Origin: Vallitalea pronyensis
GTDB taxonomy: Bacteria; Bacillota; Clostridia; Lachnospirales; Vallitaleaceae
Direction: 5' to 3'
Assembly (NCBI RefSeq): GCF_018141445.1
Contig: NZ_CP058649.1
Coordinates: 1,383,001-1,447,000 of the forward strand
Length of the DNA stretch: 64,000 nt
Below are positions 1 through 64,000 of this stretch, one piece after another; position 1 is the first letter of the stretch, and every line of letters begins with the position of its first letter. A program made the position numbers and the translations under genes. Below the pieces are notes generated by a model. It ran no database searches. It was not told where the DNA came from and saw only the letters and a list, made by a program, of their open reading frames with translations.

Positions 1-5
1 AATCA

Positions 6-368
6 ATGGATTTTCTTAGAATTCCTTCTCATAAGTTGTTTACCTATAATAATAGAAAATTGATTGCAGCAACCGTCTTCCCACAACAGATTCATATCAT
101 TGATTATCATACCATGGAAATTTACAAAAAAATATATCTGGATAAGGCCATTGAACCAGTCGATTTTTCAGATGGCCCTTTTAAATACCCAAGAGCAGAC
201 AAAACACCTTTTTCAGTACATCCTATTAGCGAATCACCCTACATGTATTTTGTTGGAGGAAAATCCATCAAGCTATATAATCAAGAAACAGATAAAACAG
301 AGTGCGTTATTCATTACAACAAAAATAATGATCCAATTGCTGTTCTCGGGCATTCTGTCATTTGGTGA
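6..368 (+). CDS. C-terminal part of an unrecognised protein (5' end cut by window)
   Basis: An open frame of about 120 residues runs from the window edge to a TGA at 366-368. The first ATG is at 6, but no ribosome site can be seen and the frame is still open at bases 3-5, so this is probably the tail of a longer gene. The peptide is rich in short beta-strand-like segments (IHIIDYHT, YMYFVGGKSIKLYN) as in beta-propeller proteins. That would fit the NHL propeller proteins further along the cluster, but no NHL repeat is recognisable and no function is assigned. It lies 71 bases ahead of the ACP gene on the same strand. Confidence 0.45.
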   Translation: MDFLRIPSHKLFTYNNRKLIAATVFPQQIHIIDYHTMEIYKKIYLDKAIEPVDFSDGPFKYPRADKTPFSVHPISESPYMYFVGGKSIKLYNQETDKTECVIHYNKNNDPIAVLGHSVIW

Positions 369-439
369 TAGGATTCTATTGTACGTTGTTAAATGATTAA
401 TTAAAAATGAAAATTATTGATGTAAATGGAGGAGAAAAA

Positions 440-685
440 ATGGATAAAAGTAATCGTGCAATGCTGAGCAAACTCACAGAAATTTGCAAGGAGAATTTAG
501 GTATTAATGACACATTAATCATGGAAAAAAGTTTAGCATCCTATATTAATAATTCAATTGATTTTATCAAAATTGTGGTTGCAGTTGAAACAGAATATAA
601 CATTGAGTTTACGGATGACGAACTTGAAACAGATAATTTTGAAACAGTCAAAGATTTAATTGAATTCATACAAAACAAATTATGA
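440..685 (+). CDS. Acyl carrier protein
   Basis: An 81-residue acidic protein with the acyl carrier fold. Ser39 in the motif NNSIDF is the expected phosphopantetheine attachment site, followed by the helix IVVAVETEYNIEF. I chose the ATG at 440 because GGAGGAG ends a few bases upstream; an in-frame ATG at 407 has no such site and would add eleven atypical residues. It would carry acyl chains as thioesters in the cytoplasm for the neighbouring condensing and transfer enzymes. The helix II sequence resembles that of the carrier domain on the adenylation protein at 15283, suggesting a common partner. The canonical DSL is NSI here, still with the serine. Confidence 0.88.
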   Translation: MDKSNRAMLSKLTEICKENLGINDTLIMEKSLASYINNSIDFIKIVVAVETEYNIEFTDDELETDNFETVKDLIEFIQNKL

Positions 686-739
686 TATAGTTTTTATCAT
701 GGCATTGAATACCCACGAAGGGTGTTGTCAGGAGGAAAT

Positions 740-1897
740 ATGAGTAATAAATCAAAAATAACCGTAAAAACATTAGAAGAAAAAAATCATAGTAGATTTT
801 ATTTTACAGTAGACCTCATGGATGTAGTGGACGACCATGCTATTGAAAAGATATATAAAAATCTGTGTCAAGTTATCAATAAAAATGGACTCAAAATAGT
901 GTATGAAAAATGTTTTGGTAATATTGAATTTAAAGAGAAATGGATGAATTTGCGTAATAAGACATTGGCAGTATATGAAATTGACATGGCACCTCTACTT
1001 TATGTAGAGGGAGCATCCGTTCATAATGCGCCAATGTCTGGTATTCAGATCTATGCGATATCGGATCATGCCAAGATGACACTTCATTACATCCATAATG
1101 GAGAGGGCCATCTAATAGGTACTGAGATGGCTAGTGATGATATGAGGATTTTGCATCTACTTGAAAATACAGGATTTGAAGGAGATAAAGAAAGTGAGTA
1201 CAAAAATATACTTGAAAGCTTTGAAACCACCATCTTAAAACATCATTTTGCATGTACAGATATCGTTAGGACATGGATATACCTCTACGATATTAATAGC
1301 TATTACGAAATATTTAATAAAGCAAGAAGAGATTTTTTTACAAAAGTAGGCATTAACTATTCAGCTGATTCCAATAACCTACCTGCCAGCACATGTATAG
1401 AAGGATTTGGACAAAATCAAGAAAGTTGTATGCACGTCTATTGTATTGATAAACGTCATTCCCATGTGAGCATTAATAGGGTATACAACACCTATCAGAA
1501 TGAGGCTTCAGGTGATGATTATATCTTTAAATCAACTTTTTCAAGGGGGATGGTTATAACCTATGATGATCTTGTAGAACTACAGATTTCAGGTACTGCC
1601 AGTATTAATCAACACGGTGATACAATATATAGGAATAACCCATATAAGCAAATAACATATACCATAGAAAATATTGAGAATATATTAGAAAGTGTTAAGA
1701 TGAATTTCTCTGATCTATGTCATGTGACATGTTTTTTCAAAGACCAACGATACTATGCTATGTATAAAAGTATAATAGAAGAAAAGAACATTGACAACTT
1801 ACCTTGTACTTGTGTAGTAGGTCATGTTTGTCGGGAAGACTTGTTATTTGAATTTGATGGTATAGCAGTAAAAAAAGTAAGATGTAAGGATAAATAA
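740..1897 (+). CDS. Chorismatase-like enzyme (FkbO/Hyg5/XanB2 family)
   Basis: A 385-residue protein with the layout of the chorismatase branch of the RidA/YjgF fold. An N-terminal region is followed by the signature TWIYLYDINSYYEIFNKAR, then LPASTCIEGFG and, near the C-terminus, CREDLLFEFDGIAV. Family members hydrolyse chorismate to 3-hydroxybenzoate, to 3- and 4-hydroxybenzoate (XanB2), or to a dihydroxycyclohexadiene carboxylate (FkbO), and supply polyketide starter units. The start at 740 has an AGGAGG site at 730-735; a GTG at 722 in frame lies upstream of that site and is unlikely. Its place beside an ACP suggests a starter acid for the cluster. Which chorismatase subtype it is cannot be told by eye. 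Confidence 0.75.
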   Translation: MSNKSKITVKTLEEKNHSRFYFTVDLMDVVDDHAIEKIYKNLCQVINKNGLKIVYEKCFGNIEFKEKWMNLRNKTLAVYEIDMAPLLYVEGASVHNAPMSGIQIYAISDHAKMTLHYIHNGEGHLIGTEMASDDMRILHLLENTGFEGDKESEYKNILESFETTILKHHFACTDIVRTWIYLYDINSYYEIFNKARRDFFTKVGINYSADSNNLPASTCIEGFGQNQESCMHVYCIDKRHSHVSINRVYNTYQNEASGDDYIFKSTFSRGMVITYDDLVELQISGTASINQHGDTIYRNNPYKQITYTIENIENILESVKMNFSDLCHVTCFFKDQRYYAMYKSIIEEKNIDNLPCTCVVGHVCREDLLFEFDGIAVKKVRCKDK

Positions 1898-1923
1898 AGC
1901 GAGCTGCATAGATAGGAGGAAAT

Positions 1924-2760
1924 ATGCGTAAATACAGAGGAGTGGTTTTTTTAGGAAAATGCAACCTGAATTGTTGGTATTGTGATAAACCCCATTATAC
2001 GGTTGACGAGGAAAAAGTCATAGGATCACTAAAAAAAATATTGAATAGATTTGATAAAAATGAAGTAGCTATGAGAGTTGAATGTCGAGGTGAAATCACG
2101 CTATATCAACGCATAATCAATTACTTAGAAAATAAAGCAAAAGAAGGATATTGTATCGAAATATTATCCAATGGATTGTTATTAGCCAATGTACTAGAAG
2201 AACATACCAACATTCACTGTGTGGTATCATTGGATGGGCATAATAAGCGTATGAATCAATTTCGGAAATTGAATCAACAACAAGTAGATACTATCCTTGA
2301 TAATATTTTCCGATACAAGGCAGAGATTCAAAGTGTAATCCTTGGACAAACCACAGATGAAATTAATGAATTTATTCAATACTTAATAGATAGGGATTTT
2401 AATACCAGATTGCATCTGTTTCCATGTAGCATTAAAGGAAAACTTATATCAAAATCTCTTGATTATCAAGCACTTAAACAAGCAGACTTCTTGCCGCCTA
2501 AGGAATACTTTTACAGATGGCAATACATATTAGAAAATCAGAAGCGAGATTTTGTATGTGATTTCTTTAAGAATGGCTATACCTATTATATCTATAACAA
2601 TACCATAGAGATGATGAAATGTGATGGTACTCCCAATTGTCATGACTTTAGAGTACCTTTTGGTGAAGAACAACATTATAAGGAATACCCATGTGGGACA
2701 TGTATTAATCACAATGAATACAATAATAGTCGTTCATTTATTAATACGTCAGGAGAGTGA
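1924..2760 (+). CDS. Radical SAM protein (short, C-terminal Cys cluster)
   Basis: A 278-residue protein with the radical SAM motif CNLNCWYC at the extreme N-terminus (Cys13, Cys17, Cys20), which binds a [4Fe-4S] cluster and SAM. A second cysteine group near the C-terminus (CDGTPNC then CGTC) may bind an auxiliary cluster. No B12 domain is present, unlike most radical SAM proteins here. The ATG at 1924 follows AGGAGG. The gene ends just before the glycosyltransferase start. The substrate is unknown; the context of glycosyltransferase and deacetylase suggests sugar or starter modification, but this is only inference. Confidence 0.82.
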   Translation: MRKYRGVVFLGKCNLNCWYCDKPHYTVDEEKVIGSLKKILNRFDKNEVAMRVECRGEITLYQRIINYLENKAKEGYCIEILSNGLLLANVLEEHTNIHCVVSLDGHNKRMNQFRKLNQQQVDTILDNIFRYKAEIQSVILGQTTDEINEFIQYLIDRDFNTRLHLFPCSIKGKLISKSLDYQALKQADFLPPKEYFYRWQYILENQKRDFVCDFFKNGYTYYIYNNTIEMMKCDGTPNCHDFRVPFGEEQHYKEYPCGTCINHNEYNNSRSFINTSGE

Positions 2761-2762
2761 TT

Positions 2763-3932
2763 ATGAGGATATTGCATTTTGTTCAGTCCATATCCGATAT
2801 ACATGGTTCTTTTTTTTATCTAAAAAAGCAACATGCCTTATTGAATCAATATGGTATTGAACAGTATTACTTATCTTATGAAAAAAATCAGGTAGATTAT
2901 AAAAATGAACTTGAAAGTATTTCAGACTACATCTATTTATTGGACAATCATACAATAAGTGATTTACTACATAAAACCATAAAACCAGATATAATACATT
3001 TCGATGATGTGTATAGCAGTTATATTATTAATAAATCCAACAAACATCAATATTTCTATGAGCTGTGTAAGGATATGATTACAGTTAGAACAGTACATGA
3101 CTATAGTTCCTTAGTCTGCCCTAAATTCTTAACACAGGGAGAAAAAACCTATTGTGATAAACCCATTAATAAAGCATGTCTATCAAAAAAATGTATCCAC
3201 ATAGATGACTATGAGATGTACAAGGCTTATCTCAATTCATTAAAGCGTTATGACGGGCTGTTTTACTTTTCCAATAATATATATTCCATTATGCGTGATA
3301 TGACAATAGACGAAACAAAGTTATTCAAATTGCCACCATTAATCAGTCGTCCTCATACCTATTCTTATGTATCGGATAAGGTCATATTATTTGCTGGACG
3401 ATTAGTTCCACAAAAAGGGATAGCCTATCTATTAAAAGCTATGGCTCGAATGAATCTAAGAGATTGGAAATTAATCATTGCAGGTACGTGTGATAAGTCA
3501 TACTTTAGAAAGCTTATGAGTCTGGCAAATACATTGGAGATACAACATAATGTCCGTTTTGTCGGACATTTACCTCAACAAGAATTATTTCAATACTTAT
3601 CAAAAGTAAGAGTGATGGCTTTCCCATCTATTGGTCATGAAACATATGGTTTTTCTGGTGCAGAGGCCATTGCTTATGGTGTACCTGTCATAGCATTTGA
3701 CATAGAAGGTATTGATGAATGGCTCATAGAAGGTATAACAGGTATGAAAGTACCGATAAAAGATATTGATGCTTATGCCCAAGCAATGGAATCGCTTTTA
3801 ACAGATGATATGATTTACAAGCAATATAGAGAAAATTGTATTCAGTGGAGTGGGCAACTACAGCTAGAAGAACAAACAAAAATCCTATATAGTCATTATG
3901 TTAATATTTATAACAAATCAAAGAAAAATTAG
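2763..3932 (+). CDS. Glycosyltransferase family 4 (GT-B)
   Basis: A 389-residue GT-B glycosyltransferase. The nucleotide-sugar binding half carries VILFAGRLVPQKGI, then FVGHLPQQEL and the family signature ETYGFSGAEAIAYGVPVIAF with the E-x7-E arrangement. The start at 2763 follows AGGAGAG at 2751-2757; a GTG at 2757 lies inside that site. It would transfer a sugar, often N-acetylglucosamine in this family, to an acceptor in the cytoplasm. The next gene is a PIG-L deacetylase, the same pair as BshA/BshB and MshA/MshB of low-molecular-weight thiol pathways, so the product is probably an N-acetyl sugar that is then deacetylated. Confidence 0.88.
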   Translation: MRILHFVQSISDIHGSFFYLKKQHALLNQYGIEQYYLSYEKNQVDYKNELESISDYIYLLDNHTISDLLHKTIKPDIIHFDDVYSSYIINKSNKHQYFYELCKDMITVRTVHDYSSLVCPKFLTQGEKTYCDKPINKACLSKKCIHIDDYEMYKAYLNSLKRYDGLFYFSNNIYSIMRDMTIDETKLFKLPPLISRPHTYSYVSDKVILFAGRLVPQKGIAYLLKAMARMNLRDWKLIIAGTCDKSYFRKLMSLANTLEIQHNVRFVGHLPQQELFQYLSKVRVMAFPSIGHETYGFSGAEAIAYGVPVIAFDIEGIDEWLIEGITGMKVPIKDIDAYAQAMESLLTDDMIYKQYRENCIQWSGQLQLEEQTKILYSHYVNIYNKSKKN

Positions 3933-3950
3933 ATTTTGAGGGTGTTAAGG

Positions 3951-4790
3951 ATGCATAGCAAAATTATCAGTGAAGATATCATAAATGCATATGTTCATGT
4001 GAACAATCGTGTGAAGTGCTTGTTGAAGCCAGAAGGTAAGAGAATATTAGTTATTGCACCTCATCCAGATGATGAAGTTCTAGGTTGCGGTGGGACAATA
4101 TGCAAGCATTTAGATGAAGGTGATTTTGTGTCAATCGTCTATCTTACAAACGGAGAAAAAGGTGGTACAAGTCATGAACATATGGTTTCAGAACAGCGTT
4201 ATCACGAAGCACTTAAAGTTCTAGCAGAATGGAAAATAGAAAAATATTATTTTTTGGATTTAGGTGATCAAAACATTATCATTACCAGTGAAAGCGTAGC
4301 CTTGCTAAGAAACATTATACATCAAAATAGGATAGATTTAATATATGTTCCACATATAATGGATAGCCATTTAGATCATTTTACCGCTAATATTATCTTA
4401 GCTAATGCGTTAATTGATTGGAAGACGATAGATAGAAGTATTTGTAGCTATGAGGTGTGGTCACCCCTTGATGCAAATATCCTTATTAATATATCGAATC
4501 ATATAAAACAAAAACAAGCTTTACTTAATATCTATCAATCACAGATGAAACATTTTGACTTTTGGGCGTTGTCAAGAAATCTTACTGCCTACAGGGCATT
4601 AGCTAGTGTAAGAGTAGATGGAGGTTACATAAAAACGGTGATAAAAGAAAGAAAAATAAGGGATATAAAAGGGCTTCAAACCATATTCCCATGGAAACAC
4701 GTAGAAGCTTTTACATGTTATACGACGGAGGATTACTGTCGATATGTTTTCAAGGATTTCCCTGATTTAAGACTGCCAGATAGTCAATAG
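3951..4790 (+). CDS. PIG-L family N-acetylglucosaminyl deacetylase
   Basis: A 279-residue LmbE/PIG-L protein. The zinc-binding motif APHPDDEVLGCGG lies near residues 35-47, and the second ligand motif SHLDHFTAN is near the middle. Family members remove N-acetyl groups from GlcNAc-containing glycosides, leaving a free amine. The start at 3951 has GGGTG about six bases upstream; a TTG at 3936 is in frame but poorly placed. It directly follows the GT4 gene. In this cluster a freed amine would be a suitable acceptor for the BtrH-like acyltransferases downstream; that link is inference. Confidence 0.88.
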   Translation: MHSKIISEDIINAYVHVNNRVKCLLKPEGKRILVIAPHPDDEVLGCGGTICKHLDEGDFVSIVYLTNGEKGGTSHEHMVSEQRYHEALKVLAEWKIEKYYFLDLGDQNIIITSESVALLRNIIHQNRIDLIYVPHIMDSHLDHFTANIILANALIDWKTIDRSICSYEVWSPLDANILINISNHIKQKQALLNIYQSQMKHFDFWALSRNLTAYRALASVRVDGGYIKTVIKERKIRDIKGLQTIFPWKHVEAFTCYTTEDYCRYVFKDFPDLRLPDSQ

Positions 4791-4833
4791 ATGATGAATA
4801 ATAAGAATAATCATGGATAGGAGATAGCATCAT

Positions 4834-5730
4834 ATGAATAAGAACTCTGATAAGAGTCACTACTGGCTTCATGACCAGGTGACTGACATAACATTTATGT
4901 CACTATATCAAAAGAAAGGGGCTTCCAATCATTCTATTGTAAATCGGTTATATTTAAATGTACCTGACACAATTCAAAAAGAATTATTTGCCATTGCCAA
5001 GTCCGATCATGCCATATTTCTTATCATGCTAACGGTAATGAGCTATGTTTTATATTATCATACCACATATAATGATTTTATTGTTTGTGTACCAGCGTTA
5101 AAAGGCGATAAAAAACATACGCTTTTACCTGTTAGAACGATAGTCGACCCATCAAAATCATTTAAGGATATAATATTAGGTAATAAACGAGCAACAGAAG
5201 AGGCTTATGCATATACAGATGATTCTATTGATGATAAGTTACAGTTAACATATAATAAGTTTTTATCCAATGAGATTACAGTATCCTATAAAGGTATTCA
5301 TAATAAAATAGAAGTCACGTATGGAAATCCTTCTTTTCTATTTTATGTATCAAAAGAAAACCTTAAATGTGCCATTACCTATGATGCATCCGTTAACAAG
5401 CATGTTTTAACATTATTATGGCGAATGATGAAAGATTGCTTAATACAATTTTTGAATCAACCAGAGATTAAAATATATCAATTAGATGAATACTTTAAGA
5501 ATCATGGATATGAATCCCACAAGCTACGAAGGGCTATTACAACCCATACATATAGGCACATGGAAGTCATTGTGGCAGAGAAGATTAATCAAATACTTGC
5601 ATCAAATCATAACAAAATAGATGAGCTATTTTACCAACGTATAACAGAAGAATTATTACAATATGTACACAATTCCATTGATTTAGCAGTGGTTCTGGCT
5701 AAAATAAATGAAAAATTGAAAGGAACATAA
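4834..5730 (+). CDS. Isolated C-terminal lobe of an NRPS condensation domain, with a truncated ACP-like tail
   Basis: A 298-residue protein. From HYWLHDQV near the N-terminus to about residue 220 it follows the second half of NRPS condensation domains: FLIMLTVMSYVLYYHTTYND, then LLPVRTIVDPSKSFKDIILG. The N-terminal half with the catalytic HHxxxDG motif is absent. The last about 50 residues look like a carrier domain up to the serine helix (YVHNSIDLAVVLAKINEKL) and stop there, so helices III and IV are missing. It may be a decayed module, a docking or accessory protein, or half of a split domain. The ATG at 4834 has a GGATAGGAG site upstream. Catalysis by this protein alone is unlikely. Confidence 0.6.
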   Translation: MNKNSDKSHYWLHDQVTDITFMSLYQKKGASNHSIVNRLYLNVPDTIQKELFAIAKSDHAIFLIMLTVMSYVLYYHTTYNDFIVCVPALKGDKKHTLLPVRTIVDPSKSFKDIILGNKRATEEAYAYTDDSIDDKLQLTYNKFLSNEITVSYKGIHNKIEVTYGNPSFLFYVSKENLKCAITYDASVNKHVLTLLWRMMKDCLIQFLNQPEIKIYQLDEYFKNHGYESHKLRRAITTHTYRHMEVIVAEKINQILASNHNKIDELFYQRITEELLQYVHNSIDLAVVLAKINEKLKGT

Positions 5731-5783
5731 ACATTGAATAATATAAAACTTCATGGATAAACGGATAAGGAAAGGATGTTAAC

Positions 5784-6818
5784 ATTATTAGATATACCAT
5801 TGATAAAAACTTGGCACCTCAAACGGGATATAATTGTCTGTTTAGTAATCTATGCGACTTATCAAAGTTTTATGGATGTGCATTAAAAGAATATGAAATC
5901 TTTTTCTTAGCAAATGGCTTATTTTGCTATTACGTGAATGAAAAAGATAGACAAACAAAGGAAATTCATAAAAACATAATCATTAATGATTATCAATCCA
6001 TTGTAAAGAATTATGCTAAGGAAATTAATGTTCAAGTGATTGTAAAAGAAAACACAAAAGCCCTCACGTACCTTATTGGGTTGAAAGAAGCTATTTGTAA
6101 AGATAATCCAGTTATTATCTTGATTAATTCAAAGTGTTTAACCTATCAAACACCACCTGCCTATTTGACAGAGGTTGATGCCATGCATGCAGTCATTGTC
6201 TATGGGTTCGACGATGAGAAAAAAGAGATATATCTCTATGATTCTTATGTCTATGATCAGATGCAAAACCCCATACCCTATTATACGGTCAAATTATCAT
6301 ACAATGTATTTTTAGAAAATGTTTATTTGTACTCTAGGTTTGATTTTAGTCATTATAAAAAATTAGATAAGACATACAAGGCAAACAGAGTATTATCCCG
6401 ATTGCACTGTTTTATTAAGGATAATAGCCATAAGGGATTGACAAAAGGAATAGAGGCATTCAGAAATTGCATTATGGATATAAAGTTGTTAAAAGGGATT
6501 AATCGTGAGGAAGCCAAGAAAGAATTCAATGAATTATTTTATCTTTTTAAGGTTCAATTTTCATTTGTCAATCATTATATTCTTGAATATATGCATGATA
6601 GTGATATGGAGGATACATTAAAAAAAATGATCATCAATAGAATAAAAATCTTAATTAAGGATTGGGATAAATATTTGATGAAAATGTTAGTTGGGTCGTA
6701 TATGGATAATAATCGGGTGATAGATCGAATAATTGAAAGTGGATTACAATTGGCAAACAAGCAACAAGATTTAATAACTGAAGTCATAGGTAGCCAATAT
6801 GAGAGGATAAATAGATGA
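5784..6818 (+). CDS. BtrH-like acyltransferase (papain-like fold), probable ATT start
   Basis: About 344 residues. The N-terminal half resembles the N-terminal domain of butirosin protein BtrH, which moves an acyl group from an ACP to an aminoglycoside. The likely nucleophile is Cys18 in TGYNCLF and the likely base is the His in VDAMHAVIVYGFD, followed by an Asp-rich strand. The first conventional start in frame is TTG at 5811, but it has no ribosome site and would remove residues that align with the paralogues. GGAAAGG at 5769-5775 is well placed for ATT at 5784. The C-terminal half is helical and unrecognised. One of four paralogues (also 10599, 12977, 20755). Confidence 0.75.
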   Translation: MIRYTIDKNLAPQTGYNCLFSNLCDLSKFYGCALKEYEIFFLANGLFCYYVNEKDRQTKEIHKNIIINDYQSIVKNYAKEINVQVIVKENTKALTYLIGLKEAICKDNPVIILINSKCLTYQTPPAYLTEVDAMHAVIVYGFDDEKKEIYLYDSYVYDQMQNPIPYYTVKLSYNVFLENVYLYSRFDFSHYKKLDKTYKANRVLSRLHCFIKDNSHKGLTKGIEAFRNCIMDIKLLKGINREEAKKEFNELFYLFKVQFSFVNHYILEYMHDSDMEDTLKKMIINRIKILIKDWDKYLMKMLVGSYMDNNRVIDRIIESGLQLANKQQDLITEVIGSQYERINR

Positions 6819-6828
6819 GGTGAATGTG

Positions 6829-7173
6829 ATGAATGAACCCTATAGGTTGATGATAATTAGTTGTCTCAAACATGCAGTAAGTACGCCTAATTTGAACGAT
6901 AATAATCAAGAATTTTCAATGGGTGTTATCAAACCCTATAAAGAAATGGAAGTTCTCCTTGACAATCTAGACAGAAATAATAATAGGCACGCACAAGACA
7001 AAGCAATAAAGGCATTAAAGCTATTACAACGCATAATGGATACTAAAAAGATAACCGTAGACGAAAAAACACTAAGATTTTATGAAATAATAGATGCCAT
7101 CAAGAATAATGAAGTATACAAATATATGAAAAATGCTGTTGAGGAAATACTTCAATTAAGAACTGTCAGGTAG
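6829..7173 (+). CDS. Small helical protein of unknown function
   Basis: A 114-residue hypothetical protein, mostly charged and helical, with no recognised motif, signal peptide or membrane segment. I chose ATG 6829 because AGGTGA lies a few bases upstream at 6816-6821; GTG codons at 6820 and 6826 are too close to that site. It sits between the BtrH-like gene and the KS-ACP-C megasynthase, 17 bases before the latter. Its length and helicity would suit a docking or partner protein for the megasynthase, but nothing in the sequence proves it. Confidence 0.6.
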   Translation: MNEPYRLMIISCLKHAVSTPNLNDNNQEFSMGVIKPYKEMEVLLDNLDRNNNRHAQDKAIKALKLLQRIMDTKKITVDEKTLRFYEIIDAIKNNEVYKYMKNAVEEILQLRTVR

Positions 7174-7189
7174 GGGGTGGGATAGAAAC

Positions 7190-10100
7190 ATGGATATAGC
7201 CGTCATAGGAATAGCATTAAGACTTTCTGATATTGAAAAAGTAGATGATTTTTGGAAAGGACTAAAAAAGGGTAGAGATTTCATTAAGGCAATACCAAAT
7301 AACAGAAAAAAAGATGTAGAAGAATACTTACAGTATGTTGATGGAAATATAGAAAAGCTTAATTGGGAGAATGGAACTTATTTAGAGCATATCGATTATT
7401 TTGACAATGAATTTTTTGATATGCCACCTAAAGATGCTCAGTATATGGACCCTAATCAAAGATTATTTTTAGAAACGGCATGGCATGTTATTGAAGATGC
7501 GGGTTATAGCATGAAAGCAATTAGAGGTACCCATACAGGCGTATTTGTTGGCTATGTCAGTGAAAGTGATTATCGACATATGATTATGGCGATGAATCCT
7601 TCTTTTGCTTCTATTGCAGTACCAGGAAATTGTCCGCCTTTAATTGGTGGAAGGATTTCACACATACTGGATTTAACAGGACCCAATATGCTTATTAATA
7701 CAGTGTGTTCATCATCTTTGGTGGCTATCCATCAGGCTTGTGAGTCCATTAAGAATGAGGAATGCCATATGGCCATTGCAGGTGGTATACAATTACATGT
7801 TTTACCGTATAGGAAGATAAAAGTAGGTGTGGAATCCTCCAATGGCAAAACCATGTCTTTCGATGATGATGCCGATGGGACAGGAACAGGTGAAGGGGTA
7901 GGTGCTGTTTTATTGAAACCACTCCACAAAGCTATAGAGGATAAAGATAATATATATGCCGTAATCAAAGGAAGTGGCATTAATCATGATGGACATGCAA
8001 TAGGAATCTCCGCACCTAACCCAATAGCTCAGGAAAAACTGCTTATAGACACATGGCATAAGGCAGGTGTATCTCCCAAAGAGATAACGTATATTGAAGC
8101 CCATGGAACGGGGACAACTTTAGGTGATCCCATTGAAATTGCATCCATAAACAATGCTTTTAGTCAGAGTACACGCCACAAACAGTTTTGTGGTATCGGC
8201 AGTGTAAAATCGAATGTAGGGCACTTAGATGGAGCAGCTGGGATTATGGGTTTTATAAAAGCGGTATTATGTTTACATCATAAAATGCTAGTGCCTTCTA
8301 TTCATTTTAATCGGCCAAATGGTCATATTGATTTTTGTAATTCGTCAGTATATGTGATTGATAGACTTGGAGAGTGGAAAAAAGATAAGGGAAAAAGATT
8401 ATGTGGGGTTAGTGCATTTGGCTTTAGTGGGACGAATTGCCATGTTGTATTAGAAGAAGCCCCTAGAAGACTGGAAGGTTGTAGAGAGGGAGAAGAGCCA
8501 TTTGTATTTACTGTTTCAGCAAAAACAGAATCAGCATTAGCTCAATTGATTAAAAGGTATATTCTATTTTTAAATGAGAACAAACAGTTACATTTTGTGG
8601 ATGTATGTTATACGTCTAACTTAGGAAGAAATCATTTTAAATATAGGTTTGCTACTATGGCTTCTAATGTTGAACAACTCATACAAAAACTTCAAGAATA
8701 TGACACATTAGGTCGTACGTTTTATAAACAAAATGGCAAGCCTCATGTAAACGCCCAAAAGAGTCATAGGATAGATTTAGATAACAAATTAGATGCTATG
8801 TCAAAGTATCTTAAGGGGGAGCATATTGACTGGAGTCAATTCTATACTAAAATAGAATGCAATAAGGTAAGTATGGTGTTATATCCCTTTAAGAAGGTAA
8901 GGCATTGGTTGACCATACCAGGGGTTAATAAAGAGGTTGTCTGTGATTCAGACAATAACATACGTGGTCAACAGCAGCAACAATCATCTATAAAAGATGC
9001 TAAGATGGTGCTAAAAGATGCGTTAATAGAAATAATAAAAAAAGTATTAGGATTTGAAGAAGTGGATACAAACTGTTCATTGTTAGAACTTGGAGGGGAT
9101 TCTATTCATGCCATGAACATTGCAGATGAATTGAAGAAAAAGTACAATTTTAATATGGATCCCATACAACTTATCAATGCAACTTCATTACATCAATTAT
9201 TTACCAGTGAAACTTTATGCAGAGAGAGTGAAAGTATTCCATTAAAGAATAAAAGCAATAAAGAGCAGTATATACCTCTTACCATACAGCAAGAAAGGAT
9301 TTATTTCTCCAGTAAAATACACATGAATGATACCCAATATAATATGCCCTATGCTACTGTCATAAAGGGTCTTTTAGATATAGATAGATTACAAAATACC
9401 TTAATTAAGATTGTAAAAAGACATGAGGCTCTACGTGCATCCTTTCATCTAGTGGATAATAAACCTATGCAAACCATCCATTCGGATAGGGTGGTTCATT
9501 TAGAAACAGCTGATTCTATGGGTAAAAGTATCGATACATTGATACAAGAATTTGTAAAACCTTTTCAACTATCCAAGGATCCCCTAATACGTTTTAAACT
9601 TATTAACATGGAGAAACATCAATACTTGTTCTTAATTGATATTCATCATATCATATGTGATGGGATTTCGACGAATATTATTATTCATGAATTTTCTACA
9701 TTATATAAAAATGAAAAATTACCTAAATTGGATATGGATTATTCTACTTATGTTAAGAAACTCACACATGAAAGTGAACAGGAGATAATGGAAAAATATT
9801 GGATGCATATATATCGTGAAAAATGTTCAAAAACGGTTATTCCGTATGATTTTCCGTTTGATGCCAATAAAAAAAGTGATAGTATGGATACTTTTTCAAA
9901 AAAAATGGATGATGGGTTGTTTAAAAAAGTGAAAAGTTTTTCTAAAGAAAATAGTATATCAATGTTTGAACTGTTATTTTCCTGTTTCAATATGCTCATA
10001 TTTACATACACATGGCGTAGTGATATGGTCATAGGTCTTAATGTGTCTGGACGTAAAGACGTAGAAAGTTATCCTATTGTTGGTTTGATTTCTAATGTCG

Positions 10101-10573
10101 TACCTTTTAGAAATTATATATTAAGTGATGAAACGCTATTAGACATATTAGTTCATACCAAAAATAAAATAAGAGAAGTATATCCCTATCAAAATTATCC
10201 CATAGAAGTGTTGGCAGAAAAAACAGGTATTTACTTGGGAGCAATGATGCGTTTAATGTTTAATATGATTCATGTGGAAAGACCAGATAGGACACTTGAT
10301 GATTTAGAATTTGAGCCTTATTATATTAAAAACAGGACCATTAACAATGATATAACTTGGGATATTTTCAATCATCATATAGGGTTACTCATGGTTGTCA
10401 ATTATAAAAGTAACCTATATAGAAAACAAACCATACATCATTTGGTGCAGGATTACATGGATTTAATAAGAATAATCATAAACGACGGTTCTATAAGGAT
10501 TAGTCAATTAAAGGAAAATTCAATATTAAAACAATCTAAAATAGACATACCTCAAACAAAATTAAATTTATAA
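7190..10573 (+). CDS. Hybrid polyketide/nonribosomal synthase, domains KS-ACP-C
   Basis: An 1127-residue megasynthase. Ketosynthase (about 1-425): active-site Cys173 in TVCSSSLVA, then EAHGTGTTLGDPIE and KSNVGHLDGAAG with both catalytic histidines. A linker follows to about 570. Carrier domain (about 600-675): Ser638 in LGGDSIHAMN. Condensation domain (about 690-1110): HHIICDG at 819-825, intact. There is no acyltransferase, reductase or adenylation domain, so extender units and amino acids must come from separate proteins. The adenylation-ACP protein at 15283 is the obvious amino acid donor. It ends with a condensation domain and no release domain. The ATG at 7190 follows a G-rich ribosome site. 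Confidence 0.93.
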   Translation: MDIAVIGIALRLSDIEKVDDFWKGLKKGRDFIKAIPNNRKKDVEEYLQYVDGNIEKLNWENGTYLEHIDYFDNEFFDMPPKDAQYMDPNQRLFLETAWHVIEDAGYSMKAIRGTHTGVFVGYVSESDYRHMIMAMNPSFASIAVPGNCPPLIGGRISHILDLTGPNMLINTVCSSSLVAIHQACESIKNEECHMAIAGGIQLHVLPYRKIKVGVESSNGKTMSFDDDADGTGTGEGVGAVLLKPLHKAIEDKDNIYAVIKGSGINHDGHAIGISAPNPIAQEKLLIDTWHKAGVSPKEITYIEAHGTGTTLGDPIEIASINNAFSQSTRHKQFCGIGSVKSNVGHLDGAAGIMGFIKAVLCLHHKMLVPSIHFNRPNGHIDFCNSSVYVIDRLGEWKKDKGKRLCGVSAFGFSGTNCHVVLEEAPRRLEGCREGEEPFVFTVSAKTESALAQLIKRYILFLNENKQLHFVDVCYTSNLGRNHFKYRFATMASNVEQLIQKLQEYDTLGRTFYKQNGKPHVNAQKSHRIDLDNKLDAMSKYLKGEHIDWSQFYTKIECNKVSMVLYPFKKVRHWLTIPGVNKEVVCDSDNNIRGQQQQQSSIKDAKMVLKDALIEIIKKVLGFEEVDTNCSLLELGGDSIHAMNIADELKKKYNFNMDPIQLINATSLHQLFTSETLCRESESIPLKNKSNKEQYIPLTIQQERIYFSSKIHMNDTQYNMPYATVIKGLLDIDRLQNTLIKIVKRHEALRASFHLVDNKPMQTIHSDRVVHLETADSMGKSIDTLIQEFVKPFQLSKDPLIRFKLINMEKHQYLFLIDIHHIICDGISTNIIIHEFSTLYKNEKLPKLDMDYSTYVKKLTHESEQEIMEKYWMHIYREKCSKTVIPYDFPFDANKKSDSMDTFSKKMDDGLFKKVKSFSKENSISMFELLFSCFNMLIFTYTWRSDMVIGLNVSGRKDVESYPIVGLISNVVPFRNYILSDETLLDILVHTKNKIREVYPYQNYPIEVLAEKTGIYLGAMMRLMFNMIHVERPDRTLDDLEFEPYYIKNRTINNDITWDIFNHHIGLLMVVNYKSNLYRKQTIHHLVQDYMDLIRIIINDGSIRISQLKENSILKQSKIDIPQTKLNL

Positions 10574-10598
10574 TTAAGCTTTTTTGTAGTTATAAAAG

Positions 10599-11600
10599 AT
10601 GAATAGTGAGTTGATAAATGTGTTGTTAGAAATAGAACCGTATCATGATGTACATGGGAATTGTCTAGAAGATATATTCGCTACATTGGCTAGGTGGAAA
10701 AAGAGGGAATACATTATGATGTATGCGAATGCTTGGGATTTTGGGTATTTTCCTCCGGATGATAAGAAAACATTACTAGGGCGAAGAATCAGCACAAATA
10801 GAGATGGCATTAAATATATTGGCAAAAAATATCTTTTAAATAAACATGTGGGTATTCATATGATAGAACATGATATTCAAAAACCAGAACAAGCCCTTAA
10901 ACGAATAAAAGAGGCCAATGATAAGGGATTACCTGTAGCCATCTTTATTAATGGGTTTTGGTGTAACTGGAATACTGCATTTAAGAAGTATGATATATCC
11001 CATTATTGTATGGTAGTAGAAATAAATAGGAATGAAATGATCTGTGTGGATCCTTTTTTCAATCGTAAGAATGTGAGTTTGCCATTGGATAACTATATGA
11101 ATGGTTTTGGTAATGTGCTGGTATTTGAATTCTTGGACCAGTATCATATCGGGCATTGGTCTGAAATAGTGGATCATTGTGTTAAAAATACGCTACATGG
11201 TACAGATGGTAAAAGTGATTTCCAGAACATACGGTTATTTGCTGAAGAAATAATGCATACCAGTAGTTTAAAAGATGAATTTGATGATTGTAATCAAATC
11301 GAAGCATCTTCCCTCCTATTATGTATCAATAGCATTGGGTTAGCTCGAAAGAAAAATGCGAGAGTTTTTTTTCATTTTTATCGTCAATATAAAATAGAAG
11401 CATTAAACATATTTGGGGTACAATTAGATAAAGCTTATGCACACTGGATATCCATAAAAAATTTATTAATTAAATATATTATGACACAGTACTCAAAAAA
11501 GTATTTATCTAAAATATATGAACAAATCTATGAAGTAGCTGCTTATGAGGAAAATCTGGCACATGAAATCGTACAATACCTAAAAACTAATACCCCATGA
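10599..11600 (+). CDS. BtrH-like acyltransferase paralogue
   Basis: A 333-residue relative of the protein at 5784. Candidate catalytic residues are Cys22 in VHGNCLEDIF and the His in YDISHYCMVVEI, followed by an acidic residue in MICVDPFF. These fit a papain-like Cys-His-Asp arrangement as in BtrH. The C-terminal half is helical and unrecognised. It lies 25 bases after the megasynthase stop, so it probably acts on a chain carried by that enzyme or its partners, either releasing or transferring it. No strong ribosome site precedes the ATG at 10599, so translation may be coupled to the megasynthase. Confidence 0.7.
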   Translation: MNSELINVLLEIEPYHDVHGNCLEDIFATLARWKKREYIMMYANAWDFGYFPPDDKKTLLGRRISTNRDGIKYIGKKYLLNKHVGIHMIEHDIQKPEQALKRIKEANDKGLPVAIFINGFWCNWNTAFKKYDISHYCMVVEINRNEMICVDPFFNRKNVSLPLDNYMNGFGNVLVFEFLDQYHIGHWSEIVDHCVKNTLHGTDGKSDFQNIRLFAEEIMHTSSLKDEFDDCNQIEASSLLLCINSIGLARKKNARVFFHFYRQYKIEALNIFGVQLDKAYAHWISIKNLLIKYIMTQYSKKYLSKIYEQIYEVAAYEENLAHEIVQYLKTNTP

Positions 11601-11674
11601 CATCAGGTGTTATTTTTCTTGTAGTAAACAATAATAGAAATCCATCACATGAATAGAAATGGAGGATAGGCATT

Positions 11675-12937
11675 ATGTCGACGGTTGTTTTTTTTGGATA
11701 TCCTTTTGATGGTCATATTTTCCCTACATTGGGATTAATAAAAGAACTTGTGGCTAGAGGCTTAAAAGTATTCTATTACGCCTCTAGCCCTTATAAAAAG
11801 GTTATTGAAGAAGCAGGGGCTACATGTTGCTACTATAAAGCAAGGTTTAGATTCAAGAAATATAAAGAAGATACCGATCAACCATTAAAGCAAAAAACAT
11901 TTTTACAAGAGTATGCTTTTCAACAGAATAATTTTTTAAAGTTATATGATATCAATAAAAGAGTTATAGCATACCATGAGCATGAAATAATGGCCTTGGA
12001 ACCAGATATTATCATACATGATACACTATGTGTTTGGGGAAAATTATTGGCCCACAAAATGGGCATACCGAGCATTGCATCCCATGTGGATTTTATTTAT
12101 ACCCAAGCATTGAGAAGGTTTGATCTATGGCACATATTGAAGGAGAAACTGAACCTGGTAGATGATGAGTTATCTAAATATCAAGCCAAGTTCTTGAAAT
12201 TCTTTGAGGGTGATTTACATAAGTTGGCCATAGAGGGTATGACAATAGATGATTTTTTGAAACTGTTTTATTCGGATTACTTAAACATTACGTATCTTCC
12301 ATTAGCTTTTCAACCACACAGTGATAAGTTAGATAAGAAATTGTACCAATTCATAGGTTATGAAAAGGATAAAAGAAAACAAAACATTCGATTTCCATTC
12401 AAAAAACTTGGAAATAAACCTATTATTTATATATCTATGGGGAGTACGCATTGGAAGCAATGTTTACATTTTTATGAAGTATGTATCCATACATTTAAGC
12501 AAAATAATCATTCCGTTGTTATATCCACATGTAATCGCCAAATTTACCAAAAACTCAAAAGCACAAAAATCCCAAGTCACTTTACCATTAAAAATTATGT
12601 ACCTCAGATAGAACTATTAAAAAGGGCAGGTGTATACATTTGTCATGGGGGGCTAAGCTCTATTAGAGAATCGGTTTCTTATCAAGTACCATTAATCATA
12701 ATACCCACTTCTTTTGATCAGGTTATTGCTGCACAACAGGTAGAAAAATTCGGAATAGGCATTTACATAAAATCATTCGACATAAGCAGTAATGAATTAA
12801 AGGCACATATAAAGCTAGCTTATTGCAATAAGCAAATGATAAGAAACAGCAAAGAATTAAATCAGTTATTCATGGATGCAGGGGGAAGTAGTAAAGCTGC
12901 TGATCATATCCTAAATATAAAAAATCTTATGTCATAA
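11675..12937 (+). CDS. Glycosyltransferase family 1 (macrolide/UGT type)
   Basis: A 420-residue GT-B enzyme of the MGT/UGT type. The N-terminal acceptor domain starts with FFGYPFDGHIFPTLGLIKEL, and the C-terminal donor domain carries YISMGSTHW and CHGGLSSIRESVSYQVPLII with the His-Gly-Gly loop, then FDQVIAAQQVEKFGIGI. Such enzymes attach a sugar from a nucleotide donor to small hydrophobic acceptors such as macrolides. The ATG at 11675 follows GGAGG. It sits between two BtrH-like genes, suggesting that glycosylation and acyl transfer act on the same scaffold. Confidence 0.9.
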   Translation: MSTVVFFGYPFDGHIFPTLGLIKELVARGLKVFYYASSPYKKVIEEAGATCCYYKARFRFKKYKEDTDQPLKQKTFLQEYAFQQNNFLKLYDINKRVIAYHEHEIMALEPDIIIHDTLCVWGKLLAHKMGIPSIASHVDFIYTQALRRFDLWHILKEKLNLVDDELSKYQAKFLKFFEGDLHKLAIEGMTIDDFLKLFYSDYLNITYLPLAFQPHSDKLDKKLYQFIGYEKDKRKQNIRFPFKKLGNKPIIYISMGSTHWKQCLHFYEVCIHTFKQNNHSVVISTCNRQIYQKLKSTKIPSHFTIKNYVPQIELLKRAGVYICHGGLSSIRESVSYQVPLIIIPTSFDQVIAAQQVEKFGIGIYIKSFDISSNELKAHIKLAYCNKQMIRNSKELNQLFMDAGGSSKAADHILNIKNLMS

Positions 12938-12976
12938 ATACGATTATCGCCAAATAGAAGATAGAAAGGGGTCATG

Positions 12977-14002
12977 ATGCAAAACATAAAAATCGATGTG
13001 AATCTATCGCCTCCAGTCAGGTGCTATCAGATGTATGCTTATCCACTTAGTGTTATTTTTAAAACACAAAAAGCATTACCTTGGTTTATGAGTAATTTTA
13101 TTAATTTTAAAAGCTGTAGGCATGAGGCAGAAGGCTTTGAGTATATGGATTTACGGTATGTTCAACCACGGTATGAATTATGCGACTGCTATGATTATCA
13201 AGTAATTAGCCAAAGTGCTTATAAAAAGGGTTTTTTACAAGATGTTCATACTTTGATAAGAGATGTATTGAAAGAAGGACATGTGATATCCTTTTTTGTA
13301 GATGAGTATTATATAACCAATAGGATAAGGTATCAAAAAGAGCATAAGCGACACCTTATCATGGTGTGTGGCTGCAATGAGCATAACAGAACATATGATG
13401 TTATTGGGTATGGTGCAAATTACAATTTTGTTAGAACGCAGGTTGCATTTGATGTGTTGGATGAAGCTTTTAATCAATATGACATTATTGATAATGATAA
13501 AGATAACATGACCATCATGGGGTTAAAAGATAGTCGTGAATCAATAGATATGAATCTAAACCTACTTAGGAAAGAACTTGAAGAATATTTAGGTTGTACC
13601 AATACCTATTGTCCAGAAGTAGCCCAATATTATTACAAAAAAGAATTTAAATTCGGCTTAGACATCTATAACGACATAAAGTATTTTTTATCCATACCAC
13701 AGTATCAATTAGAAAATTATCCTATGTTTTTTATGATTTATGAACACAAAAAAAACTTTCTTTTCAGAATGAAGTACCTTCAGAAGACATTGGGTATTGA
13801 CTTAGAAAGTATCATAAAGGACTACACAATAGTCGAGCAAATGGCTAATCATTCTCTTCATATATTTCTTAAATATTATGTATGTAAAAATATAAGCAGA
13901 AAAAAAGAATTATCAAAAAAGCTAATTAGGGCTATAGATATGCTTATAGATAAAGAAAAAAAAGAATTGGAAAATTTCTTGCATTTAATCAATAAATTTT
14001 AG
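12977..14002 (+). CDS. BtrH-like protein lacking the expected cysteine
   Basis: A 341-residue paralogue of the proteins at 5784, 10599 and 20755. At the position of the nucleophilic Cys in the others (Y-x-C) it has Met19 (RCYQMYAY), with a Cys three residues earlier. The downstream His is kept (EHKRHLIMVCGC), and a region like NRTYDVIGYGANYNF follows. It may be a non-catalytic partner or use Cys16. I prefer ATG 12977 to ATG 12974 because the AAGGGG site ends only two bases before the latter. It is the last gene before an internal promoter. Confidence 0.65.
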   Translation: MQNIKIDVNLSPPVRCYQMYAYPLSVIFKTQKALPWFMSNFINFKSCRHEAEGFEYMDLRYVQPRYELCDCYDYQVISQSAYKKGFLQDVHTLIRDVLKEGHVISFFVDEYYITNRIRYQKEHKRHLIMVCGCNEHNRTYDVIGYGANYNFVRTQVAFDVLDEAFNQYDIIDNDKDNMTIMGLKDSRESIDMNLNLLRKELEEYLGCTNTYCPEVAQYYYKKEFKFGLDIYNDIKYFLSIPQYQLENYPMFFMIYEHKKNFLFRMKYLQKTLGIDLESIIKDYTIVEQMANHSLHIFLKYYVCKNISRKKELSKKLIRAIDMLIDKEKKELENFLHLINKF

Positions 14003-14009
14003 AGAACTA

Positions 14010-14018
14010 TGCTATAAT
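14010..14018 (+). promoter_or_regulatory. Extended -10 promoter for the gene at 14063
   Basis: TGCTATAAT is an extended -10 element (TGn-TATAAT) 45 bases before the next ATG. No good -35 hexamer is seen at 17 bases, as is usual for extended -10 promoters. It suggests the gene at 14063 has its own transcript. Confidence 0.55.
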
Positions 14019-14062
14019 AGAGGTGAAATAATAATTATAGTGTATTATAAGGGGTGTGAGAG

Positions 14063-15199
14063 ATGATTTTCGATAAAAAACAAGATACATTTAACACATT
14101 TGCAGAATGGTATGTTTGGGGGATGGGTACATTTATGTCGCCATTGTACAAAGTCGTTCCTAAGGCGTTAGTAGAAGGTGATGTTGAGAATTTCTTGGAA
14201 GCTGAAGAGGACTTTTATCATTTCTTAAAAAACATGTTCCAAGATATGTATAAGCAACCGGAGAAGTATAACCTACCACTTGAACCATTTATTAGACATG
14301 ATCAATTTAGCAAAAAGAGATTAAATGTTAGAAGAGTAGCGAGAAATGGTATATTGGATTTTCTATTTCAAATAGGGCAGGTAGGAATCTTAGATGGTGA
14401 AAGGTTTATGATAAGTCAAGGGGTATGGTATGAACTTCTGTTACATAAAAACAAAATAATTAAATCAAAAGATGGCTTTCTATCCATCATTGAACAATTA
14501 GGTTTTTATGTTGAAGAGGGACAAGAAGTGATCATAAACCATACCAAATATCCAAAAATGTTATGGGCTCTTTGCTATTTTTCAAAAGCTTGTGCTAAGG
14601 ACAAAAAAAATAGTCTTCGCCATTTTTGCAGATGTGATTTTAGATTATTTGAAAATCATCCATTAGGTTTTGAAGATGTTTTAGAATTACTACCAGAATC
14701 ACTGGGTGATGAAGTTATTCACACAGATCGCATATTAACAACACTAAAGTATAGAAGAAAAATAGAGTATTATGATGATCATGGTTATCGTATTGCCTAT
14801 TCAAACAAAGCCGGTGTTGTATTCTATTGTCATGTTCATTCATACAAAACAAAAAATTACCATCATTATATGAGATGGGTTCTAAATACATCCCAAACAA
14901 CTAGCTTATTTCAACAACTTATTGAAGATAATCAAGAAGAAATCGTGAACTATATATGTCATCACCTACATAGGTGTGATCCTAATTGTAATCCAGGCTA
15001 TGGTGCCTCGTCACCAGAAAGCTGTATGGCACGCATAAAAGTTAATTGGGATAACCAATTGCTGTACACGTGTAAGGATAAGGGGTGCAATATTGGAAGT
15101 GGTCCAACTGACTTTAAGTACTTGAGAATTCTTTTAGAAGCCACCAAGAAAATAGTATATGCAGATTCGAATAAGACAAGAAATAAAAAACAGAAATAA
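14063..15199 (+). CDS. Unrecognised 378-residue protein, Cys-rich near C-terminus
   Basis: A 378-residue cytoplasmic-looking protein without signal peptide or membrane segments. I do not recognise its family. Near residues 295-350 it carries a cysteine/histidine group (CHHLHRCDPNCNPGYG, then SCMARI and TCKDKGCN) that could bind metal. It has its own extended -10 promoter and an AAGGGG ribosome site, and a strong hairpin follows it, so it is a single-gene unit inside the cluster. It may be an inserted housekeeping gene, a regulator or a cluster enzyme; the sequence does not decide. Confidence 0.75.
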   Translation: MIFDKKQDTFNTFAEWYVWGMGTFMSPLYKVVPKALVEGDVENFLEAEEDFYHFLKNMFQDMYKQPEKYNLPLEPFIRHDQFSKKRLNVRRVARNGILDFLFQIGQVGILDGERFMISQGVWYELLLHKNKIIKSKDGFLSIIEQLGFYVEEGQEVIINHTKYPKMLWALCYFSKACAKDKKNSLRHFCRCDFRLFENHPLGFEDVLELLPESLGDEVIHTDRILTTLKYRRKIEYYDDHGYRIAYSNKAGVVFYCHVHSYKTKNYHHYMRWVLNTSQTTSLFQQLIEDNQEEIVNYICHHLHRCDPNCNPGYGASSPESCMARIKVNWDNQLLYTCKDKGCNIGSGPTDFKYLRILLEATKKIVYADSNKTRNKKQK

Positions 15200-15218
15200 G
15201 AAAATTAAAGGATAAGAT

Positions 15219-15256
15219 GAAAGAGTGAATCATTCTAAAGAATGGTTCACTCTTTC
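15219..15256 (+). terminator. Strong hairpin, terminator or attenuator
   Basis: GAAAGAGTGAATCATTC and GAATGGTTCACTCTTTC pair across a four-base loop with one mismatch. The following bases are T-rich but interrupted (ATTTAACTTTTT). It lies between the gene at 14063 and the adenylation gene at 15283, whose ATG is only 27 bases away, so it may act as a partial terminator. Confidence 0.75.
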
Positions 15257-15282
15257 ATTTAACTTTTTAAAGGAGTTTTTGT

Positions 15283-17067
15283 ATGCAAGGGAAGAATATA
15301 TATCACTTATTACAAGAAAATCAACGACTAGGAGCAGAAGCTATTATTTGTGGCGATACCCAGATAGAGTACAGAGATTTTATTCAACAGGTGGACAATA
15401 TGGCTAATCAATTGTCACGGGTATTTAACATGAATAATAGGCGATGTATTATCTTATTGGAACGTTCACCAGAATTATTAATGGCTATATTTGCTACTTT
15501 AAAAATAGGTATTGCTTATGTACCAATTGATCCCGTATATCCTCAAGAACAAATGCGTACAATGATCAATAACATTGGTCAGTGCAATGTCATTACGATG
15601 ACAAAGTATAAACAGTATTTTGAGGATACAAATATTTTCTATATGGATAGCAGAGAGCGTTACGTTGGCCAGTTGCATGAAGAAAAAAAGACGGAATACG
15701 ATGCCAATGACTTAGCATACATCATCTATACATCTGGTACAACAGGTGTACCAAATGCTATAGGTATTTTTCAAAGATCTGTTATCAATTTAATAGAAGG
15801 TCTATGTGAGGTCATCCATTTTTCACAAGGTAAAACCATAGCATGTTTAACATCATGTTCGTTTGATATATTTGTTGTGGAAACCATATTAGCATTATGT
15901 AAAGGGCTAAAGGTTGTTATGGCTAATGAAAAAGAACAAGGTAATCCAAAGCTAATGTCTAAGCTAATACATGAGAATAAGATAGACATGATTCAGTTAA
16001 CACCATCAACCATGCAGATGTTAGTTAACTATGATCAGGACCTTATGTGTCTCAAAGGTGTCAGTGACATCATGCTGGGTGGCGAAGTGCTAACGTCAAG
16101 CCTACTGGAGTTATTAAAGTCAAAAACCAATGCAAAGATATACAATATGTATGGGCCTACTGAAACAACAGTTTGGTCATCGGTTAGTAATCTTACAGGT
16201 AAAAATAACGTGGATATAGGTAAACCAATCAAGAATACAGAGGTATACATTGTTGATGATGATCTCAATGAAATAAAAGATGGTCATGTAGGTGAAATTT
16301 GTATTGCAGGGGCGGGCCTTGCTATGGGCTATATTAATAATAAAGCGTTAACAGATAAGAGGTTTGTCAGAAACAAGATCGATTCAAAAAGGATGTATAG
16401 AACCGGGGATTATGGCTACATCGTTGAAGATGGGTATATAACATACGTTGGACGTAAGGATAATCAAGTTAAATTAAGAGGCTTTAGAGTTGAACTTGAA
16501 AGAATAGAATCCGTTGCTTCTGACCATTGTGATATCAATCAAGCAGTAGCAGTTATCATACAATCAAAAAGAAAAAAACACGATGATATACTATGCCTGT
16601 ATTTTACATCCCATATAGAAATTAAACAGGATGTATTAAAAGAGCATTTAACTAAGAGGCTGCCAGAACATATGATCCCAAATAAGCTTATACAAATAGA
16701 TAAAATCCCCATGACACCAAACAATAAAATAAATAGAAAAGCTTTATCAAATATAGAAATTTATATGGATGATGCACTCAACGATTCATATAATATGCAG
16801 AGTGATATCAGTAAGAAAATTATAAAAATCATAAGCAGTACAACGGGCATCCGTCAAACAATTTTATCTAAAAATCCAGAAACAGCTGAAGTAGGATTAA
16901 ATTCTATCGTATTTATAAAAGTAGTCGTTAAAATAGAAGAAGATTTCAATATTGAATTTAGCGATGATATGTTAGATTTCTCTAAATTCAAAGATATTTC
17001 ATCCATTGTTCAATATATTGAGCGTTGCGTTTTGGACAGTAAGCGTATGAATGAAAATACCCATTAA
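15283..17067 (+). CDS. Standalone NRPS adenylation-carrier protein, glycine-like code
   Basis: A 594-residue protein: adenylation domain (about 1-500) and carrier domain (about 515-590, Ser541 in VGLNSIVF). Core motifs are YTSGTTGVPNAIGI (the usual Lys is changed), NMYGPTETTVW, YRTGDYGYI and NKINRKAL with the catalytic Lys. Reading the ten specificity positions against GrsA by hand gives D-I-V-Q-M-G-M-V-W-K, very near the glycine code D-I-L-Q-L-G-L-I-W-K. It would activate glycine as the adenylate and load it on its own carrier, probably for the condensation domain of the megasynthase at 7190. The start has AAAGGAG eight bases upstream. The code is a manual reading and may be off at one or two positions. 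Confidence 0.9.
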   Translation: MQGKNIYHLLQENQRLGAEAIICGDTQIEYRDFIQQVDNMANQLSRVFNMNNRRCIILLERSPELLMAIFATLKIGIAYVPIDPVYPQEQMRTMINNIGQCNVITMTKYKQYFEDTNIFYMDSRERYVGQLHEEKKTEYDANDLAYIIYTSGTTGVPNAIGIFQRSVINLIEGLCEVIHFSQGKTIACLTSCSFDIFVVETILALCKGLKVVMANEKEQGNPKLMSKLIHENKIDMIQLTPSTMQMLVNYDQDLMCLKGVSDIMLGGEVLTSSLLELLKSKTNAKIYNMYGPTETTVWSSVSNLTGKNNVDIGKPIKNTEVYIVDDDLNEIKDGHVGEICIAGAGLAMGYINNKALTDKRFVRNKIDSKRMYRTGDYGYIVEDGYITYVGRKDNQVKLRGFRVELERIESVASDHCDINQAVAVIIQSKRKKHDDILCLYFTSHIEIKQDVLKEHLTKRLPEHMIPNKLIQIDKIPMTPNNKINRKALSNIEIYMDDALNDSYNMQSDISKKIIKIISSTTGIRQTILSKNPETAEVGLNSIVFIKVVVKIEEDFNIEFSDDMLDFSKFKDISSIVQYIERCVLDSKRMNENTH

Positions 17068-17110
17068 TCCATAGTATGGACGGATAATCATGAAAGGAAT
17101 GTAATATAAA

Positions 17111-18670
17111 ATGAAAATATGCTTGATAAACCCACCATATTTTTCAAATAGGTTTCCAGGTGATGAATATTCATCCACTGGGTTTACGATACCCCATATT
17201 GGGATAGGTTATATAAGTGCTATATTAAATAAGCATGGGTTTCATACAGAGATTATCGAAAGTATGGGACAGAATATTTCAATGTCTAAATTAAGAAAAA
17301 TATTAAAGGAAAAGCAATATGACGTGGTAGGGATTTCAACATGTGATAATAATCGATACAACTCTGCGAAAATTCTGCATATGATTAAGAGCATAGATCC
17401 TAAAACCTTTGTATTCTTAGGTGGCTATACACCAACTTTGACGCCAGAAGAGACCTTAAGAAATTTTGAGGCATTGGATTGCTGTGTCATTGGCGAAGGC
17501 GAATACACCGTCTTAGAACTTATGAAAACATTAAAAGCAGGTGGTGATTATAGAGAAGTTTCAGGCATCGCTTATTTAGAAGAAAAAGAGTATATCCAGA
17601 CTAAGTCAAGGCCTTTGATTCAGCATTTAGATGAACTTCCATTTCCTGATAGGCCTTTTTACAGTTCGAAAAAAGAAGTTCGTTTGTTGTCCACGAGAGG
17701 ATGCCCTAATCACTGTAACTTCTGTGCCATTACATCATTTTATAAAAGATGCCCTGGTAAAAAATTCAGAATAAGATCAGCAGAAAATATTATTGAAGAG
17801 ATTGAGTATCTCATTAAGAAGTATGAACGTATTGATAATATTCATTATAACGATGACAGTTTTCTTACCCAGATACCAAAGAATCTAGAGAAAATAGAGG
17901 CATTATATCAATTACTAAAAGCAAAAAATATTATGATCCCATTTCAAATAACTGTATGCGCAAAGGACATGAAGCCATCATATGCATTACTTAAAAAATT
18001 AAAAGAAGTCGGACTGTACCATGTCTTTATTGGCATTGAATCATTCTCACAACGTCAGTTAGATTATTTTCAAAAGAATGTAACGGTAAAAGAAAATATG
18101 GAGGCTCTAGAGGTCGTAGCTAAATTAAAGATTAAGGCAACGATTGGATTTATTCCTTTGGATCCTTATGTAACCATTCAAGAGGTAAGAGATAACTTTA
18201 CCTTATTAAAGCAATCAGAATATAGAAATGTACGTTATGAATACTCCGATCCATTTTCTAATCTCATACATATGATTGCAGTTGCTGGAACGCCTTTTAG
18301 AGGTAAACTAGAAGAAGAAGGCTTATATATCATGAATGAACAAGGCTATGAATTTTGTGATAGAGATGTGCAATTCTTGAACGTTATTCTAATACGTTGG
18401 AATACATTAATCAAGAACATCAGCTATAAATACTATTATATTATACTTTCAGAAGAAAAAGGAAACATGAATCTATCTAAGGTGTTAAAAGATAAGATGA
18501 CAGAACTATTTGATATCTATATGGATTTTGCTATTCATTTATGTGATGGTATCTTAAGTAGGCATGTCACCCAAGAGCGTGTCGATGCATTTTTTGACTT
18601 ATGGGCTCACAAGGCAAATCGTATTAATGTTTTTTTTGACGCTGCAAAACTTGAGATAGATAAGCTTTGA
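17111..18670 (+). CDS. B12-binding radical SAM enzyme (519 aa)
   Basis: An N-terminal cobalamin-binding-like Rossmann domain (about 1-150: MKICLINPPYF, IIESMG, VFLGGYTPTLTPEE, VIGEGE) precedes a radical SAM domain with CPNHCNFC (Cys198, 202, 205). A further 150 residues of helical sequence follow. Family members (B12 radical SAM methyltransferases, cyclases and ring-contracting enzymes) use SAM and cobalamin to alter unactivated carbons. It is paired with a similar long enzyme at 18711; both are longer than the roughly 435-residue group downstream. It lies 43 bases after the adenylation gene, so it may act on an ACP-bound or glycine-containing intermediate. The substrate is unknown. Confidence 0.88.
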   Translation: MKICLINPPYFSNRFPGDEYSSTGFTIPHIGIGYISAILNKHGFHTEIIESMGQNISMSKLRKILKEKQYDVVGISTCDNNRYNSAKILHMIKSIDPKTFVFLGGYTPTLTPEETLRNFEALDCCVIGEGEYTVLELMKTLKAGGDYREVSGIAYLEEKEYIQTKSRPLIQHLDELPFPDRPFYSSKKEVRLLSTRGCPNHCNFCAITSFYKRCPGKKFRIRSAENIIEEIEYLIKKYERIDNIHYNDDSFLTQIPKNLEKIEALYQLLKAKNIMIPFQITVCAKDMKPSYALLKKLKEVGLYHVFIGIESFSQRQLDYFQKNVTVKENMEALEVVAKLKIKATIGFIPLDPYVTIQEVRDNFTLLKQSEYRNVRYEYSDPFSNLIHMIAVAGTPFRGKLEEEGLYIMNEQGYEFCDRDVQFLNVILIRWNTLIKNISYKYYYIILSEEKGNMNLSKVLKDKMTELFDIYMDFAIHLCDGILSRHVTQERVDAFFDLWAHKANRINVFFDAAKLEIDKL

Positions 18671-18710
18671 GGTTTTAATCATTAAGCAATGAAAGGTAAG
18701 AATACTAACT

Positions 18711-20342
18711 ATGAGAAGAAAAAAACCAAGAGTATTGTTGATAGCACTATATACGGAAGGTATGCGAATGACTTTTGAGGAGCTTGGAATTTGTTCAATT
18801 GCTTCTTACTTACGTGCACACGGCTATGAAGTAATGGTAATGGGTAAGACGAAGGAGCAGCTAGATTATGCTAAGATTATGGACTATTTACCAGATATAG
18901 TAGGTTTTTCATTATATAGTACGTCTAAGCATGTGGTATTTAGTGTATGTGAAGAGCTACATCGACGCATACCGCAAGTGTATCTATGTGTTGGAGGGAC
19001 CTTAGCAACACATAATCATAGGGGCATTTTGCAAGAAGCACCTTATATTGATATGGTATTGCGAGGCGAAGGTGAAGAGGTTTTTTTAAACCTCGTTAGA
19101 TGTGTGGAAGAAGAGGGGGATTTTACATCTGTCAATGGACTCACATATAGGAAAGATGCCAAGATATATGTAAATAAAGACCAAGAGCTTATTAAAGATT
19201 TGGATTCATTACCAGTACCTGCTCGTGATATATTGGTTGAAAACAACTTAAAAATAGCACAAATATCAACTTCTCGAGGATGTAAAGCTAGGTGTACTTT
19301 TTGTGCATCCCAGCTTTTTTGGAGTTGTTGGAGAGGTCGGAGTGTTAAAGGTATTATTGATGAAATAGAGAGCATCGTGAATACACATCAAATTCATGCA
19401 TTCTATTTCATTGATGGAAGCTTCGAGGATCCATCCAATGACTATAGTAGGTTAATAAAAATTGCAAAAGAAATTATACGAAGAAATCTTAAAATATGTT
19501 ACTTTGCAAACTTCCGAGCAGAATTTTGTAGAAAGGCTACACCTGAGCTTATGGAATTGCTGGTAAAATCAGGTTTAAGTGCTGCTTGTATAGGAATAGA
19601 AGCAGCTAATTCATTTGACTTAAAACTATATGGCAAAAGAGCAACACTAGAGGAAAACATAAAAATAATAGACTTATTTAATAAATATGGTGTTAATATT
19701 CAACCAGGTTTTATTAATATAAATCCTTATTCAACCTTTGAAAATTTACGTAAAAATATTGATTTCCTTGAAAAATATAAATTTTTATCAATAAAAGCTA
19801 TTTTATTTAATCGGTATAATATGCTTATTAATACACCACTCTATGAAAAAATTGTTAGAGATAATCTGTTAATGAAGGGTGTATTTAATGAAGATGGGTA
19901 TTATTTTGTTGATGAGCGAATTGGCGTATTCATCAATTTTATTGAAAAATATATATCGTCAATTGGGCATGATTCCAATAAAGCCATTGACAGAATAAGT
20001 TTCTTTTGTAATGATTTTTTATCCATATTTTTGTATGCTAAAAGGCACATACAACAGGATTGCAAGGATAAAGTTCGTGAGCTATTAGACGTATTTGAAG
20101 TGAAATTGGATCAATTGCGTATTCAAGCGAACAAGCTCATTGCCAAATGGTATAAAGAATTATTAGATCTTGCAGAAAATCAATGGCATGATCAGAAAGC
20201 CATGGAGATATCAGATAAATATTTAGGTAGTAAAGATATGATTCAAATCGCTAATCATATGGATAATATTAAGAATATAATGTACATAGGGTTAATGCGA
20301 CATAATACGTCTTATAGTCATTATTTTATACATTTATTTTAA
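18711..20342 (+). CDS. B12-binding radical SAM enzyme (543 aa)
   Basis: The same architecture as the gene at 17111: an N-terminal B12-type domain (LLIALYTEGMR, YLCVGGTLATHN, LRGEGEE), then the radical SAM cluster motif CKARCTFC (Cys191, 195, 198), then a long helical C-terminus. It is clearly a relative but not a recent duplicate. GAAAGG lies upstream of the ATG at 18711. The gene is the last before promoter A at 20371. A role in methylation or C-C bond formation on the cluster product is likely from the family; the exact reaction cannot be read from the sequence. Confidence 0.87.
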   Translation: MRRKKPRVLLIALYTEGMRMTFEELGICSIASYLRAHGYEVMVMGKTKEQLDYAKIMDYLPDIVGFSLYSTSKHVVFSVCEELHRRIPQVYLCVGGTLATHNHRGILQEAPYIDMVLRGEGEEVFLNLVRCVEEEGDFTSVNGLTYRKDAKIYVNKDQELIKDLDSLPVPARDILVENNLKIAQISTSRGCKARCTFCASQLFWSCWRGRSVKGIIDEIESIVNTHQIHAFYFIDGSFEDPSNDYSRLIKIAKEIIRRNLKICYFANFRAEFCRKATPELMELLVKSGLSAACIGIEAANSFDLKLYGKRATLEENIKIIDLFNKYGVNIQPGFININPYSTFENLRKNIDFLEKYKFLSIKAILFNRYNMLINTPLYEKIVRDNLLMKGVFNEDGYYFVDERIGVFINFIEKYISSIGHDSNKAIDRISFFCNDFLSIFLYAKRHIQQDCKDKVRELLDVFEVKLDQLRIQANKLIAKWYKELLDLAENQWHDQKAMEISDKYLGSKDMIQIANHMDNIKNIMYIGLMRHNTSYSHYFIHLF

Positions 20343-20370
20343 TGGATTAATCCTCGAAAAGTATATTAAT

Positions 20371-20415
20371 CTATACCTACCACATGTTTAATGACTAGGA
20401 TATAACATCTATAAT
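20371..20415 (+). promoter_or_regulatory. Promoter A with upstream box CTATACCTAC
   Basis: Box CTATACCTAC (20371-20380), -35-like TTTAAT (20387-20392), 17-base spacer, -10 TATAAT (20410-20415). The same three elements at identical spacing occur at 21998-22042. The -10 lies within a short inverted repeat (ACATCT..AGATGT). It would drive the tandem mini-ORF units and the BtrH-like gene at 20755. Confidence 0.6.
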
Positions 20416-20466
20416 AGAGATGTCTAAAAAACTATATTTAAACAAATTTAAAATGGAGGTGGAAAT

Positions 20467-20490
20467 ATGTCAACAAAATGTAATGTGTAG
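20467..20490 (+). CDS. Seven-residue leader ORF, copy 1 (MSTKCNV)
   Basis: ATG with a perfect GGAGGTGG ribosome site, then six codons and TAG. The ribosome site and the first four codons match copy 2 almost exactly while the last three codons differ. It may be a leader peptide for translation-dependent control, or the remnant of a lost gene start. Confidence 0.4.
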   Translation: MSTKCNV

Positions 20491-20607
20491 AATAGAGAAT
20501 CGTTAAGATGATGATGGAGACTTTGGTAAATTTAAGATCAAGGAAATCCCCCTTCCATTACCAGAGTCTTCATACCATCAAAAGAAGTATGAATGGAGGT
20601 GGAAATA

Positions 20608-20631
20608 TGTCAGCAAAGCTTATTCCATAAA
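20608..20631 (+). CDS. Seven-residue leader ORF, copy 2 (MSAKLIP)
   Basis: Same ribosome site and ATG as copy 1, then six codons and TAA, exactly 141 bases downstream. The following hairpin spans about 20648-20720. That the start signals and length are kept while the peptide ends differ suggests that the act of translation, rather than the peptide, may matter. This is inference. Confidence 0.4.
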
Positions 20632-20754
20632 ATAAAGAACGATTAGGATGATGATGGAGACTTTGGTATCTATGATTGAAGGTGCCCCTTCCACTACCAA
20701 AGTCTTCATACCATCAAAAGCAGTTTGTATGGATGATAGGATAAGGAGGTATAT

Positions 20755-21909
20755 ATGTATAGGCATAAAATTAATGATGTTAAACTGGATGACATTAACC
20801 AATCAGCATATGATTGTTTTGTTCAGCAAATAATGACATTATGTTTGTTTTATGGAAATGAGTATTGGAAATTATTTATTCATTCACCAATACAATATAA
20901 TGACCAAAATAAAAGTCATTATATCGATGATTATATCACAACAAAGGATGTATACAACATTGTCAACGCAATGAAAAAAAATTACGGTATTGACTTAGTA
21001 AAGACAAAAAAAATGCAATTTAAACAAAAAGAGGTGTATCTTATATCTTTTGATTTATTCAAATACCCAGTAGCTAACATATATTCAGATATAAGCTATG
21101 AAGACACACATTGTTTTATCATATATGGTGAAGACAAAGAGAATTACTATATCAAAGATGAATTTTATGGTTTATCCTCCTATAAAATGAACAAAAAAAT
21201 ATTTAATGAAGGTGTAAAAGAAATATATCGTGTCAATAAACTGGTCAATAAAACCTACAATAAAAATAACGATAGGCATAAAGTCATTGAATGTTTAAAA
21301 GGTAATGACTACAACGTTATAGAAGAGTGGTATCAAATATGTTTAAAGCATAAAAAACATGATTATCAATACGCGATACTATTTCCTAAACTAAGGTCAA
21401 TTTTTTCAAGGGCTGAACACTTAGCATTAATTGTAAAAAATAATTCGAATAATAATCCATACTTCATTAAATTAGCTGAAATGTTTCACCAGATATTCGA
21501 TCAGTTGAAGAATATATGGTATAACTTAATGAAGTATTATCTTGCATATAATAAGATTGATAGAGAGGTCTTTAATAAGAACATCATCACCATAAGAAAG
21601 TTGTTTTTACAACAAATTACATTGAAAAAAGAAGCCATTAAACTTTTGGAATATCGTAGAGGAAGTCTTAAAGAAAGGCTGGAAATAACATTAAATCAAT
21701 ATTTAGAAAGAGAAGTAAAACTTGATGAATGCATTTATGATGAACATGATGGCATAACGGTCTTAAAATTATTCAATACCTATGAAAGGGATTTTTGTAT
21801 GGCTTTAGATATAATTTCTTATAGTGGGATGAGGACATACGGTGAATTTATAATAACAACATATGAGAAAATATTGCTCTCCAATAGGACGTGTGAAGAC
21901 ATGACATAA
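20755..21909 (+). CDS. BtrH-like acyltransferase paralogue (384 aa)
   Basis: The fourth and longest BtrH-like protein. The putative nucleophile is Cys21 in QSAYDCFVQQ and the putative base is the His in YEDTHCFIIYGED, followed by YYIKDEFYG. The rest is helical and charged. The ATG at 20755 has AAGGAGG upstream. It is preceded by the tandem mini-ORF/hairpin units and promoter A and followed by a strong terminator, so it forms its own transcription unit. Like BtrH it may move an acyl group from an ACP onto an amine, or cleave one off. Confidence 0.68.
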   Translation: MYRHKINDVKLDDINQSAYDCFVQQIMTLCLFYGNEYWKLFIHSPIQYNDQNKSHYIDDYITTKDVYNIVNAMKKNYGIDLVKTKKMQFKQKEVYLISFDLFKYPVANIYSDISYEDTHCFIIYGEDKENYYIKDEFYGLSSYKMNKKIFNEGVKEIYRVNKLVNKTYNKNNDRHKVIECLKGNDYNVIEEWYQICLKHKKHDYQYAILFPKLRSIFSRAEHLALIVKNNSNNNPYFIKLAEMFHQIFDQLKNIWYNLMKYYLAYNKIDREVFNKNIITIRKLFLQQITLKKEAIKLLEYRRGSLKERLEITLNQYLEREVKLDECIYDEHDGITVLKLFNTYERDFCMALDIISYSGMRTYGEFIITTYEKILLSNRTCEDMT

Positions 21910-21921
21910 TCAATAAAATGT

Positions 21922-21955
21922 TGCTAATTAGGTAACCTAATGAAGCACTTTTTTT
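21922..21955 (+). terminator. Rho-independent terminator
   Basis: Stem TGCT-AATTAGGT / ACCTAATGA-AGCA (core ATTAGGT-A-ACCTAAT perfect), followed by C and seven Ts. It ends the transcript carrying the gene at 20755. Confidence 0.85.
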
Positions 21956-21997
21956 CTGCATTATATCTCAAGAACATGAAGCAAAAAGTATAACGAC

Positions 21998-22042
21998 CTA
22001 TACCTACTGGGTCTTTAAAATCCATACACCAGAATCTATAAT
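21998..22042 (+). promoter_or_regulatory. Promoter B with upstream box CTATACCTAC, drives the metK operon
   Basis: Box CTATACCTAC (21998-22007), -35-like TTTAAA (22014-22019), 17-base spacer, -10 TATAAT (22037-22042). Every element sits at the same distance as in promoter A. It lies about 155 bases ahead of metK and just after a terminator, so it probably starts the transcript of the right-hand part of the cluster. Confidence 0.65.
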
Positions 22043-22142
22043 AATATTACATATAAAGGATATCTAATTTTGTTTCGGCAGATAGATATGACAGGGTTAC
22101 ATAAGTGTAGATAGGATGGTATTATTTCCAATATCCGTGTAT

Positions 22143-22168
22143 AGCCATGTTTGGCTTTAGATTTTTTT
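22143..22168 (+). promoter_or_regulatory. Small hairpin and T-run in the metK leader
   Basis: AGCCA (22143-22147) and TGGCT (22152-22156) can pair, followed by TTAGA and seven Ts, in the leader between promoter B and metK. It could be a weak terminator of an attenuator. I do not see the conserved core of a SAM riboswitch in the 150-base leader. Confidence 0.35.
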
Positions 22169-22196
22169 ACCTTGAATGAAAGGAATGATCATTAAG

Positions 22197-23393
22197 ATGA
22201 AGAATAATTTTTTGTTTACATCAGAATCTGTTACCGAAGGACATCCAGATAAGATGTGCGATGTGATCTCAGATTCTATTTTAGATGCCTATATTAAAAA
22301 AGACAAAAATGCAAGAGTGGCTTGTGAAGTAACAGCTACTACAGGTGTTATATCCGTAATGGGTGAGATTACATCAAATGCAGGGGTAGATATTTCACAA
22401 ATTGTTAGAGAGACGGTTAGCGAGATAGGATATGAAGGAGATTGTTTTGGTTTCGACGGGCAAAATTGTGCAGTAATGTCCATGATAGATAAACAATCCG
22501 ATGATATTGATTTAGGTGTAAGTCTTTCTTTGGAAGCTAGACAAAGTGAAAAAGCTAATGGGGAAGAAGCAAAAGAGTCATTAGGTGCAGGTGATCAAGG
22601 AATGATGTTTGGTTTTGCTTGTAATGAAACAGACGTTCTCATGCCAGCACCAATATACTATGCCAATCTATTAAGTCAGCAACTCACTAAGGCTCGGAAA
22701 AACAAATGTCTTGATTATCTGGGACCTGATGGGAAATCCATGATTACATTTGAGTACCAAGATGGTAAACCAATGAAAATCGATACAATAGTCATATCCA
22801 CACAACATCTATTAAACGTTAAACAGGAAAAAATCTATCAAGATGTTATCAAGTATGTCATACATCCGATTATACCTCAGAAATTTATTGACAGTAAAAC
22901 AAAAATTCTTGTTAATCCAACGGGAAGATTTGTGAAAGGAGGACCATGTGCTGATACAGGGCTTACAGGGAGAAAAATCATCGTGGATACTTATGGTGGC
23001 ATGGGAAGACATGGAGGGGGTGCTTTTTCAGGTAAAGACCCTACTAAGGTAGATAGAACAGGAGCATACGCTGCAAGATATGTTGCGAAAAATATTATTG
23101 CTGCAGACATTGCAGATAAGTGCGAAGTTCAGATTGCCTATGCAATTGGTGTTTCTAATCCAGTATCCGTTCATGTGAATACTTTTAATACAGCTAAAAT
23201 ACCAGATCAAGATATTGCACATATGATAAGTGAGATTTTTGATCTTAGACCTGCTGCTTTAATAGAACAATTTTCCATGAGAGGTCCAATATACAAACAG
23301 TTATCAGCATATGGTCATTTTGGTAGAACAGATATAGATGCTGCTTGGGAAAGAACAGATAAAGTGGATCAGATACAGGCATATTTGAAATAG
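22197..23393 (+). CDS. metK: S-adenosylmethionine synthetase
   Basis: About 398 residues, a complete MetK: N-terminal [32 protein letters not shown], then the ATP/phosphate loop region [21 protein letters not shown] and RYVAKNI. It makes SAM from methionine and ATP in the cytoplasm. The start at 22197 gives the usual [12 protein letters not shown]; ATGs at 22176 and 22185 would add an odd extension, although AAAGGA lies a little far (about 12 bases) from 22197. It heads a long operon with at least seven SAM-using radical enzymes and is probably a dedicated supply gene; a second housekeeping metK elsewhere is expected. Confidence 0.97.
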
Positions 23394-23433
23394 ATGGGAC
23401 AAGGTGAAACATAAAATAGTTAAGGGTGAAATG

Positions 23434-24630
23434 ATGAAGGATATAGTTGTTACGGGTATGGGGGTATTGTCCACTGCTGGCTTTACTTTAGATGATTATT
23501 GGCATAATCTTTATGACGGTAAGGTAACGTATGGTATGATAGATGAATTTAAAAGTAACCCAAATTATAGAATAAAAATTGGATCAAAAATTAAGACATC
23601 TAAATGGAACACAAATGTTCCAGAAGACATATTGAGTACATATGGGAAAGCGGCTTGTTATGCTGTAAGTACTACATTGAAAGCCATCCATCATGCAAAA
23701 ATTGATTTGAATCAAGTCAATAATAAAAGAGTTGGAGTAGTCATTGGAACGACTATGGGTGAAATTGAAGTTGAAGAACAAATAACCAAGTTCGTTTGTC
23801 AAAATAAAAGTATAGATAACAGGTTATATCAGCAATATCAAACATTTAATATTGTTAAAGCAGTAGCAGAAGCTGTTGGTGCAAAAGGATATATGTTTGC
23901 AGTCCCAGCTGCATGTGCAGCAGGAAATTATGCTGTAGCAATATCAAAACAACTTCTTGAGTGGGATTATGCAGATATGATTATTACTGGTGGCGTTGAT
24001 GTATTTTCAAAAGTAGCATTTGCAGGTTTTCAGAGATTACTATCTTTAGCAACAGACTTTTGTAGGCCATTTGATAAAAATAGGAAAGGTTTAGTTGTGG
24101 GAGAGGGTTGCGGTATTGTCATATTAGAAAAAGAAAAGCAGCGAAAGAATCAGAAAGTATTTGGTAGGATAGTAGGAAGCGGTCTTTCATCAAATGCTTA
24201 TCATATGACAGCTCCTCATATTCATGGTGAGGGTGAATTATTAGCTATGAAGAAGGCAATGATGAATACGGGTCTTTCATTAAAGGATATTGATTATATT
24301 TCTGCACATGGAACGGGTACAAAAGCCAATGACAAAATTGAAGCAAAAGTCATTAAAGAAATGTTCAAAGGCCACAACTTACCACCAGTTAGTTCAATTA
24401 AATCCGTACTAGGGCATTCAATGGGTGCTGCCAGTACCCTAGAGCTGATTGCTTGTTTATTAATGATACAAAGAAGGACTATTTTACCCACAATGAATTA
24501 TCAGTCCAAAGATGAGGATTGTGATATAGATGTTGTAGCCAATAAGCCTAGAAAACAGAATCTTAAATACGTTATGTCAAATTCTTTTGCATTTGGTGGA
24601 CAGACAAGTAGTTTAGTGATAGGAGTATAG
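23434..24630 (+). CDS. Type II polyketide/fatty acid ketosynthase (KS-alpha, FabF-like)
   Basis: A 398-residue ketosynthase with Cys161 in PAACAAGNYA, His in SAHGTGTKANDKIEA, Lys-His in VSSIKSVLGHSMGAAS and C-terminal NSFAFGGQTSSL. All catalytic residues are kept. It would condense acyl and malonyl thioesters on an ACP. Two ATGs (23431, 23434) follow AAGGGTG; the GTG at 23404 is unlikely. The next gene is a truncated ketosynthase-like protein, as in KS/chain-length-factor pairs of highly reducing type II systems such as aryl polyenes. It lies about 40 bases after metK. Confidence 0.93.
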   Translation: MKDIVVTGMGVLSTAGFTLDDYWHNLYDGKVTYGMIDEFKSNPNYRIKIGSKIKTSKWNTNVPEDILSTYGKAACYAVSTTLKAIHHAKIDLNQVNNKRVGVVIGTTMGEIEVEEQITKFVCQNKSIDNRLYQQYQTFNIVKAVAEAVGAKGYMFAVPAACAAGNYAVAISKQLLEWDYADMIITGGVDVFSKVAFAGFQRLLSLATDFCRPFDKNRKGLVVGEGCGIVILEKEKQRKNQKVFGRIVGSGLSSNAYHMTAPHIHGEGELLAMKKAMMNTGLSLKDIDYISAHGTGTKANDKIEAKVIKEMFKGHNLPPVSSIKSVLGHSMGAASTLELIACLLMIQRRTILPTMNYQSKDEDCDIDVVANKPRKQNLKYVMSNSFAFGGQTSSLVIGV

Positions 24631-24634
24631 GGTC

Positions 24635-25348
24635 ATGAAAAGAAAAGTCTATATAAACAATTGCGTTTTTCTTAGGGAAGGCTTTGAGGAAATAGATATC
24701 GTTGATAAGAATATTGACCGCATTAGTAGAATGTGTATTATATCCATAAGTAAATTGATGCATGGGATTGAAAATATGGCCATGAATGTGCCAATTTTTT
24801 TTGGTTCAGCCTATAGTTGTTTGAATAGTTTACATGAATTCAACAAGGTTTGTGAAAAACTAGGTGCTTTAAGAGTGAACCCTAGTTTATTCCCAAACAC
24901 GGTTCTAAATTCTCCATCATGTAGAGCTGGCATTCATTTCAATATGACACAACCCATTTATAATATATCCAATGGGGCTTCATCAGGATTAGATGCATTA
25001 GGGCTTGCATACATGCATATAGCAAATGGAGAAGTAGACAATGCTATTGTAAGTTTGGCTGAAGAACACTCTGAAATAGCAGAAAAGATAGAAAACAAAG
25101 CCTTTGCACATAGTAGTGCAGCATTCTATTTATCAACACAAGAAAGTGATATTGAAATACTTAAGTATGATATTGATGATGCTTCAATAGGTGTTGTTGA
25201 TAACAAACAAGAGCAAATTCATAGAAGCCATGGTCCTTTATACCAAATTGAAAAATTGACTAAAGATGAGGGTTCACATGGTAGGATTACCATTGAAGCC
25301 ATACATGGGTCACGTAGAACAATAATACAAATAAAGAAAGAGGGTTAA
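24635..25348 (+). CDS. Truncated ketosynthase-like partner (chain-length-factor-like)
   Basis: A 237-residue protein resembling only the N-terminal half of ketosynthases (beta-ketoacyl synthase-like N-terminal family). At the nucleophile position the motif reads NGASSGLDALG, with Ala in place of Cys, and the half with the catalytic histidines is absent. VNPSLFPNTVLNSP is a typical segment of this subfamily. It starts four bases after the KS stop, so the two probably form a complex in which this protein shapes chain length. At 237 residues it is far shorter than usual chain-length factors (about 400). Confidence 0.8.
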   Translation: MKRKVYINNCVFLREGFEEIDIVDKNIDRISRMCIISISKLMHGIENMAMNVPIFFGSAYSCLNSLHEFNKVCEKLGALRVNPSLFPNTVLNSPSCRAGIHFNMTQPIYNISNGASSGLDALGLAYMHIANGEVDNAIVSLAEEHSEIAEKIENKAFAHSSAAFYLSTQESDIEILKYDIDDASIGVVDNKQEQIHRSHGPLYQIEKLTKDEGSHGRITIEAIHGSRRTIIQIKKEG

Positions 25349-25354
25349 AATAGG

Positions 25355-25597
25355 ATGTTAGAAAAAGAAATTAAAGAGATTGTATCAGAGATTATTCAGG
25401 TATCTGTAGATGATATAGAGTCAAATGACTCTTTTTTTGATGATTACGGCATGGACTCACTAAAGGCACTTGAAATCTTAGCTGAAATTGAAAACAAGTA
25501 TCACATTACAATCAATCCTGAAAAACTAATTGACATGACCAGTGTTGCTGAAGTTGTTCGAATAACAAGCGAATATCTCAATCATAACCATGGGTAA
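25355..25597 (+). CDS. Acyl carrier protein
   Basis: An 80-residue ACP with the phosphopantetheine motif DYGMDSLKALEILAEIE and an acidic N-terminus. It starts six bases after the KS-like gene and overlaps the next ketosynthase by eight bases, so it is most likely the carrier for both ketosynthase pairs. Its DSL motif is canonical, unlike NSI in the ACP at 440. Confidence 0.93.
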   Translation: MLEKEIKEIVSEIIQVSVDDIESNDSFFDDYGMDSLKALEILAEIENKYHITINPEKLIDMTSVAEVVRITSEYLNHNHG

Positions 25598-26696
25598 AGT
25601 TTATATAACTGGCATTGGAATCCGATCAAAGCTTGGAAATACCCTTAGTGATTTTTGGCATGGGATTAATCAGGATTGGATACAAGAGAAACAGAGCCTT
25701 ATGATTCATCATCATAAAAAAGAAATTGTGGCTGATATGACAAGTCACACAATGTATGAGGAAAATTATGAAGAATATTTTTTGAATATGTGCTACGAAG
25801 CTATTGTATCGGCTATCCATAATGCTAAAATTTCACTAACGAACCAAGAGGGGTGTATTATTCTTGGTACAGGTATGGGCATGTCAGATGAATGTTTGAA
25901 AGGTGTGAATGTAGCAGATGCATTCATGTCACAGTTAGCGTGTAAAATACAGAAACGCTTACAAACAAAGGTAAAAGTGATTATTATTGCAAATGCTTGT
26001 TGTGCAGGTGCCCAGTCAATAGCATATGCATATGATTTATTACGTGTTCATAGGTATGATTTTATTATTGCAGGAGGCGTAGAAGCTTTTTCTTATATCA
26101 CCTATTGTGGTTTTAAAAGACTTAATGCAATAGATAATACCGGTTGCAAGCCCTTTGATACAAATAGAAAAGGTATCTATGTTGGTGATGGAGCTGTTTT
26201 TTATGTTTTACGAAGTACAAATATGGATGGCAGCTATTGTCAAATATTAGGACAAGCTGTAACAAGTGATGCATATCACACCGTAGCACCCAAACCCGAT
26301 GGAAGCCACATTTCTAGAGCTATAAGTCAAGCTCTCCAGAAAGCAAAGAAACAGCAGCATGATATAGATGTCATCGTAGCTCATGGAACAGGAACGCGTC
26401 TTAATGATCGTATTGAAGGTCATGTCATATATGAATTATTCGGAAACATTGATGTGACAGCACCAAAAGGAAAAATAGGTCATACAGGAGGTGCATCTGG
26501 TGCGTTTGGATTACTTACTGCTCTATGTGCTTTAGAATTTCAGTGTATCCCCTATATTGTTAATTTGAATGAGCAGGATGAAACAATCAAATTCAAGGGG
26601 AGAATGTATAGAAAAAAACATAAAACAATTAATAATGTTCTGGTGAATTGTTTCGCTTTCGGTGGAACAAATACAGTATTGGTGTGTGGATTATGA
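25590..26696 (+). CDS. Second type II ketosynthase
   Basis: A 368-residue ketosynthase with Cys137 (followed by Cys138) in NACCAGAQSIA, His in VAHGTGTRLNDRIEG and His in KGKIGHTGGASGAFG, and NCFAFGGTNTVLV at the C-terminus. The catalytic residues appear intact. It is somewhat short for the family (usually about 410). It overlaps the ACP gene by eight bases and the next, KS-like gene by four (ATGA), showing translational coupling. Two KS pairs suggest either two chain-building phases or KS enzymes of different chain-length preference. Confidence 0.9.
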   Translation: MGKVYITGIGIRSKLGNTLSDFWHGINQDWIQEKQSLMIHHHKKEIVADMTSHTMYEENYEEYFLNMCYEAIVSAIHNAKISLTNQEGCIILGTGMGMSDECLKGVNVADAFMSQLACKIQKRLQTKVKVIIIANACCAGAQSIAYAYDLLRVHRYDFIIAGGVEAFSYITYCGFKRLNAIDNTGCKPFDTNRKGIYVGDGAVFYVLRSTNMDGSYCQILGQAVTSDAYHTVAPKPDGSHISRAISQALQKAKKQQHDIDVIVAHGTGTRLNDRIEGHVIYELFGNIDVTAPKGKIGHTGGASGAFGLLTALCALEFQCIPYIVNLNEQDETIKFKGRMYRKKHKTINNVLVNCFAFGGTNTVLVCGL

Positions 26697-27187
26697 ATAT
26701 AAGTGACGTTGTAATAAAAAAGTGTATCGTAATCAGTCATGATGAGTTTATATCTAATATGTTTGAACCCCCAAACAAAAGAATCATGGATAGGTTTACC
26801 AAGAAGGTTCTCTATGTAGCCTATCGTTTATTTGATGGTGATTTATCCAATATAGACACCTATCATACAGGCGTTGTTTTATCGACCCAAACAGGACCTA
26901 TACGTTCCATTAAAAAAATAGCACATATCATTTGTGACAAGGATTATAGGGGCATCAACCCAAGTCTATTTCCTAATGTTATGTTAAGTACTGCTCTTGC
27001 ACATCTAACCATGTATTTAGATATTCATGGTCCTTCATGTGTTTTTTATGACACCAATAAGGATGCCCCACATGCATTAGAATATTGTATCGTGCAGACA
27101 AAACTTGGCAATTGTGAAGGTATGATTGATATACATGTAGATGAAAACGGTACCTCAATGGGTAGGTATATATTGAGAAAGGAATAG
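26693..27187 (+). CDS. Very short ketosynthase-like partner
   Basis: A 164-residue protein that resembles the protein at 24635 in the segment GINPSLFPNVMLSTALAHL and the following DIHGPSCVFYDTNKDAPHALE. No nucleophile motif or catalytic histidine region is present. Start 26693 overlaps the KS stop (ATGA); an ATG at 26648 lies inside the KS gene and lacks support. Together with the KS at 25590 it repeats the KS plus half-KS arrangement of 23434/24635, in an even shorter form. Confidence 0.72.
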   Translation: MNISDVVIKKCIVISHDEFISNMFEPPNKRIMDRFTKKVLYVAYRLFDGDLSNIDTYHTGVVLSTQTGPIRSIKKIAHIICDKDYRGINPSLFPNVMLSTALAHLTMYLDIHGPSCVFYDTNKDAPHALEYCIVQTKLGNCEGMIDIHVDENGTSMGRYILRKE

Positions 27188-27191
27188 AAAT

Positions 27192-28514
27192 ATGAAAGTA
27201 GCACTCATTAATCCCAAAGCAACAATATTTAGTAAGGAAAAGGAAATGACCAAGTTTCTGAAAGAGTCCATTACGATGGGAAGCTTTAGACACTTTTGGT
27301 CAGCACCATGTTTAGGGTTATTAACAATTGCTGCTTATTTTCCCACTGATTGGGAAGTGGTTTATATAGATGAAAACTATATGGACATAGATTTTAGCCA
27401 GCTTTATGACATGGTATGTGTCAGTGCAATGACAATACAAGCCACAAGAGCATATGAAATTGCTGACATTTTCAAAAGGAAGAACACCATAACGGTGATG
27501 GGAGGTATTCACGCTACGGTATTACCTCATGAAGCGAAACAATATGTAGATGTGGTTATAGCAGGTGAGGGAGAGGTGTTGTTTCCACAATTTATTCATG
27601 ATTACATACACCATCAACACAAAGATATTTATCAAGAGGCTCATGTTGGTACATTTGATATGAAGCATTGTATCGTACCTCGATATGACTTGATTAGAGA
27701 TTATGACTATCCTGTTATTAACGTGTATACAACCAGAGGATGTCCAAGAAAATGCAATTTTTGTTGCGCTTCTAATGTGTATGGTTTGAAATATAGGCGT
27801 AAGTCAAATCATCAGATTCTACAGGAGATAGAAATAATTGAAAAGATGTACCCTGATAAATTAATTCTATTTGCAGATGATAATTTATTTGTTTTAAGAC
27901 AAAAAAGCAAAGCATTATTGCAAAGCCTCATACCAAAGAATCTGCGGTGGATTGCACAAACAGACATCACCATTGCAGATGATGAGGATCTACTGGAATT
28001 AATGATAGCGTCTGGGTGTCAGTGGGTTGTAATAGGATTTGAAAGTGTATCCGAGGAAAGCTTAAAAAATATTGAAAGTAAAACTTTTAAATATGAATAC
28101 TTGCATCATTATGCTGAAAAAATCAAGAAAATTCAATCATATGGAATCGGTGTTTATGGAACTTTTATTATTGGCTTAGATGGTGATACGTCAGATGTAT
28201 TCGATAAGACGGCAGATTTTATTAATGATAATCATCTATATGGTGCAAATATAACAGTGCCAACACCATTACCCGGCACAGAAATTAGAAAACAACTTGA
28301 AAAAGAGAAACGAATTATAAGCTATGAGTGGCATGATTATACGTTATGGGATGTGGTAATTGAGCCAAAACAAATGGAGATTAAGGCATTAAAAGAAGGG
28401 TTATTATACACGTACAAAAAAATTACGCATCAAAAAAATGCCAATGAAAGGTTGCGTTATCTCATTAAAAATATGCGATATAAAAAAAGGAGCAAACACA
28501 TTGACACGAGATGA
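27192..28514 (+). CDS. B12-binding radical SAM enzyme, paralogue 1 of 5
   Basis: A 440-residue protein: B12-type domain (about 1-150; SAPCLGLLTIAAYFP, TVMGGIHATVLPHEA, IAGEGEV) then radical SAM domain with CPRKCNFC (Cys184, 188, 191). Shared segments YGLKYRRKS, FADDNLF, VVIGFESV and TPLPGTEI recur in the genes at 31826, 33157, 34460 and 48216. The family includes methyltransferases of sp3 carbons and BchE-like cyclases. It lies between the KS block and the acyltransferase gene, suggesting that the polyketide chain or a unit of it is the substrate. The DxHxxG B12 motif is absent, as in many class B members. Confidence 0.9.
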   Translation: MKVALINPKATIFSKEKEMTKFLKESITMGSFRHFWSAPCLGLLTIAAYFPTDWEVVYIDENYMDIDFSQLYDMVCVSAMTIQATRAYEIADIFKRKNTITVMGGIHATVLPHEAKQYVDVVIAGEGEVLFPQFIHDYIHHQHKDIYQEAHVGTFDMKHCIVPRYDLIRDYDYPVINVYTTRGCPRKCNFCCASNVYGLKYRRKSNHQILQEIEIIEKMYPDKLILFADDNLFVLRQKSKALLQSLIPKNLRWIAQTDITIADDEDLLELMIASGCQWVVIGFESVSEESLKNIESKTFKYEYLHHYAEKIKKIQSYGIGVYGTFIIGLDGDTSDVFDKTADFINDNHLYGANITVPTPLPGTEIRKQLEKEKRIISYEWHDYTLWDVVIEPKQMEIKALKEGLLYTYKKITHQKNANERLRYLIKNMRYKKRSKHIDTR

Positions 28515-29436
28515 TTATCCCTTACTACATAAAAAAATGCATAGAAGTGTCATTGCTTTTCCAGGGCGAGAAGCTATTTCAAAAGGATTAGATAAATCAT
28601 TTTATGAGGAGGATGTACAAGTAAAAGATATATTTGAACAAGCAAGTGATTGCATGAAATATGATTTAGCTAAGATGTGTTATGGGGGTACGAGGATTCA
28701 TGTGAAATGGGAAATGATTTGTTTAGTAACACATTGTTATGCCATTTATAAGGTTATTGAAAGGATGTATGGAAAGCCAAGGGCATTTGCTGGATATAGC
28801 CAAGGAGAGTTTATAGCATGTGTAGCTGCTGGGGTTTTTGAATTATCCGATACGTTAAGGCTTATTCATCAATTAGAGTCAATCCTCATGAGTGAAAGTT
28901 CTCATGATGAGTGTATGTATCGGATCATAGGTATTCATAAGGAAACCTTGGAGAAATGTTGTCAAAAGGTAGATGAAAATCACGAAAAAGTTTGTGTAAG
29001 TTCCTATATATCACATACTCAAAATATTATATCTGGCAAGTATAACCATGTCAAAAAAGTAATAGAATTAGCTAAGAAAAAAGGGGCTAGATGGGCTATC
29101 AACTTATATGCAGAGAAAGCATATCACAGTCCTCTTCGCAACAGAGCTGCATATAGAGCCAAAGCTGATTTTGAACACATGAAAGTATTCAATCATGCAG
29201 GGCCAGTGTATAGCTGTTACGATGGTACAAAAAGTTATAATGGAAAGTTAATAAGGGACAAGCTATCTCGTCAAATTAATCATCCCATACAATGGTTTAC
29301 ACTGGTAAATAATATGAAATCAGAAGCCATTGTGGATTTAATAGAGATTGGTCCGGGTTGTACCGTTTCGGCCAATACACGCATAGCCGATAGCACATTA
29401 AATTGCAAATGGATAGGCAATATAGGTGATTTATGA
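28501..29436 (+). CDS. ACP acyltransferase (FabD-like), TTG start
   Basis: About 311 residues with the acyltransferase nucleophile Ser100 in GYSQGEFIA and a YHSPL segment with the catalytic His. The TTG at 28501 has AAAGGAG eight bases upstream; the ATG at 28438 lies well inside the previous gene. In FabD the malonyl-binding Arg follows the nucleophile by about 25 residues (RG-x-x-M). Here the segment reads LIHQLESILMSE without that Arg, so a non-malonyl acyl group (starter acid, acetyl) or an editing role is possible. It overlaps the next gene by four bases. Confidence 0.85.
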   Translation: MTRDDYPLLHKKMHRSVIAFPGREAISKGLDKSFYEEDVQVKDIFEQASDCMKYDLAKMCYGGTRIHVKWEMICLVTHCYAIYKVIERMYGKPRAFAGYSQGEFIACVAAGVFELSDTLRLIHQLESILMSESSHDECMYRIIGIHKETLEKCCQKVDENHEKVCVSSYISHTQNIISGKYNHVKKVIELAKKKGARWAINLYAEKAYHSPLRNRAAYRAKADFEHMKVFNHAGPVYSCYDGTKSYNGKLIRDKLSRQINHPIQWFTLVNNMKSEAIVDLIEIGPGCTVSANTRIADSTLNCKWIGNIGDL

Positions 29437-31829
29437 TAATAAAAATAAAAGATATTAAGAGAGAATCCATCCATAAGGTAGGGACAAAAGCTTACCAAAT
29501 TAGTCGTTTACTCAAGCTGGGGTATCATGTTTGTAGCGGTTATGTCATCACAACAGATCTTTTTATAGCATACTGCAAATATAATCAAATTAAAGTAAAT
29601 GACGACAAGCTACCAGAGAAGATACTAAGGGGTAAGTTTGATGGAGTTTTGATAAAAAAATTACAGGCTATTTTTGAAGAATTATCAGTCATAACAGGGG
29701 CTATTATCGTACGTTCTTCTGCTTTGGAAGAGGATGGATTATCCACATCCTATGCAGGAATTTTTGAAAGTGTTATGCATGTGAAAAGCGATGAAGATAT
29801 GATTTTAGCCATTAAAAAAGTATGGGCTTCATATTACTCACCAATAGCCAAACAATATGCCCATGATGTTGAGCGACATATTCCAGCCATGTCTGTTCTA
29901 ATACAATGTATGATTGATTGTGTCAAGTCAGGGGTTACATTTACACGTCACCCTATTACAAGACAAAATGAAGTTGTGACAGAAGCTTGTTGGGGGAATA
30001 ATCAAGGTATAACCGGTGGTGATGAAAAGGATTATGTCACTCCCGCAAAAGGCATGACGAAACACCAAAAAGTTCTCACAAAACGAGAACAAAAACGTAT
30101 TAAAATTATATCAAAGCAACTTGAATTAGATTTCTTATACCCTTGTGATTTTGAATGGGGCATCAAAGACGGTATCCTATGGATATTTCAGGTTCGACCC
30201 ATTAGCAGATGCAACGAGGGTAATGTTTATGGGAAAGTTTCTATAGATAATTTGAATTGTATTTTGCTTGATAGGTATGCACAACCAGCAACCGTATGCT
30301 ATTTATCATTGTTAGAGTCATGGCAAAATAGAGTATATCTCAGTATCTACAACAATCACCATGGACTGGATTTTGACGAACAGCCCCTTTGCTTTCTACA
30401 TAATCGTGTCTATTGGAATGTGCATTATCAAAAAAAATATTTCGAAGATGATGGAAAGAATAGGTTTCTTAAAAGAATACAATTCTATAGAATAGCGTGT
30501 AATGGCTACAAATCATGGTATAGACGGTTACAAACGTATAATAAAAAGATTACCCATTACATGCATAAGATACATCATACGCATCATGATCATGATTTAT
30601 TGGCTTTATTAGAGGACGTGATAGATAATTTTTGTGTATTTATTGGGATAGACCATTTTAGGTTTTTGGGATTAGCACAGATATTATATGATGACCTGGA
30701 GAAAACATGTTTACATCATGATTATGATAAACACCAGATAGCACAGTTAATTGGAAAGCAAACCAATGGTAATAAAACGGTTTTGGCAAATAATGAGCTC
30801 CTAGAGCTTACACGATTAATCCATGATCATGATAAGTTGAATTTGTTTTTTAGTCAAAATACTGCTGAAGAAATCTTACAAGAAATACAACATAATCAGG
30901 CTTATGCCTATATATTAAGTCGCTTCAATGCGTTTATATTGAAGCATGGTCACAGAGGGACAGAGTGCGATGACTTATATTATACCCATTGGGTTGAGGA
31001 ACCCAGTAAAGTAGTTGCTCTTATGAAGCAACTCATACGAAATGATATATTATGCCAAACAGATGATGATCAACATATTGATCCAGAGCAGATAAAAAGA
31101 AACTTGATAAAAACAATATCAAAACAACACAAAGGCATTGGAAAGCTATGGTATGGGCATAAGCTAAAAAAACGCATAACATTAACAGGTGAGTATATGT
31201 GTTTGAGAGAAAATCAACGCTATTATTTTGACAAGAGCTGGCTTTTGATTAGACAAATTTTATTAAAAATTTCGAAATACTATCGAGCGAAGGGCGTTAT
31301 ACAAAACAGTGAGGATATATTTCACATGAAAATTGATGAAATCAAAGAGGGCATTTTATATCCTAACTACTTAATGAACAAAGACATCATCAATACCAGA
31401 AGAGATAACTATGAACAGGCAAAAAAAGATAAACCACCTTATATTATTAAGAATTCTGTTCATGTTTCTGTTCAAAAAACAGGTAATTTCAAAAGTTATA
31501 AAGTGATGGGAATTAGTGGAGGAAAAGCAGTAGGTAAGATAAAGATAATAAATAGTCTAGATGATTTAGGGCAAGTAGAACGGGGTGATATTGGTGTTGT
31601 GAAAACGTTTCATCCCAGTTGGACACCTATTCTAAAGATTGCTAACGGGCTTATTATGAACTATGGGAATATGTTATCACATGGTGCTGTTGTAGCAAGG
31701 GAATATGGGATACCTGTAGTTGTTTTTAATGATGATGCCACGACTGTTTTTCATAATGGTGAATGGGTTGAAATAAATGGTACTACTGGGCGAATAAAAC
31801 TTATGAATGTGATGGATGTGAAAAGATGA
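29433..31829 (+). CDS. ATP-grasp/phosphohistidine protein, rifampin phosphotransferase or PigC/RedH type
   Basis: A 798-residue protein. The ATP-grasp domain (about 1-300) has VGTKAYQISRLLKLG, IVRSSALEEDG and GVTFTRHPIT. A middle domain (about 310-690) is unrecognised. The C-terminal swivelling domain carries His750 in LSHGAVVAREYGIPVVV. The order ATP-substrate-His without a C-terminal TIM barrel fits rifampin phosphotransferase and the PigC/RedH condensing enzymes rather than PEP synthase. It may phosphorylate or ligate a cluster intermediate, or give self-resistance. It overlaps its neighbours on both sides by four bases. Confidence 0.85.
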   Translation: MIIKIKDIKRESIHKVGTKAYQISRLLKLGYHVCSGYVITTDLFIAYCKYNQIKVNDDKLPEKILRGKFDGVLIKKLQAIFEELSVITGAIIVRSSALEEDGLSTSYAGIFESVMHVKSDEDMILAIKKVWASYYSPIAKQYAHDVERHIPAMSVLIQCMIDCVKSGVTFTRHPITRQNEVVTEACWGNNQGITGGDEKDYVTPAKGMTKHQKVLTKREQKRIKIISKQLELDFLYPCDFEWGIKDGILWIFQVRPISRCNEGNVYGKVSIDNLNCILLDRYAQPATVCYLSLLESWQNRVYLSIYNNHHGLDFDEQPLCFLHNRVYWNVHYQKKYFEDDGKNRFLKRIQFYRIACNGYKSWYRRLQTYNKKITHYMHKIHHTHHDHDLLALLEDVIDNFCVFIGIDHFRFLGLAQILYDDLEKTCLHHDYDKHQIAQLIGKQTNGNKTVLANNELLELTRLIHDHDKLNLFFSQNTAEEILQEIQHNQAYAYILSRFNAFILKHGHRGTECDDLYYTHWVEEPSKVVALMKQLIRNDILCQTDDDQHIDPEQIKRNLIKTISKQHKGIGKLWYGHKLKKRITLTGEYMCLRENQRYYFDKSWLLIRQILLKISKYYRAKGVIQNSEDIFHMKIDEIKEGILYPNYLMNKDIINTRRDNYEQAKKDKPPYIIKNSVHVSVQKTGNFKSYKVMGISGGKAVGKIKIINSLDDLGQVERGDIGVVKTFHPSWTPILKIANGLIMNYGNMLSHGAVVAREYGIPVVVFNDDATTVFHNGEWVEINGTTGRIKLMNVMDVKR

Positions 31830-33133
31830 TAAAAACTGCACTTATTGTACCAAAAGGGTCAAAATATGGTAAGAATAAATATTTGAAAGATTTTCTTGAG
31901 AGAAATGATGTTGTATCAAAATTTTATGGAGCCTGGGAAACACCTAATTTAAGTTTGCTGACAATAGCAGGACTATTTCCACCAGATTATAGCTTGCATT
32001 TTATTGATGAGGATCATGGGGAAGAGATACCATTCCATCAACATTTTGATTTGGTAATACTAACTGGAATGACACAACAGATTAATAGAGCATATGAAAT
32101 ATGCAGTCAGTTTAAGGCAAAGGGAAGTCATACAGTAATAGGCGGTATTCATGCAACCATTTATCCGGATGAAGCTATGGGCTATGCCAATACGGTAATG
32201 GTTGGTGAAGGTGAGGCTATATTTCTTGAATTTTTAGAAGATTTTAGAGTAGGTCAACCCAAAAAGATATATAAAGCAAGTTACTATATCGATCTATCCC
32301 AATCGCCTATACCACGATATGATTTAATCAATACCGCATTATATAGTTCCTATAGTATTCAAACAACTAGAGGATGTCCTCGTACTTGTGGGTATTGTAC
32401 TTTACCTGTTATGTATGGAAGTAAATATCGAAGCAAATCAATTAAACAAGTGATAGCAGAAATTCGAGCAATAAAAGCCATCGATCCTTCACCTTTTATT
32501 TTCTTTGCAGACGATAATATGTTTATAGATATGGAAAACTCTATAAAATTACTAGAAGCAATCAAAAAAGAAGATATTATTTGGGGAACCCAAACAGATA
32601 TCTCCGTTGCAGACAATACAAAAGTGTTGAATTTGCTAAAAGGAGCAGGATGCAGATGGCTTTTTATTGGGTTTGAAAACATTACTAAAAATAGTTTAGA
32701 ACTATTAGATAAAAACAAATGGAAAGCCAACATAGCAAACAGGTATGCCAAGATGATTGAAAAAATTCATCATGCCGGTATTTACATATGGGGATCGTTC
32801 ATGTTTGGAACAGATAATGATAGTATGGGTGTTTTTGAAAACACGCTGGATTTTACCATGAAAAACGGTATCTATTCTGGTAGTTTTACAATATTGACAC
32901 CTTTACCAGGAACAGAGCTATTTATGAAAATGGACAAAGAAAATAAGATCATTGATTATGATTGGAGCCGTTATACCTTTTGGGATGTGGTCTATAAACC
33001 CCTATTAATGACTGAGGATGAACTTGCTAAAGGTGTTGCATGGATTTATGATCAATTTTATTCACAAAAGAACACGAAGATTAGAATGTCTAGGATAAAG
33101 AAGACCATGAAAAACATGAGTAACACGCTATAA
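31826..33133 (+). CDS. B12-binding radical SAM enzyme, paralogue 2 of 5
   Basis: A 435-residue protein, first of three consecutive B12 radical SAM genes. The cluster motif is CPRTCGYC (Cys184, 188, 191). It keeps VIGGIHATIYPDEA, VGEGEA, FADDNMF, FIGFENI and TPLPGTELF. After the motif it has TLPVMYGSKYRSKS. It overlaps the gene at 29433 by four bases. Likely a C-methyltransferase or related radical enzyme; the separate target cannot be read. Confidence 0.9.
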   Translation: MIKTALIVPKGSKYGKNKYLKDFLERNDVVSKFYGAWETPNLSLLTIAGLFPPDYSLHFIDEDHGEEIPFHQHFDLVILTGMTQQINRAYEICSQFKAKGSHTVIGGIHATIYPDEAMGYANTVMVGEGEAIFLEFLEDFRVGQPKKIYKASYYIDLSQSPIPRYDLINTALYSSYSIQTTRGCPRTCGYCTLPVMYGSKYRSKSIKQVIAEIRAIKAIDPSPFIFFADDNMFIDMENSIKLLEAIKKEDIIWGTQTDISVADNTKVLNLLKGAGCRWLFIGFENITKNSLELLDKNKWKANIANRYAKMIEKIHHAGIYIWGSFMFGTDNDSMGVFENTLDFTMKNGIYSGSFTILTPLPGTELFMKMDKENKIIDYDWSRYTFWDVVYKPLLMTEDELAKGVAWIYDQFYSQKNTKIRMSRIKKTMKNMSNTL

Positions 33134-33156
33134 TCTGAAGAGTAAAGGATGAGTTT

Positions 33157-34488
33157 ATGAAAATTGCGTTAATCTCTCCCAGAGGTATTGGTATGGGAAG
33201 TCAGGAAGAAAATAAAAAGACAGAAAGTATCTATAATGAACTCTCAAATATAGAATCTCTCAAGGAGTTAATGGCTTGCCCTAATTCACCACTGTTAACC
33301 ATAGGAGCTATGGCAACACCTTATTTTGATGATGTTATCTATATTGATGAAGAAATTGAAGCCATTGATTTTTCAAAGTACTATGATGTGATTGGTATGT
33401 CATTTATGACACAACAGGCTTCAAGAGCTTATGAATTAAGTGTACAGTTTAAGAAACTTGGTAGTTATATCATTGCTGGTGGTATGCATCCTACCAATTT
33501 ACCAGATCAGACATTAGAATATTTTGATACGGTATTTGTTGGTGAATGTGAAGATACATGGGATCAATTTATCACGGATTTCAAAAAAGGCTGTCCAAAA
33601 AGAATCTATAAAAATAATCAGCTTATTGACATGGAAAAAGTGGTTATGCCACGCTATGATCTTCTTAAAATGGATGCTTACAAAACAATACCTGTACAGA
33701 TATCAAGAGGTTGTCCCCATAATTGTACTTTCTGTGCTTCTACTAAAGTATATGGCCCCAAATATAGACATAAGAGTGTAGAACAGGTAATCAATGAAGT
33801 CAAGTATATACAAACATTAAAAAAGAATCCCCATATTTACTTCACAGATGATAACATGCTCGTATCAAAAGCATTTTCAAAAGCGTTAATTAGTTCGTTA
33901 CAAGGTATGGGGATACGCTGGATGACACATACAGACATTGGTATTGCTGATAATGAAGATGTACTAAAACTGTTATATGCTTCAGGCTGTAGAAAGCTTG
34001 TTATTGGATTTGAGAGCATTACACCAGCATCATTAGAAAAACTTGAAAAATGGAAGTATAACAAACTACAAGAGTATGGTCATGCAATAGAAAAGATACA
34101 GTCCTATGGAATAGGTGTTTGGGGTACATTTATCGTTGGACTGGATAACGATGATAAAGACGTTTTTCAAAAAGTCATTGATTTTACATTAGGAAACAAT
34201 TTATATGGTGCTATGATATCTGTTCCTACACCATTTCCTGGCTCCGAGTTATATAATCAGCTTGATAAAGCTAATAGAATATTAACAAAACATTGGGGAA
34301 GTTATACTTTATGGAATGTGGTGGTAAAACCTAAGAATATGAGCAAAGAGGAGCTTGAAGAAGGGTTTGAATATGTTCTAAAGAGTATTTATTCTAAGGA
34401 AGCTGCTGCAAAGCGGATTGAGCATTTTAAGCATCTTTACTGTAAGCGGAGGAATGGTAATGAAAACAATTCTGTTGCTCGTTCCTAA
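33157..34488 (+). CDS. B12-binding radical SAM enzyme, paralogue 3 of 5
   Basis: A 443-residue protein with CPHNCTFC (Cys186, 190, 193), IAGGMHPTNLPDQT, FVGECED, FTDDNMLV, LVIGFESI and TPFPGSELY. The expected VGEGE is VGECE here. The ATG at 33157 follows AAAGGATG. Its last 29 bases overlap the start of the next paralogue, again pointing to tandem duplication followed by divergence. Confidence 0.9.
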   Translation: MKIALISPRGIGMGSQEENKKTESIYNELSNIESLKELMACPNSPLLTIGAMATPYFDDVIYIDEEIEAIDFSKYYDVIGMSFMTQQASRAYELSVQFKKLGSYIIAGGMHPTNLPDQTLEYFDTVFVGECEDTWDQFITDFKKGCPKRIYKNNQLIDMEKVVMPRYDLLKMDAYKTIPVQISRGCPHNCTFCASTKVYGPKYRHKSVEQVINEVKYIQTLKKNPHIYFTDDNMLVSKAFSKALISSLQGMGIRWMTHTDIGIADNEDVLKLLYASGCRKLVIGFESITPASLEKLEKWKYNKLQEYGHAIEKIQSYGIGVWGTFIVGLDNDDKDVFQKVIDFTLGNNLYGAMISVPTPFPGSELYNQLDKANRILTKHWGSYTLWNVVVKPKNMSKEELEEGFEYVLKSIYSKEAAAKRIEHFKHLYCKRRNGNENNSVARS

Positions 34489-35770
34489 AATGAATGGGCC
34501 GAGAGGCAATTATGTATATAATACATATTGGTCTAAAGCTATACAAGACAAAATTCAAAAGAATAGATGGAAGGTTATAACCCCATCTATTTTATTATTG
34601 GCTTCTATTGCTATAAGTGAACGATATAAAGTTGATATCATTGACGAAGACTTTAGAGATGTTCGTGTAAATAAACACTATGATATTGTTTGTATATATA
34701 CAGTAACACCAACAGCAAAAAGAGCTTATGGGTACGCAAAAGAATTCAGTAAAAAAGGTGCTTGGATTCTTCTTGGCGGTGTCCATGCCACTTTCATGCA
34801 AGAGGAGAGTATGCAGTATTGCGATACCTTAATGATTGGTGAAGGGGACTACATATTTCGCGATTTTCTACATGACTTTCGAAAAGGCATACAAAAATCA
34901 ATATATGTGCAAGAAAGAAATCAAGTGGATATGGCCTATTCCCCAATTCCTGCTTATCATAAGTTACAAAAACATGAACAACATTTAGTGCCTATTCAAA
35001 CAGCTAGAGGGTGTTCTAATAATTGCAAATTTTGTAATGTTAATGGTTTGTACGGCAATACATTTCGTCATAAAAGTAGAAAGCAGATTGAACAAGAACT
35101 AAGTGATGTTAGCAACTTACCATATGCAAAAAGAGTATATGTGACAGATGACAATATCTTTAGCAATGAGCGTCATTTTAACCGATTAATAGATACGCTT
35201 AAACATCATCATCTATCATGGTATGCCAATACAGATATTTCTTTTGCTAATGATGAAAGGGACATTATATCAGCCTACAAAAGTGGGTTAAGACAAGTTT
35301 TAATAGGGTTTGAAAGTGTTGAACATCATAATCTATACCATATTGATCAAGATAATTTCAAATATGGTTATTTAAAAAAATATAAGGAATACATAAGAAA
35401 AATTCAATCCAATGGCATAGGGGTAACAGGGAGTTTTATGGTTGGACAATTACATGACAACCAGGATACGTTCAAATATCTAGCAGAGTTTATATATGAC
35501 ACCAAGCTCTACGGTGCAAACATTACAATTGTAACACCTTATCCTGGTACACGCCTATTTCATGACATGAAAAGAAAAAATAAAATACTGACGTATAACT
35601 GGGATTATTATACGATATTTCAACCTGTCATGGCATTGAATCATTTAACCATAGATAAGTTAAATGAGCTATATTTGGAGCTTATTATGACGGTTAACTC
35701 CAAAGCATTCGAAAAGAATAAATTAGATTATTTCAAAGAAATATATAAAGAGAAGAGTAAGAGCAGATGA
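34460..35770 (+). CDS. B12-binding radical SAM enzyme, paralogue 4 of 5
   Basis: About 436 residues with CSNNCKFC (Cys185, 189, 192), LLGGVHATFMQEES, MIGEGDY, VTDDNIFS, VLIGFESV and TPYPGTRLF. I chose ATG 34460, about six bases after CGGAGGA; ATGs at 34418 and 34454 have no usable ribosome site. It overlaps the previous gene by 29 bases and the next by four (ATGA), so translation is coupled to the dehydratase-type subunits that follow. Confidence 0.9.
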   Translation: MKTILLLVPKMNGPRGNYVYNTYWSKAIQDKIQKNRWKVITPSILLLASIAISERYKVDIIDEDFRDVRVNKHYDIVCIYTVTPTAKRAYGYAKEFSKKGAWILLGGVHATFMQEESMQYCDTLMIGEGDYIFRDFLHDFRKGIQKSIYVQERNQVDMAYSPIPAYHKLQKHEQHLVPIQTARGCSNNCKFCNVNGLYGNTFRHKSRKQIEQELSDVSNLPYAKRVYVTDDNIFSNERHFNRLIDTLKHHHLSWYANTDISFANDERDIISAYKSGLRQVLIGFESVEHHNLYHIDQDNFKYGYLKKYKEYIRKIQSNGIGVTGSFMVGQLHDNQDTFKYLAEFIYDTKLYGANITIVTPYPGTRLFHDMKRKNKILTYNWDYYTIFQPVMALNHLTIDKLNELYLELIMTVNSKAFEKNKLDYFKEIYKEKSKSR

Positions 35771-36564
35771 AAAAAAAGATTTTATATATGTGTTCCTTTG
35801 TGCCTTATGGCACTTTAGAAGGTGCAGGTTTTGACATGATCAATATTGCAGATATACAACAACCCGTAACGGGTAATTTAAAACTATCGGGTAACCTCTG
35901 TAGTTTCGTGAATTATTGTCAACATATGGATGTATTAGCATATGATGGCATTATTTTTACGAATTGCTGTAATAGTATGCAACGGTTATATGACTATGTG
36001 ACCTATTATTATCCCAATATATTTACATACATGATGGAAATTCCTCGTCATCATCCATCCATACAAGTTGATGATTTAATGGTTAAATTAGCTCAGCATT
36101 TTGGCATCAAGATAGGGTGTGATAACAGAATAGAACCTAAAAATCAACCTTATACTAAGGAGCATATTTGGGTTATTTCAAGTGCAATGCATAAAAACTA
36201 TAAGGAAGATTTAATAAAACTATTTCATGAGAACAGTCTTATTTTTGATACTTGTACATCCGAAAATCGAGGCGATCAATTACGCAGTAATAAACGTAGT
36301 GATGTATCATGTCCTAGGATGATGAACTACTATCAGTGGTTTGAGAAAAGGATTCCATTGGTAAAAGGGTTAATTTTTATGATGGTTGGAAGATGTGATC
36401 ATAGCATGTTTTTATACCCTGAATTAAAAAGAATTTGCAGTAAATATGCTTGTAATGTTTTATATGTAGAGGAAGAATTTACCCTCAGAATATCAGAGAG
36501 AAGTAAGATAAGATATGAAGCGTTTAAAGAATGCTTGACGATTAAGAACGGAGAAAAATTATAA
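35767..36564 (+). CDS. Short 2-hydroxyacyl-CoA dehydratase-type subunit
   Basis: A 265-residue protein with the features of the HgdA/HgdB/BcrB/BcrC family: NLCSFVNYC, then DGIIFTNCCNSMQRLYDYV and FTYMMEIPR, and a C-terminal half ending LYVEEEFTLRISERSKIRYEAFKECL, like the family end motif. Conserved cysteines could bind a [4Fe-4S] cluster. It is about 110 residues shorter than usual subunits. It starts a four-gene set with two longer subunits (36565, 38541) and an activator (37781). It may be a third structural subunit. Confidence 0.75.
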   Translation: MKKKILYMCSFVPYGTLEGAGFDMINIADIQQPVTGNLKLSGNLCSFVNYCQHMDVLAYDGIIFTNCCNSMQRLYDYVTYYYPNIFTYMMEIPRHHPSIQVDDLMVKLAQHFGIKIGCDNRIEPKNQPYTKEHIWVISSAMHKNYKEDLIKLFHENSLIFDTCTSENRGDQLRSNKRSDVSCPRMMNYYQWFEKRIPLVKGLIFMMVGRCDHSMFLYPELKRICSKYACNVLYVEEEFTLRISERSKIRYEAFKECLTIKNGEKL

Positions 36565-37797
36565 ATGATAAATCCTTTTATGCGACGGTTACAGATGTCT
36601 AGCTATATGTGTAAGTATATGGAGCTTAGGTCAGCACAATTAATTGTGAAAAACCAACTGCATATATATCTGGAAAAAATGTGGGAAGAACATAACCGTA
36701 TTGTTTGGACGAATATGGTTATGCCAACAGAACTTTTCTATGCTGCTTCATTAATTCCCATTAACACAGAGCTTATTGCAGGTTGGCTAGCAACGTTAAA
36801 ACTATCTAGCAAATACATTACCCATGCTCATGCTATGGGTTATAATCGTAATCTTTGTTCATATCATAAAGCTGTAATAGGTGCTCTGGAATGTGGTCAT
36901 ATACCTCCACCCAAAATAGCCATCTTTTCATCCCATATATGTGATGGAGGGGGAGGTATGATCAGATATTTTGAGAGACGATTCAACACAAAAGTCTTAC
37001 TAATAGATATTCCCTATAAGACCACTAAGGAAAATATCGCATGTGTTATGAATCAACTAGTTGAAGCAAAGGTTATTCTTGAAAAGTATACGAACCAATC
37101 CATTGAACGTCACCAATTAAAGAAAGCTATTTTCTTATCGAATCAAGCAAGAAACTATATGCAAGAAGCCAATAATCTTAGAAAAAAAGATACATTATTT
37201 TATGGTAACTTAGCTATTCGTAATTTATATGGTGCTACATTCTTATTTGGTTCAGAACTTGGAAGAGAAGTAACTAAAAATTATTATCATCAATTAATGG
37301 AAATAAAAGAAAAGCGTTCAAATAGCTATATGACGGATAAGCAACCTTATCGAATTTTATGGATTCACTTTGCACCTCTGTATGCAAATGATATCATGGG
37401 TTTTTTTGAAGAAACCTTAAACTGTGTGATTGCCTTTGATATTACGGGTTATATATATTGGGATAAGTTAAGTGAGGATAATCCAGTTCATGGTATGGCA
37501 ATAAAAGCAATGTCACACTTTTATCTAGGAGATGTATCAAAAAGGATTCGTCTATACAAAAGCATTATTCATGCTTATAGAATAGATGGTATGGTTATGT
37601 TTATGCATCAAGGCTGTCGTGCAATTCCCGGTTCATCCTGGGAGATACGGCAAATTGCTAAGGAAATAAAAATGCCATTCTTAGAGCTATCGGGTGATTG
37701 TATAGATGACGAAAGTTTTTCGTCGGAGCAAATGAAATTAAGAATGGAAGCATTTTCAGAGAGTATGGAGATGAGAAGATATGTATATGGGGATTGA
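36565..37797 (+). CDS. 2-hydroxyacyl-CoA dehydratase / benzoyl-CoA reductase-like subunit
   Basis: A 410-residue family member with VWTNMVMPTELFYAASLIPI, NLCSYHKAVIGALECGHIP, HICDGGGGMIRYFE, MHQGCRAIPGSSWEI and LELSGDCIDDESFS ending RMEAFSESM. Three cysteines (in NLC, HIC and QGC) fit [4Fe-4S] cluster ligands. Relatives use ATP-driven single-electron reduction to dehydrate 2-hydroxyacyl-CoA or to reduce benzoyl-CoA. It overlaps the activator gene by 17 bases. In the cluster it might dehydrate an unusual hydroxyacyl thioester or reduce the chorismate-derived aromatic ring; both are inference. Confidence 0.87.
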   Translation: MINPFMRRLQMSSYMCKYMELRSAQLIVKNQLHIYLEKMWEEHNRIVWTNMVMPTELFYAASLIPINTELIAGWLATLKLSSKYITHAHAMGYNRNLCSYHKAVIGALECGHIPPPKIAIFSSHICDGGGGMIRYFERRFNTKVLLIDIPYKTTKENIACVMNQLVEAKVILEKYTNQSIERHQLKKAIFLSNQARNYMQEANNLRKKDTLFYGNLAIRNLYGATFLFGSELGREVTKNYYHQLMEIKEKRSNSYMTDKQPYRILWIHFAPLYANDIMGFFEETLNCVIAFDITGYIYWDKLSEDNPVHGMAIKAMSHFYLGDVSKRIRLYKSIIHAYRIDGMVMFMHQGCRAIPGSSWEIRQIAKEIKMPFLELSGDCIDDESFSSEQMKLRMEAFSESMEMRRYVYGD

Positions 37798-38548
37798 TGT
37801 TGGCTCTGTATCAATCAACGCTGTACTGATAGACCGTAACAAAAAAATCATGGATTATGTGATTGATTACAGTGGATACGATCATAGAGAGTCCGTAGAG
37901 CGTATAATAAGAACGATTTGTATGAAAACCGGCATTCATCGAAAAGACATTAAGAGGATAGTGGCAACAGGTTATGGAAGACGGAATGTACCAGATACCT
38001 ATAAAACAGTGACAGAAATAACCTGTCATGCTATAGGTGTGCGGGCATTATATACCAATGCAGCATTAGTCATTGATATTGGTGGACAAGACAGCAAGAT
38101 TATAAAGCTTTCAAAAGATAATATTGTGGAAACATTTATGATGAATGATAAATGTTCAGCAGGTACAGGACGTTTTCTAGAAGTTATGGCAGGTGTTATG
38201 AAGATGGATATGCAAGAATTTTCATCCTATGGGATGAAGTCACGTAGACCTTATAGAATAAGTAGCACATGTACCGTTTTCGCTGAATCGGAGGTCATAT
38301 CTGGCATTGCAAAAGGCGTTGCAAAAGAAGATATCATTGCAGGTATATATGAGTCCATTGTGAGTCGTATCAAGGCTATGGTGGGTTCAATGGATTATGT
38401 TGGTGATGTGGTGCTAACGGGAGGCGTTGCTAAGAATGAAGGGGTTGCCAGTTCTATGAAAAGGAAGTTTACGACTATACAAGTGCCTTTTGAACCACAG
38501 ATTACAGGTGCTTTAGGGGGGGCTTTAATTGCTTGGGAAAATGGATGA
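37781..38548 (+). CDS. Dehydratase/reductase activator ATPase (HgdC/BcrA family)
   Basis: A 255-residue ASKHA-fold ATPase: GIDVGSVSINAVLID (phosphate loop), VATGYGRRNV, VIDIGGQDSKII and the cluster-binding NDKCSAGTGRFLEVMAG, with a second Cys in SSTCTVFAESEVI. As a homodimer with one [4Fe-4S] cluster it injects a high-energy electron into its dehydratase or reductase at the cost of ATP. Its presence shows that the neighbouring subunits are meant to be active. It overlaps both neighbours. The flavodoxin at 49498 could be its electron donor. Confidence 0.95.
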   Translation: MYMGIDVGSVSINAVLIDRNKKIMDYVIDYSGYDHRESVERIIRTICMKTGIHRKDIKRIVATGYGRRNVPDTYKTVTEITCHAIGVRALYTNAALVIDIGGQDSKIIKLSKDNIVETFMMNDKCSAGTGRFLEVMAGVMKMDMQEFSSYGMKSRRPYRISSTCTVFAESEVISGIAKGVAKEDIIAGIYESIVSRIKAMVGSMDYVGDVVLTGGVAKNEGVASSMKRKFTTIQVPFEPQITGALGGALIAWENG

Positions 38549-39704
38549 ATTCCTAAATAAATTGGATTTAACCATTCGATTCATGAAAAATACGGATAAA
38601 AAATTCATATCAACCTATATAAAATCTCAGTTCAAGGCGTTGGAAAATATCTATAACGGTAGTCCCTATATTCTCAGTACATACTATTTTCCTTCTGAGT
38701 TAGCATGTATCTATGATGTAGAAGTGATTTATATAGAACGTCTAGTAGGGCTTGCTGTTGGCATGAATATGTTAGATAAGGATACAACGACACCACTTCA
38801 TCACGGTATATGCTCTTATCAAAAAGCTTTTCTTAAACTTATTGAACAAAAGATTATCCCAAAGCCACAAATGATAATTGCTGTTAGATACCCTTGTAAG
38901 GATGCAGTGAAGCTATGTGACTATCTGCATAACACCTATAAAATTCCTATTTTTTATCTATCATTACGGCAATTAAGAAAAGATTTAGAAGATGTTCACG
39001 ATTATTTATCAAGTCAATATCAAGTGATAGAGGATATCAAAGATGTGGTTAGACGATCAAATGCTGCCCATGACTTAAAGAAGACAATAGATCATTATAG
39101 AATGCAATATCCTGGTATTATACGAAGTGATGACTGCTTAAAAATATTTCCCATAGAAAATGATTTTGGGAAAGATAGTGCAACCTATGTATTAAAAGGA
39201 CTATTAAGCTGTATTGAAAAGAACATAAGCACATATCAAAAAGATAATAAACCCACTATATGTTGGATGGGTCTTATACCATTATCGGATAACAATATGC
39301 TAACCAAAATAGAAAAATATACCCATTGCAAATTTGTTTATGAAGAAATGTGGATGTTTGGAGATTATAAGCTATACCAAGATAATTTTTTTGATGCATT
39401 AACAGAAAAAATAAAGCAATCATTATTTTATAATACCCATCGCAGGATACATAAGATACATGATATGATGCGTCAAACGCATACAGAGATTGTCATCAAT
39501 CTGTCACACCACAATTGTTCTTTCTTGCCTCAAACCATCCATCAATTCAAAGCATATTTTGAACAAAAAGGCATAACGTTTTATAACATTAGCTGTGATG
39601 TGGTTTATGAAAAATTTGATAGTCATTCTATCATGAATAGCATCAATAAACATGTGCCATATATAGGTGGTGAAAATAAAGATGCATGCCTACATCTCAA
39701 ATGA
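38541..39704 (+). CDS. Second dehydratase/reductase-like subunit
   Basis: About 387 residues with a diverged pattern of the same family: YYFPSELACIYDVEVIYIERL, HHGICSYQKAFLKLIEQKIIP, VRYPCKDAVKLCDYLH and FYNISCDVVYEKFDS. It would pair with the protein at 36565 to form the heterodimer that holds the clusters. The ATG at 38541 overlaps the activator stop by eight bases. The C-terminal RxEAF motif is not evident, so it is the more diverged subunit. Confidence 0.78.
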   Translation: MDEFLNKLDLTIRFMKNTDKKFISTYIKSQFKALENIYNGSPYILSTYYFPSELACIYDVEVIYIERLVGLAVGMNMLDKDTTTPLHHGICSYQKAFLKLIEQKIIPKPQMIIAVRYPCKDAVKLCDYLHNTYKIPIFYLSLRQLRKDLEDVHDYLSSQYQVIEDIKDVVRRSNAAHDLKKTIDHYRMQYPGIIRSDDCLKIFPIENDFGKDSATYVLKGLLSCIEKNISTYQKDNKPTICWMGLIPLSDNNMLTKIEKYTHCKFVYEEMWMFGDYKLYQDNFFDALTEKIKQSLFYNTHRRIHKIHDMMRQTHTEIVINLSHHNCSFLPQTIHQFKAYFEQKGITFYNISCDVVYEKFDSHSIMNSINKHVPYIGGENKDACLHLK

Positions 39705-40425
39705 CAGAATTAAAATACTCCCCTTAGATAGACAACCATCTAATGCATTGGATCTATTGTTTTTAAAAGAACTGCGTAACCACATAAAAGTCATAGAAAA
39801 TGATAATAGCATTCAGTGTGTCATCATGACAAGTAAGTGTCGGACCATTTTTTCCTCTGGACTTGATTTAAGTAGCTTGACAGATTGTAAGAGCAGAGAA
39901 ATGAGGATACGCATTCTTAAGGCTGTGTGGTGTGTTCATGGTATTGTTAAACAGATAATGAACTCCAAGAAAATATACATAGCAGCCGTAAACGGTGCTG
40001 TCATTGGTTCAGCTGTTTCCATTGTTATGGCTTGTGATTTTATATTTGCACATAAAAACGCATGGTTTTGGTTACCTGATCCTCAGTATGGGGGCCTATT
40101 GGCTGATGGTGGGCTAGATATCATTAAAATGACAGTAGGCATCCCTAATGCAAAAAGGATAGGCATGACCAATGAGAGAATAATTGCCCAAGATGCAAAG
40201 GATATGGGGATAATAAATCATATAATAGACAATGGTTGTGTAGAAGATTTCGTTCAATCATTTGCAACAGATTTATTACAACATGCATTTCCCACATTGC
40301 AAAAAACAAAAGCGATCATCAATAAAGGTGTATTGAATAGATTTCAATTAATACCATTCATTCAAATTGTATTTTCAAAAGAGTTGCCTAAGAGGCTTAA
40401 AAAATATAACTTAGGAAAACCATAA
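39682..40425 (+). CDS. Enoyl-CoA hydratase/isomerase (crotonase) family
   Basis: About 247 residues with the crotonase fold: IFSSGLDLSSLTD (oxyanion loop), AAVNGAVIGSAVSIVMACDFIFA and PDPQYGGLLADGGLDII. The usual two glutamates of hydratases are not clear at the expected places (the second region reads YGGLLADGG), so isomerase or another crotonase reaction is possible. The ATG at 39682 lies inside the end of the previous gene; GTGs at 39667 and 39670 are alternatives. It sits with a ketoreductase and dehydratases, suggesting action on the growing or finished chain. Confidence 0.8.
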   Translation: MHAYISNDRIKILPLDRQPSNALDLLFLKELRNHIKVIENDNSIQCVIMTSKCRTIFSSGLDLSSLTDCKSREMRIRILKAVWCVHGIVKQIMNSKKIYIAAVNGAVIGSAVSIVMACDFIFAHKNAWFWLPDPQYGGLLADGGLDIIKMTVGIPNAKRIGMTNERIIAQDAKDMGIINHIIDNGCVEDFVQSFATDLLQHAFPTLQKTKAIINKGVLNRFQLIPFIQIVFSKELPKRLKKYNLGKP

Positions 40426-40444
40426 AATAGAATTTAAAGGAGTT

Positions 40445-41206
40445 ATGGAAGAAGAAATGAGTTTAGTAAACAAAACAATAATCATTACAGGTGGTTCATG
40501 TGGCATTGGAAAAGCAGTCGTGGAATTATTGTCTGCAAAAGGAGCAAATGTGGTCTTTACATATCTTAAAAATGAGGCGGATGCAAAGAAAATAGTTGCA
40601 TCATGTCGTGGTAATGCAGGTCATATACAAGCATATGGTGTTGATGTGAAAGATTATCGAGATGTCAAAGAGCTTATCAATAAGGTGATAAGAGAATATA
40701 AACACATAGATGTCATCGTTAATAATGCAGGCATTAAAAAAGACAAGTCGCTATTATATATGGAGCCCTCAGACTGGGATGATGTGATGAATACTAATCT
40801 AACCGGTGTATTTAATGTTGTAAAATCAGCTATGCCATATTTATTAAAGCAACGTAAGGGACGCATCATAAACATGGGTTCAGTAAGTGGTATAAGTGGG
40901 TTGGCGGGTCAGACCAATTATTCGTCTTCAAAAGCAGGTATCATAGGATTTACAAAGGCACTTGCAAAAGAAGTAGCCACCTACAATATATGTGTAAACA
41001 CCATTGCCCCAGGACCAGTAGAAACAAACATGCTAAAAGGCTTAGCCAAAGAGCATCTGGACAAATTACTGAAAAGTATTCCTATGAAACGGATGTGTAC
41101 ACCTAGAGAAGTAGCAATGACAGTTAATTTTCTCGCAAATGAAGAGCTATCACCTCCGTATTTAACGGGTCAGGTAATAACCCTTGATGGTGGGGGAGGG
41201 ATATAG
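40445..41206 (+). CDS. 3-oxoacyl-ACP reductase (FabG-like SDR)
   Basis: A 253-residue short-chain dehydrogenase: IITGGSCGIGKAVVELL (NADPH site), NNAGIKKD, catalytic Ser in MGSVSGISG, Tyr-Lys in NYSSSKAGIIGFTKALAKE, and the C-terminal TGQVITLDGGGGI. It reduces 3-oxoacyl-ACP to 3-hydroxyacyl-ACP and would be the cluster ketoreductase. AAAGGAG is only two bases from ATG 40445 and 14 from ATG 40457; both starts are possible and differ by four residues. Confidence 0.95.
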   Translation: MEEEMSLVNKTIIITGGSCGIGKAVVELLSAKGANVVFTYLKNEADAKKIVASCRGNAGHIQAYGVDVKDYRDVKELINKVIREYKHIDVIVNNAGIKKDKSLLYMEPSDWDDVMNTNLTGVFNVVKSAMPYLLKQRKGRIINMGSVSGISGLAGQTNYSSSKAGIIGFTKALAKEVATYNICVNTIAPGPVETNMLKGLAKEHLDKLLKSIPMKRMCTPREVAMTVNFLANEELSPPYLTGQVITLDGGGGI

Positions 41207-41207
41207 T

Positions 41208-42731
41208 ATGCAAAAAAATCATGATGTACTAACAGGCCTTTTTAATAAGGTATGGGTAGAACAGTTCATCGGTAAATCATTACAGAAAAAGCATCATATA
41301 GCCATTGCGCTATTGAATATTGATTTTTTTACAAATATTAATGAAAAGATTGGCAAGAAGAATGCAGATGATGTATTAAAGAAAATCGGAGCGTTTTTAT
41401 CAAAAGACAAAGACGTTTTTGTTGCCAGATATGGTGGGGATGAATTTGGCATACTCTATGTCAACAAACAGGATACCTTTATTCGTGAACATGTGAATAC
41501 CTTAAAAAAGGATTTTCGAAAAACAAAATTTATTCATGTATCGCCATATGAAAAAGTACCTTTAACATTTAGCATGGGTGTAGCCCTATCATCAACAGCG
41601 TTAAATGGTACATTTTTATTGCTAAAATCAGCTGAGATTGCTTTATTAAGTGCCAAGAAAAATGGGAGAAATAGAGTAGCCTTTTCTCAAGCTAAAAAAA
41701 TGCACTTTATTAAGCATGAAGGCGTTTGTACAACAGTTATTGGGAGAAGTCTAAAAGGTCAATCAAGGAATAAGACCATGGCTTATTTAGCATCAATAGC
41801 TCAACCTTATGGTGTGGATATGGATGTGAATCAGTGTTTATTATTTGTTGATCGGTCCAATCATCAGGTTAAGGGAGTGACAAATGGTAGAGTACATGTT
41901 ATAGCAGGATGTGGAGCGTGTGGGTATGATGGTGATGGACAAAACCCCATATATGCTAAACTCTGTAAACCTAGCGGTGTAGCCGTACATAAATCAGGTA
42001 AGATATACATTGCGGATACAGGTAATCACTGTATTCGAAAAATAGAAAATGATGTCATATTTACTGTGGCTGGCAATAAAGAAAGTGGTTATCGTGGGGA
42101 TGGAGCCAATGCTTTAGAGGCAAATTTAAATAGACCAGGGGGTATTGTAGTTGATAACCAGGGTAATCTATATACCAATGATTATGGAAATAATGTAATT
42201 AGAAAAATTAATGTGGATGGCGTCATTACAACAATAGCTGGAAATGGTGACTATGGCTATACAGGTGATCACTTTAGCGCTGTGGAGGCTAGCATGGATA
42301 GACCTTACGGGCTATGTGTCAAACCTGATGGGAAAATGTTGTATATTGCAGACTATGGCAATCATTGTATACGTCAAGTGAATCTAGAAAACGGTATCAT
42401 AGAAACATTGTGTGGTAATGGTGAAGCAGGTTATTCTGGTGACCATGATAGTTGTTATAAGGCAAAGCTAAATGGACCTTATTGGCTTTGCATATATGAT
42501 AACAAATTATACATTGCAGATGCAAATAATCATTGTATACGTCAGATTGATTTGTCAACCAAAATCATAACGACTATCGTAGGTAATGGTGAACCGGGTT
42601 ATGTGGATGAGCGGGTTAATATAGCCAATGCAAGATTGAATATACCAGCTGGGATTATCAAACATAAACAGCATTTATATATTGCAGATTATGGAAATAA
42701 TGCCATAAGAAAAGTAGTGTGTGATAATTGA
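41208..42731 (+). CDS. GGDEF domain fused to an NHL beta-propeller (protein 1)
   Basis: A 507-residue protein. Residues 1-160 form a GGDEF domain: DVLTGLFNK, LLNIDFFTNINEKIG, RYGGDEFGI (GGDEF at 76-80) and SMGVALSS. No RxxD inhibitory site is seen. From about 190 to the end there are six or so NHL-type repeats of about 52 residues with AGNG-x3-GY-x-GDG and LYIADYGNHCIRQ patterns. There is no membrane or signal segment, so it is cytoplasmic. Start 41208 follows GGGGGAGGG. It could be a diguanylate cyclase controlled by ligand binding to the propeller, or a non-cyclase scaffold. Confidence 0.88.
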   Translation: MQKNHDVLTGLFNKVWVEQFIGKSLQKKHHIAIALLNIDFFTNINEKIGKKNADDVLKKIGAFLSKDKDVFVARYGGDEFGILYVNKQDTFIREHVNTLKKDFRKTKFIHVSPYEKVPLTFSMGVALSSTALNGTFLLLKSAEIALLSAKKNGRNRVAFSQAKKMHFIKHEGVCTTVIGRSLKGQSRNKTMAYLASIAQPYGVDMDVNQCLLFVDRSNHQVKGVTNGRVHVIAGCGACGYDGDGQNPIYAKLCKPSGVAVHKSGKIYIADTGNHCIRKIENDVIFTVAGNKESGYRGDGANALEANLNRPGGIVVDNQGNLYTNDYGNNVIRKINVDGVITTIAGNGDYGYTGDHFSAVEASMDRPYGLCVKPDGKMLYIADYGNHCIRQVNLENGIIETLCGNGEAGYSGDHDSCYKAKLNGPYWLCIYDNKLYIADANNHCIRQIDLSTKIITTIVGNGEPGYVDERVNIANARLNIPAGIIKHKQHLYIADYGNNAIRKVVCDN

Positions 42732-42749
42732 AAGGAATTGTGATGTAAT

Positions 42750-43658
42750 ATGGTAGGAATAAGTTTGGCAGTTTTAATCATCTATATAATACATAATGTG
42801 ATAAAAGGTTATCAACTGGTATATGAAGGTAGTCATCCAAATAGATGCCATTTAATTAATGAAAATAACCTTCCTTATCGATATAGAAAATTTACTTTTC
42901 AATCACAAGATAATCTTAAGATGTGGGCCATTGAATATATACCAGATCAAAAGCCTAAAGGAACGATTATTGCCTGTCATTATCTAGGTGGTTCTAAAAC
43001 ATCCATATATGCCTATATTGAACCACTATTGAAAGAAAATTATACTGTTGTAAGCTTTGATTACATTAACCATGGGGAAAGTGAATCAAGAAGAGGTAAT
43101 AAATATACATTAGAAGATGATATGAAACGATTCTTTTATAAATTAAAGGCATTAGATATAAAAGGTCCCTATGGTGTTATGGGGTTTTCAATGGGTGCTA
43201 CCGTAGCAATAAGTGCTCTTGATATAACATCAGAAATAGCTGCAGTTATGGTTGATAGTGGACCCCTTATATTTGTGAAAGAGTATTTCAATCATGTATT
43301 AAGAAGTAAAAAAGTGAAAGAGCCTATAAGGAGAATCGTCTTTTTATTTTATTATCTATACGTCATAGGTTTCTATAAAATGAGTAGAAGGATGAAGAAG
43401 CGATTGCTCAGCATGGATGACATACCCATTTTAATGATACATAGTAAGCGGGATCGTACTATTTCTTATAAAAATGCTGAGTACGTCTATCAAACACTTA
43501 ACGCTAATAAATCAAAACTTATTACAGTACAAAGAGCACATCATATGACAAACAGAACCATACTCCGCAAAGAGTATGATGATTATGTTATTCAATTTTT
43601 TGAGAGATGGTTGGTGAATGATGATAAAGCAAAGAATCATTATAATAGCATTAAGTGA
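42750..43658 (+). CDS. Membrane-anchored alpha/beta hydrolase
   Basis: A 302-residue hydrolase with an N-terminal hydrophobic helix (about residues 2-18). Core motifs: HYLGG oxyanion segment, Ser147 in MGFSMGATVA (GxSxG), an Asp in MIHSKRDRTIS and a His in AHHMTNR. It resembles serine aminopeptidase/S33-type esterases. It could hydrolyse a thioester or ester to release or process the product at the membrane; it is the only plausible release enzyme apart from the BtrH-like proteins. Its end overlaps the regulator gene by 41 bases. Confidence 0.87.
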   Translation: MVGISLAVLIIYIIHNVIKGYQLVYEGSHPNRCHLINENNLPYRYRKFTFQSQDNLKMWAIEYIPDQKPKGTIIACHYLGGSKTSIYAYIEPLLKENYTVVSFDYINHGESESRRGNKYTLEDDMKRFFYKLKALDIKGPYGVMGFSMGATVAISALDITSEIAAVMVDSGPLIFVKEYFNHVLRSKKVKEPIRRIVFLFYYLYVIGFYKMSRRMKKRLLSMDDIPILMIHSKRDRTISYKNAEYVYQTLNANKSKLITVQRAHHMTNRTILRKEYDDYVIQFFERWLVNDDKAKNHYNSIK

Positions 43659-44205
43659 GATGCTAGATAAAGGTATTGAACACATTACAATAAAAAAGAT
43701 GGCACAGAAGACAGGGTTGAACGAGGATAGGCTTAATGATTTTTTTCTATTTGGTGATAAGGAACTTTTGATGGATGTTATCGAATATGCTGGTGAAAAA
43801 TGGGTGCATGAAATAAAAGCGAGCATACATAAAGTGCCGAATAAGGATCAAAAGCTGAATACACTTATTTATGGTTATACCATGGGATCTAAAAAGTATC
43901 CACAGTCCCTTTCAACGTATATTGATTTATGGAAACTGATAAAAGATAAACAGGACGAGTACATTAAGATGCGATTAAAAACAATCTATAACTTTTACAT
44001 AGCGGAGTTTACCCACATAGTACAAGATATGGGATACCAGCATATACCATACAATGCGTTAATTGCCTTTGGTATATTTTTAACCCTTATCAGTGACGTT
44101 GTACATATTCAATCATTGATACTTGATAATAAGCTTGACTATGATTACATGTATCGTATTCTAAATAAACTCACTAAACAGTTCTTGATAGGAGAGATAG
44201 TATGA
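43618..44205 (+). CDS. TetR-family transcriptional regulator
   Basis: A 195-residue protein with a TetR-type N-terminus: RIIIIALSEMLDKGIEHITIKKMAQKTGLNEDRLNDFF resembles the helix-turn-helix, but the usual YxHFxxK is FFLFGDKELL. The C-terminal half is a helical ligand domain. It is the only clear DNA-binding protein inside the biosynthetic part and might act on promoters A and B; that is unproven. It overlaps both neighbours, which is unusual for a regulator. Confidence 0.82.
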   Translation: MMIKQRIIIIALSEMLDKGIEHITIKKMAQKTGLNEDRLNDFFLFGDKELLMDVIEYAGEKWVHEIKASIHKVPNKDQKLNTLIYGYTMGSKKYPQSLSTYIDLWKLIKDKQDEYIKMRLKTIYNFYIAEFTHIVQDMGYQHIPYNALIAFGIFLTLISDVVHIQSLILDNKLDYDYMYRILNKLTKQFLIGEIV

Positions 44206-45557
44206 ATAAAGTGATCCTGTTCTATCCGTCCTTTTTAGTTAATAAAGGTGAAAAAACCCTATATACAGATTTACCATTATCAATCATTGCACTAGCTTCT
44301 CAGTTATATAACAACTATGATATAGAGGTTATTGACGAACGATTAGATCACTACGAAGAGGAGGAAATTATAGAAAAATTGCACGATGTGTTTATGGTAG
44401 GTATTAGTGCTACAACCAGCTACCAGATACTTAACGGGCTGCAATTCGCAGAAAAAGTAAGATCCTATAGCAAAAAAATTAAAATTATATGGGGCGGTTG
44501 GCACGCTAGTTTAATGCCTGAAGAAACAATTAAACATCCGCTAGTGGATATTGTTGTTATTGGACAAGGCGAACACACCATAACCAAACTTGCAAAGTGT
44601 ATCAAGAATAATGAGCATTTAGATAGCGTACCAAATATAATCTATAAAACCAAGGATGGTAAGTGTATAACAACATATAAGATGGTATTCAATAGCTCTC
44701 AGATACCCCATAGCATGAAAGATGGGTATAAGTGCGTCGATATTGATAGATATATACACAAGGCATGGGGAAATCAACGATTATTGGGCTATGAATCAAG
44801 TAGAGGCTGTTCATCCAGTTGTAGCTTTTGTTCCATTAGCGCACTTTATCACAGAAAGTGGTATGGTTTAGCAGCAAAAAGCATAGTTCATGATATTCAA
44901 TGGCTAAAGGATCATTATCATATTGATGCATTACACTTTTTTGATAATAATTTTTTTGTGCATAAAAAAAGAGCTATGGAAATAGCTAAACTTTTTATTA
45001 AAAATAATCTAAAGCTAAGATGGGATGGCACCATTGTCACCAATCAGTTTTTAAAACTTACGCAACAGGAAATTGAGATGTTAAAGCAAAGTGGTTTTTA
45101 TCGTATCATTGTTGGCGTTGAGTCAGGTGATGAAGAGGTATTAAAGAAGATAAATAAAAAGCATACCAATAAACAAATTTTAGAACTTATAAAAAGGTGT
45201 AAGGAATTTGGACTATTCCCATCGCTATCCTTTATGGTAGGTTTTCCGTGGCATCCCGAAAAGGATACCCAACATACGATTTCACTTATTGAGAAAATAA
45301 AAACGCTATATAGCGAAACAGAAATACTTTTATTTATCTTTTCACCTTACTTAGGAACCCCACTCTATGATATTGCCAAGGAATATGGCATGTTATTCCC
45401 AAGTTCTTTAGGAGAGTGGTCTAAGTTTACCTATGATAAAGTGAATACGCCATGGGTTACTAATCAGTTGCAGAAAAAGATAAATCGTTATTTAAGTTTT
45501 TTTGGTACGAAAAAGATGACCAATGATGAACAGCAATTCTATCAGAGTTTTGATTAA
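44202..45557 (+). CDS. B12-binding radical SAM enzyme (diverged)
   Basis: A 451-residue protein: B12-type domain (KVILFYPSFLV, IIWGGWHASLMPEE, VIGQGE) and radical SAM motif CSSSCSFC (Cys203, 207, 210), then HFFDNNFF, RIIVGVESGDEEVLKKI and FSPYLGTPLYD. It is less like the five-member paralogue group. GGWHASLMPE is typical of the general B12 radical SAM family. It overlaps the TetR gene by four bases. Confidence 0.9.
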   Translation: MNKVILFYPSFLVNKGEKTLYTDLPLSIIALASQLYNNYDIEVIDERLDHYEEEEIIEKLHDVFMVGISATTSYQILNGLQFAEKVRSYSKKIKIIWGGWHASLMPEETIKHPLVDIVVIGQGEHTITKLAKCIKNNEHLDSVPNIIYKTKDGKCITTYKMVFNSSQIPHSMKDGYKCVDIDRYIHKAWGNQRLLGYESSRGCSSSCSFCSISALYHRKWYGLAAKSIVHDIQWLKDHYHIDALHFFDNNFFVHKKRAMEIAKLFIKNNLKLRWDGTIVTNQFLKLTQQEIEMLKQSGFYRIIVGVESGDEEVLKKINKKHTNKQILELIKRCKEFGLFPSLSFMVGFPWHPEKDTQHTISLIEKIKTLYSETEILLFIFSPYLGTPLYDIAKEYGMLFPSSLGEWSKFTYDKVNTPWVTNQLQKKINRYLSFFGTKKMTNDEQQFYQSFD

Positions 45558-45622
45558 AAGCGAAATAATACAAATGTGTTAAGAGGCAAATAAACAAACT
45601 ACGAGAAGTGTGGGTGTGAGAC

Positions 45623-47152
45623 ATGAAACAATTACTCAATAAGTTAGAAACAGCATTGTCTAAAATCGATCATCATTTTTCTATTGCTTTAATTGATATT
45701 GATTTTTTTATTCGTTATTGCATACGATTTTCTGAAGAACAGTGCCATGAAGCCATGAATAACATCATGGCGTTTTTCTTGCAAGCGTTTGAAACAGAAG
45801 ATGTGTTTTATGAGTTAGGTGGCGATGAATTTGCAATTATTTTACATAATCATTCTATTAGGAGTACCGAGAAACGAATTAATCATACGCTAACAAGGTT
45901 CAAAAAAGAAAGATTTCTTACACATTTAGGAGAAGATTATAAACATGTAAGAATGACTTTTAGTGCAGGGATAGCGACATTTCCTGAAAATGGCGGGAAA
46001 GATATTTTATGTAAAAAAGCAGTGACCGCATTATTCTTAGCAAAATCACTTAGAAGAAATCATGTGTCGTGTTATATGGAGAACACAGAGGATCATGTTA
46101 ATAGAATCCTATTCAATGAATCCCTTTCAATCAAGTCAATCATTGGTAGATGGGGTGAAATAGGTCATACGCATACGCCCACACCTGTTTCAACATGTTT
46201 ATTGTGGGAGCCACAAGCCATTGCTATGGGTGGACTTGGTAACTTGTTCATTGCCGATCAAAATAATCATCAGATACTTTGTTACCATAATGGTTATGTA
46301 AGCCCCATTGCTGGTAATGGTACCTATGGCTATAGCGGAGATGGCAGTTATGCGGATAAAGCCCAATTGAATAAACCAACTGGATTATGTATATGGGATC
46401 AAAAACTGTATATTACCGATACAGGTAATGATGCTGTTCGCATGGTCGATTTAATAACCAATCAAATATCGACTATTTGTGGTAGGGGTCAAGCAGGATA
46501 TAGTGGCGATGGTGGGCTTGCTGTCTATGCAAAGTTAAATAAACCAGGTGGTATAGTAGTGGATAAAAAAAATAATATATATATCAATGACATTGCAAAT
46601 AACGTCATAAGAAAAATAGATACCAATGGAATCATATCAACCTTCGCTGGAAATGGTCGTTTTGGATTTAGTGGTGACGGTGGTTTAGCCTCTAATGCAT
46701 CTTTTAATGAAATTTATAATATAGCGATTGATAATAAAGGGAATTTTTTATATATCGTCGATTATTTAAATCATAGAATTCGGAAAGTTGATTTAAATAC
46801 CAATATCATTGAAACATGTGTAGGAAATGGTCTATCTCATGACACTGTAGATAATGAGGATCCCCTATTGTCATCGTTAAATCGTCCAGTTGCAGTATGT
46901 CTTGATTCTGAAGGTAATCTATATATTGCAGAAGCAGGTAATAGTAGTATTCGTGTGGTAAGCAAAAAGGAAAATAAAATATTGACGTTAGTAGGAGGGT
47001 GTGGTAGCGGAACAGGACAAAGAGAAGATATTCGCACATATAAACTTACAAATCCTAATGGATTAGCGGTATATGATAATATGCTGTATATTTTGGATGG
47101 TGGAAATAATCGTATTTGTAAAATAAAATTAACTTTTTTGAGAGGAGAATAG
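45623..47152 (+). CDS. GGDEF domain fused to an NHL beta-propeller (protein 2)
   Basis: A 509-residue paralogue of the protein at 41208. The GGDEF domain (about 1-155) has LIDIDFF, LGGDEFAII (66-70) and FSAGIATFPENGG, but the N-terminal LTGLxNR segment is missing and the IND part reads RYCIRF, so activity is doubtful. About six NHL repeats follow (AGNGTYGYSGDG, LYITDTGNDAVRMV, AGNGRFGFSGDGG). No membrane segment is seen. It is followed by an ACP and a free NHL protein, so this sub-block is rich in propellers. Confidence 0.87.
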   Translation: MKQLLNKLETALSKIDHHFSIALIDIDFFIRYCIRFSEEQCHEAMNNIMAFFLQAFETEDVFYELGGDEFAIILHNHSIRSTEKRINHTLTRFKKERFLTHLGEDYKHVRMTFSAGIATFPENGGKDILCKKAVTALFLAKSLRRNHVSCYMENTEDHVNRILFNESLSIKSIIGRWGEIGHTHTPTPVSTCLLWEPQAIAMGGLGNLFIADQNNHQILCYHNGYVSPIAGNGTYGYSGDGSYADKAQLNKPTGLCIWDQKLYITDTGNDAVRMVDLITNQISTICGRGQAGYSGDGGLAVYAKLNKPGGIVVDKKNNIYINDIANNVIRKIDTNGIISTFAGNGRFGFSGDGGLASNASFNEIYNIAIDNKGNFLYIVDYLNHRIRKVDLNTNIIETCVGNGLSHDTVDNEDPLLSSLNRPVAVCLDSEGNLYIAEAGNSSIRVVSKKENKILTLVGGCGSGTGQREDIRTYKLTNPNGLAVYDNMLYILDGGNNRICKIKLTFLRGE

Positions 47153-47154
47153 GA

Positions 47155-47403
47155 ATGAAAATTGAGGAAAAGGTAAAAGAAATAATCGTATCACGATTAA
47201 AGGATAAAGCAAAAGTTAAAACCCTAACGTATAGTACACCATTATTGTCACTGGGTATAGATTCTATATTAGCCTTATCTATTTTGGTTGAGATTGAAGA
47301 AGCCTATGACATAGAAATTGATGATAGCGATTTAAATATGGATAAAATAAAAGATATCGCTTCGTTTGCAGATTTAGTAAGAAGTTGTATAGAAAATGAG
47401 TAA
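47155..47403 (+). CDS. Acyl carrier protein
   Basis: An 82-residue ACP with LLSLGIDSILALSILVEIEEAYDIEI (Ser in GIDSI) and a strongly charged N-terminus. It starts two bases after the GGDEF-NHL gene and overlaps the NHL gene by eight. It is the third free-standing ACP of the cluster, so separate ACPs may serve starter, elongation and tailoring steps. Confidence 0.92.
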   Translation: MKIEEKVKEIIVSRLKDKAKVKTLTYSTPLLSLGIDSILALSILVEIEEAYDIEIDDSDLNMDKIKDIASFADLVRSCIENE

Positions 47404-48214
47404 AATTCTACAGATTGAATTACTGATTAATAAAGATGCTGGATTATCCAATCCATCTGGAATATGTTACGATGGTATGCACAATACATTGTTTATAACA
47501 GATATGCAAAACAAACGTGTGATCAAGTATCATAATAAGGTAGTTGAAGAACTACCCGTTATGTGTAATCGTGATAAATTATGCTTGAAAAAGCCATTAG
47601 CAATCGCATATCGTTCCAATAAATTACACATAACAGATGCAGCACATCATTGTATATTTAAATATGCCCATGAATATTGGGAAGAAGTAAACATAACGAA
47701 TAACATGGAAAAAGCCATTAATTTACCAGGAAGCATAGCAAGCGATTTTGAGGGAAATATTTATGTTTCTGATTTTCTTCATAATCGAATATGCAAAATA
47801 AACTTGAAGGAAGAAGTATCCGTCTTAAAAGAAATAAAATGCAGCAAGCCTTATGGTATATACTTACATGAGGGTATCCTTTATGTAACGGATACGGGTC
47901 ATAAGCAAATTGTATGGTTTGATGTAAAAACAAATGGCCATGGTGTTACTGTTAGAAGTGATTTTACGCCTATTGCTATTACCGTTGATGAAGATGGTGA
48001 TCTTTACATCAGTGAACATAGAAAGATATATCTTTTTCATCAACGATCTAGAGTCTTGGAATTAATATTAGATAATCACAAATGGCGTCAATTTGGCTAT
48101 GACAAGCTTTGTCATATCGGAGCTCTTGTATCGATTTCAAATCAAGAATTTGTTTTCTCAGATACAATAAAAAACAGTGTCTATAAAGTATCCATAAATA
48201 AGTTTTGGGAGTAA
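47396..48214 (+). CDS. Free-standing NHL beta-propeller protein
   Basis: A 272-residue protein made of NHL-like repeats: SNPSGICYDGMHNTLFITDMQNKRVIKY, KPLAIAYRSNKLHITDAAHHCIFKY, LPGSIASDFEGNIYVSDFLHNRICKI and others. There is no signal peptide and no GGDEF domain. It may be a binding partner of the ACP with which it overlaps, or of the GGDEF-NHL proteins. NHL proteins bind ligands, RNA or proteins, and some are peptidylglycine lyases, so an enzyme role is not excluded. Confidence 0.78.
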   Translation: MSKILQIELLINKDAGLSNPSGICYDGMHNTLFITDMQNKRVIKYHNKVVEELPVMCNRDKLCLKKPLAIAYRSNKLHITDAAHHCIFKYAHEYWEEVNITNNMEKAINLPGSIASDFEGNIYVSDFLHNRICKINLKEEVSVLKEIKCSKPYGIYLHEGILYVTDTGHKQIVWFDVKTNGHGVTVRSDFTPIAITVDEDGDLYISEHRKIYLFHQRSRVLELILDNHKWRQFGYDKLCHIGALVSISNQEFVFSDTIKNSVYKVSINKFWE

Positions 48215-48215
48215 C

Positions 48216-49487
48216 ATGATGTATAAAATATTACTATTAGCTTTACCAAGTCTTTCCAGTTGTTCATCAAGTCTTTACGATTTGACACTTTATGAATTTA
48301 AATCCAGAAATCGTCTTTGGAGTACACCTCAACTTGGACTATTAACCATAGGAAGTATGTTATCTAAAATTAGTCATAACATTGATTATGTGGATTTGAA
48401 TTATGAAGAAATAGCGTCCTATAACGTCGATTTTGTTTTCATGTCACCTACAACATCACAAGCGCTAACAGCATATGATTATGCCAACAAATTAAGACGC
48501 AGGGGGATAAAAGTTTTCATGGGTGGTTCACATGTATCGATGTTGCCAAATGAAGCTTTGGCACATGCTGACGCAATTTTTATCGGAGAAGCAGAAGATT
48601 CAATGGAAAGCTTTATGCATGATTTGACCACAAACAGCATCCAGTCAATGTATGTATCAACCGCTAAGCCAGATTTAAAAAAATCACCCGTACCCATGTA
48701 TGAATTGGCCAGAAAGTATCCTTACAAAAGTGTTCCAGTTCAGCTTTCTCGAGGGTGCCCCCATCAATGCAATTTTTGCTTATCTTCCACCATATACGGA
48801 AAAATGATTAGAAGAAAAGATATGGCGCAAGTTAGAGATGAATTAACAGTTATAAAAAAACTATGGAAAAATCCCTTTATTTTTTTTACAGATGATAACT
48901 TTTTGGTTAGCCAACATGATAGTCACCAAGTTCTGGATATTCTGGAGGAATTGAAGCTTGAATGGTATGCTTTCACGGATATTTCAATCTATAGGAAACA
49001 AGATCTGTTACATCGTTTGGCACCATCTGGCTGTCGAAAACTTCTTATTGGCTTTGAAAGCTTAAATGATAAGAATCTCATTGAATTAAATAGCTCAGGA
49101 TTTAAAGCATCTAAGAGACTAGAATATAAAAAAGCAATTCATACCATACAACAACATAAGATTGGCGTCATTGGAAGTTTTGTATTGGGTCTTCATGAAG
49201 ATAATGAAAGAACCTTTGATGACTTATATGAATTTATAATAGATACCTGTATATATGGTACCAATATAACCATAGCGACACCTTTTCCAGGTACGCGCTT
49301 TTATAATAATTTGAAGAAAAATCAAACGTTATCATCAACTTGGAGTGATTACGATGGCTTCTCTTTATTATATGATTTACCCCATATGACAAAAAAGGTT
49401 TTTTTACAAAAGTATGTTGAGTTAATACATAAAATTAATTCTAAAGAACGTTTAAATAGGGTAATAAACTATTTTAAAAAATTGTGA
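48216..49487 (+). CDS. B12-binding radical SAM enzyme, paralogue 5 of 5
   Basis: A 423-residue protein with CPHQCNFC (Cys181, 185, 188), FMGGSHVSMLPNEA, FIGEAED, FTDDNFLV, LLIGFESL and TPFPGTRFY. It belongs with the genes at 27192, 31826, 33157 and 34460 but stands 12 kb away. ATGs at 48216 and 48219 are both close to GGGAGTAAC. Confidence 0.9.
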   Translation: MMYKILLLALPSLSSCSSSLYDLTLYEFKSRNRLWSTPQLGLLTIGSMLSKISHNIDYVDLNYEEIASYNVDFVFMSPTTSQALTAYDYANKLRRRGIKVFMGGSHVSMLPNEALAHADAIFIGEAEDSMESFMHDLTTNSIQSMYVSTAKPDLKKSPVPMYELARKYPYKSVPVQLSRGCPHQCNFCLSSTIYGKMIRRKDMAQVRDELTVIKKLWKNPFIFFTDDNFLVSQHDSHQVLDILEELKLEWYAFTDISIYRKQDLLHRLAPSGCRKLLIGFESLNDKNLIELNSSGFKASKRLEYKKAIHTIQQHKIGVIGSFVLGLHEDNERTFDDLYEFIIDTCIYGTNITIATPFPGTRFYNNLKKNQTLSSTWSDYDGFSLLYDLPHMTKKVFLQKYVELIHKINSKERLNRVINYFKKL

Positions 49488-49497
49488 GGATAAATAG

Positions 49498-50043
49498 ATG
49501 AAAGGTATGCTATATTATGATTCTAAATATGGATCAACGAAACAAGTATGTCAATGGATTGTATCTGAAATTACCATAGGCCAGATTACGATCAACCACA
49601 TAACAGAAAGAATGAAACATAATGTTGATTATTTCATTATAGGTACCCCTATTTTTATAGGTAAACCTATGGCAAGCGTTATTGATTTTTGTCATGCAAA
49701 TAAGCATTATTTTAAAGATAAGCCCCTATTTTTATTTATTACCTCATGGGCTGAGTCTACGATATATCGCGATGAATGTAAAAAATTTTTGGATATGCTT
49801 AAGTTTCACTTTAAAGGACATCATCTTATTCTGGTAGAGTCTTTACCAGGTAAATTAGTTATGGATAAAATCACAAGAAAAGATAGAAAAATAATGGAAA
49901 GACTATTAAGACGATTGGATAACATGTCCAATGAGTTTCAGTCAGAGTCTATTTTATTTAACGATCAGAGAAGTGAAAAGTTAAGCAGGAATTTTGGTAG
50001 GAGGATAAATGAAGTTCTTAGGGATAAAAGCTATTTGTTTTGA
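49498..50043 (+). CDS. Flavodoxin-like protein
   Basis: A 181-residue flavodoxin-fold protein. MLYYDSKYGSTKQVCQWI holds the FMN phosphate loop, and DYFIIGTPIFIGKP and LFITSWAES are the further FMN loops. It resembles the HemG/flavodoxin_5 group. It would carry electrons, most likely to the radical SAM enzymes (cluster reduction) or to the dehydratase activator at 37781. The last 35 bases overlap the next gene. Confidence 0.87.
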   Translation: MKGMLYYDSKYGSTKQVCQWIVSEITIGQITINHITERMKHNVDYFIIGTPIFIGKPMASVIDFCHANKHYFKDKPLFLFITSWAESTIYRDECKKFLDMLKFHFKGHHLILVESLPGKLVMDKITRKDRKIMERLLRRLDNMSNEFQSESILFNDQRSEKLSRNFGRRINEVLRDKSYLF

Positions 50044-50683
50044 TTATTATAATACCCTGGTCAATATTGGTCAACCGTTTACTGATATTCGAAATTGGTT
50101 TGAGAGATTTCTAAAAAGTAAGAATGACCAAATATCAGTTGAACAATTTAACATGTGCTTTACGAAACAACGAGCGAAATATATTTGTCATTCAGATTTT
50201 ATGACAGGTAGTAGCATACTAGAAGAAAGCTATCGTAGAACTTGTGAAAAATACAATGTAGAACATTCCTTGCATGCATTTAATACATTTGTTTATCATT
50301 TGTTTCGATCACCTCAAGCATATGAGGACGCAAGACATACCATAGAACAATTAAAAGATAAATACATGGTGGCGCTAATTACCAATGCTGATAATGATGT
50401 ATTGTATGAATCCATGGATAGTCAGGGTTTTGCGTTTGATTATGTGATATCTTCTGAAGATGCAAGGTGTAACAAACCTGGAAAGGCTATTTTTGATAAG
50501 GCTCTTCAGGACATGCATATGCAGAACAATGAACTATTAATGGTGGGGGATTCTTTACAAGAAGATATATTAGGTGCTAAACAACAAGGAATCAATGCCA
50601 TATGGGTAAACAGAGATCATGACGTGAATGCGTATAATGTGACAATGGTGGATTCGCTGAATCAGATGTTACAATTTTTATAA
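50009..50683 (+). CDS. HAD-superfamily hydrolase
   Basis: A 224-residue HAD protein: motif I FDYYNTL (nucleophile Asp, with Tyr at the second acidic position as in 2-haloacid dehalogenases), motif II ALITNAD, motif III with Lys in RCNKPGKAIF, and motif IV LMVGDSLQEDILGAKQQG. It may be a phosphatase or dehalogenase-type enzyme. The ATG at 50009 follows AGGAGG. The lost second Asp makes standard phosphatase action less certain. It could act on a phosphorylated intermediate made by the protein at 29433. Confidence 0.85.
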   Translation: MKFLGIKAICFDYYNTLVNIGQPFTDIRNWFERFLKSKNDQISVEQFNMCFTKQRAKYICHSDFMTGSSILEESYRRTCEKYNVEHSLHAFNTFVYHLFRSPQAYEDARHTIEQLKDKYMVALITNADNDVLYESMDSQGFAFDYVISSEDARCNKPGKAIFDKALQDMHMQNNELLMVGDSLQEDILGAKQQGINAIWVNRDHDVNAYNVTMVDSLNQMLQFL

Positions 50684-50739
50684 TATCAAGGTATGGGAAG
50701 TATCGATATAAATAATAGACTGTGAAAAGGGGGAAAGCC

Positions 50740-51906
50740 ATGAAAAAAGCAGCGGTGATTGCAGCATGTAGAAGTCCAATCAGTAAGATACCAGGGGAGC
50801 TCAATTATATTGGAGAAATAGAATTATTAGCAGAAGTATTTAAAGCTGTTATAAAGATAAATAAACCTTTAACGATTGATGAAGCAATTGTTGGTTCAAG
50901 TTTTCCTATTGAAAGAGATAACTTGAGTAGAAAAGCGATACTATCTGTGGGATTACCCCCTACAATTAGCGCTACAACAGTTAATAAAACATGTGCATCA
51001 TCTGATGAAGCATTAGCTATTGCTTGTCATAAAATACAATGTGAAAATGAAAAAACCATGTTAGTAGGTGGCATAGAAAAAGTTAGTAACTCATCATATG
51101 CACTTCACTATATGAAGAAAAACATTAAAAAAACAATACGTAATAGAATGCCTACTTTTAATGATATCCGTCATAATATTCTTGAAAACGATATGACTTA
51201 TATATGTGAGCGTTTGTCAAGAACACATAATATAACAAGACAAATGCAGGATGAGTATACAATCGATAGTATGAAAAAAGCGATTCATGCAAATAAGCAA
51301 AAGCATTTTAGAGATGAAATTGTACCAATAAGGTACAAGAAAGATAAGCAAGAACATGAATTGTATATGGACGAACTCTTGTTAAGTGATCGATCCCAGC
51401 ATGACATCATAAGTGCTCCTCCAATGTTCTTAAAAGATGGCGTACTGACACAATATAATGCTGCAACCATGTGTGATTGTGCTGCAGCTATGTTAATAGC
51501 AGAATATGATAGAGCGTTACATATGGGATTAAACCCTCTTGTAGTTGTACATGCAATGGAAACGATTGGTGTAGCAAATGATAGAATGGGCCATGCAATG
51601 GCTAAGTGTGTGGAGCGTATTTTGAAAAAGAGTGCTTTGAAAAAATCAGATATTGATTTGTATGAAATCAATGAGTCTTTTGCTGTGCAAGCCATGGTAA
51701 CCATTGATAGCTTAGGTTTAGATAAATCAAAGGTAAATGTTAATGGTGGTAATCTAGCTCTTGGTTATCCCATTGGTGCAACTGGACTAAGAATGGACAT
51801 CACATTAATACATGAAATGTTAAGGAGAAACTCAAAATATGGGCTTAGTGTTATGTCCGCAGGTGGCAACATGGCCCAAGCTGTTATTTTTGAAAATAGA
51901 AGGTGA
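50740..51906 (+). CDS. Thiolase-fold protein with altered catalytic residues
   Basis: About 388 residues. The nucleophile loop NKTCASSDEAL keeps the first Cys. NESFAVQAM is kept. The GHP motif reads LGYPIGATG (His changed to Tyr) and the final Cys loop reads MSAGGNMAQ (Cys changed to Ser). ATG 50740 follows AAAGGGGGAAAG; the GTG at 50722 precedes that site. True thiolases need both lost residues for deprotonation, so this may be a decarboxylating condenser, an acyltransferase or inactive. It lies beside the HemN-like radical SAM gene. Confidence 0.85.
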   Translation: MKKAAVIAACRSPISKIPGELNYIGEIELLAEVFKAVIKINKPLTIDEAIVGSSFPIERDNLSRKAILSVGLPPTISATTVNKTCASSDEALAIACHKIQCENEKTMLVGGIEKVSNSSYALHYMKKNIKKTIRNRMPTFNDIRHNILENDMTYICERLSRTHNITRQMQDEYTIDSMKKAIHANKQKHFRDEIVPIRYKKDKQEHELYMDELLLSDRSQHDIISAPPMFLKDGVLTQYNAATMCDCAAAMLIAEYDRALHMGLNPLVVVHAMETIGVANDRMGHAMAKCVERILKKSALKKSDIDLYEINESFAVQAMVTIDSLGLDKSKVNVNGGNLALGYPIGATGLRMDITLIHEMLRRNSKYGLSVMSAGGNMAQAVIFENRR

Positions 51907-51910
51907 AAAG

Positions 51911-53233
51911 ATGAATTATAATACGTATGATGTGGCAGTTATGAATTATCCATTGTTTAATAAAACCAATATTGACCATCATGTTCGAAACATATTTGAA
52001 CAACCCATTCAAGAAGATGTTGAGGTTCCTATATATATACATATACCTTTTTGTGATAGCCTGTGCGATTTTTGTATCTACAATAGGATGTTAAAACCTA
52101 AGTCAATAGATATGATTCAGTCATATGTAGATGCCTTAATTCGAGAAATAAAGTTATATGCATCTCATGATTATATAAAAGAACAAAGAATCGGTTCTGT
52201 TTTTATTGGTGGAGGCACACCAACAGTATTATCGGAAAAACAACTTTATAGCATTATAACCACACTAAAAAAATGTTTCAATATTAATCATTGTGAGATG
52301 AGTATAGAGTGTAACCCACATAATGCTGATTATTCAAAGCTTAAACGACTAAAAAACTTAGGTATAACCAGAGTAAGTACAGGTGTTCAAACCTTTAATG
52401 ATGATATGCGTAAGCGATTGCATATACAAAATAGTAGTCATGCTATCATGGATTGGTTTGAGAAGGTAAAGACACTGAGTTTTGACGATATATCCATGGA
52501 TTTAATTTTTGGATTTCCAGAAACCAATACAGCATATTTTTTAAATGATGTAAAAAAAGCTGTTGCGTTGAACCTAGGACATCTATCCATTTATAAACTC
52601 ACTCTATTTGCTTATACCAAGTTATATAAAGATATTCAAAAAAACAAAAAGATGTCCCTGCCCACACAAGAGCAAATGTATGACATGTTTAGCAAATCCC
52701 ATGAGTATATATTAAACCATAATTATAGCATTCAAAGTACTCAGGAATACAGTAAAAAGGGGAAGACGGTGAAATTCTGGGATTTAATATATGATGGTTA
52801 TGGTAATAATATATCATTTGGTTCTTCTAGTTTTGGTTATATCAATGGCTATTGCTACCAAAATCAAAGGACGATTAATGGTTATATTAGTAAAGTAAGG
52901 GACAATAAACTACCCATAGAAAGAATAAGTCCAAAAATAACCTACACACAACAAAAGGAAAGAGCAATGGTTATTGGTTTCAGGAAGGGTTTTGTATCCA
53001 AAGAAATGTTTTTCAAAACGTTTCATACACGGGTAACAGATGAATTTTCTAGTCAGATTAACAATCAAATAAGTAAAAATCTTATCTATGAAAATAAAGA
53101 TGGATACGGTTTAACTTCAAAAGGCTTATACCATCAAGGTCTAGTAAGTGCAGATTATATGGGGTCTATATTCAAGAATGTATCACCTCTAAAAAAGAAA
53201 ATGTGTATAGGATTACATGAAATGCCTTATTAG
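51911..53233 (+). CDS. HemN/HemW-like radical SAM protein (possible class C methyltransferase)
   Basis: A 440-residue protein with IYIHIPFCDSLCDFC (Cys48, 52, 55), FIGGGTPTVL, SIECNPHNA, RVSTGVQTF and ISMDLIFGFPET, all typical of the coproporphyrinogen oxidase/HemW family. ATG 51911 follows GAAGGTG; the ATG at 51839 lies inside the thiolase gene. In natural product clusters such proteins often act as class C methyltransferases or cyclopropanases that use two SAM molecules. A housekeeping HemW would normally not lie in such an operon. Confidence 0.88.
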   Translation: MNYNTYDVAVMNYPLFNKTNIDHHVRNIFEQPIQEDVEVPIYIHIPFCDSLCDFCIYNRMLKPKSIDMIQSYVDALIREIKLYASHDYIKEQRIGSVFIGGGTPTVLSEKQLYSIITTLKKCFNINHCEMSIECNPHNADYSKLKRLKNLGITRVSTGVQTFNDDMRKRLHIQNSSHAIMDWFEKVKTLSFDDISMDLIFGFPETNTAYFLNDVKKAVALNLGHLSIYKLTLFAYTKLYKDIQKNKKMSLPTQEQMYDMFSKSHEYILNHNYSIQSTQEYSKKGKTVKFWDLIYDGYGNNISFGSSSFGYINGYCYQNQRTINGYISKVRDNKLPIERISPKITYTQQKERAMVIGFRKGFVSKEMFFKTFHTRVTDEFSSQINNQISKNLIYENKDGYGLTSKGLYHQGLVSADYMGSIFKNVSPLKKKMCIGLHEMPY

Positions 53234-53269
53234 GATGCCATAGGATAATAATGTAAGGAGGATTAGCTA

Positions 53270-53689
53270 ATGAAAACTTTATATAAGGAAGATATTAAAA
53301 AAATAATTCCACATAGGGAGCCAATGCTACTTATTGATGAAATCAATATATTAGAAGATGATAGTATCATTGGTAAATACTTTTTTACAGGCAATGAATG
53401 GTTTTTTAAAGGACATTTTCCTTCAAAACAAATTGTTCCTGGCGTCATTTTATGCGAAATAATGGCTCAGACCAGTTGTGGATTATTCTTGGATTCCCAT
53501 CATGACAGTATGCCTTATTTAGTAGGTATACATAACGCTAAGTTTAGAAAAGCAGTTTTACCTAAGGATATCATTCATGTTAAATGTAGCATGGTGAGTA
53601 TAAAAAAACCCTTTTATTATGTCAAATGTAAAATTTATGTTCATCATAACTTATATGCAAATGGTGAACTTACATTATTTTTAAAATAA
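53270..53689 (+). CDS. 3-hydroxyacyl-ACP dehydratase (FabZ-like)
   Basis: A 139-residue hot-dog-fold dehydratase with IIPHREPMLLIDEI (catalytic His), FKGHFPSKQIVPGVILCEIMAQTSC (catalytic Glu) and YLVGIHNAKFRKAVLP. It removes water from 3-hydroxyacyl-ACP to give the trans-2-enoyl-ACP. With the ketoreductase at 40445 and no enoyl reductase in sight, the cluster could build polyenes. AAGGAGG precedes the ATG. It is the last gene of the long operon. Confidence 0.95.
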   Translation: MKTLYKEDIKKIIPHREPMLLIDEINILEDDSIIGKYFFTGNEWFFKGHFPSKQIVPGVILCEIMAQTSCGLFLDSHHDSMPYLVGIHNAKFRKAVLPKDIIHVKCSMVSIKKPFYYVKCKIYVHHNLYANGELTLFLK

Positions 53690-53935
53690 TAAAATGATTA
53701 TATATTAATGTAATATTAAATACTGAAATAACATAATTAAATTATATAAATAATGACAATAATTTACAAAAAAACTCTTTCATAAAGTATTGATAAATAA
53801 ATTCTAATAAAGCATTTATATAATTGATATAATAAAACATAAACAGACTATTGCTGCTATAAGTTGACAATATTGGCACTATAGGCCGTTTTGTTTTCAG
53901 TTCAAAACACTTAAGATGTTAATGGGAGAGTGGTA
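53690..53935. other. AT-rich intergenic region after the cluster
   Basis: About 245 bases, very AT-rich, without a convincing terminator for the large operon. A TTGACA at 53864-53869 and a TATAAT at 53828-53833 do not pair at standard spacing. A small inverted repeat GTTTTG-N9-CAAAAC lies at 53888-53908, just before the XRE gene, and might be its operator. Confidence 0.4.
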
Positions 53936-54268
53936 ATGATGGATAATATTTATAAGAAAGCAGGATTAAGGATTAGGAAGCTTAGAGAATTAAACAACTT
54001 GACACGAGAAGCTTTTTCTGAGATAGCTGATATTTCTCCAAAATTTCTTTATGAAATTGAAACAGGACAAAAGGGATTTTCTGCCGATACTTTATACCGC
54101 ATAGCAAAAGGATTATGTGTTACAACAGAGTATATTCTGACAGGTAATGATAATCAGGAGCTTTCGGAGGAATTATTAAGCATCTTAGGGTTGTTTGATA
54201 ATTCTCAATTGGAAGCATTAAACAGATTGCTCAATATTGTTTATGAGTTAAGTGCAAGGACGTCATAA
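53936..54268 (+). CDS. XRE-family DNA-binding regulator
   Basis: A 110-residue protein. The helix-turn-helix spans about residues 8-63: RIRKLRELNNLTREAFSEIA, then SPKFLYEIETGQKG and LYRIAKGLCVTTEYILTG. A short helical tail may serve dimerisation. Start 53936 follows GGGAGAG by seven bases. It stands alone between the cluster end and a convergent gene, so it may regulate the cluster or only itself. No signal or membrane part is seen. Confidence 0.9.
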   Translation: MMDNIYKKAGLRIRKLRELNNLTREAFSEIADISPKFLYEIETGQKGFSADTLYRIAKGLCVTTEYILTGNDNQELSEELLSILGLFDNSQLEALNRLLNIVYELSARTS

Positions 54269-54282
54269 GATTGTAAAAAAAC

Positions 54283-54333
54283 AACCCTCCTACCTATATA
54301 GGCATGCCATACATATTGAATGGTAGAAGGGTT
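54283..54333 (-). terminator. Hairpin terminator between convergent genes
   Basis: Arms AACCCTCCTACC (54283-54294) and GGTAGAAGGGTT (54322-54333) pair with one mismatch. On the minus strand the stem is followed by G-T7, so it mainly serves the minus-strand gene at 54338, but it can also stop the XRE transcript. Confidence 0.75.
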
Positions 54334-54337
54334 ATTA

Positions 54338-55486
54338 TTATACGCTCTTATAGGTTAATGGTACAAATATAGAGGCAGCATTTGCCTGTCGAAAGCGAGC
54401 GAAAATATGTTTGCTCTGATCTTGCTCATAATCAGGATTTTTATTTAAAAACAACTCTACGAGATGATTGAATGCAATGTTATAAAGCATTATAGGATTA
54501 TCACCATTAAATTCTAGCTGACTGATGTGAAGATAGATGCCACCAGAGATAATCATTTTTTCAACAGTATCAGGTAAGCCATCGAAGCTACTAACACGAC
54601 TGCCAAAATAACTATTATATTTGCCCTTTATAGGCGTGTTTGTTGGAAAACCATAATAATCATCATTATACATATATGAACATTCCAGCTTAGAAACTTG
54701 ATTCTGTATACTAAAATATTTGAAAATGACATCCTCTTCTGAATCAGGCGGAGTCATACTGCAAGCACAGAGTATGTCAGGTATACTTACAACTTTAAAA
54801 ATCGTGCTGTCAAATTTTTCAGCAGGACTTTTTGGTGTTTTGATGGGTTCATATTTCATTAAGACATCACCTGTGTCATCATACACATAAAATGGAAATC
54901 CTTGTTTATTGTATACGTAGTTTGTGTCAGTTCGAAATCCATTCACAAAATATTCGTCAGCCATCATACGTTCGCCATAACCTGTTCTGTGTTTAAGATT
55001 TCGTTCATTTATGTTGAACTTAGCATATCGACATGGTGGGCAAACAAAAGTAACCGTGTCTTCTGGTAAATGCTCAGGTAATTGTTCAAAGTCTTCTACA
55101 ACGATGCCGATAATTAAATGATAAGCACCAGCACCTTCAATATGTGTACGTACACCTATCACTTCAGGATTCTCAATTTTTATAATATCTGATAAAAGTT
55201 TAATAGTACCATTGCTAATATATTTTTCTGCCATGGTTTTATCTGTATTAGTACCTATACGCATGGGCAAGCCTCTACTCTCAGCAGAAAAAACAATTTT
55301 AATACCAACAATTTTGGTTTCTACCCTATCGACGATATGGGTATGTGGATTGATTTGTTCAATAAACACTTCTTTTACATTTTGCTTATCTTTTATTTCT
55401 TTTACCATATTTATAATGGTTGGTGTATTGTTAGGACGATATCCTTCTGGTGTATGCTGAGGTTTTTGGTTCTTTGCGGTACTCAT
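54338..55486 (-). CDS. Protein with two GyrI-like ligand-binding domains
   Basis: About 382 residues, apparently two tandem domains of the GyrI/effector-binding type (about 45-225 and 230-382), with segments such as VVGIKIVFSAES-like strands, DILCACSMTP and GGIYLHISQLEFNGD. There is no DNA-binding domain. The start at 55486 follows AAAGGTGG by eight bases; a GTG at 55498 is less likely. It may bind or sequester small molecules. It lies next to an AraC protein that carries a similar domain. The assignment rests on general pattern only. Confidence 0.6.
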   Translation of the reverse strand: MSTAKNQKPQHTPEGYRPNNTPTIINMVKEIKDKQNVKEVFIEQINPHTHIVDRVETKIVGIKIVFSAESRGLPMRIGTNTDKTMAEKYISNGTIKLLSDIIKIENPEVIGVRTHIEGAGAYHLIIGIVVEDFEQLPEHLPEDTVTFVCPPCRYAKFNINERNLKHRTGYGERMMADEYFVNGFRTDTNYVYNKQGFPFYVYDDTGDVLMKYEPIKTPKSPAEKFDSTIFKVVSIPDILCACSMTPPDSEEDVIFKYFSIQNQVSKLECSYMYNDDYYGFPTNTPIKGKYNSYFGSRVSSFDGLPDTVEKMIISGGIYLHISQLEFNGDNPIMLYNIAFNHLVELFLNKNPDYEQDQSKHIFARFRQANAASIFVPLTYKSV

Positions 55487-55572
55487 TTTTATTTCCACCT
55501 TTCTCGTATTGTTTCTATTTTACAGCATCAAATGTCTAGGTTAATGATGTTATGGACTATTTTACAGTAGAT

Positions 55573-56871
55573 TTATACAACTGTATTATCCGTTTTTAAC
55601 ATGTTTAAAGGGCAGTATATAGACATGCTCACATACTTATTTTTGCTGCAAGAAGAATGATAGAGTGTAAATGGTGTTCTAGAATGTGTTGATAGACCAT
55701 TATCATTAAGCCAAGAAATAAGTCTTTGTTCATATATGGAACTATTCACACAAGAATCTCCTTTTAAAATAGCATAATACCCTTCTGCAAGTGTTAAGGT
55801 TTGAATATATGTTGGTAGAGGGAAATGAATTTGATGCTTATCTATCTGAATACCGCACAGATACCTATCTTTATGCTTAGAGACAATGAAATTCTGAGCT
55901 GTTTCTAGAATATCTGGATAGTAAATGCCAAAATAATGAGCAATCTGTTTAGATGCTTTTTTTTCTGCATAGATACCCTCCTGTTGAGCAGTAAGAAAGG
56001 TCATCTGATGTGCATGCTTTATTGTAATTTCATAAGGATTTGATTTCTTTTTAACAGGTAAGTAAAGTTTTAATTTTATAGGTTTACCATGTTTAATGAT
56101 GTATTCTTCAAAAAAGTTTTCATGAGCTTGCTGGAACATACTTGATTGTAGCCAATCCGTGTATAGATAATCCCAAGCCTGATGAATAGCTTCTTCATGA
56201 TTGTTAACGGTGGTTGTTGCATATGTATGAACGGGATGATGATATGTATTACCATAGCAAATTAAGTCTCCATATGATGCGTTTAGATTTACCAAATGCT
56301 GAGTATCATCATTCAATTCAAGATAAAGTTCGTAAGTGAATTTATGACTAGATTGTGTTCCATTACGACCAAATAGTCTTCCATGGAAATCTGGTAATAA
56401 CATAAAAAGATGTTCAATAGCTCTGTTTTCTATACCTTTAAGTTGACTGTCATAAAATTTCAAGTATATGGTGGCTGGAATCCTTTCTTTTGCAACGTTG
56501 ATATAAGTTTTGAAAGGGCCTTTAAAGGGTGGATAATAGTAATAGTGGTCACTTTTCTTATATTGAAGAGGCGTTTGACCAGTTGTTGATCTAACTTGCT
56601 TATGAAATGCTTGTTGAGAACTATAACCGCAGTAATAGGCAATATCTGCAAGGGTCATTTTTGAAGATTTAACTAACGCAAGGGCATTAGAGAGCCTACG
56701 CTTTCGAATATATTCCTTAACGGAATGACCTGTATAAGCATAAAAGTCTCTATACAGTTGCATTAAAGAGATAAAACCTACTTGAGAAATTTGTTGTGTG
56801 GTTATTGGCGAGTATAAGTGAGCTTCTATATACCTTATAATATTATTAAAATAAATACGCTTATTCGTCAT
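55573..56871 (-). CDS. AraC-family regulator with GyrI-like effector domain
   Basis: About 432 residues. The N-terminal AraC DNA-binding region has two helix-turn-helix units (ITTQQISQVGFISLMQLYRDF and LADIAYYCGYSSQQAFHKQV, then GQTPLQYKK). A long C-terminal ligand domain of GyrI type follows. ATG 56871 follows AGAGG by eight bases; the ATG at 56889 has AAAGG only three bases away. It would sense a small hydrophobic compound and activate a target, perhaps the neighbouring gene at 54338. Confidence 0.88.
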   Translation of the reverse strand: MTNKRIYFNNIIRYIEAHLYSPITTQQISQVGFISLMQLYRDFYAYTGHSVKEYIRKRRLSNALALVKSSKMTLADIAYYCGYSSQQAFHKQVRSTTGQTPLQYKKSDHYYYYPPFKGPFKTYINVAKERIPATIYLKFYDSQLKGIENRAIEHLFMLLPDFHGRLFGRNGTQSSHKFTYELYLELNDDTQHLVNLNASYGDLICYGNTYHHPVHTYATTTVNNHEEAIHQAWDYLYTDWLQSSMFQQAHENFFEEYIIKHGKPIKLKLYLPVKKKSNPYEITIKHAHQMTFLTAQQEGIYAEKKASKQIAHYFGIYYPDILETAQNFIVSKHKDRYLCGIQIDKHQIHFPLPTYIQTLTLAEGYYAILKGDSCVNSSIYEQRLISWLNDNGLSTHSRTPFTLYHSSCSKNKYVSMSIYCPLNMLKTDNTVV

Positions 56872-57147
56872 TTTTAAAGCCTCTTTCATATACCTTTATT
56901 TTACGTTTTTTTACAAATATACATCATACCATATATTTTTTAAGGATCCCCAAAAAACAATAGTATCTTAAGTTTGAATCCATAGAATTTGATTGATATC
57001 AAAGTATTACAAAAAATACAAGTCAAATGTTCTATAAAAATTATAACATAAATGAACGAGAATGATAATATCTTTGAATCATTCAATAAAAAGAGATAGC
57101 ATGGGCGGAATAATGTATATTTTGATAAATTAAACAGGTGAATGAAC

Positions 57148-57176
57148 TTGACAGCTTTGTCTTTATATGATAAATT
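57148..57176 (+). promoter_or_regulatory. Promoter of the dehydrogenase-TetR operon
   Basis: -35 TTGACA (57148-57153), 17-base spacer, -10 TAAATT (57171-57176), about 100 bases ahead of the ATG at 57279. The rest of the 400-base gap between 56872 and 57278 is AT-rich and otherwise featureless. Confidence 0.65.
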
Positions 57177-57191
57177 ATACGTACGTATAAT
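57174..57191. promoter_or_regulatory. Perfect 18-bp palindrome, probable TetR operator
   Basis: ATTATACGTACGTATAAT is a perfect palindrome overlapping the -10 and start point of the promoter above. A degenerate second site (AATACAAACGTATAAAT) follows at about 57197. The TetR regulator at 58437 in the same operon is the obvious binder, giving autoregulation. Confidence 0.7.
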
Positions 57192-57278
57192 AAATAATAC
57201 AAACGTATAAATAATGCTAATATATAACACGAGGGAACTTTAAATGATTATATGAATAGAGGGGGACTACGATAAGAA

Positions 57279-58415
57279 ATGAAATGTAAGACAATGATGA
57301 TTCTTGGAGGATATGGCGGTGCTGGTGTGTGTATTGCGGAACTACTACTACAGGAAACGGACTTACATCTTATTCTAGCAGGTCGAAACCATATGCAAGC
57401 CAATAGGGTGGCAAAAGAACTTAATACCAAATTTAATGGGGATCGGGTACAGGGTATGCAAGTAGATGCATCCAATGAAAAAGCATTAAGGCAGGCTTTT
57501 AAAAACTGCGATATCGTCATGTCATGTATTCCTATAACATCCTTAGGCATTGGAGGAGGTATTGTTCAAGCTGCCTTTGACGCGGATATTCATTATATTG
57601 ATTTATGTTGGGATAATGATAAACTGCGATTACTAAAACAATTGGAAAAGCCAATTAAAAATTCTGGAAAATATTTTATGATTGAGGCTGGATTTATACC
57701 CGGTGTGTTGTCTGTCATGGCATTTTTGGCAGCTAAACAACTGGATTCTTTAGACCGCTTGGATTTTGCTGGCATGCTTAAGGATAAGCATGCCACTTAT
57801 GGCAGTGTTGTGGATCTACTCATTTATGCAGCAGATCCAGTGTATGCATGTAAAAATGGTGAATGGCGTGTAGTCCCCAAATCCGCTTCTAAAAAAATCG
57901 ATTTTGGTTGCACATTTGAGGATATAACATGCTACCCTATGGATGCAAATGAATTAAGATCTTTACCGGACGATCTGGGTTTTAAAGAAGTCAATTTCTA
58001 TGTTGCGGGTCTAAATAAGGTTGCCAATATCATCTTATTTTTAGTTATGGGTTTAGGTTTACATAAGTTTAACTGGAGCAGGCAATTAGGTGCAAAATGG
58101 ATTCTTAGAACCATAAAAAAATACTCAAAGCCACCTTATATCACAATTGCCTTGATGGAAGCTAGGGGTAAAGTGAATCACTATAATGCAAAACTAAAAG
58201 TCGGCATAAGCCATGAAGATGGATTGATAGGTACTGCTATTACAACGGTTGCTGGTGTGCTTCAACTATTGGATGGGTCTATTAAAGAACCCGGTGTTAT
58301 CATCATGGGTCATCATGTTGATCCTGAGCGGTATGTTGAAGATATAAAACGGCTAGGTATGAAGGTGCAAATTGAACAGGATTATGTAAAACCATCACAA
58401 ATCGTATCTAAATAA
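57279..58415 (+). CDS. Saccharopine dehydrogenase-like oxidoreductase
   Basis: A 378-residue protein with an N-terminal Rossmann motif MMILGGYGGAGVCIAELLL, the NADP-binding LAGRN, then VDASNEKALRQAF and MSCIPITSLGIGGGIVQAA, typical of the saccharopine dehydrogenase/trans-acting enoyl reductase-like family. The ATG at 57279 has only a weak ribosome site and an in-frame stop lies just upstream. The substrate is unknown. It shares an operon with a TetR regulator 21 bases downstream. Confidence 0.85.
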   Translation: MKCKTMMILGGYGGAGVCIAELLLQETDLHLILAGRNHMQANRVAKELNTKFNGDRVQGMQVDASNEKALRQAFKNCDIVMSCIPITSLGIGGGIVQAAFDADIHYIDLCWDNDKLRLLKQLEKPIKNSGKYFMIEAGFIPGVLSVMAFLAAKQLDSLDRLDFAGMLKDKHATYGSVVDLLIYAADPVYACKNGEWRVVPKSASKKIDFGCTFEDITCYPMDANELRSLPDDLGFKEVNFYVAGLNKVANIILFLVMGLGLHKFNWSRQLGAKWILRTIKKYSKPPYITIALMEARGKVNHYNAKLKVGISHEDGLIGTAITTVAGVLQLLDGSIKEPGVIIMGHHVDPERYVEDIKRLGMKVQIEQDYVKPSQIVSK

Positions 58416-58436
58416 TAAGAATGAGGAATGTTAAAG

Positions 58437-59033
58437 ATGAGTAGACGAAGTATAGAAGAGATAAGAAAAGAAGAAATCATGAATGCTTTTTTAGAGGTAA
58501 TTTCAGAAAAAGGGCTGGCTAATGCTTCCATCCGTGAAATTGCCAATACAGTTGGATGCAATCATGGTATTTTACGTCATTATTTTGGTAACAAAGAGGG
58601 TCTCATTAAGTGTACTGTGGATTTTCTGATGGATGAATATGTGAGCAGGCTTCAAGAGGATATAAATAAACATGATTCATGTATCGCTCAAATAGAGTCA
58701 GCATTTCAGACATATAGTTTTGAAAGTTTTGGTGCTGATTTAACAAGGGCTTGGATTGAAATATTTGTTTTTTCTAAGACGAATCCAGCTATTTCTAAAG
58801 TGTTACATGGTTTTTATAGAAAACTTAAAGACACTTTTGCAAGTATCATTCGAACGGGAGTTGAAAAGGGAGAGTTTAGACCTATTGATGCTGATGTAGC
58901 TGCCAACATGATTTTGGGGTGGTTTGAGGGAACTCACTTTTTAATGGTTGTAGAGACAGAGCATGTTCCTTATGAACAGATGTATCAACAGTTTTGTGAT
59001 ATGTTTCTGCGTTATGCAACAAAAGAAAACTAA
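58437..59033 (+). CDS. TetR-family regulator
   Basis: About 198 residues. A clear TetR DNA-binding domain: EEIMNAFLEVISEKGLANASIREIANTVGCNHGILRHYFGNKEGLI. A helical ligand domain follows. ATG 58437 lies about ten bases after GAGGA; the ATG at 58428 is too close. It probably represses its own operon through the palindrome at 57174. Confidence 0.9.
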   Translation: MSRRSIEEIRKEEIMNAFLEVISEKGLANASIREIANTVGCNHGILRHYFGNKEGLIKCTVDFLMDEYVSRLQEDINKHDSCIAQIESAFQTYSFESFGADLTRAWIEIFVFSKTNPAISKVLHGFYRKLKDTFASIIRTGVEKGEFRPIDADVAANMILGWFEGTHFLMVVETEHVPYEQMYQQFCDMFLRYATKEN

Positions 59034-59058
59034 ATGCGATCAATGATCATCGTTAAAG

Positions 59059-59105
59059 ATACCCTAACATTTTCTTATCATTAGCATAAGGAAGTGTTAG
59101 GGTAT
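59059..59105. terminator. Bidirectional terminator hairpin
   Basis: ATACCCTAACA (59059-59069) and TGTTAGGGTAT (59095-59105) form a perfect 11-bp stem, with a second CTTAT/ATAAG pairing inside the loop. It separates the convergent genes ending at 59033 and 59114. Confidence 0.8.
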
Positions 59106-59113
59106 TAGCATGT

Positions 59114-59341
59114 TTAGAGGTGCTTTTTAATTTCGTCTGGAGAAGCGACACGGCCCATTATTTTAACTTGCTCATCAACCACTAAAGCTGGTGTACTCAT
59201 CACACCATAAGCCATAATATCTTGTAGATCTTCAACTTTTTCAATGGTTGCTTCTATACCAAGGGCCTTAACAGCTTTTTTGGTATTGGCTTCTAGCTTT
59301 CTGCAATTTGCACATCCTGTTCCTAAAATTTTAATAATCAT
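59114..59341 (-). CDS. Small thioredoxin-like redox protein
   Basis: A 75-residue thioredoxin-fold protein of the redox-active disulfide protein 2 type, with the active-site pair in GCANCRK and the cis-Pro segment MSTPALVVDEQ. It likely reduces or relays thiol-disulfide exchange in the cytoplasm. It follows the permease gene in the ArsR-controlled operon, an arrangement often seen with such permeases. Confidence 0.9.
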   Translation of the reverse strand: MIIKILGTGCANCRKLEANTKKAVKALGIEATIEKVEDLQDIMAYGVMSTPALVVDEQVKIMGRVASPDEIKKHL

Positions 59342-59417
59342 TATAATCTCCTTTCAATACATGCGGTATTTGGGTTATAAAGATACGGTGTTGCTCGTTA
59401 ATCAAGATTGAAATCTG

Positions 59418-60431
59418 TTAAATCAATAGATAACCAAAGGCATTAAAGACAAATCCGATAATAAGGATGCCAATGGTAACGATGGTTGCAAAAATAACAA
59501 GTAATTTAGTTTTCACAACTTTTTTGAGCATGATCATGGATGGTAAGGATAGAGCAGTAACGGCCATCATAAAAGCTAGCGCGGTACCAATGCCAACACC
59601 TTTAAGAACCAGTGCTTCAGCAATAGGCAGTGTACCAAAAATGTCCGCATACATTGGTATACCCACTATTGTAGCCAGGGGTACAGAATACCATTTATCT
59701 TGACCAAGAACAGCACTAATGATAGGCTCGGGAATCCAATTATGTATGGCTGCCCCGATACCCACACCAATGAGTATGTATAACCATACTTTTTTTATGA
59801 TGCTCAGTACCTGGTCTTTGGAAAAGACAACACGGTCTTTTTTAGTTAAACTGGCTTGTTCCATTTCCATAAGTTTGTTTTTAAATACAAAGGGTTCAAC
59901 ATATTTTTCAAGTTTGAATTTGCTAATTAATGTGCCGCCGATAACAGCTAATATGAGACCCACAACCACATAAGTGATAGCAATACGCCAATTAAAAATA
60001 CTTGCTAACAATAAAACCGATGCAAGATCAACAAGGGGTGAAGATATAAGAAAAGAAAACGTAACACCTATGGGTAACCCAGCACTTGTAAAGCCAATAA
60101 ACAGAGGAATGGAGGAGCAGGAACAAAAGGGTGTCACGGTACCTAGTAAAGCGCCAAGTATATTGGCAGTGATACCATTAAACCTGCCTAATATCTTCCT
60201 AGTTCGTTCTGGTGGAAAAAAACTTTGAATATAGGAAATTGCAAATATAAGTACGGACAACAAAATGAATATTTTTATCACATCGTAAATGAAAAAATGA
60301 ATACTGCCACCTAATGGTGTTGTGATGTCTAAACCAAAGACATCTTCAACCAAGCGTTTTATCAGATGTGACAACCAATCCATTTTAAGGAATTGATCGT
60401 TGAGCCATTTAAAAATCGTTCCAATTTGCAT
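59418..60431 (-). CDS. DUF318/ArsP-type permease
   Basis: A 337-residue membrane protein with about eight hydrophobic segments and the hallmark TPFCSCSSIPLFIGFTSAGLP, then SFLISSPLVD and, in the second half, GIPMYADIFGTLPIAEALV. Relatives export trivalent organoarsenicals or unknown compounds. The gene lies 17 bases after an ArsR-type regulator, so metal or metalloid export is likely; the exact substrate is open. Confidence 0.9.
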   Translation of the reverse strand: MQIGTIFKWLNDQFLKMDWLSHLIKRLVEDVFGLDITTPLGGSIHFFIYDVIKIFILLSVLIFAISYIQSFFPPERTRKILGRFNGITANILGALLGTVTPFCSCSSIPLFIGFTSAGLPIGVTFSFLISSPLVDLASVLLLASIFNWRIAITYVVVGLILAVIGGTLISKFKLEKYVEPFVFKNKLMEMEQASLTKKDRVVFSKDQVLSIIKKVWLYILIGVGIGAAIHNWIPEPIISAVLGQDKWYSVPLATIVGIPMYADIFGTLPIAEALVLKGVGIGTALAFMMAVTALSLPSMIMLKKVVKTKLLVIFATIVTIGILIIGFVFNAFGYLLI

Positions 60432-60448
60432 AGGGATAAGTCCTTTCT

Positions 60449-60808
60449 TTATGATATGTCTCTAAGTGCTTCGAGAGCACATTTGTCAATATATTGTTCT
60501 TTATGTTTTAGTCTGGATTGATCTTCTAAAATGTTTGGATAAGCATCCATATTATTCAATATAAATTGAATGGTATGATTGAGTAGCTTATTGTTATCCT
60601 TAATCATATAAAAAACAAATTTATCCTTCCGTTGGTCGGACACCAAATCCATGTCCCTTAATTTGGATAGTATTTTTGATATTTTTGGTTGTGGTTCATT
60701 AAGTATGCCACATAGCTCGCATACGCAAAGTTCTTCACGACTAATTAATAAAATGACACGCAGTCTTGTTTCGTCAGATAGTAATTTAAATATAGGGGTT
60801 AGTTTCAT
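60449..60808 (-). CDS. ArsR-family regulator
   Basis: About 119 residues: a winged helix with LLSDETRLRVILLI, the metal-binding ELCVCELC in the recognition region and PQPKISKILSKLRDMDLV. ATG 60808 follows AAAGGTG by six bases; a GTG at 60817 is inside that stretch. It would leave its operator on binding arsenite or a similar metalloid and so induce the permease and thioredoxin genes. Confidence 0.93.
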   Translation of the reverse strand: MKLTPIFKLLSDETRLRVILLISREELCVCELCGILNEPQPKISKILSKLRDMDLVSDQRKDKFVFYMIKDNNKLLNHTIQFILNNMDAYPNILEDQSRLKHKEQYIDKCALEALRDIS

Positions 60809-60830
60809 AAGCGTCACCTTTCTATATTGT

Positions 60831-60844
60831 CATATGCACATATG
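60831..60844. promoter_or_regulatory. Probable ArsR operator
   Basis: CATATGCACATATG, two CATATG palindromes two bases apart, lies just upstream of the arsR-type gene, followed by further ATATG repeats to 60858. This fits a short ArsR/SmtB-type inverted repeat over the promoter. Confidence 0.5.
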
Positions 60845-60984
60845 GGAATATGTATATGTTACACCTATTTCTTAATTTTGTCAATATCGATGCTTAAAAA
60901 TTTTACTATATGTGTGGGAGATATTGATTAAGCGAATAAAAGGCGAAATGATAATAGAAAAATATCGTTACAGCAGAAATAAAC

Positions 60985-61025
60985 AACCTTACAAAAGCAT
61001 ATAGGATACATGCTTTTGTAAGGTT
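60985..61025. terminator. Strong hairpin terminator downstream of prfC
   Basis: AACCTTACAAAAGCAT and ATGCTTTTGTAAGGTT form a perfect 16-bp stem with a 9-base loop. T-rich sequence follows on the minus strand (GTTTATTTC), after the prfC end at 61059. No gene is seen in the rest of the gap between 60809 and 61058. Confidence 0.85.
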
Positions 61026-61058
61026 TATTTTATATGTGATAGAAAAAGTAATATTTTT

Positions 61059-62654
61059 CTAAGAATGTTCTTTTAGAACGATGCCTTCATTACGATCTAA
61101 GATATGTTTAATGGACCATTCATTTTGAAAGAGAAGTACAGGCTGCTGATGTTTATTCTCCACTAAGACGGTGTCCATTGGCAAAGCCAATTTTGTCACA
61201 TCATAGCTATCCTGTTCAATCCAACGCAGGTAACGATAAGGTAACTGCTGCATGGACAATTCCACACCATACTCATGTTTGAGACGATATTCAAGTACTT
61301 CGAACTGGAGCACACCGACCACACCAATAATAAGCTCTTCTACACCCATATTAGGTCTTCGGTATACTTGAATGGCACCTTCTTCAGCTAACTGGGTTAC
61401 ACCTTTTAAGAATTGTTTTCGCTTAAGAGAATTCACTGTAGAGATTCTAGCAAAATGTTCAGGTGCAAATTGTGGGATGCCAGCATATTCTATCTTGGAA
61501 GCATCCTTGCATAAGGTATCGCCAATATTGAAAATACCAGGATCATGAATACCGATGATATCACCAGGATAAGCGGAATCCACAACGACACGGTCTTGCG
61601 CCACGAATTGTTGAGGTTGAGCTAATTTGACCTTTTTGCCTTTTTGAACATGATTAACGGTCATGCCTTTATCAAACTGACCAGAGCATATACGAAGGAA
61701 TGCTATACGGTCTCGATGAGCAGGGTTCATGTTGGCTTGAATCTTGAAGATGAATCCTGTGAAGTTCTCTGATTTTGGGTCAATATTACCTTGATTACTT
61801 AAGCGTGCTAATGGAGGAGGTGTCATGTCTAAGAAGGATTGAAGAAAGGGTTCAACACCAAAGTTGGTCAGCGCACTACCGAAGAAAACAGGTGTTAAGT
61901 TACCTTTTAACACTTCTTTTTGGTCAAAGTGATCACCAGCGATATCCAAGAGTTCAATTTCACCTAACAATTGTTCATGTAAATCATGACCTATTAACGG
62001 GTTGAATTTTTCGTCACCCAGCTGGCCTTTCACTGCCTTTGCAATGGATTGACCATGATTGCCATCCATAAACAACTCAATTTGATTGTCGTAACGGTTA
62101 TAGACACCTTTAAAGTCCTTTCCAGAACCGATAGGCCAATTCATGGGACAAGACTTAATATCCAAGACTTTTTCAATATCTTCTAATAAGTCAAAAGGGT
62201 CTCTACCCATACGGTCCATCTTGTTAATAAACGTAAAGATGGGAATGCCACGAAGTTTACATACTTGAAAGAGCTTCTTGGTCTGGTCTTCTACACCTTT
62301 TGAACAATCAATAACCATGACAGCACTATCGGCTGCCATCAGTGTGCGGTAAGTATCTTCACTAAAATCTTGATGCCCTGGTGTATCAAGGATATTAATG
62401 CAAAAGTCATCATATTCAAATTGCATCACACTAGAGGTAACGGAAATACCTCTTTGCTTCTCAATCTCCATCCAATCCGATACAGCATGTTTCTGAGAAC
62501 GCCTTGACTTCACAGAACCAGCTGAACGAATAGCACCTCCGTATAAAAGAAACTTTTCTGTTAAGGTGGTTTTACCAGCATCTGGATGAGAGATGATGGC
62601 GAAGGTTCTTCTTCTTTCCACCTCTTGGGTAAAGCTAAATTTATCATCTGCCAT
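61059..62654 (-). CDS. prfC: Peptide chain release factor 3
   Basis: A 531-residue translation GTPase of full length. G1 ISHPDAGKTTLTEKFLLYGG, the switch region EKQRGISVTSSVMQFEY, G3 LDTPGHQDFSEDTYR and G4 FINKMDRMGRDP. Later RF3-type segments include PVFFGSALTNFGVEPFLQ and GVLQFEVLEYRLKHEYGVE. It recycles RF1/RF2 from the ribosome after termination. AAGGAAG lies upstream of the start. It appears to be a single gene. Confidence 0.97.
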   Translation of the reverse strand: MADDKFSFTQEVERRRTFAIISHPDAGKTTLTEKFLLYGGAIRSAGSVKSRRSQKHAVSDWMEIEKQRGISVTSSVMQFEYDDFCINILDTPGHQDFSEDTYRTLMAADSAVMVIDCSKGVEDQTKKLFQVCKLRGIPIFTFINKMDRMGRDPFDLLEDIEKVLDIKSCPMNWPIGSGKDFKGVYNRYDNQIELFMDGNHGQSIAKAVKGQLGDEKFNPLIGHDLHEQLLGEIELLDIAGDHFDQKEVLKGNLTPVFFGSALTNFGVEPFLQSFLDMTPPPLARLSNQGNIDPKSENFTGFIFKIQANMNPAHRDRIAFLRICSGQFDKGMTVNHVQKGKKVKLAQPQQFVAQDRVVVDSAYPGDIIGIHDPGIFNIGDTLCKDASKIEYAGIPQFAPEHFARISTVNSLKRKQFLKGVTQLAEEGAIQVYRRPNMGVEELIIGVVGVLQFEVLEYRLKHEYGVELSMQQLPYRYLRWIEQDSYDVTKLALPMDTVLVENKHQQPVLLFQNEWSIKHILDRNEGIVLKEHS

Positions 62655-62976
62655 GTTTCATCTTCCTTTATGTTTAAATTAAGAGAACTTAGTCATTATG
62701 ATGAGTCATTCTCTCTGTATATATACGCATCAATAACTGCAACATAATAGATGATACCTTGTAATAGGGAGACTGTCAATTATTTCTTATAAGAAAAGGG
62801 AAGACAGCATAAGCCTATATTGCTTAGAGCATGTCTTGTCTGTAGAAGCTATGGTATAATGAACGAAGTAATAGCTATATTATATACTTAAGAAATTTCA
62901 TGGTGTTTGGAAGATGTTTAAATAAGCATTATATGCTATAATATATGGGTATAATAGACAATGTTGGAGGATCATA
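62655..62976. other. Divergent intergenic region with several -10 elements
   Basis: About 320 bases between prfC (minus) and the DUF1456 gene (plus). TATAAT occurs at 62855-62860, 62937-62942 (preceded by TGC, an extended -10) and 62950-62955. The extended -10 at 62934-62942 is the best candidate for the plus-strand gene. No structured RNA is recognised. Confidence 0.45.
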
Positions 62977-63504
62977 ATGGATAATAACGACAGACTTATT
63001 CGATTAAGGTATGCATTAGATATAAAAGATACAGATATGGTAGATATATTTAAGTTAGGTGGCATAACCATCACAAAAGAACATGTGAGAAAAATGCTTA
63101 TAAAATCTAAGGATGCTTATGACGATGAAAGAGATGACTTGGACTTAGTGGAAGAAAAAGAAGAAAATCTTACATGTACCATTAGTGATCTTGATGCATT
63201 TTTGAATGGTTTTATCACCTTTAAAAGAGGTAAACAAGATACCAAACAAGGACAAGTAACACGACCAACACCGCCTATCAAAAATAGTGAAGGTATGAAC
63301 AACATATTACTAAAGAAAGTCAAGGTTGCCTTGTCGTTAACCAGTGAAGATATGCTTGACATATTTAAGATAGCTGGTATTCATGTGACAAAAGGAGAAT
63401 TAGGTGCACTGTTTAGAAAAGAAGGGCATAAGCATTATAAAGTATGTGGTGATAAGTACGCTAGGCATTTCCTAAAAGGCTTAGCTAGGCGTTATAGAAA
63501 GTAA
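62977..63504 (+). CDS. DUF1456 (YehS-like) protein
   Basis: A 175-residue protein with two copies of the DUF1456 repeat: residues about 4-75 (NDRLIRLRYALDIKDTDMVDIFKLGG) and about 105-172 (NNILLKKVKVALSLTSEDMLDIFKIAG). The linker is charged. Function is unknown, although the fold may bind nucleic acid or nucleotides. GGAGG lies upstream of the ATG. Confidence 0.92.
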   Translation: MDNNDRLIRLRYALDIKDTDMVDIFKLGGITITKEHVRKMLIKSKDAYDDERDDLDLVEEKEENLTCTISDLDAFLNGFITFKRGKQDTKQGQVTRPTPPIKNSEGMNNILLKKVKVALSLTSEDMLDIFKIAGIHVTKGELGALFRKEGHKHYKVCGDKYARHFLKGLARRYRK

Positions 63505-63567
63505 GGACACAGAATAGGCGTATTTATAATTTGTTTCAACATGACAAAAAAAAGGAGGAAAGGAACA

Positions 63568-63747
63568 ATGGATAACAGAGAAATAATCATCAAAGCATTT
63601 GAAGAAGCGGGACAACCACTTAAAGCAGGTGAAGTGGCAGAAGCAACAGGGGTAGATAAAAAAGAAGTGGGTAATATTATTAAGAAGCTAAAAGATGAAG
63701 CGATTATCTCTTCACCAAAAAGATGTTATTATGAAATAAGTAAATAG
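63568..63747 (+). CDS. Small winged-helix protein
   Basis: A 59-residue protein with a single winged-helix-like unit: IKAFEEAGQPLKAGEVAEATGVDKKEVGNIIKKLKDEAIISSP. ATG 63568 follows GGAGGAAAGG; the ATG at 63541 precedes that site. Probably a transcription or DNA-binding factor, function unknown. Confidence 0.85.
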   Translation: MDNREIIIKAFEEAGQPLKAGEVAEATGVDKKEVGNIIKKLKDEAIISSPKRCYYEISK

Positions 63748-63799
63748 GATAAAAAAGAGGGTGGTCTCATTAAAGCAATTTTGTTGGCTAGAAGTTTTT

Positions 63800-63906
63800 G
63801 GAAACTATAAGAGGTTAAGCTTTTCAGACCCCTAAACGTCCGTGTTTAGAGGGTCTGCGCTTCGCCGTCCGTGGCTGCGCTTTTCGCTTAACCTCTTATA
63901 GTTTCC
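63800..63906. repeat. Nested inverted repeat (107 bp), REP/MITE-like
   Basis: A 21-bp outer arm (63800-63820) matches its reverse complement at 63886-63906. Inside, CAGACCCCTAAAC (63825-63837) pairs with GTTTAGAGGGTCTG (63844-63857), and a GC-rich piece (63858-63880) adds a third fold. The interior is far more GC-rich than its surroundings. No gene is seen between 63748 and 64000. Confidence 0.7.
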
Positions 63907-64000
63907 TATGATATTGACGTTAATTTTACTTTGATAAACACAGCCCTTTTTGCGATTATAAGCATTTTAAATACGACCAACACATGTAGACACAATAGTA

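Follow-up and report, generated by a model that had tools for sequence, protein, structure and literature searches.

A recurrent clostridial cassette of polyketide and radical SAM genes in Vallitalea pronyensis, with an adjoining NRPS and ClbP-like peptidase/exporter

Most known polyketides are tailored by oxygenases, on which strict anaerobes cannot depend. This raises the question of what could be made by a locus of Vallitalea pronyensis in which polyketide genes stand among many radical SAM genes. We analyzed a window of 64,000 nt (assembly GCF_018141445.1, NZ_CP058649.1, positions 1,383,001-1,447,000; coordinates below are window positions), in which the radical SAM, ketosynthase (KS), carrier, KS-ACP-C, adenylation-carrier, and glycosyltransferase genes all lie in one plus-strand run (Table 1) with a median intergenic gap of 6 bp (49 genes). 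A preliminary description confined the cluster to 440..53689 (~53 kb); its left boundary instead lies ~20 kb upstream of the window, for a total extent of ~73 kb. Two zones can be distinguished: a variable periphery and, on the right, a conserved cassette of 31 genes (22176-53689).

Table 1. Features of the V. pronyensis window, with the matches or observations that define them
Feature	Position	Strand	Match or observation
3' end of frame begun upstream (L004:19025)	6..368	+	no Pfam match in part scanned
Acyl/peptidyl carrier protein ACP1	407..685	+	PF00550
Rid/chorismatase-fold protein, C-terminal Rid domain	722..1897	+	PF01042, 61.5 bits
Small radical SAM protein without B12 domain	1924..2760	+	PF04055, 29.2 bits; CxxxCxxC
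GT4 glycosyltransferase, MshA/BshA-like	2757..3932	+	PF00534; MshA 80, BshA 58 bits, both below cutoff
PIG-L/BshB-like de-N-acetylase	3936..4790	+	PF02585, 89 bits; BshB1 79 of 182.5 bits
BtrH-like putative acyltransferase	5811..6818	+	PF14399, 49.2 bits
KS-ACP-C synthase	7190..10573	+	full-length relative in Alkaliphilus, 39%
Weakly BtrH-like protein	10599..11600	+	PF14399, 21.8 bits, below cutoff
GT1/GT28-type glycosyltransferase	11675..12937	+	PF06722, PF04101
Weakly BtrH-like protein	12974..14002	+	PF14399, 17.6 bits, below cutoff
Adenylation-carrier protein	15283..17067	+	PF00501, PF00550; code read DIVQMGMVWK
B12-type radical SAM protein 2	17111..18670	+	PF02310, PF04055
B12-type radical SAM protein 3	18711..20342	+	relatives in Lutispora, Alkaliphilus clusters
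S-adenosylmethionine synthetase, cassette start	22176..23393	+	PF02773
Ketosynthase KSa	23404..24630	+	408 aa; Cys and two His invariant
Half-length KS-like partner, 237 aa	24635..25348	+	no Cys at active-site position
Acyl carrier protein ACP2	25355..25597	+	PF00550
Ketosynthase KSb	25590..26696	+	PF02801, PF00109; Cys kept
Second half-length KS-like partner, 179 aa	26648..27187	+	FabF model, 25.8 bits; relatives
B12-type radical SAM protein 4, array member	27192..28514	+	
Malonyltransferase-like AT	28438..29436	+	FabD model, 151 bits, cutoff 260.9
PEP-synthase/RPH/PigC-like dikinase	29433..31829	+	PF01326, PF00391; LSHG region of mobile domain conserved
B12-type radical SAM protein 5, array member	31826..33133	+	modeled
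B12-type radical SAM protein 6, array member	33157..34488	+	
B12-type radical SAM protein 7, array member	34418..35770	+	
HGD-D-like subunit	35767..36564	+	PF06050, 54 bits
HGD-D subunit, 2-hydroxyacyl-CoA dehydratase/benzoyl-CoA reductase superfamily	36565..37797	+	PF06050, 195 bits
Acyl-CoA dehydratase activase	37781..38548	+	TIGR00241, 237.8 versus 125.4 bits
Second HGD-D subunit	38529..39704	+	PF06050, 90 bits
Crotonase-fold enoyl hydratase/isomerase	39667..40425	+	PF00378
FabG-like ketoreductase	40445..41206	+	TIGR01830, 277 bits, cutoff 297.75
GGDEF-NHL protein 1	41184..42731	+	PF00990, PF01436
Alpha/beta hydrolase	42750..43658	+	PF12146
TetR-like regulator	43618..44205	+	BetI model, 22 bits; relatives
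B12-type radical SAM protein 8	44202..45557	+	
GGDEF-NHL protein 2	45623..47152	+	PF01436, PF00990
Acyl carrier protein ACP3	47155..47403	+	PF00550; 61-82% identity in relatives
NHL-propeller protein	47396..48214	+	PF01436
B12-type radical SAM protein 9, array member	48216..49487	+	
Flavodoxin-like protein, possible electron carrier	49498..50043	+	PF12724
HAD-family hydrolase, possible phosphatase	50009..50683	+	PF13419
Thiolase-like protein	50722..51906	+	TIGR01930, 304 bits
HemN/HutW-like radical SAM protein	51839..53233	+	
FabA/FabZ-like hot-dog dehydratase, cassette end	53270..53689	+	PF07977; NF000582, 111.6 versus 113 bits
HTH regulator	53930..54268	+	PF12844; 62% identity to a regulator adjoining cassette genes in MAG G768

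The cassette encodes two KS/half-KS pairs, acyl carrier proteins (ACPs), an acyltransferase (AT), a ketoreductase (KR), a dehydratase (DH), HGD-D and activase proteins, a PEP-synthase-like dikinase, GGDEF/NHL proteins, and seven radical SAM enzymes (six B12-type and one HemN-like). KS, AT, ACP, KR, and DH functions reside on separate proteins, as in a dissociated (type II) system. C171, H302, and H338 of KSa are invariant across 37 sequences. We did not class the KS pairs as KS/chain-length-factor heterodimers, since the partners lack the cysteine but are far from full length beside KSa; the half-KS proteins may still work like chain length factors, and relatives of the larger one reach 286-336 aa. 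The thiolase-like protein is altered at two usually conserved positions (LGYPIG, SAGG). Three proteins exceed the PF06050 cutoff and are accompanied by the activase, which places them in the 2-hydroxyacyl-CoA dehydratase superfamily, and the best HGD-D subunit scores 80.1 bits to the double-cubane family (cutoff 350) and 79.3 to HadB (cutoff 750). Comparison with Lutispora (725 aa) and Lachnotalea (720 aa) suggests that the HGD-D-like subunit at 35767 is fused with the next gene in those genomes.

Conserved synteny in other Clostridia, predicted in support of a dedicated cluster, was indeed found. Of the 31 cassette genes, 28 have reciprocal best hits in Lutispora saccharofermentans, 28 in Lachnotalea glycerini, and 30 in Alkaliphilus peptidifermentans, three of the seven relatives compared; the Alkaliphilus matches are spread over two contigs (24 and 6 further). 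Shared neighbor pairs numbered 19/27, 17/27, and 16/23 in the same order; the maxima in 10,000 shuffled gene orders were 9, 8, and 8. The S-adenosylmethionine synthetase gene adjoins cassette genes here and in four of the seven relatives, and the KS-ACP-C synthase recurs on the second Alkaliphilus contig. Radical SAM protein 5 has no match beyond its own genome among 398 genomes of the phylum at E <= 1e-140. Of 34 orthologues of this protein on contigs of at least 40 kb, at least 12 have a KSa homologue, among the matches listed, on a contig of the same length, a count drawn from the best 120 KSa homologues that misses Lutispora and Lachnotalea although both have KSa. Literature searches found no paper describing such a cluster, which so far bears out the view that no counterpart of this gene set has been described.

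The ten radical SAM genes claimed earlier are all open reading frames at or beside the coordinates given, and each has a Pfam Radical_SAM match; for two of them the first start codon of the frame is at 34418 and 51839 rather than 34460 and 51911. Nine exceed the curated PF04055 cutoff, and the protein at 1924 is marginal (cutoff 29.5 bits; 30 bits when scored with its neighbors in frame in the genome scan). Each carries one CxxxCxxC motif. The eight B12-type proteins proposed likewise match PF02310 (17111, 18711, 27192, 31826, 33157, 34418, 44202, and 48216), marginally so at 34418 (28.5 versus 32.1 bits; 32.1 bits in the genome scan), and thus eight of the ten combine motif and domain. This concentration is not chance, because 10 of the 54 Radical_SAM matches and 9 of the 22 B12-binding matches in the genome (E <= 0.001) fall within ~1.2% of it. 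Upstream, a B12-domain protein with a CxxxCxxC motif (L004:12990-17300) is only a probable eleventh member, since PF04055 gave no match to it at E <= 0.001.

Proteins 4, 5, 6, 7, and 9 form five supported clades, each common to several clusters and all nested within one clade; because these clades span clusters, each protein seems to be a dedicated enzyme whose retention predates the divergence of the clusters. Like AprD4, MgmA, CysS, OxsB, and TokK, these enzymes place a B12-type domain before a CxxxCxxC radical SAM domain, and the protein 5 model has the same overall fold; they differ in scoring below family cutoffs and in the presence of five paralogues in one cassette. The fold closest to the protein 5 model is that of the radical dehydratase AprD4. 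A B12-type domain therefore does not by itself imply methylation, nor, on this modeling, does it prove cobalamin use. The array enzymes could accordingly be mainly AprD4-like radical dehydratases or cyclases, giving a deoxygenated or cyclized product rather than a highly methylated one, a reading that we hold to be a serious contender without favoring it. Fold similarity does not show a reaction, and only one of the five paralogues was modeled; the AprD4 family NF033070 (cutoff 500) lists five of the eight B12-type proteins at 30-69 bits, protein 5 being the 69; and the S-adenosylmethionine synthetase gene is compatible with methylation and with dehydration/cyclization. The 'highly methylated or rearranged polyketide-peptide glycoside' of the preliminary description is a possible product. 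In coelulatin biosynthesis, a type II polyketide is methylated by a HemN-like radical SAM enzyme (PMC9714029).

Upstream of the window, a nonribosomal peptide synthetase (NRPS) gene adjoins a gene for a ClbP-like peptidase fused to an exporter. The best solved-structure matches of the peptidase domain are to ClbP, membrane part included (7mdc, 213 bits, residues 36-491), and its GSMSK aligns with that of ClbP, which identifies a membrane-anchored ClbP-like serine peptidase; the exporter half passes TIGR01194 (303.5 versus 286.2 bits). The NRPS has two Condensation-family stretches, C-A-T order, and the code DLTKIGEVGK, read by motif alignment, which would specify Asn; HHLVIDGVSW at residue 1199, in the C terminus, resembles an E-type (epimerization) motif. 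The code D(L/F)TKIGE(V/I)GK is shared with four of the seven relatives. ClbP-like genes (41-59% identity) occur in five of the seven: in G764, G765, G767, and G768 they share a contig with cassette genes, and in G766 the gene lies on another contig. The aligned SxxK and GSNPN regions are retained in all five proteins and the exporter fusion in four; the Alkaliphilus peptidase lacks the fusion. Four relatives carry cassette genes, a ClbP-like gene, and an NRPS of that code together on one contig. The Lutispora and Lachnotalea clusters lack prodrug genes, with only 29-33% matches on other contigs that lack the GSNPN region; the prodrug step is therefore not part of the cassette.

An Asn-type-code NRPS adjoining a ClbP-like membrane peptidase is also the arrangement of the colibactin, xenocoumacin, and zwittermicin systems (ClbP, XcnG, and ZmaM), and the XcnG and ZmaM peptidases are likewise fused to an ABC exporter. 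Unlike in these D-Asn prodrug systems, the pathway here adjoins a polyketide/radical SAM cassette, two relatives of which have no prodrug genes.

Family matches bear out the reported genes for KS, the KS-ACP-C synthase, the adenylation-carrier protein, and two glycosyltransferases; the code of the adenylation-carrier protein is presumably Gly-like. Of three candidate BtrH-like proteins, the one at 5811 passes PF14399 (cutoff 29.7 bits), and those at 10599 and 12974 do not. The protein at 722..1897 was rejected as an FkbO/Hyg5 chorismatase (TIGR04444, 36.2 bits against a cutoff of 325); its sole solved-structure match is RutC, and no relative was seen in the compared stretches of the seven clusters.

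What is observed is the gene content with its family assignments, the recurrent cassette, and the ClbP-like peptidase/exporter adjoining an NRPS whose code four relatives share; from this we infer a chemistry. On balance, we think it probable that the right-hand cassette of the ~73-kb cluster builds a type II-like chain that radical SAM enzymes remodel without oxygen and that the left part supplies peptide, sugar, and an N-acyl-D-Asn prodrug step. KSa and KSb with their half-KS partners, AT, ACPs, FabG, and the FabA-like dehydratase would make an ACP-bound chain that is reduced or polyene-like. Each of the six B12-type enzymes and the HemN-like one might act at its own position, by methylation, ring closure, or deoxygenation, and the activase/HGD-D complex may perform an ATP-driven reduction or dehydration. 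The dikinase would add a phosphate and the HAD protein remove it. GT4 would add an N-acetylhexosamine and PIG-L unmask its amine, a candidate site for acylation by BtrH-like proteins or condensation domains. The ClbP-like domain would remove the N-acyl-D-Asn cap in the course of export, releasing the active compound outside the producer. By analogy, and with considerable doubt, the cassette could correspond, in oxygen-free chemistry, to the enediyne warhead cassette, with ~30 genes for one reactive polyketide core, dressed variously and in most cases D-Asn-locked; the five B12-type paralogues, HemN-like enzyme, dikinase, and ATP-driven HGD-D complex would build the scaffold, and its peptides and sugars would differ between Clostridia.

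Separate polyketide enzymes paired with seven radical SAM enzymes, in most relatives seen alongside a peptidase that serves self-protection in pathways to toxic natural products, point to a family of bioactive compounds made by oxygen-independent chemistry. The cluster makes two questions testable, how an array of B12-type radical SAM enzymes acts on a polyketide and whether strict anaerobes also use D-Asn prodrug logic, with L. saccharofermentans, L. glycerini, A. peptidifermentans, and the Vallitalea host as entry points.

The chain-building enzymes resemble highly reducing type II systems (ishigamide Iga11-Iga12, aryl polyene ApeO-ApeC, and cispentacin AmcF) in KSa fold and catalytic residues, in the pairing of a KS with a KS-like partner, and in separate ACP, FabG-like, and FabA/FabZ-like proteins. 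They differ in having two KS/half-KS sets with short partners and in scoring 207 of 325 bits to the AmcF model; to our knowledge, such systems have no counterpart to seven radical SAM enzymes and an HGD-D complex. The cassette might instead make a polyene pigment, aryl-polyene-like or otherwise, or a protective lipid, and have no antibiotic role, which we consider unlikely: the ClbP-like peptidase, present here and in five of the seven relatives, indicates a compound that is toxic to the producer itself, and the chorismatase match is far below cutoff in a protein for which the compared parts of the seven clusters showed no relative. The dikinase resembles rifampin phosphotransferase, PigC, and RedH in its N-terminal ATP-binding domain and in its C-terminal mobile His domain, where an SHGAVVARE-like region is conserved, but scores below the PigC (257 of 1,300 bits) and RPH (196 of 999 bits) cutoffs.

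Gene clusters of Kuenenia and Desulfotalea that combine enzymes of fatty-acid type with radical SAM enzymes and divergent KS paralogues have been proposed to make ladderanes or anaerobic polyunsaturated lipids (PMC2649909), and the locus here has the same combination in an anaerobic host. It differs in its NRPS, sugar, and prodrug genes and in that Pfam scans of the window and upstream part returned no phytoene-desaturase-like family. That the cassette makes a specialized membrane lipid or polyunsaturated hydrocarbon, with the NRPS and sugar genes forming a separate cluster, would accord with this pattern, with the 266-bp gap just before the cassette, and with matches of all eight B12-type proteins to the ladderane-type model TIGR04072, but is unlikely given that those matches (63-111 bits) fall far below the cutoff of 360, that the cassette is rarer in the phylum than core lipid pathways, that NRPS, ClbP-like, and cassette genes share a contig in four relatives, and that KS-ACP-C accompanies the cassette in Alkaliphilus as well.

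A LoaP antiterminator is encoded at the left end of the cluster (NF033641, 169 bits versus a cutoff of 125), and the GGDEF motif is changed in some relatives. The HTH regulator gene just beyond the cassette (53930..54268) may also belong to the cluster.

A cassette of 31 genes (window 22176-53689), running from a SAM synthetase gene to a FabA-like dehydratase gene, recurs in seven other genomes, namely, those of Lutispora, Lachnotalea, and Alkaliphilus and several MAGs. We searched 5.8 billion proteins with radical SAM protein 5 (window start 31826); among the best 120 of 1343 matches, 72 entries (own one included) were 59-100% identical to the query, two were at 51-52%, three were partial, and the remainder were at or below 45%. 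Named sources of these relatives include Wukongibacter, Alkaliphilus peptidifermentans, Lutispora saccharofermentans, Lachnotalea glycerini, and a Paenibacillus. Scanning genome contigs with an alignment built from 42 of the 72 entries at 59-100% returned nine loci, seven in the relatives (61-68% identity) and two at 32-35%, and in the seven relatives the protein 5 gene is surrounded by the same genes as in the window's cassette.

We defined the 31 cassette genes from the window and computed reciprocal best hits for each contig. Lutispora and Lachnotalea each matched 28 of the 31 genes, and Alkaliphilus matched 24 on one contig and six further genes on a second. Conserved gene order in other Clostridia was named in the preliminary description as a finding that would support it; the order is indeed kept above all shuffles in Lutispora, Lachnotalea, and the main Alkaliphilus contig, which have 19/27, 17/27, and 16/23 neighbor pairs in common with the window (maxima of 9, 8, and 8 in 10,000 shuffles). 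MAG pieces gave 17/20 (G764), 9/17 (G768), and 9/9 and 8/11 (G766) against shuffle maxima of 8, 8, 7, and 7. For the second Alkaliphilus contig the count was just 3/6 against a maximum of 6. Genes missing from MAG pieces mean little because these pieces are short contigs. At E <= 1e-140, protein 5 matched its own genome alone, both in a set of 398 genomes from the phylum and in a set of 6 from the genus. The cassette is rare, with a sporadic spread, as for a horizontally moved cluster. A homologue of KSa (the ketosynthase at 23404..24630) lies on an equal-sized contig for at least 16 of the 72 protein 5 entries and for at least 12 of 34 on contigs of at least 40 kb; these counts are lower bounds because they draw on the best 120 KSa homologues listed, which miss clusters where KSa was seen directly.

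The cassette belongs to a compact gene run, with 49 plus-strand frames in window 6-53689, 17 overlaps, a median computed intergenic gap of 6 bp, and only two gaps above 100 bp (20342-20755 and 21909-22176). All ten radical SAM genes proposed earlier encode the domain by Pfam, with one CxxxCxxC motif apiece, and the B12-binding domain was recovered in eight, the number originally given. The proposed extent of about 53 kb (440..53689) proved too short: same-strand genes go on upstream (L004, the directly adjoining stretch), and the distance from the LoaP gene to the FabA-like gene is about 73 kb. We infer the left boundary from the LoaP antiterminator. The 73-kb stretch holds 10 of the 54 Radical_SAM matches and 9 of the 22 B12-binding matches of the whole genome. 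Eight Cys columns are common to the U32 pair and two relatives in an alignment. U32 proteins of the UbiU/UbiV type support O2-independent hydroxylation in which prephenate is used; prephenate use here would fit the DAHP synthase in the cluster.

Locations of upstream cluster genes, related arrays, and individual window features
Feature	Location	Strand	Detail
LoaP antiterminator	L004	+	169 bits vs cut-off 125
DAHP synthase	L004	+	
Beta-lactamase-like peptidase	L004	+	fused to ABC exporter
NRPS	L004	+	C-A-T, second Condensation-family stretch
Two U32 proteins	L004	+	flanking one condensation protein
B12-domain protein	L004	+	CxxxCxxC motif, adenylation motifs
Carbamoyltransferase	L004	+	
Second array kind	L037/L038 (G026:C1:1488725-1497653)		
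Second array kind	L040 (G098)		
Second array kind	L041-L042 (G365)		
Second array kind	L044 (G184)		
Cyclase-permease locus	L049 (G350:C4:218001-238000)		
378-aa protein	window 14063-15199		Cys-rich C terminus
GGDEF-NHL and NHL proteins	window 41184-48214		two and one, respectively
Thiolase-like protein	window 50722-51906		
Cass2-like protein and AraC regulator	window 54338-56889	-	
ArsP-family permease	window 59418-60817	-	

We built a maximum-likelihood tree of 65 proteins, excluding cluster rows shorter than 380 amino acids. Radical SAM proteins 4, 5, 6, 7, and 9 fall into five groups (support 100/97, 100/100, 100/100, 100/100, and 100/99, respectively), each with members of several clusters and all inside a single clade of 33 rows (100/98). 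The origin of the five copies therefore probably predates the split of these clusters, and the copies have stayed together since. Protein 8 forms a separate, distant group, joined to one outside row in a placement that carries the tree program's warning of a possible long-branch effect. As a single query against genome contigs, protein 4 gave 12 pattern hits and no relatives.

B12-type arrays were present at E <= 1e-50 in 29 of 392 genomes of the same order (own one included), and those from other genomes fall outside the 33-row clade. The cassette was found in none of 20 such stretches examined, and these arrays are therefore relatives of the enzymes only. A second array kind, in which at least four related genes for B12-type radical SAM enzymes lie near one another, occurs in four genomes of three families; the window's ketosynthases had no match in these stretches. 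The radical SAM genes of G026 are interspersed with genes for a GH3-family protein and for a 234-aa protein that has no Pfam match, and genes of comparable length occupy that place in G098 and G184. At another locus (L049), a squalene-hopene cyclase is joined to a MacB/FtsX permease in one protein, beside UbiA, U32-like proteins, and proteins related to two B12-type radical SAM proteins and to the acyl-CoA dehydratase activase; the locus may serve the anaerobic tailoring of triterpenoids or quinones.

The best PDB sequence match of KSa was 9s5h (329 bits), which was absent from the KSa fold comparison and for which a literature search on the code found nothing relevant; it may come from a characterized pathway. 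Besides the own genome, a half-KS search (half-KS being the short ketosynthase-like partners, as at 24635 and 26648) of 391 genomes of the class gave seven weak matches at 28-34 bits; six of these fall in frames 413-419 aa long, an ordinary ketosynthase length. The KS-ACP-C protein gave two pattern hits and no relatives in viral contigs. The window's thiolase-like protein carries the sequences LGYPIG and SAGG, which correspond to GHPLG and CAGG in Lutispora and Lachnotalea; among the MAGs, the Tyr is also found in 3/3 and the Cys is kept in 2/3.

The peptidase-exporter matches ClbP over its residues 36-491, and the alignment takes in the SxxK region and the membrane part. ClbP-like genes occur in five of the seven relatives (41-59% identity), sharing a contig with genes of the cassette in G764, G765, G767, and G768 and lying on a separate contig in G766; matches in Lutispora and Lachnotalea are weak and on other contigs. 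The SxxK and GSNPN regions are kept in all five, with single-residue variants such as GSNSK and NPNY in Alkaliphilus and G764, and the GSNPN region is absent from the two weak matches. Fusion to the exporter is seen in four of the five (the Alkaliphilus protein is unfused), and four of the five have an NRPS match on the same contig. The NRPS adenylation code is DLTKIGEVGK here and in Alkaliphilus and DFTKIGE(V/I)GK in the MAGs G764, G768, and G767, both presumably specifying Asn by code tables; the code of the Lutispora adenylation protein differs (DILQIGVVWK). Judged from these sequences, the product would likely be made as an N-acyl-D-Asn prodrug and then cut during export, a predicted logic that suggests a product harmful to its maker.

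The cluster's parts are of known kinds. The preliminary description knew of no pathway with this gene set, and the literature searched likewise yielded no paper describing such a cluster; to our knowledge and from these searches, neither the combination of parts nor the conserved cassette has been described. According to the Vallitalea genome paper (PMC6163223), V. guaymasensis L81 has nine antiSMASH clusters, of which five lack similarity to known ones, and the term "radical SAM" is absent from the paper's main text. We file the cluster as a hybrid peptide/polyketide cluster with prodrug activation. As the novel case, we keep the tentative and rather improbable reading that the cassette is an oxygen-free counterpart of the enediyne warhead cassette, making one reactive core scaffold.

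The GGDEF-NHL and NHL proteins are regular cassette members. The GGDEF motif is intact in the window proteins; diguanylate cyclase activity is doubtful as the main role of the pair, given that some relatives carry an altered motif. By analogy with PMC7081238, a CylK/BrtB-like role was considered as a possibility for the NHL proteins. Directly adjoining the cluster are genes for a Cass2-like effector-binding protein and for an AraC regulator that bears a GyrI-like domain; self-protection by these proteins (54338 and 55573) was dropped as a reading because neither was matched in the relatives' stretches compared. The 378-aa protein had no match in Pfam, NCBIfam, or the compared stretches of relatives. 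The ArsP-family permease is accompanied by an ArsR-family regulator. The host is Vallitalea-like: release factor 3, encoded next to the cluster, shares 83% and 81% identity with its counterparts in V. guaymasensis and V. longa, respectively, and 90-93% with other entries.
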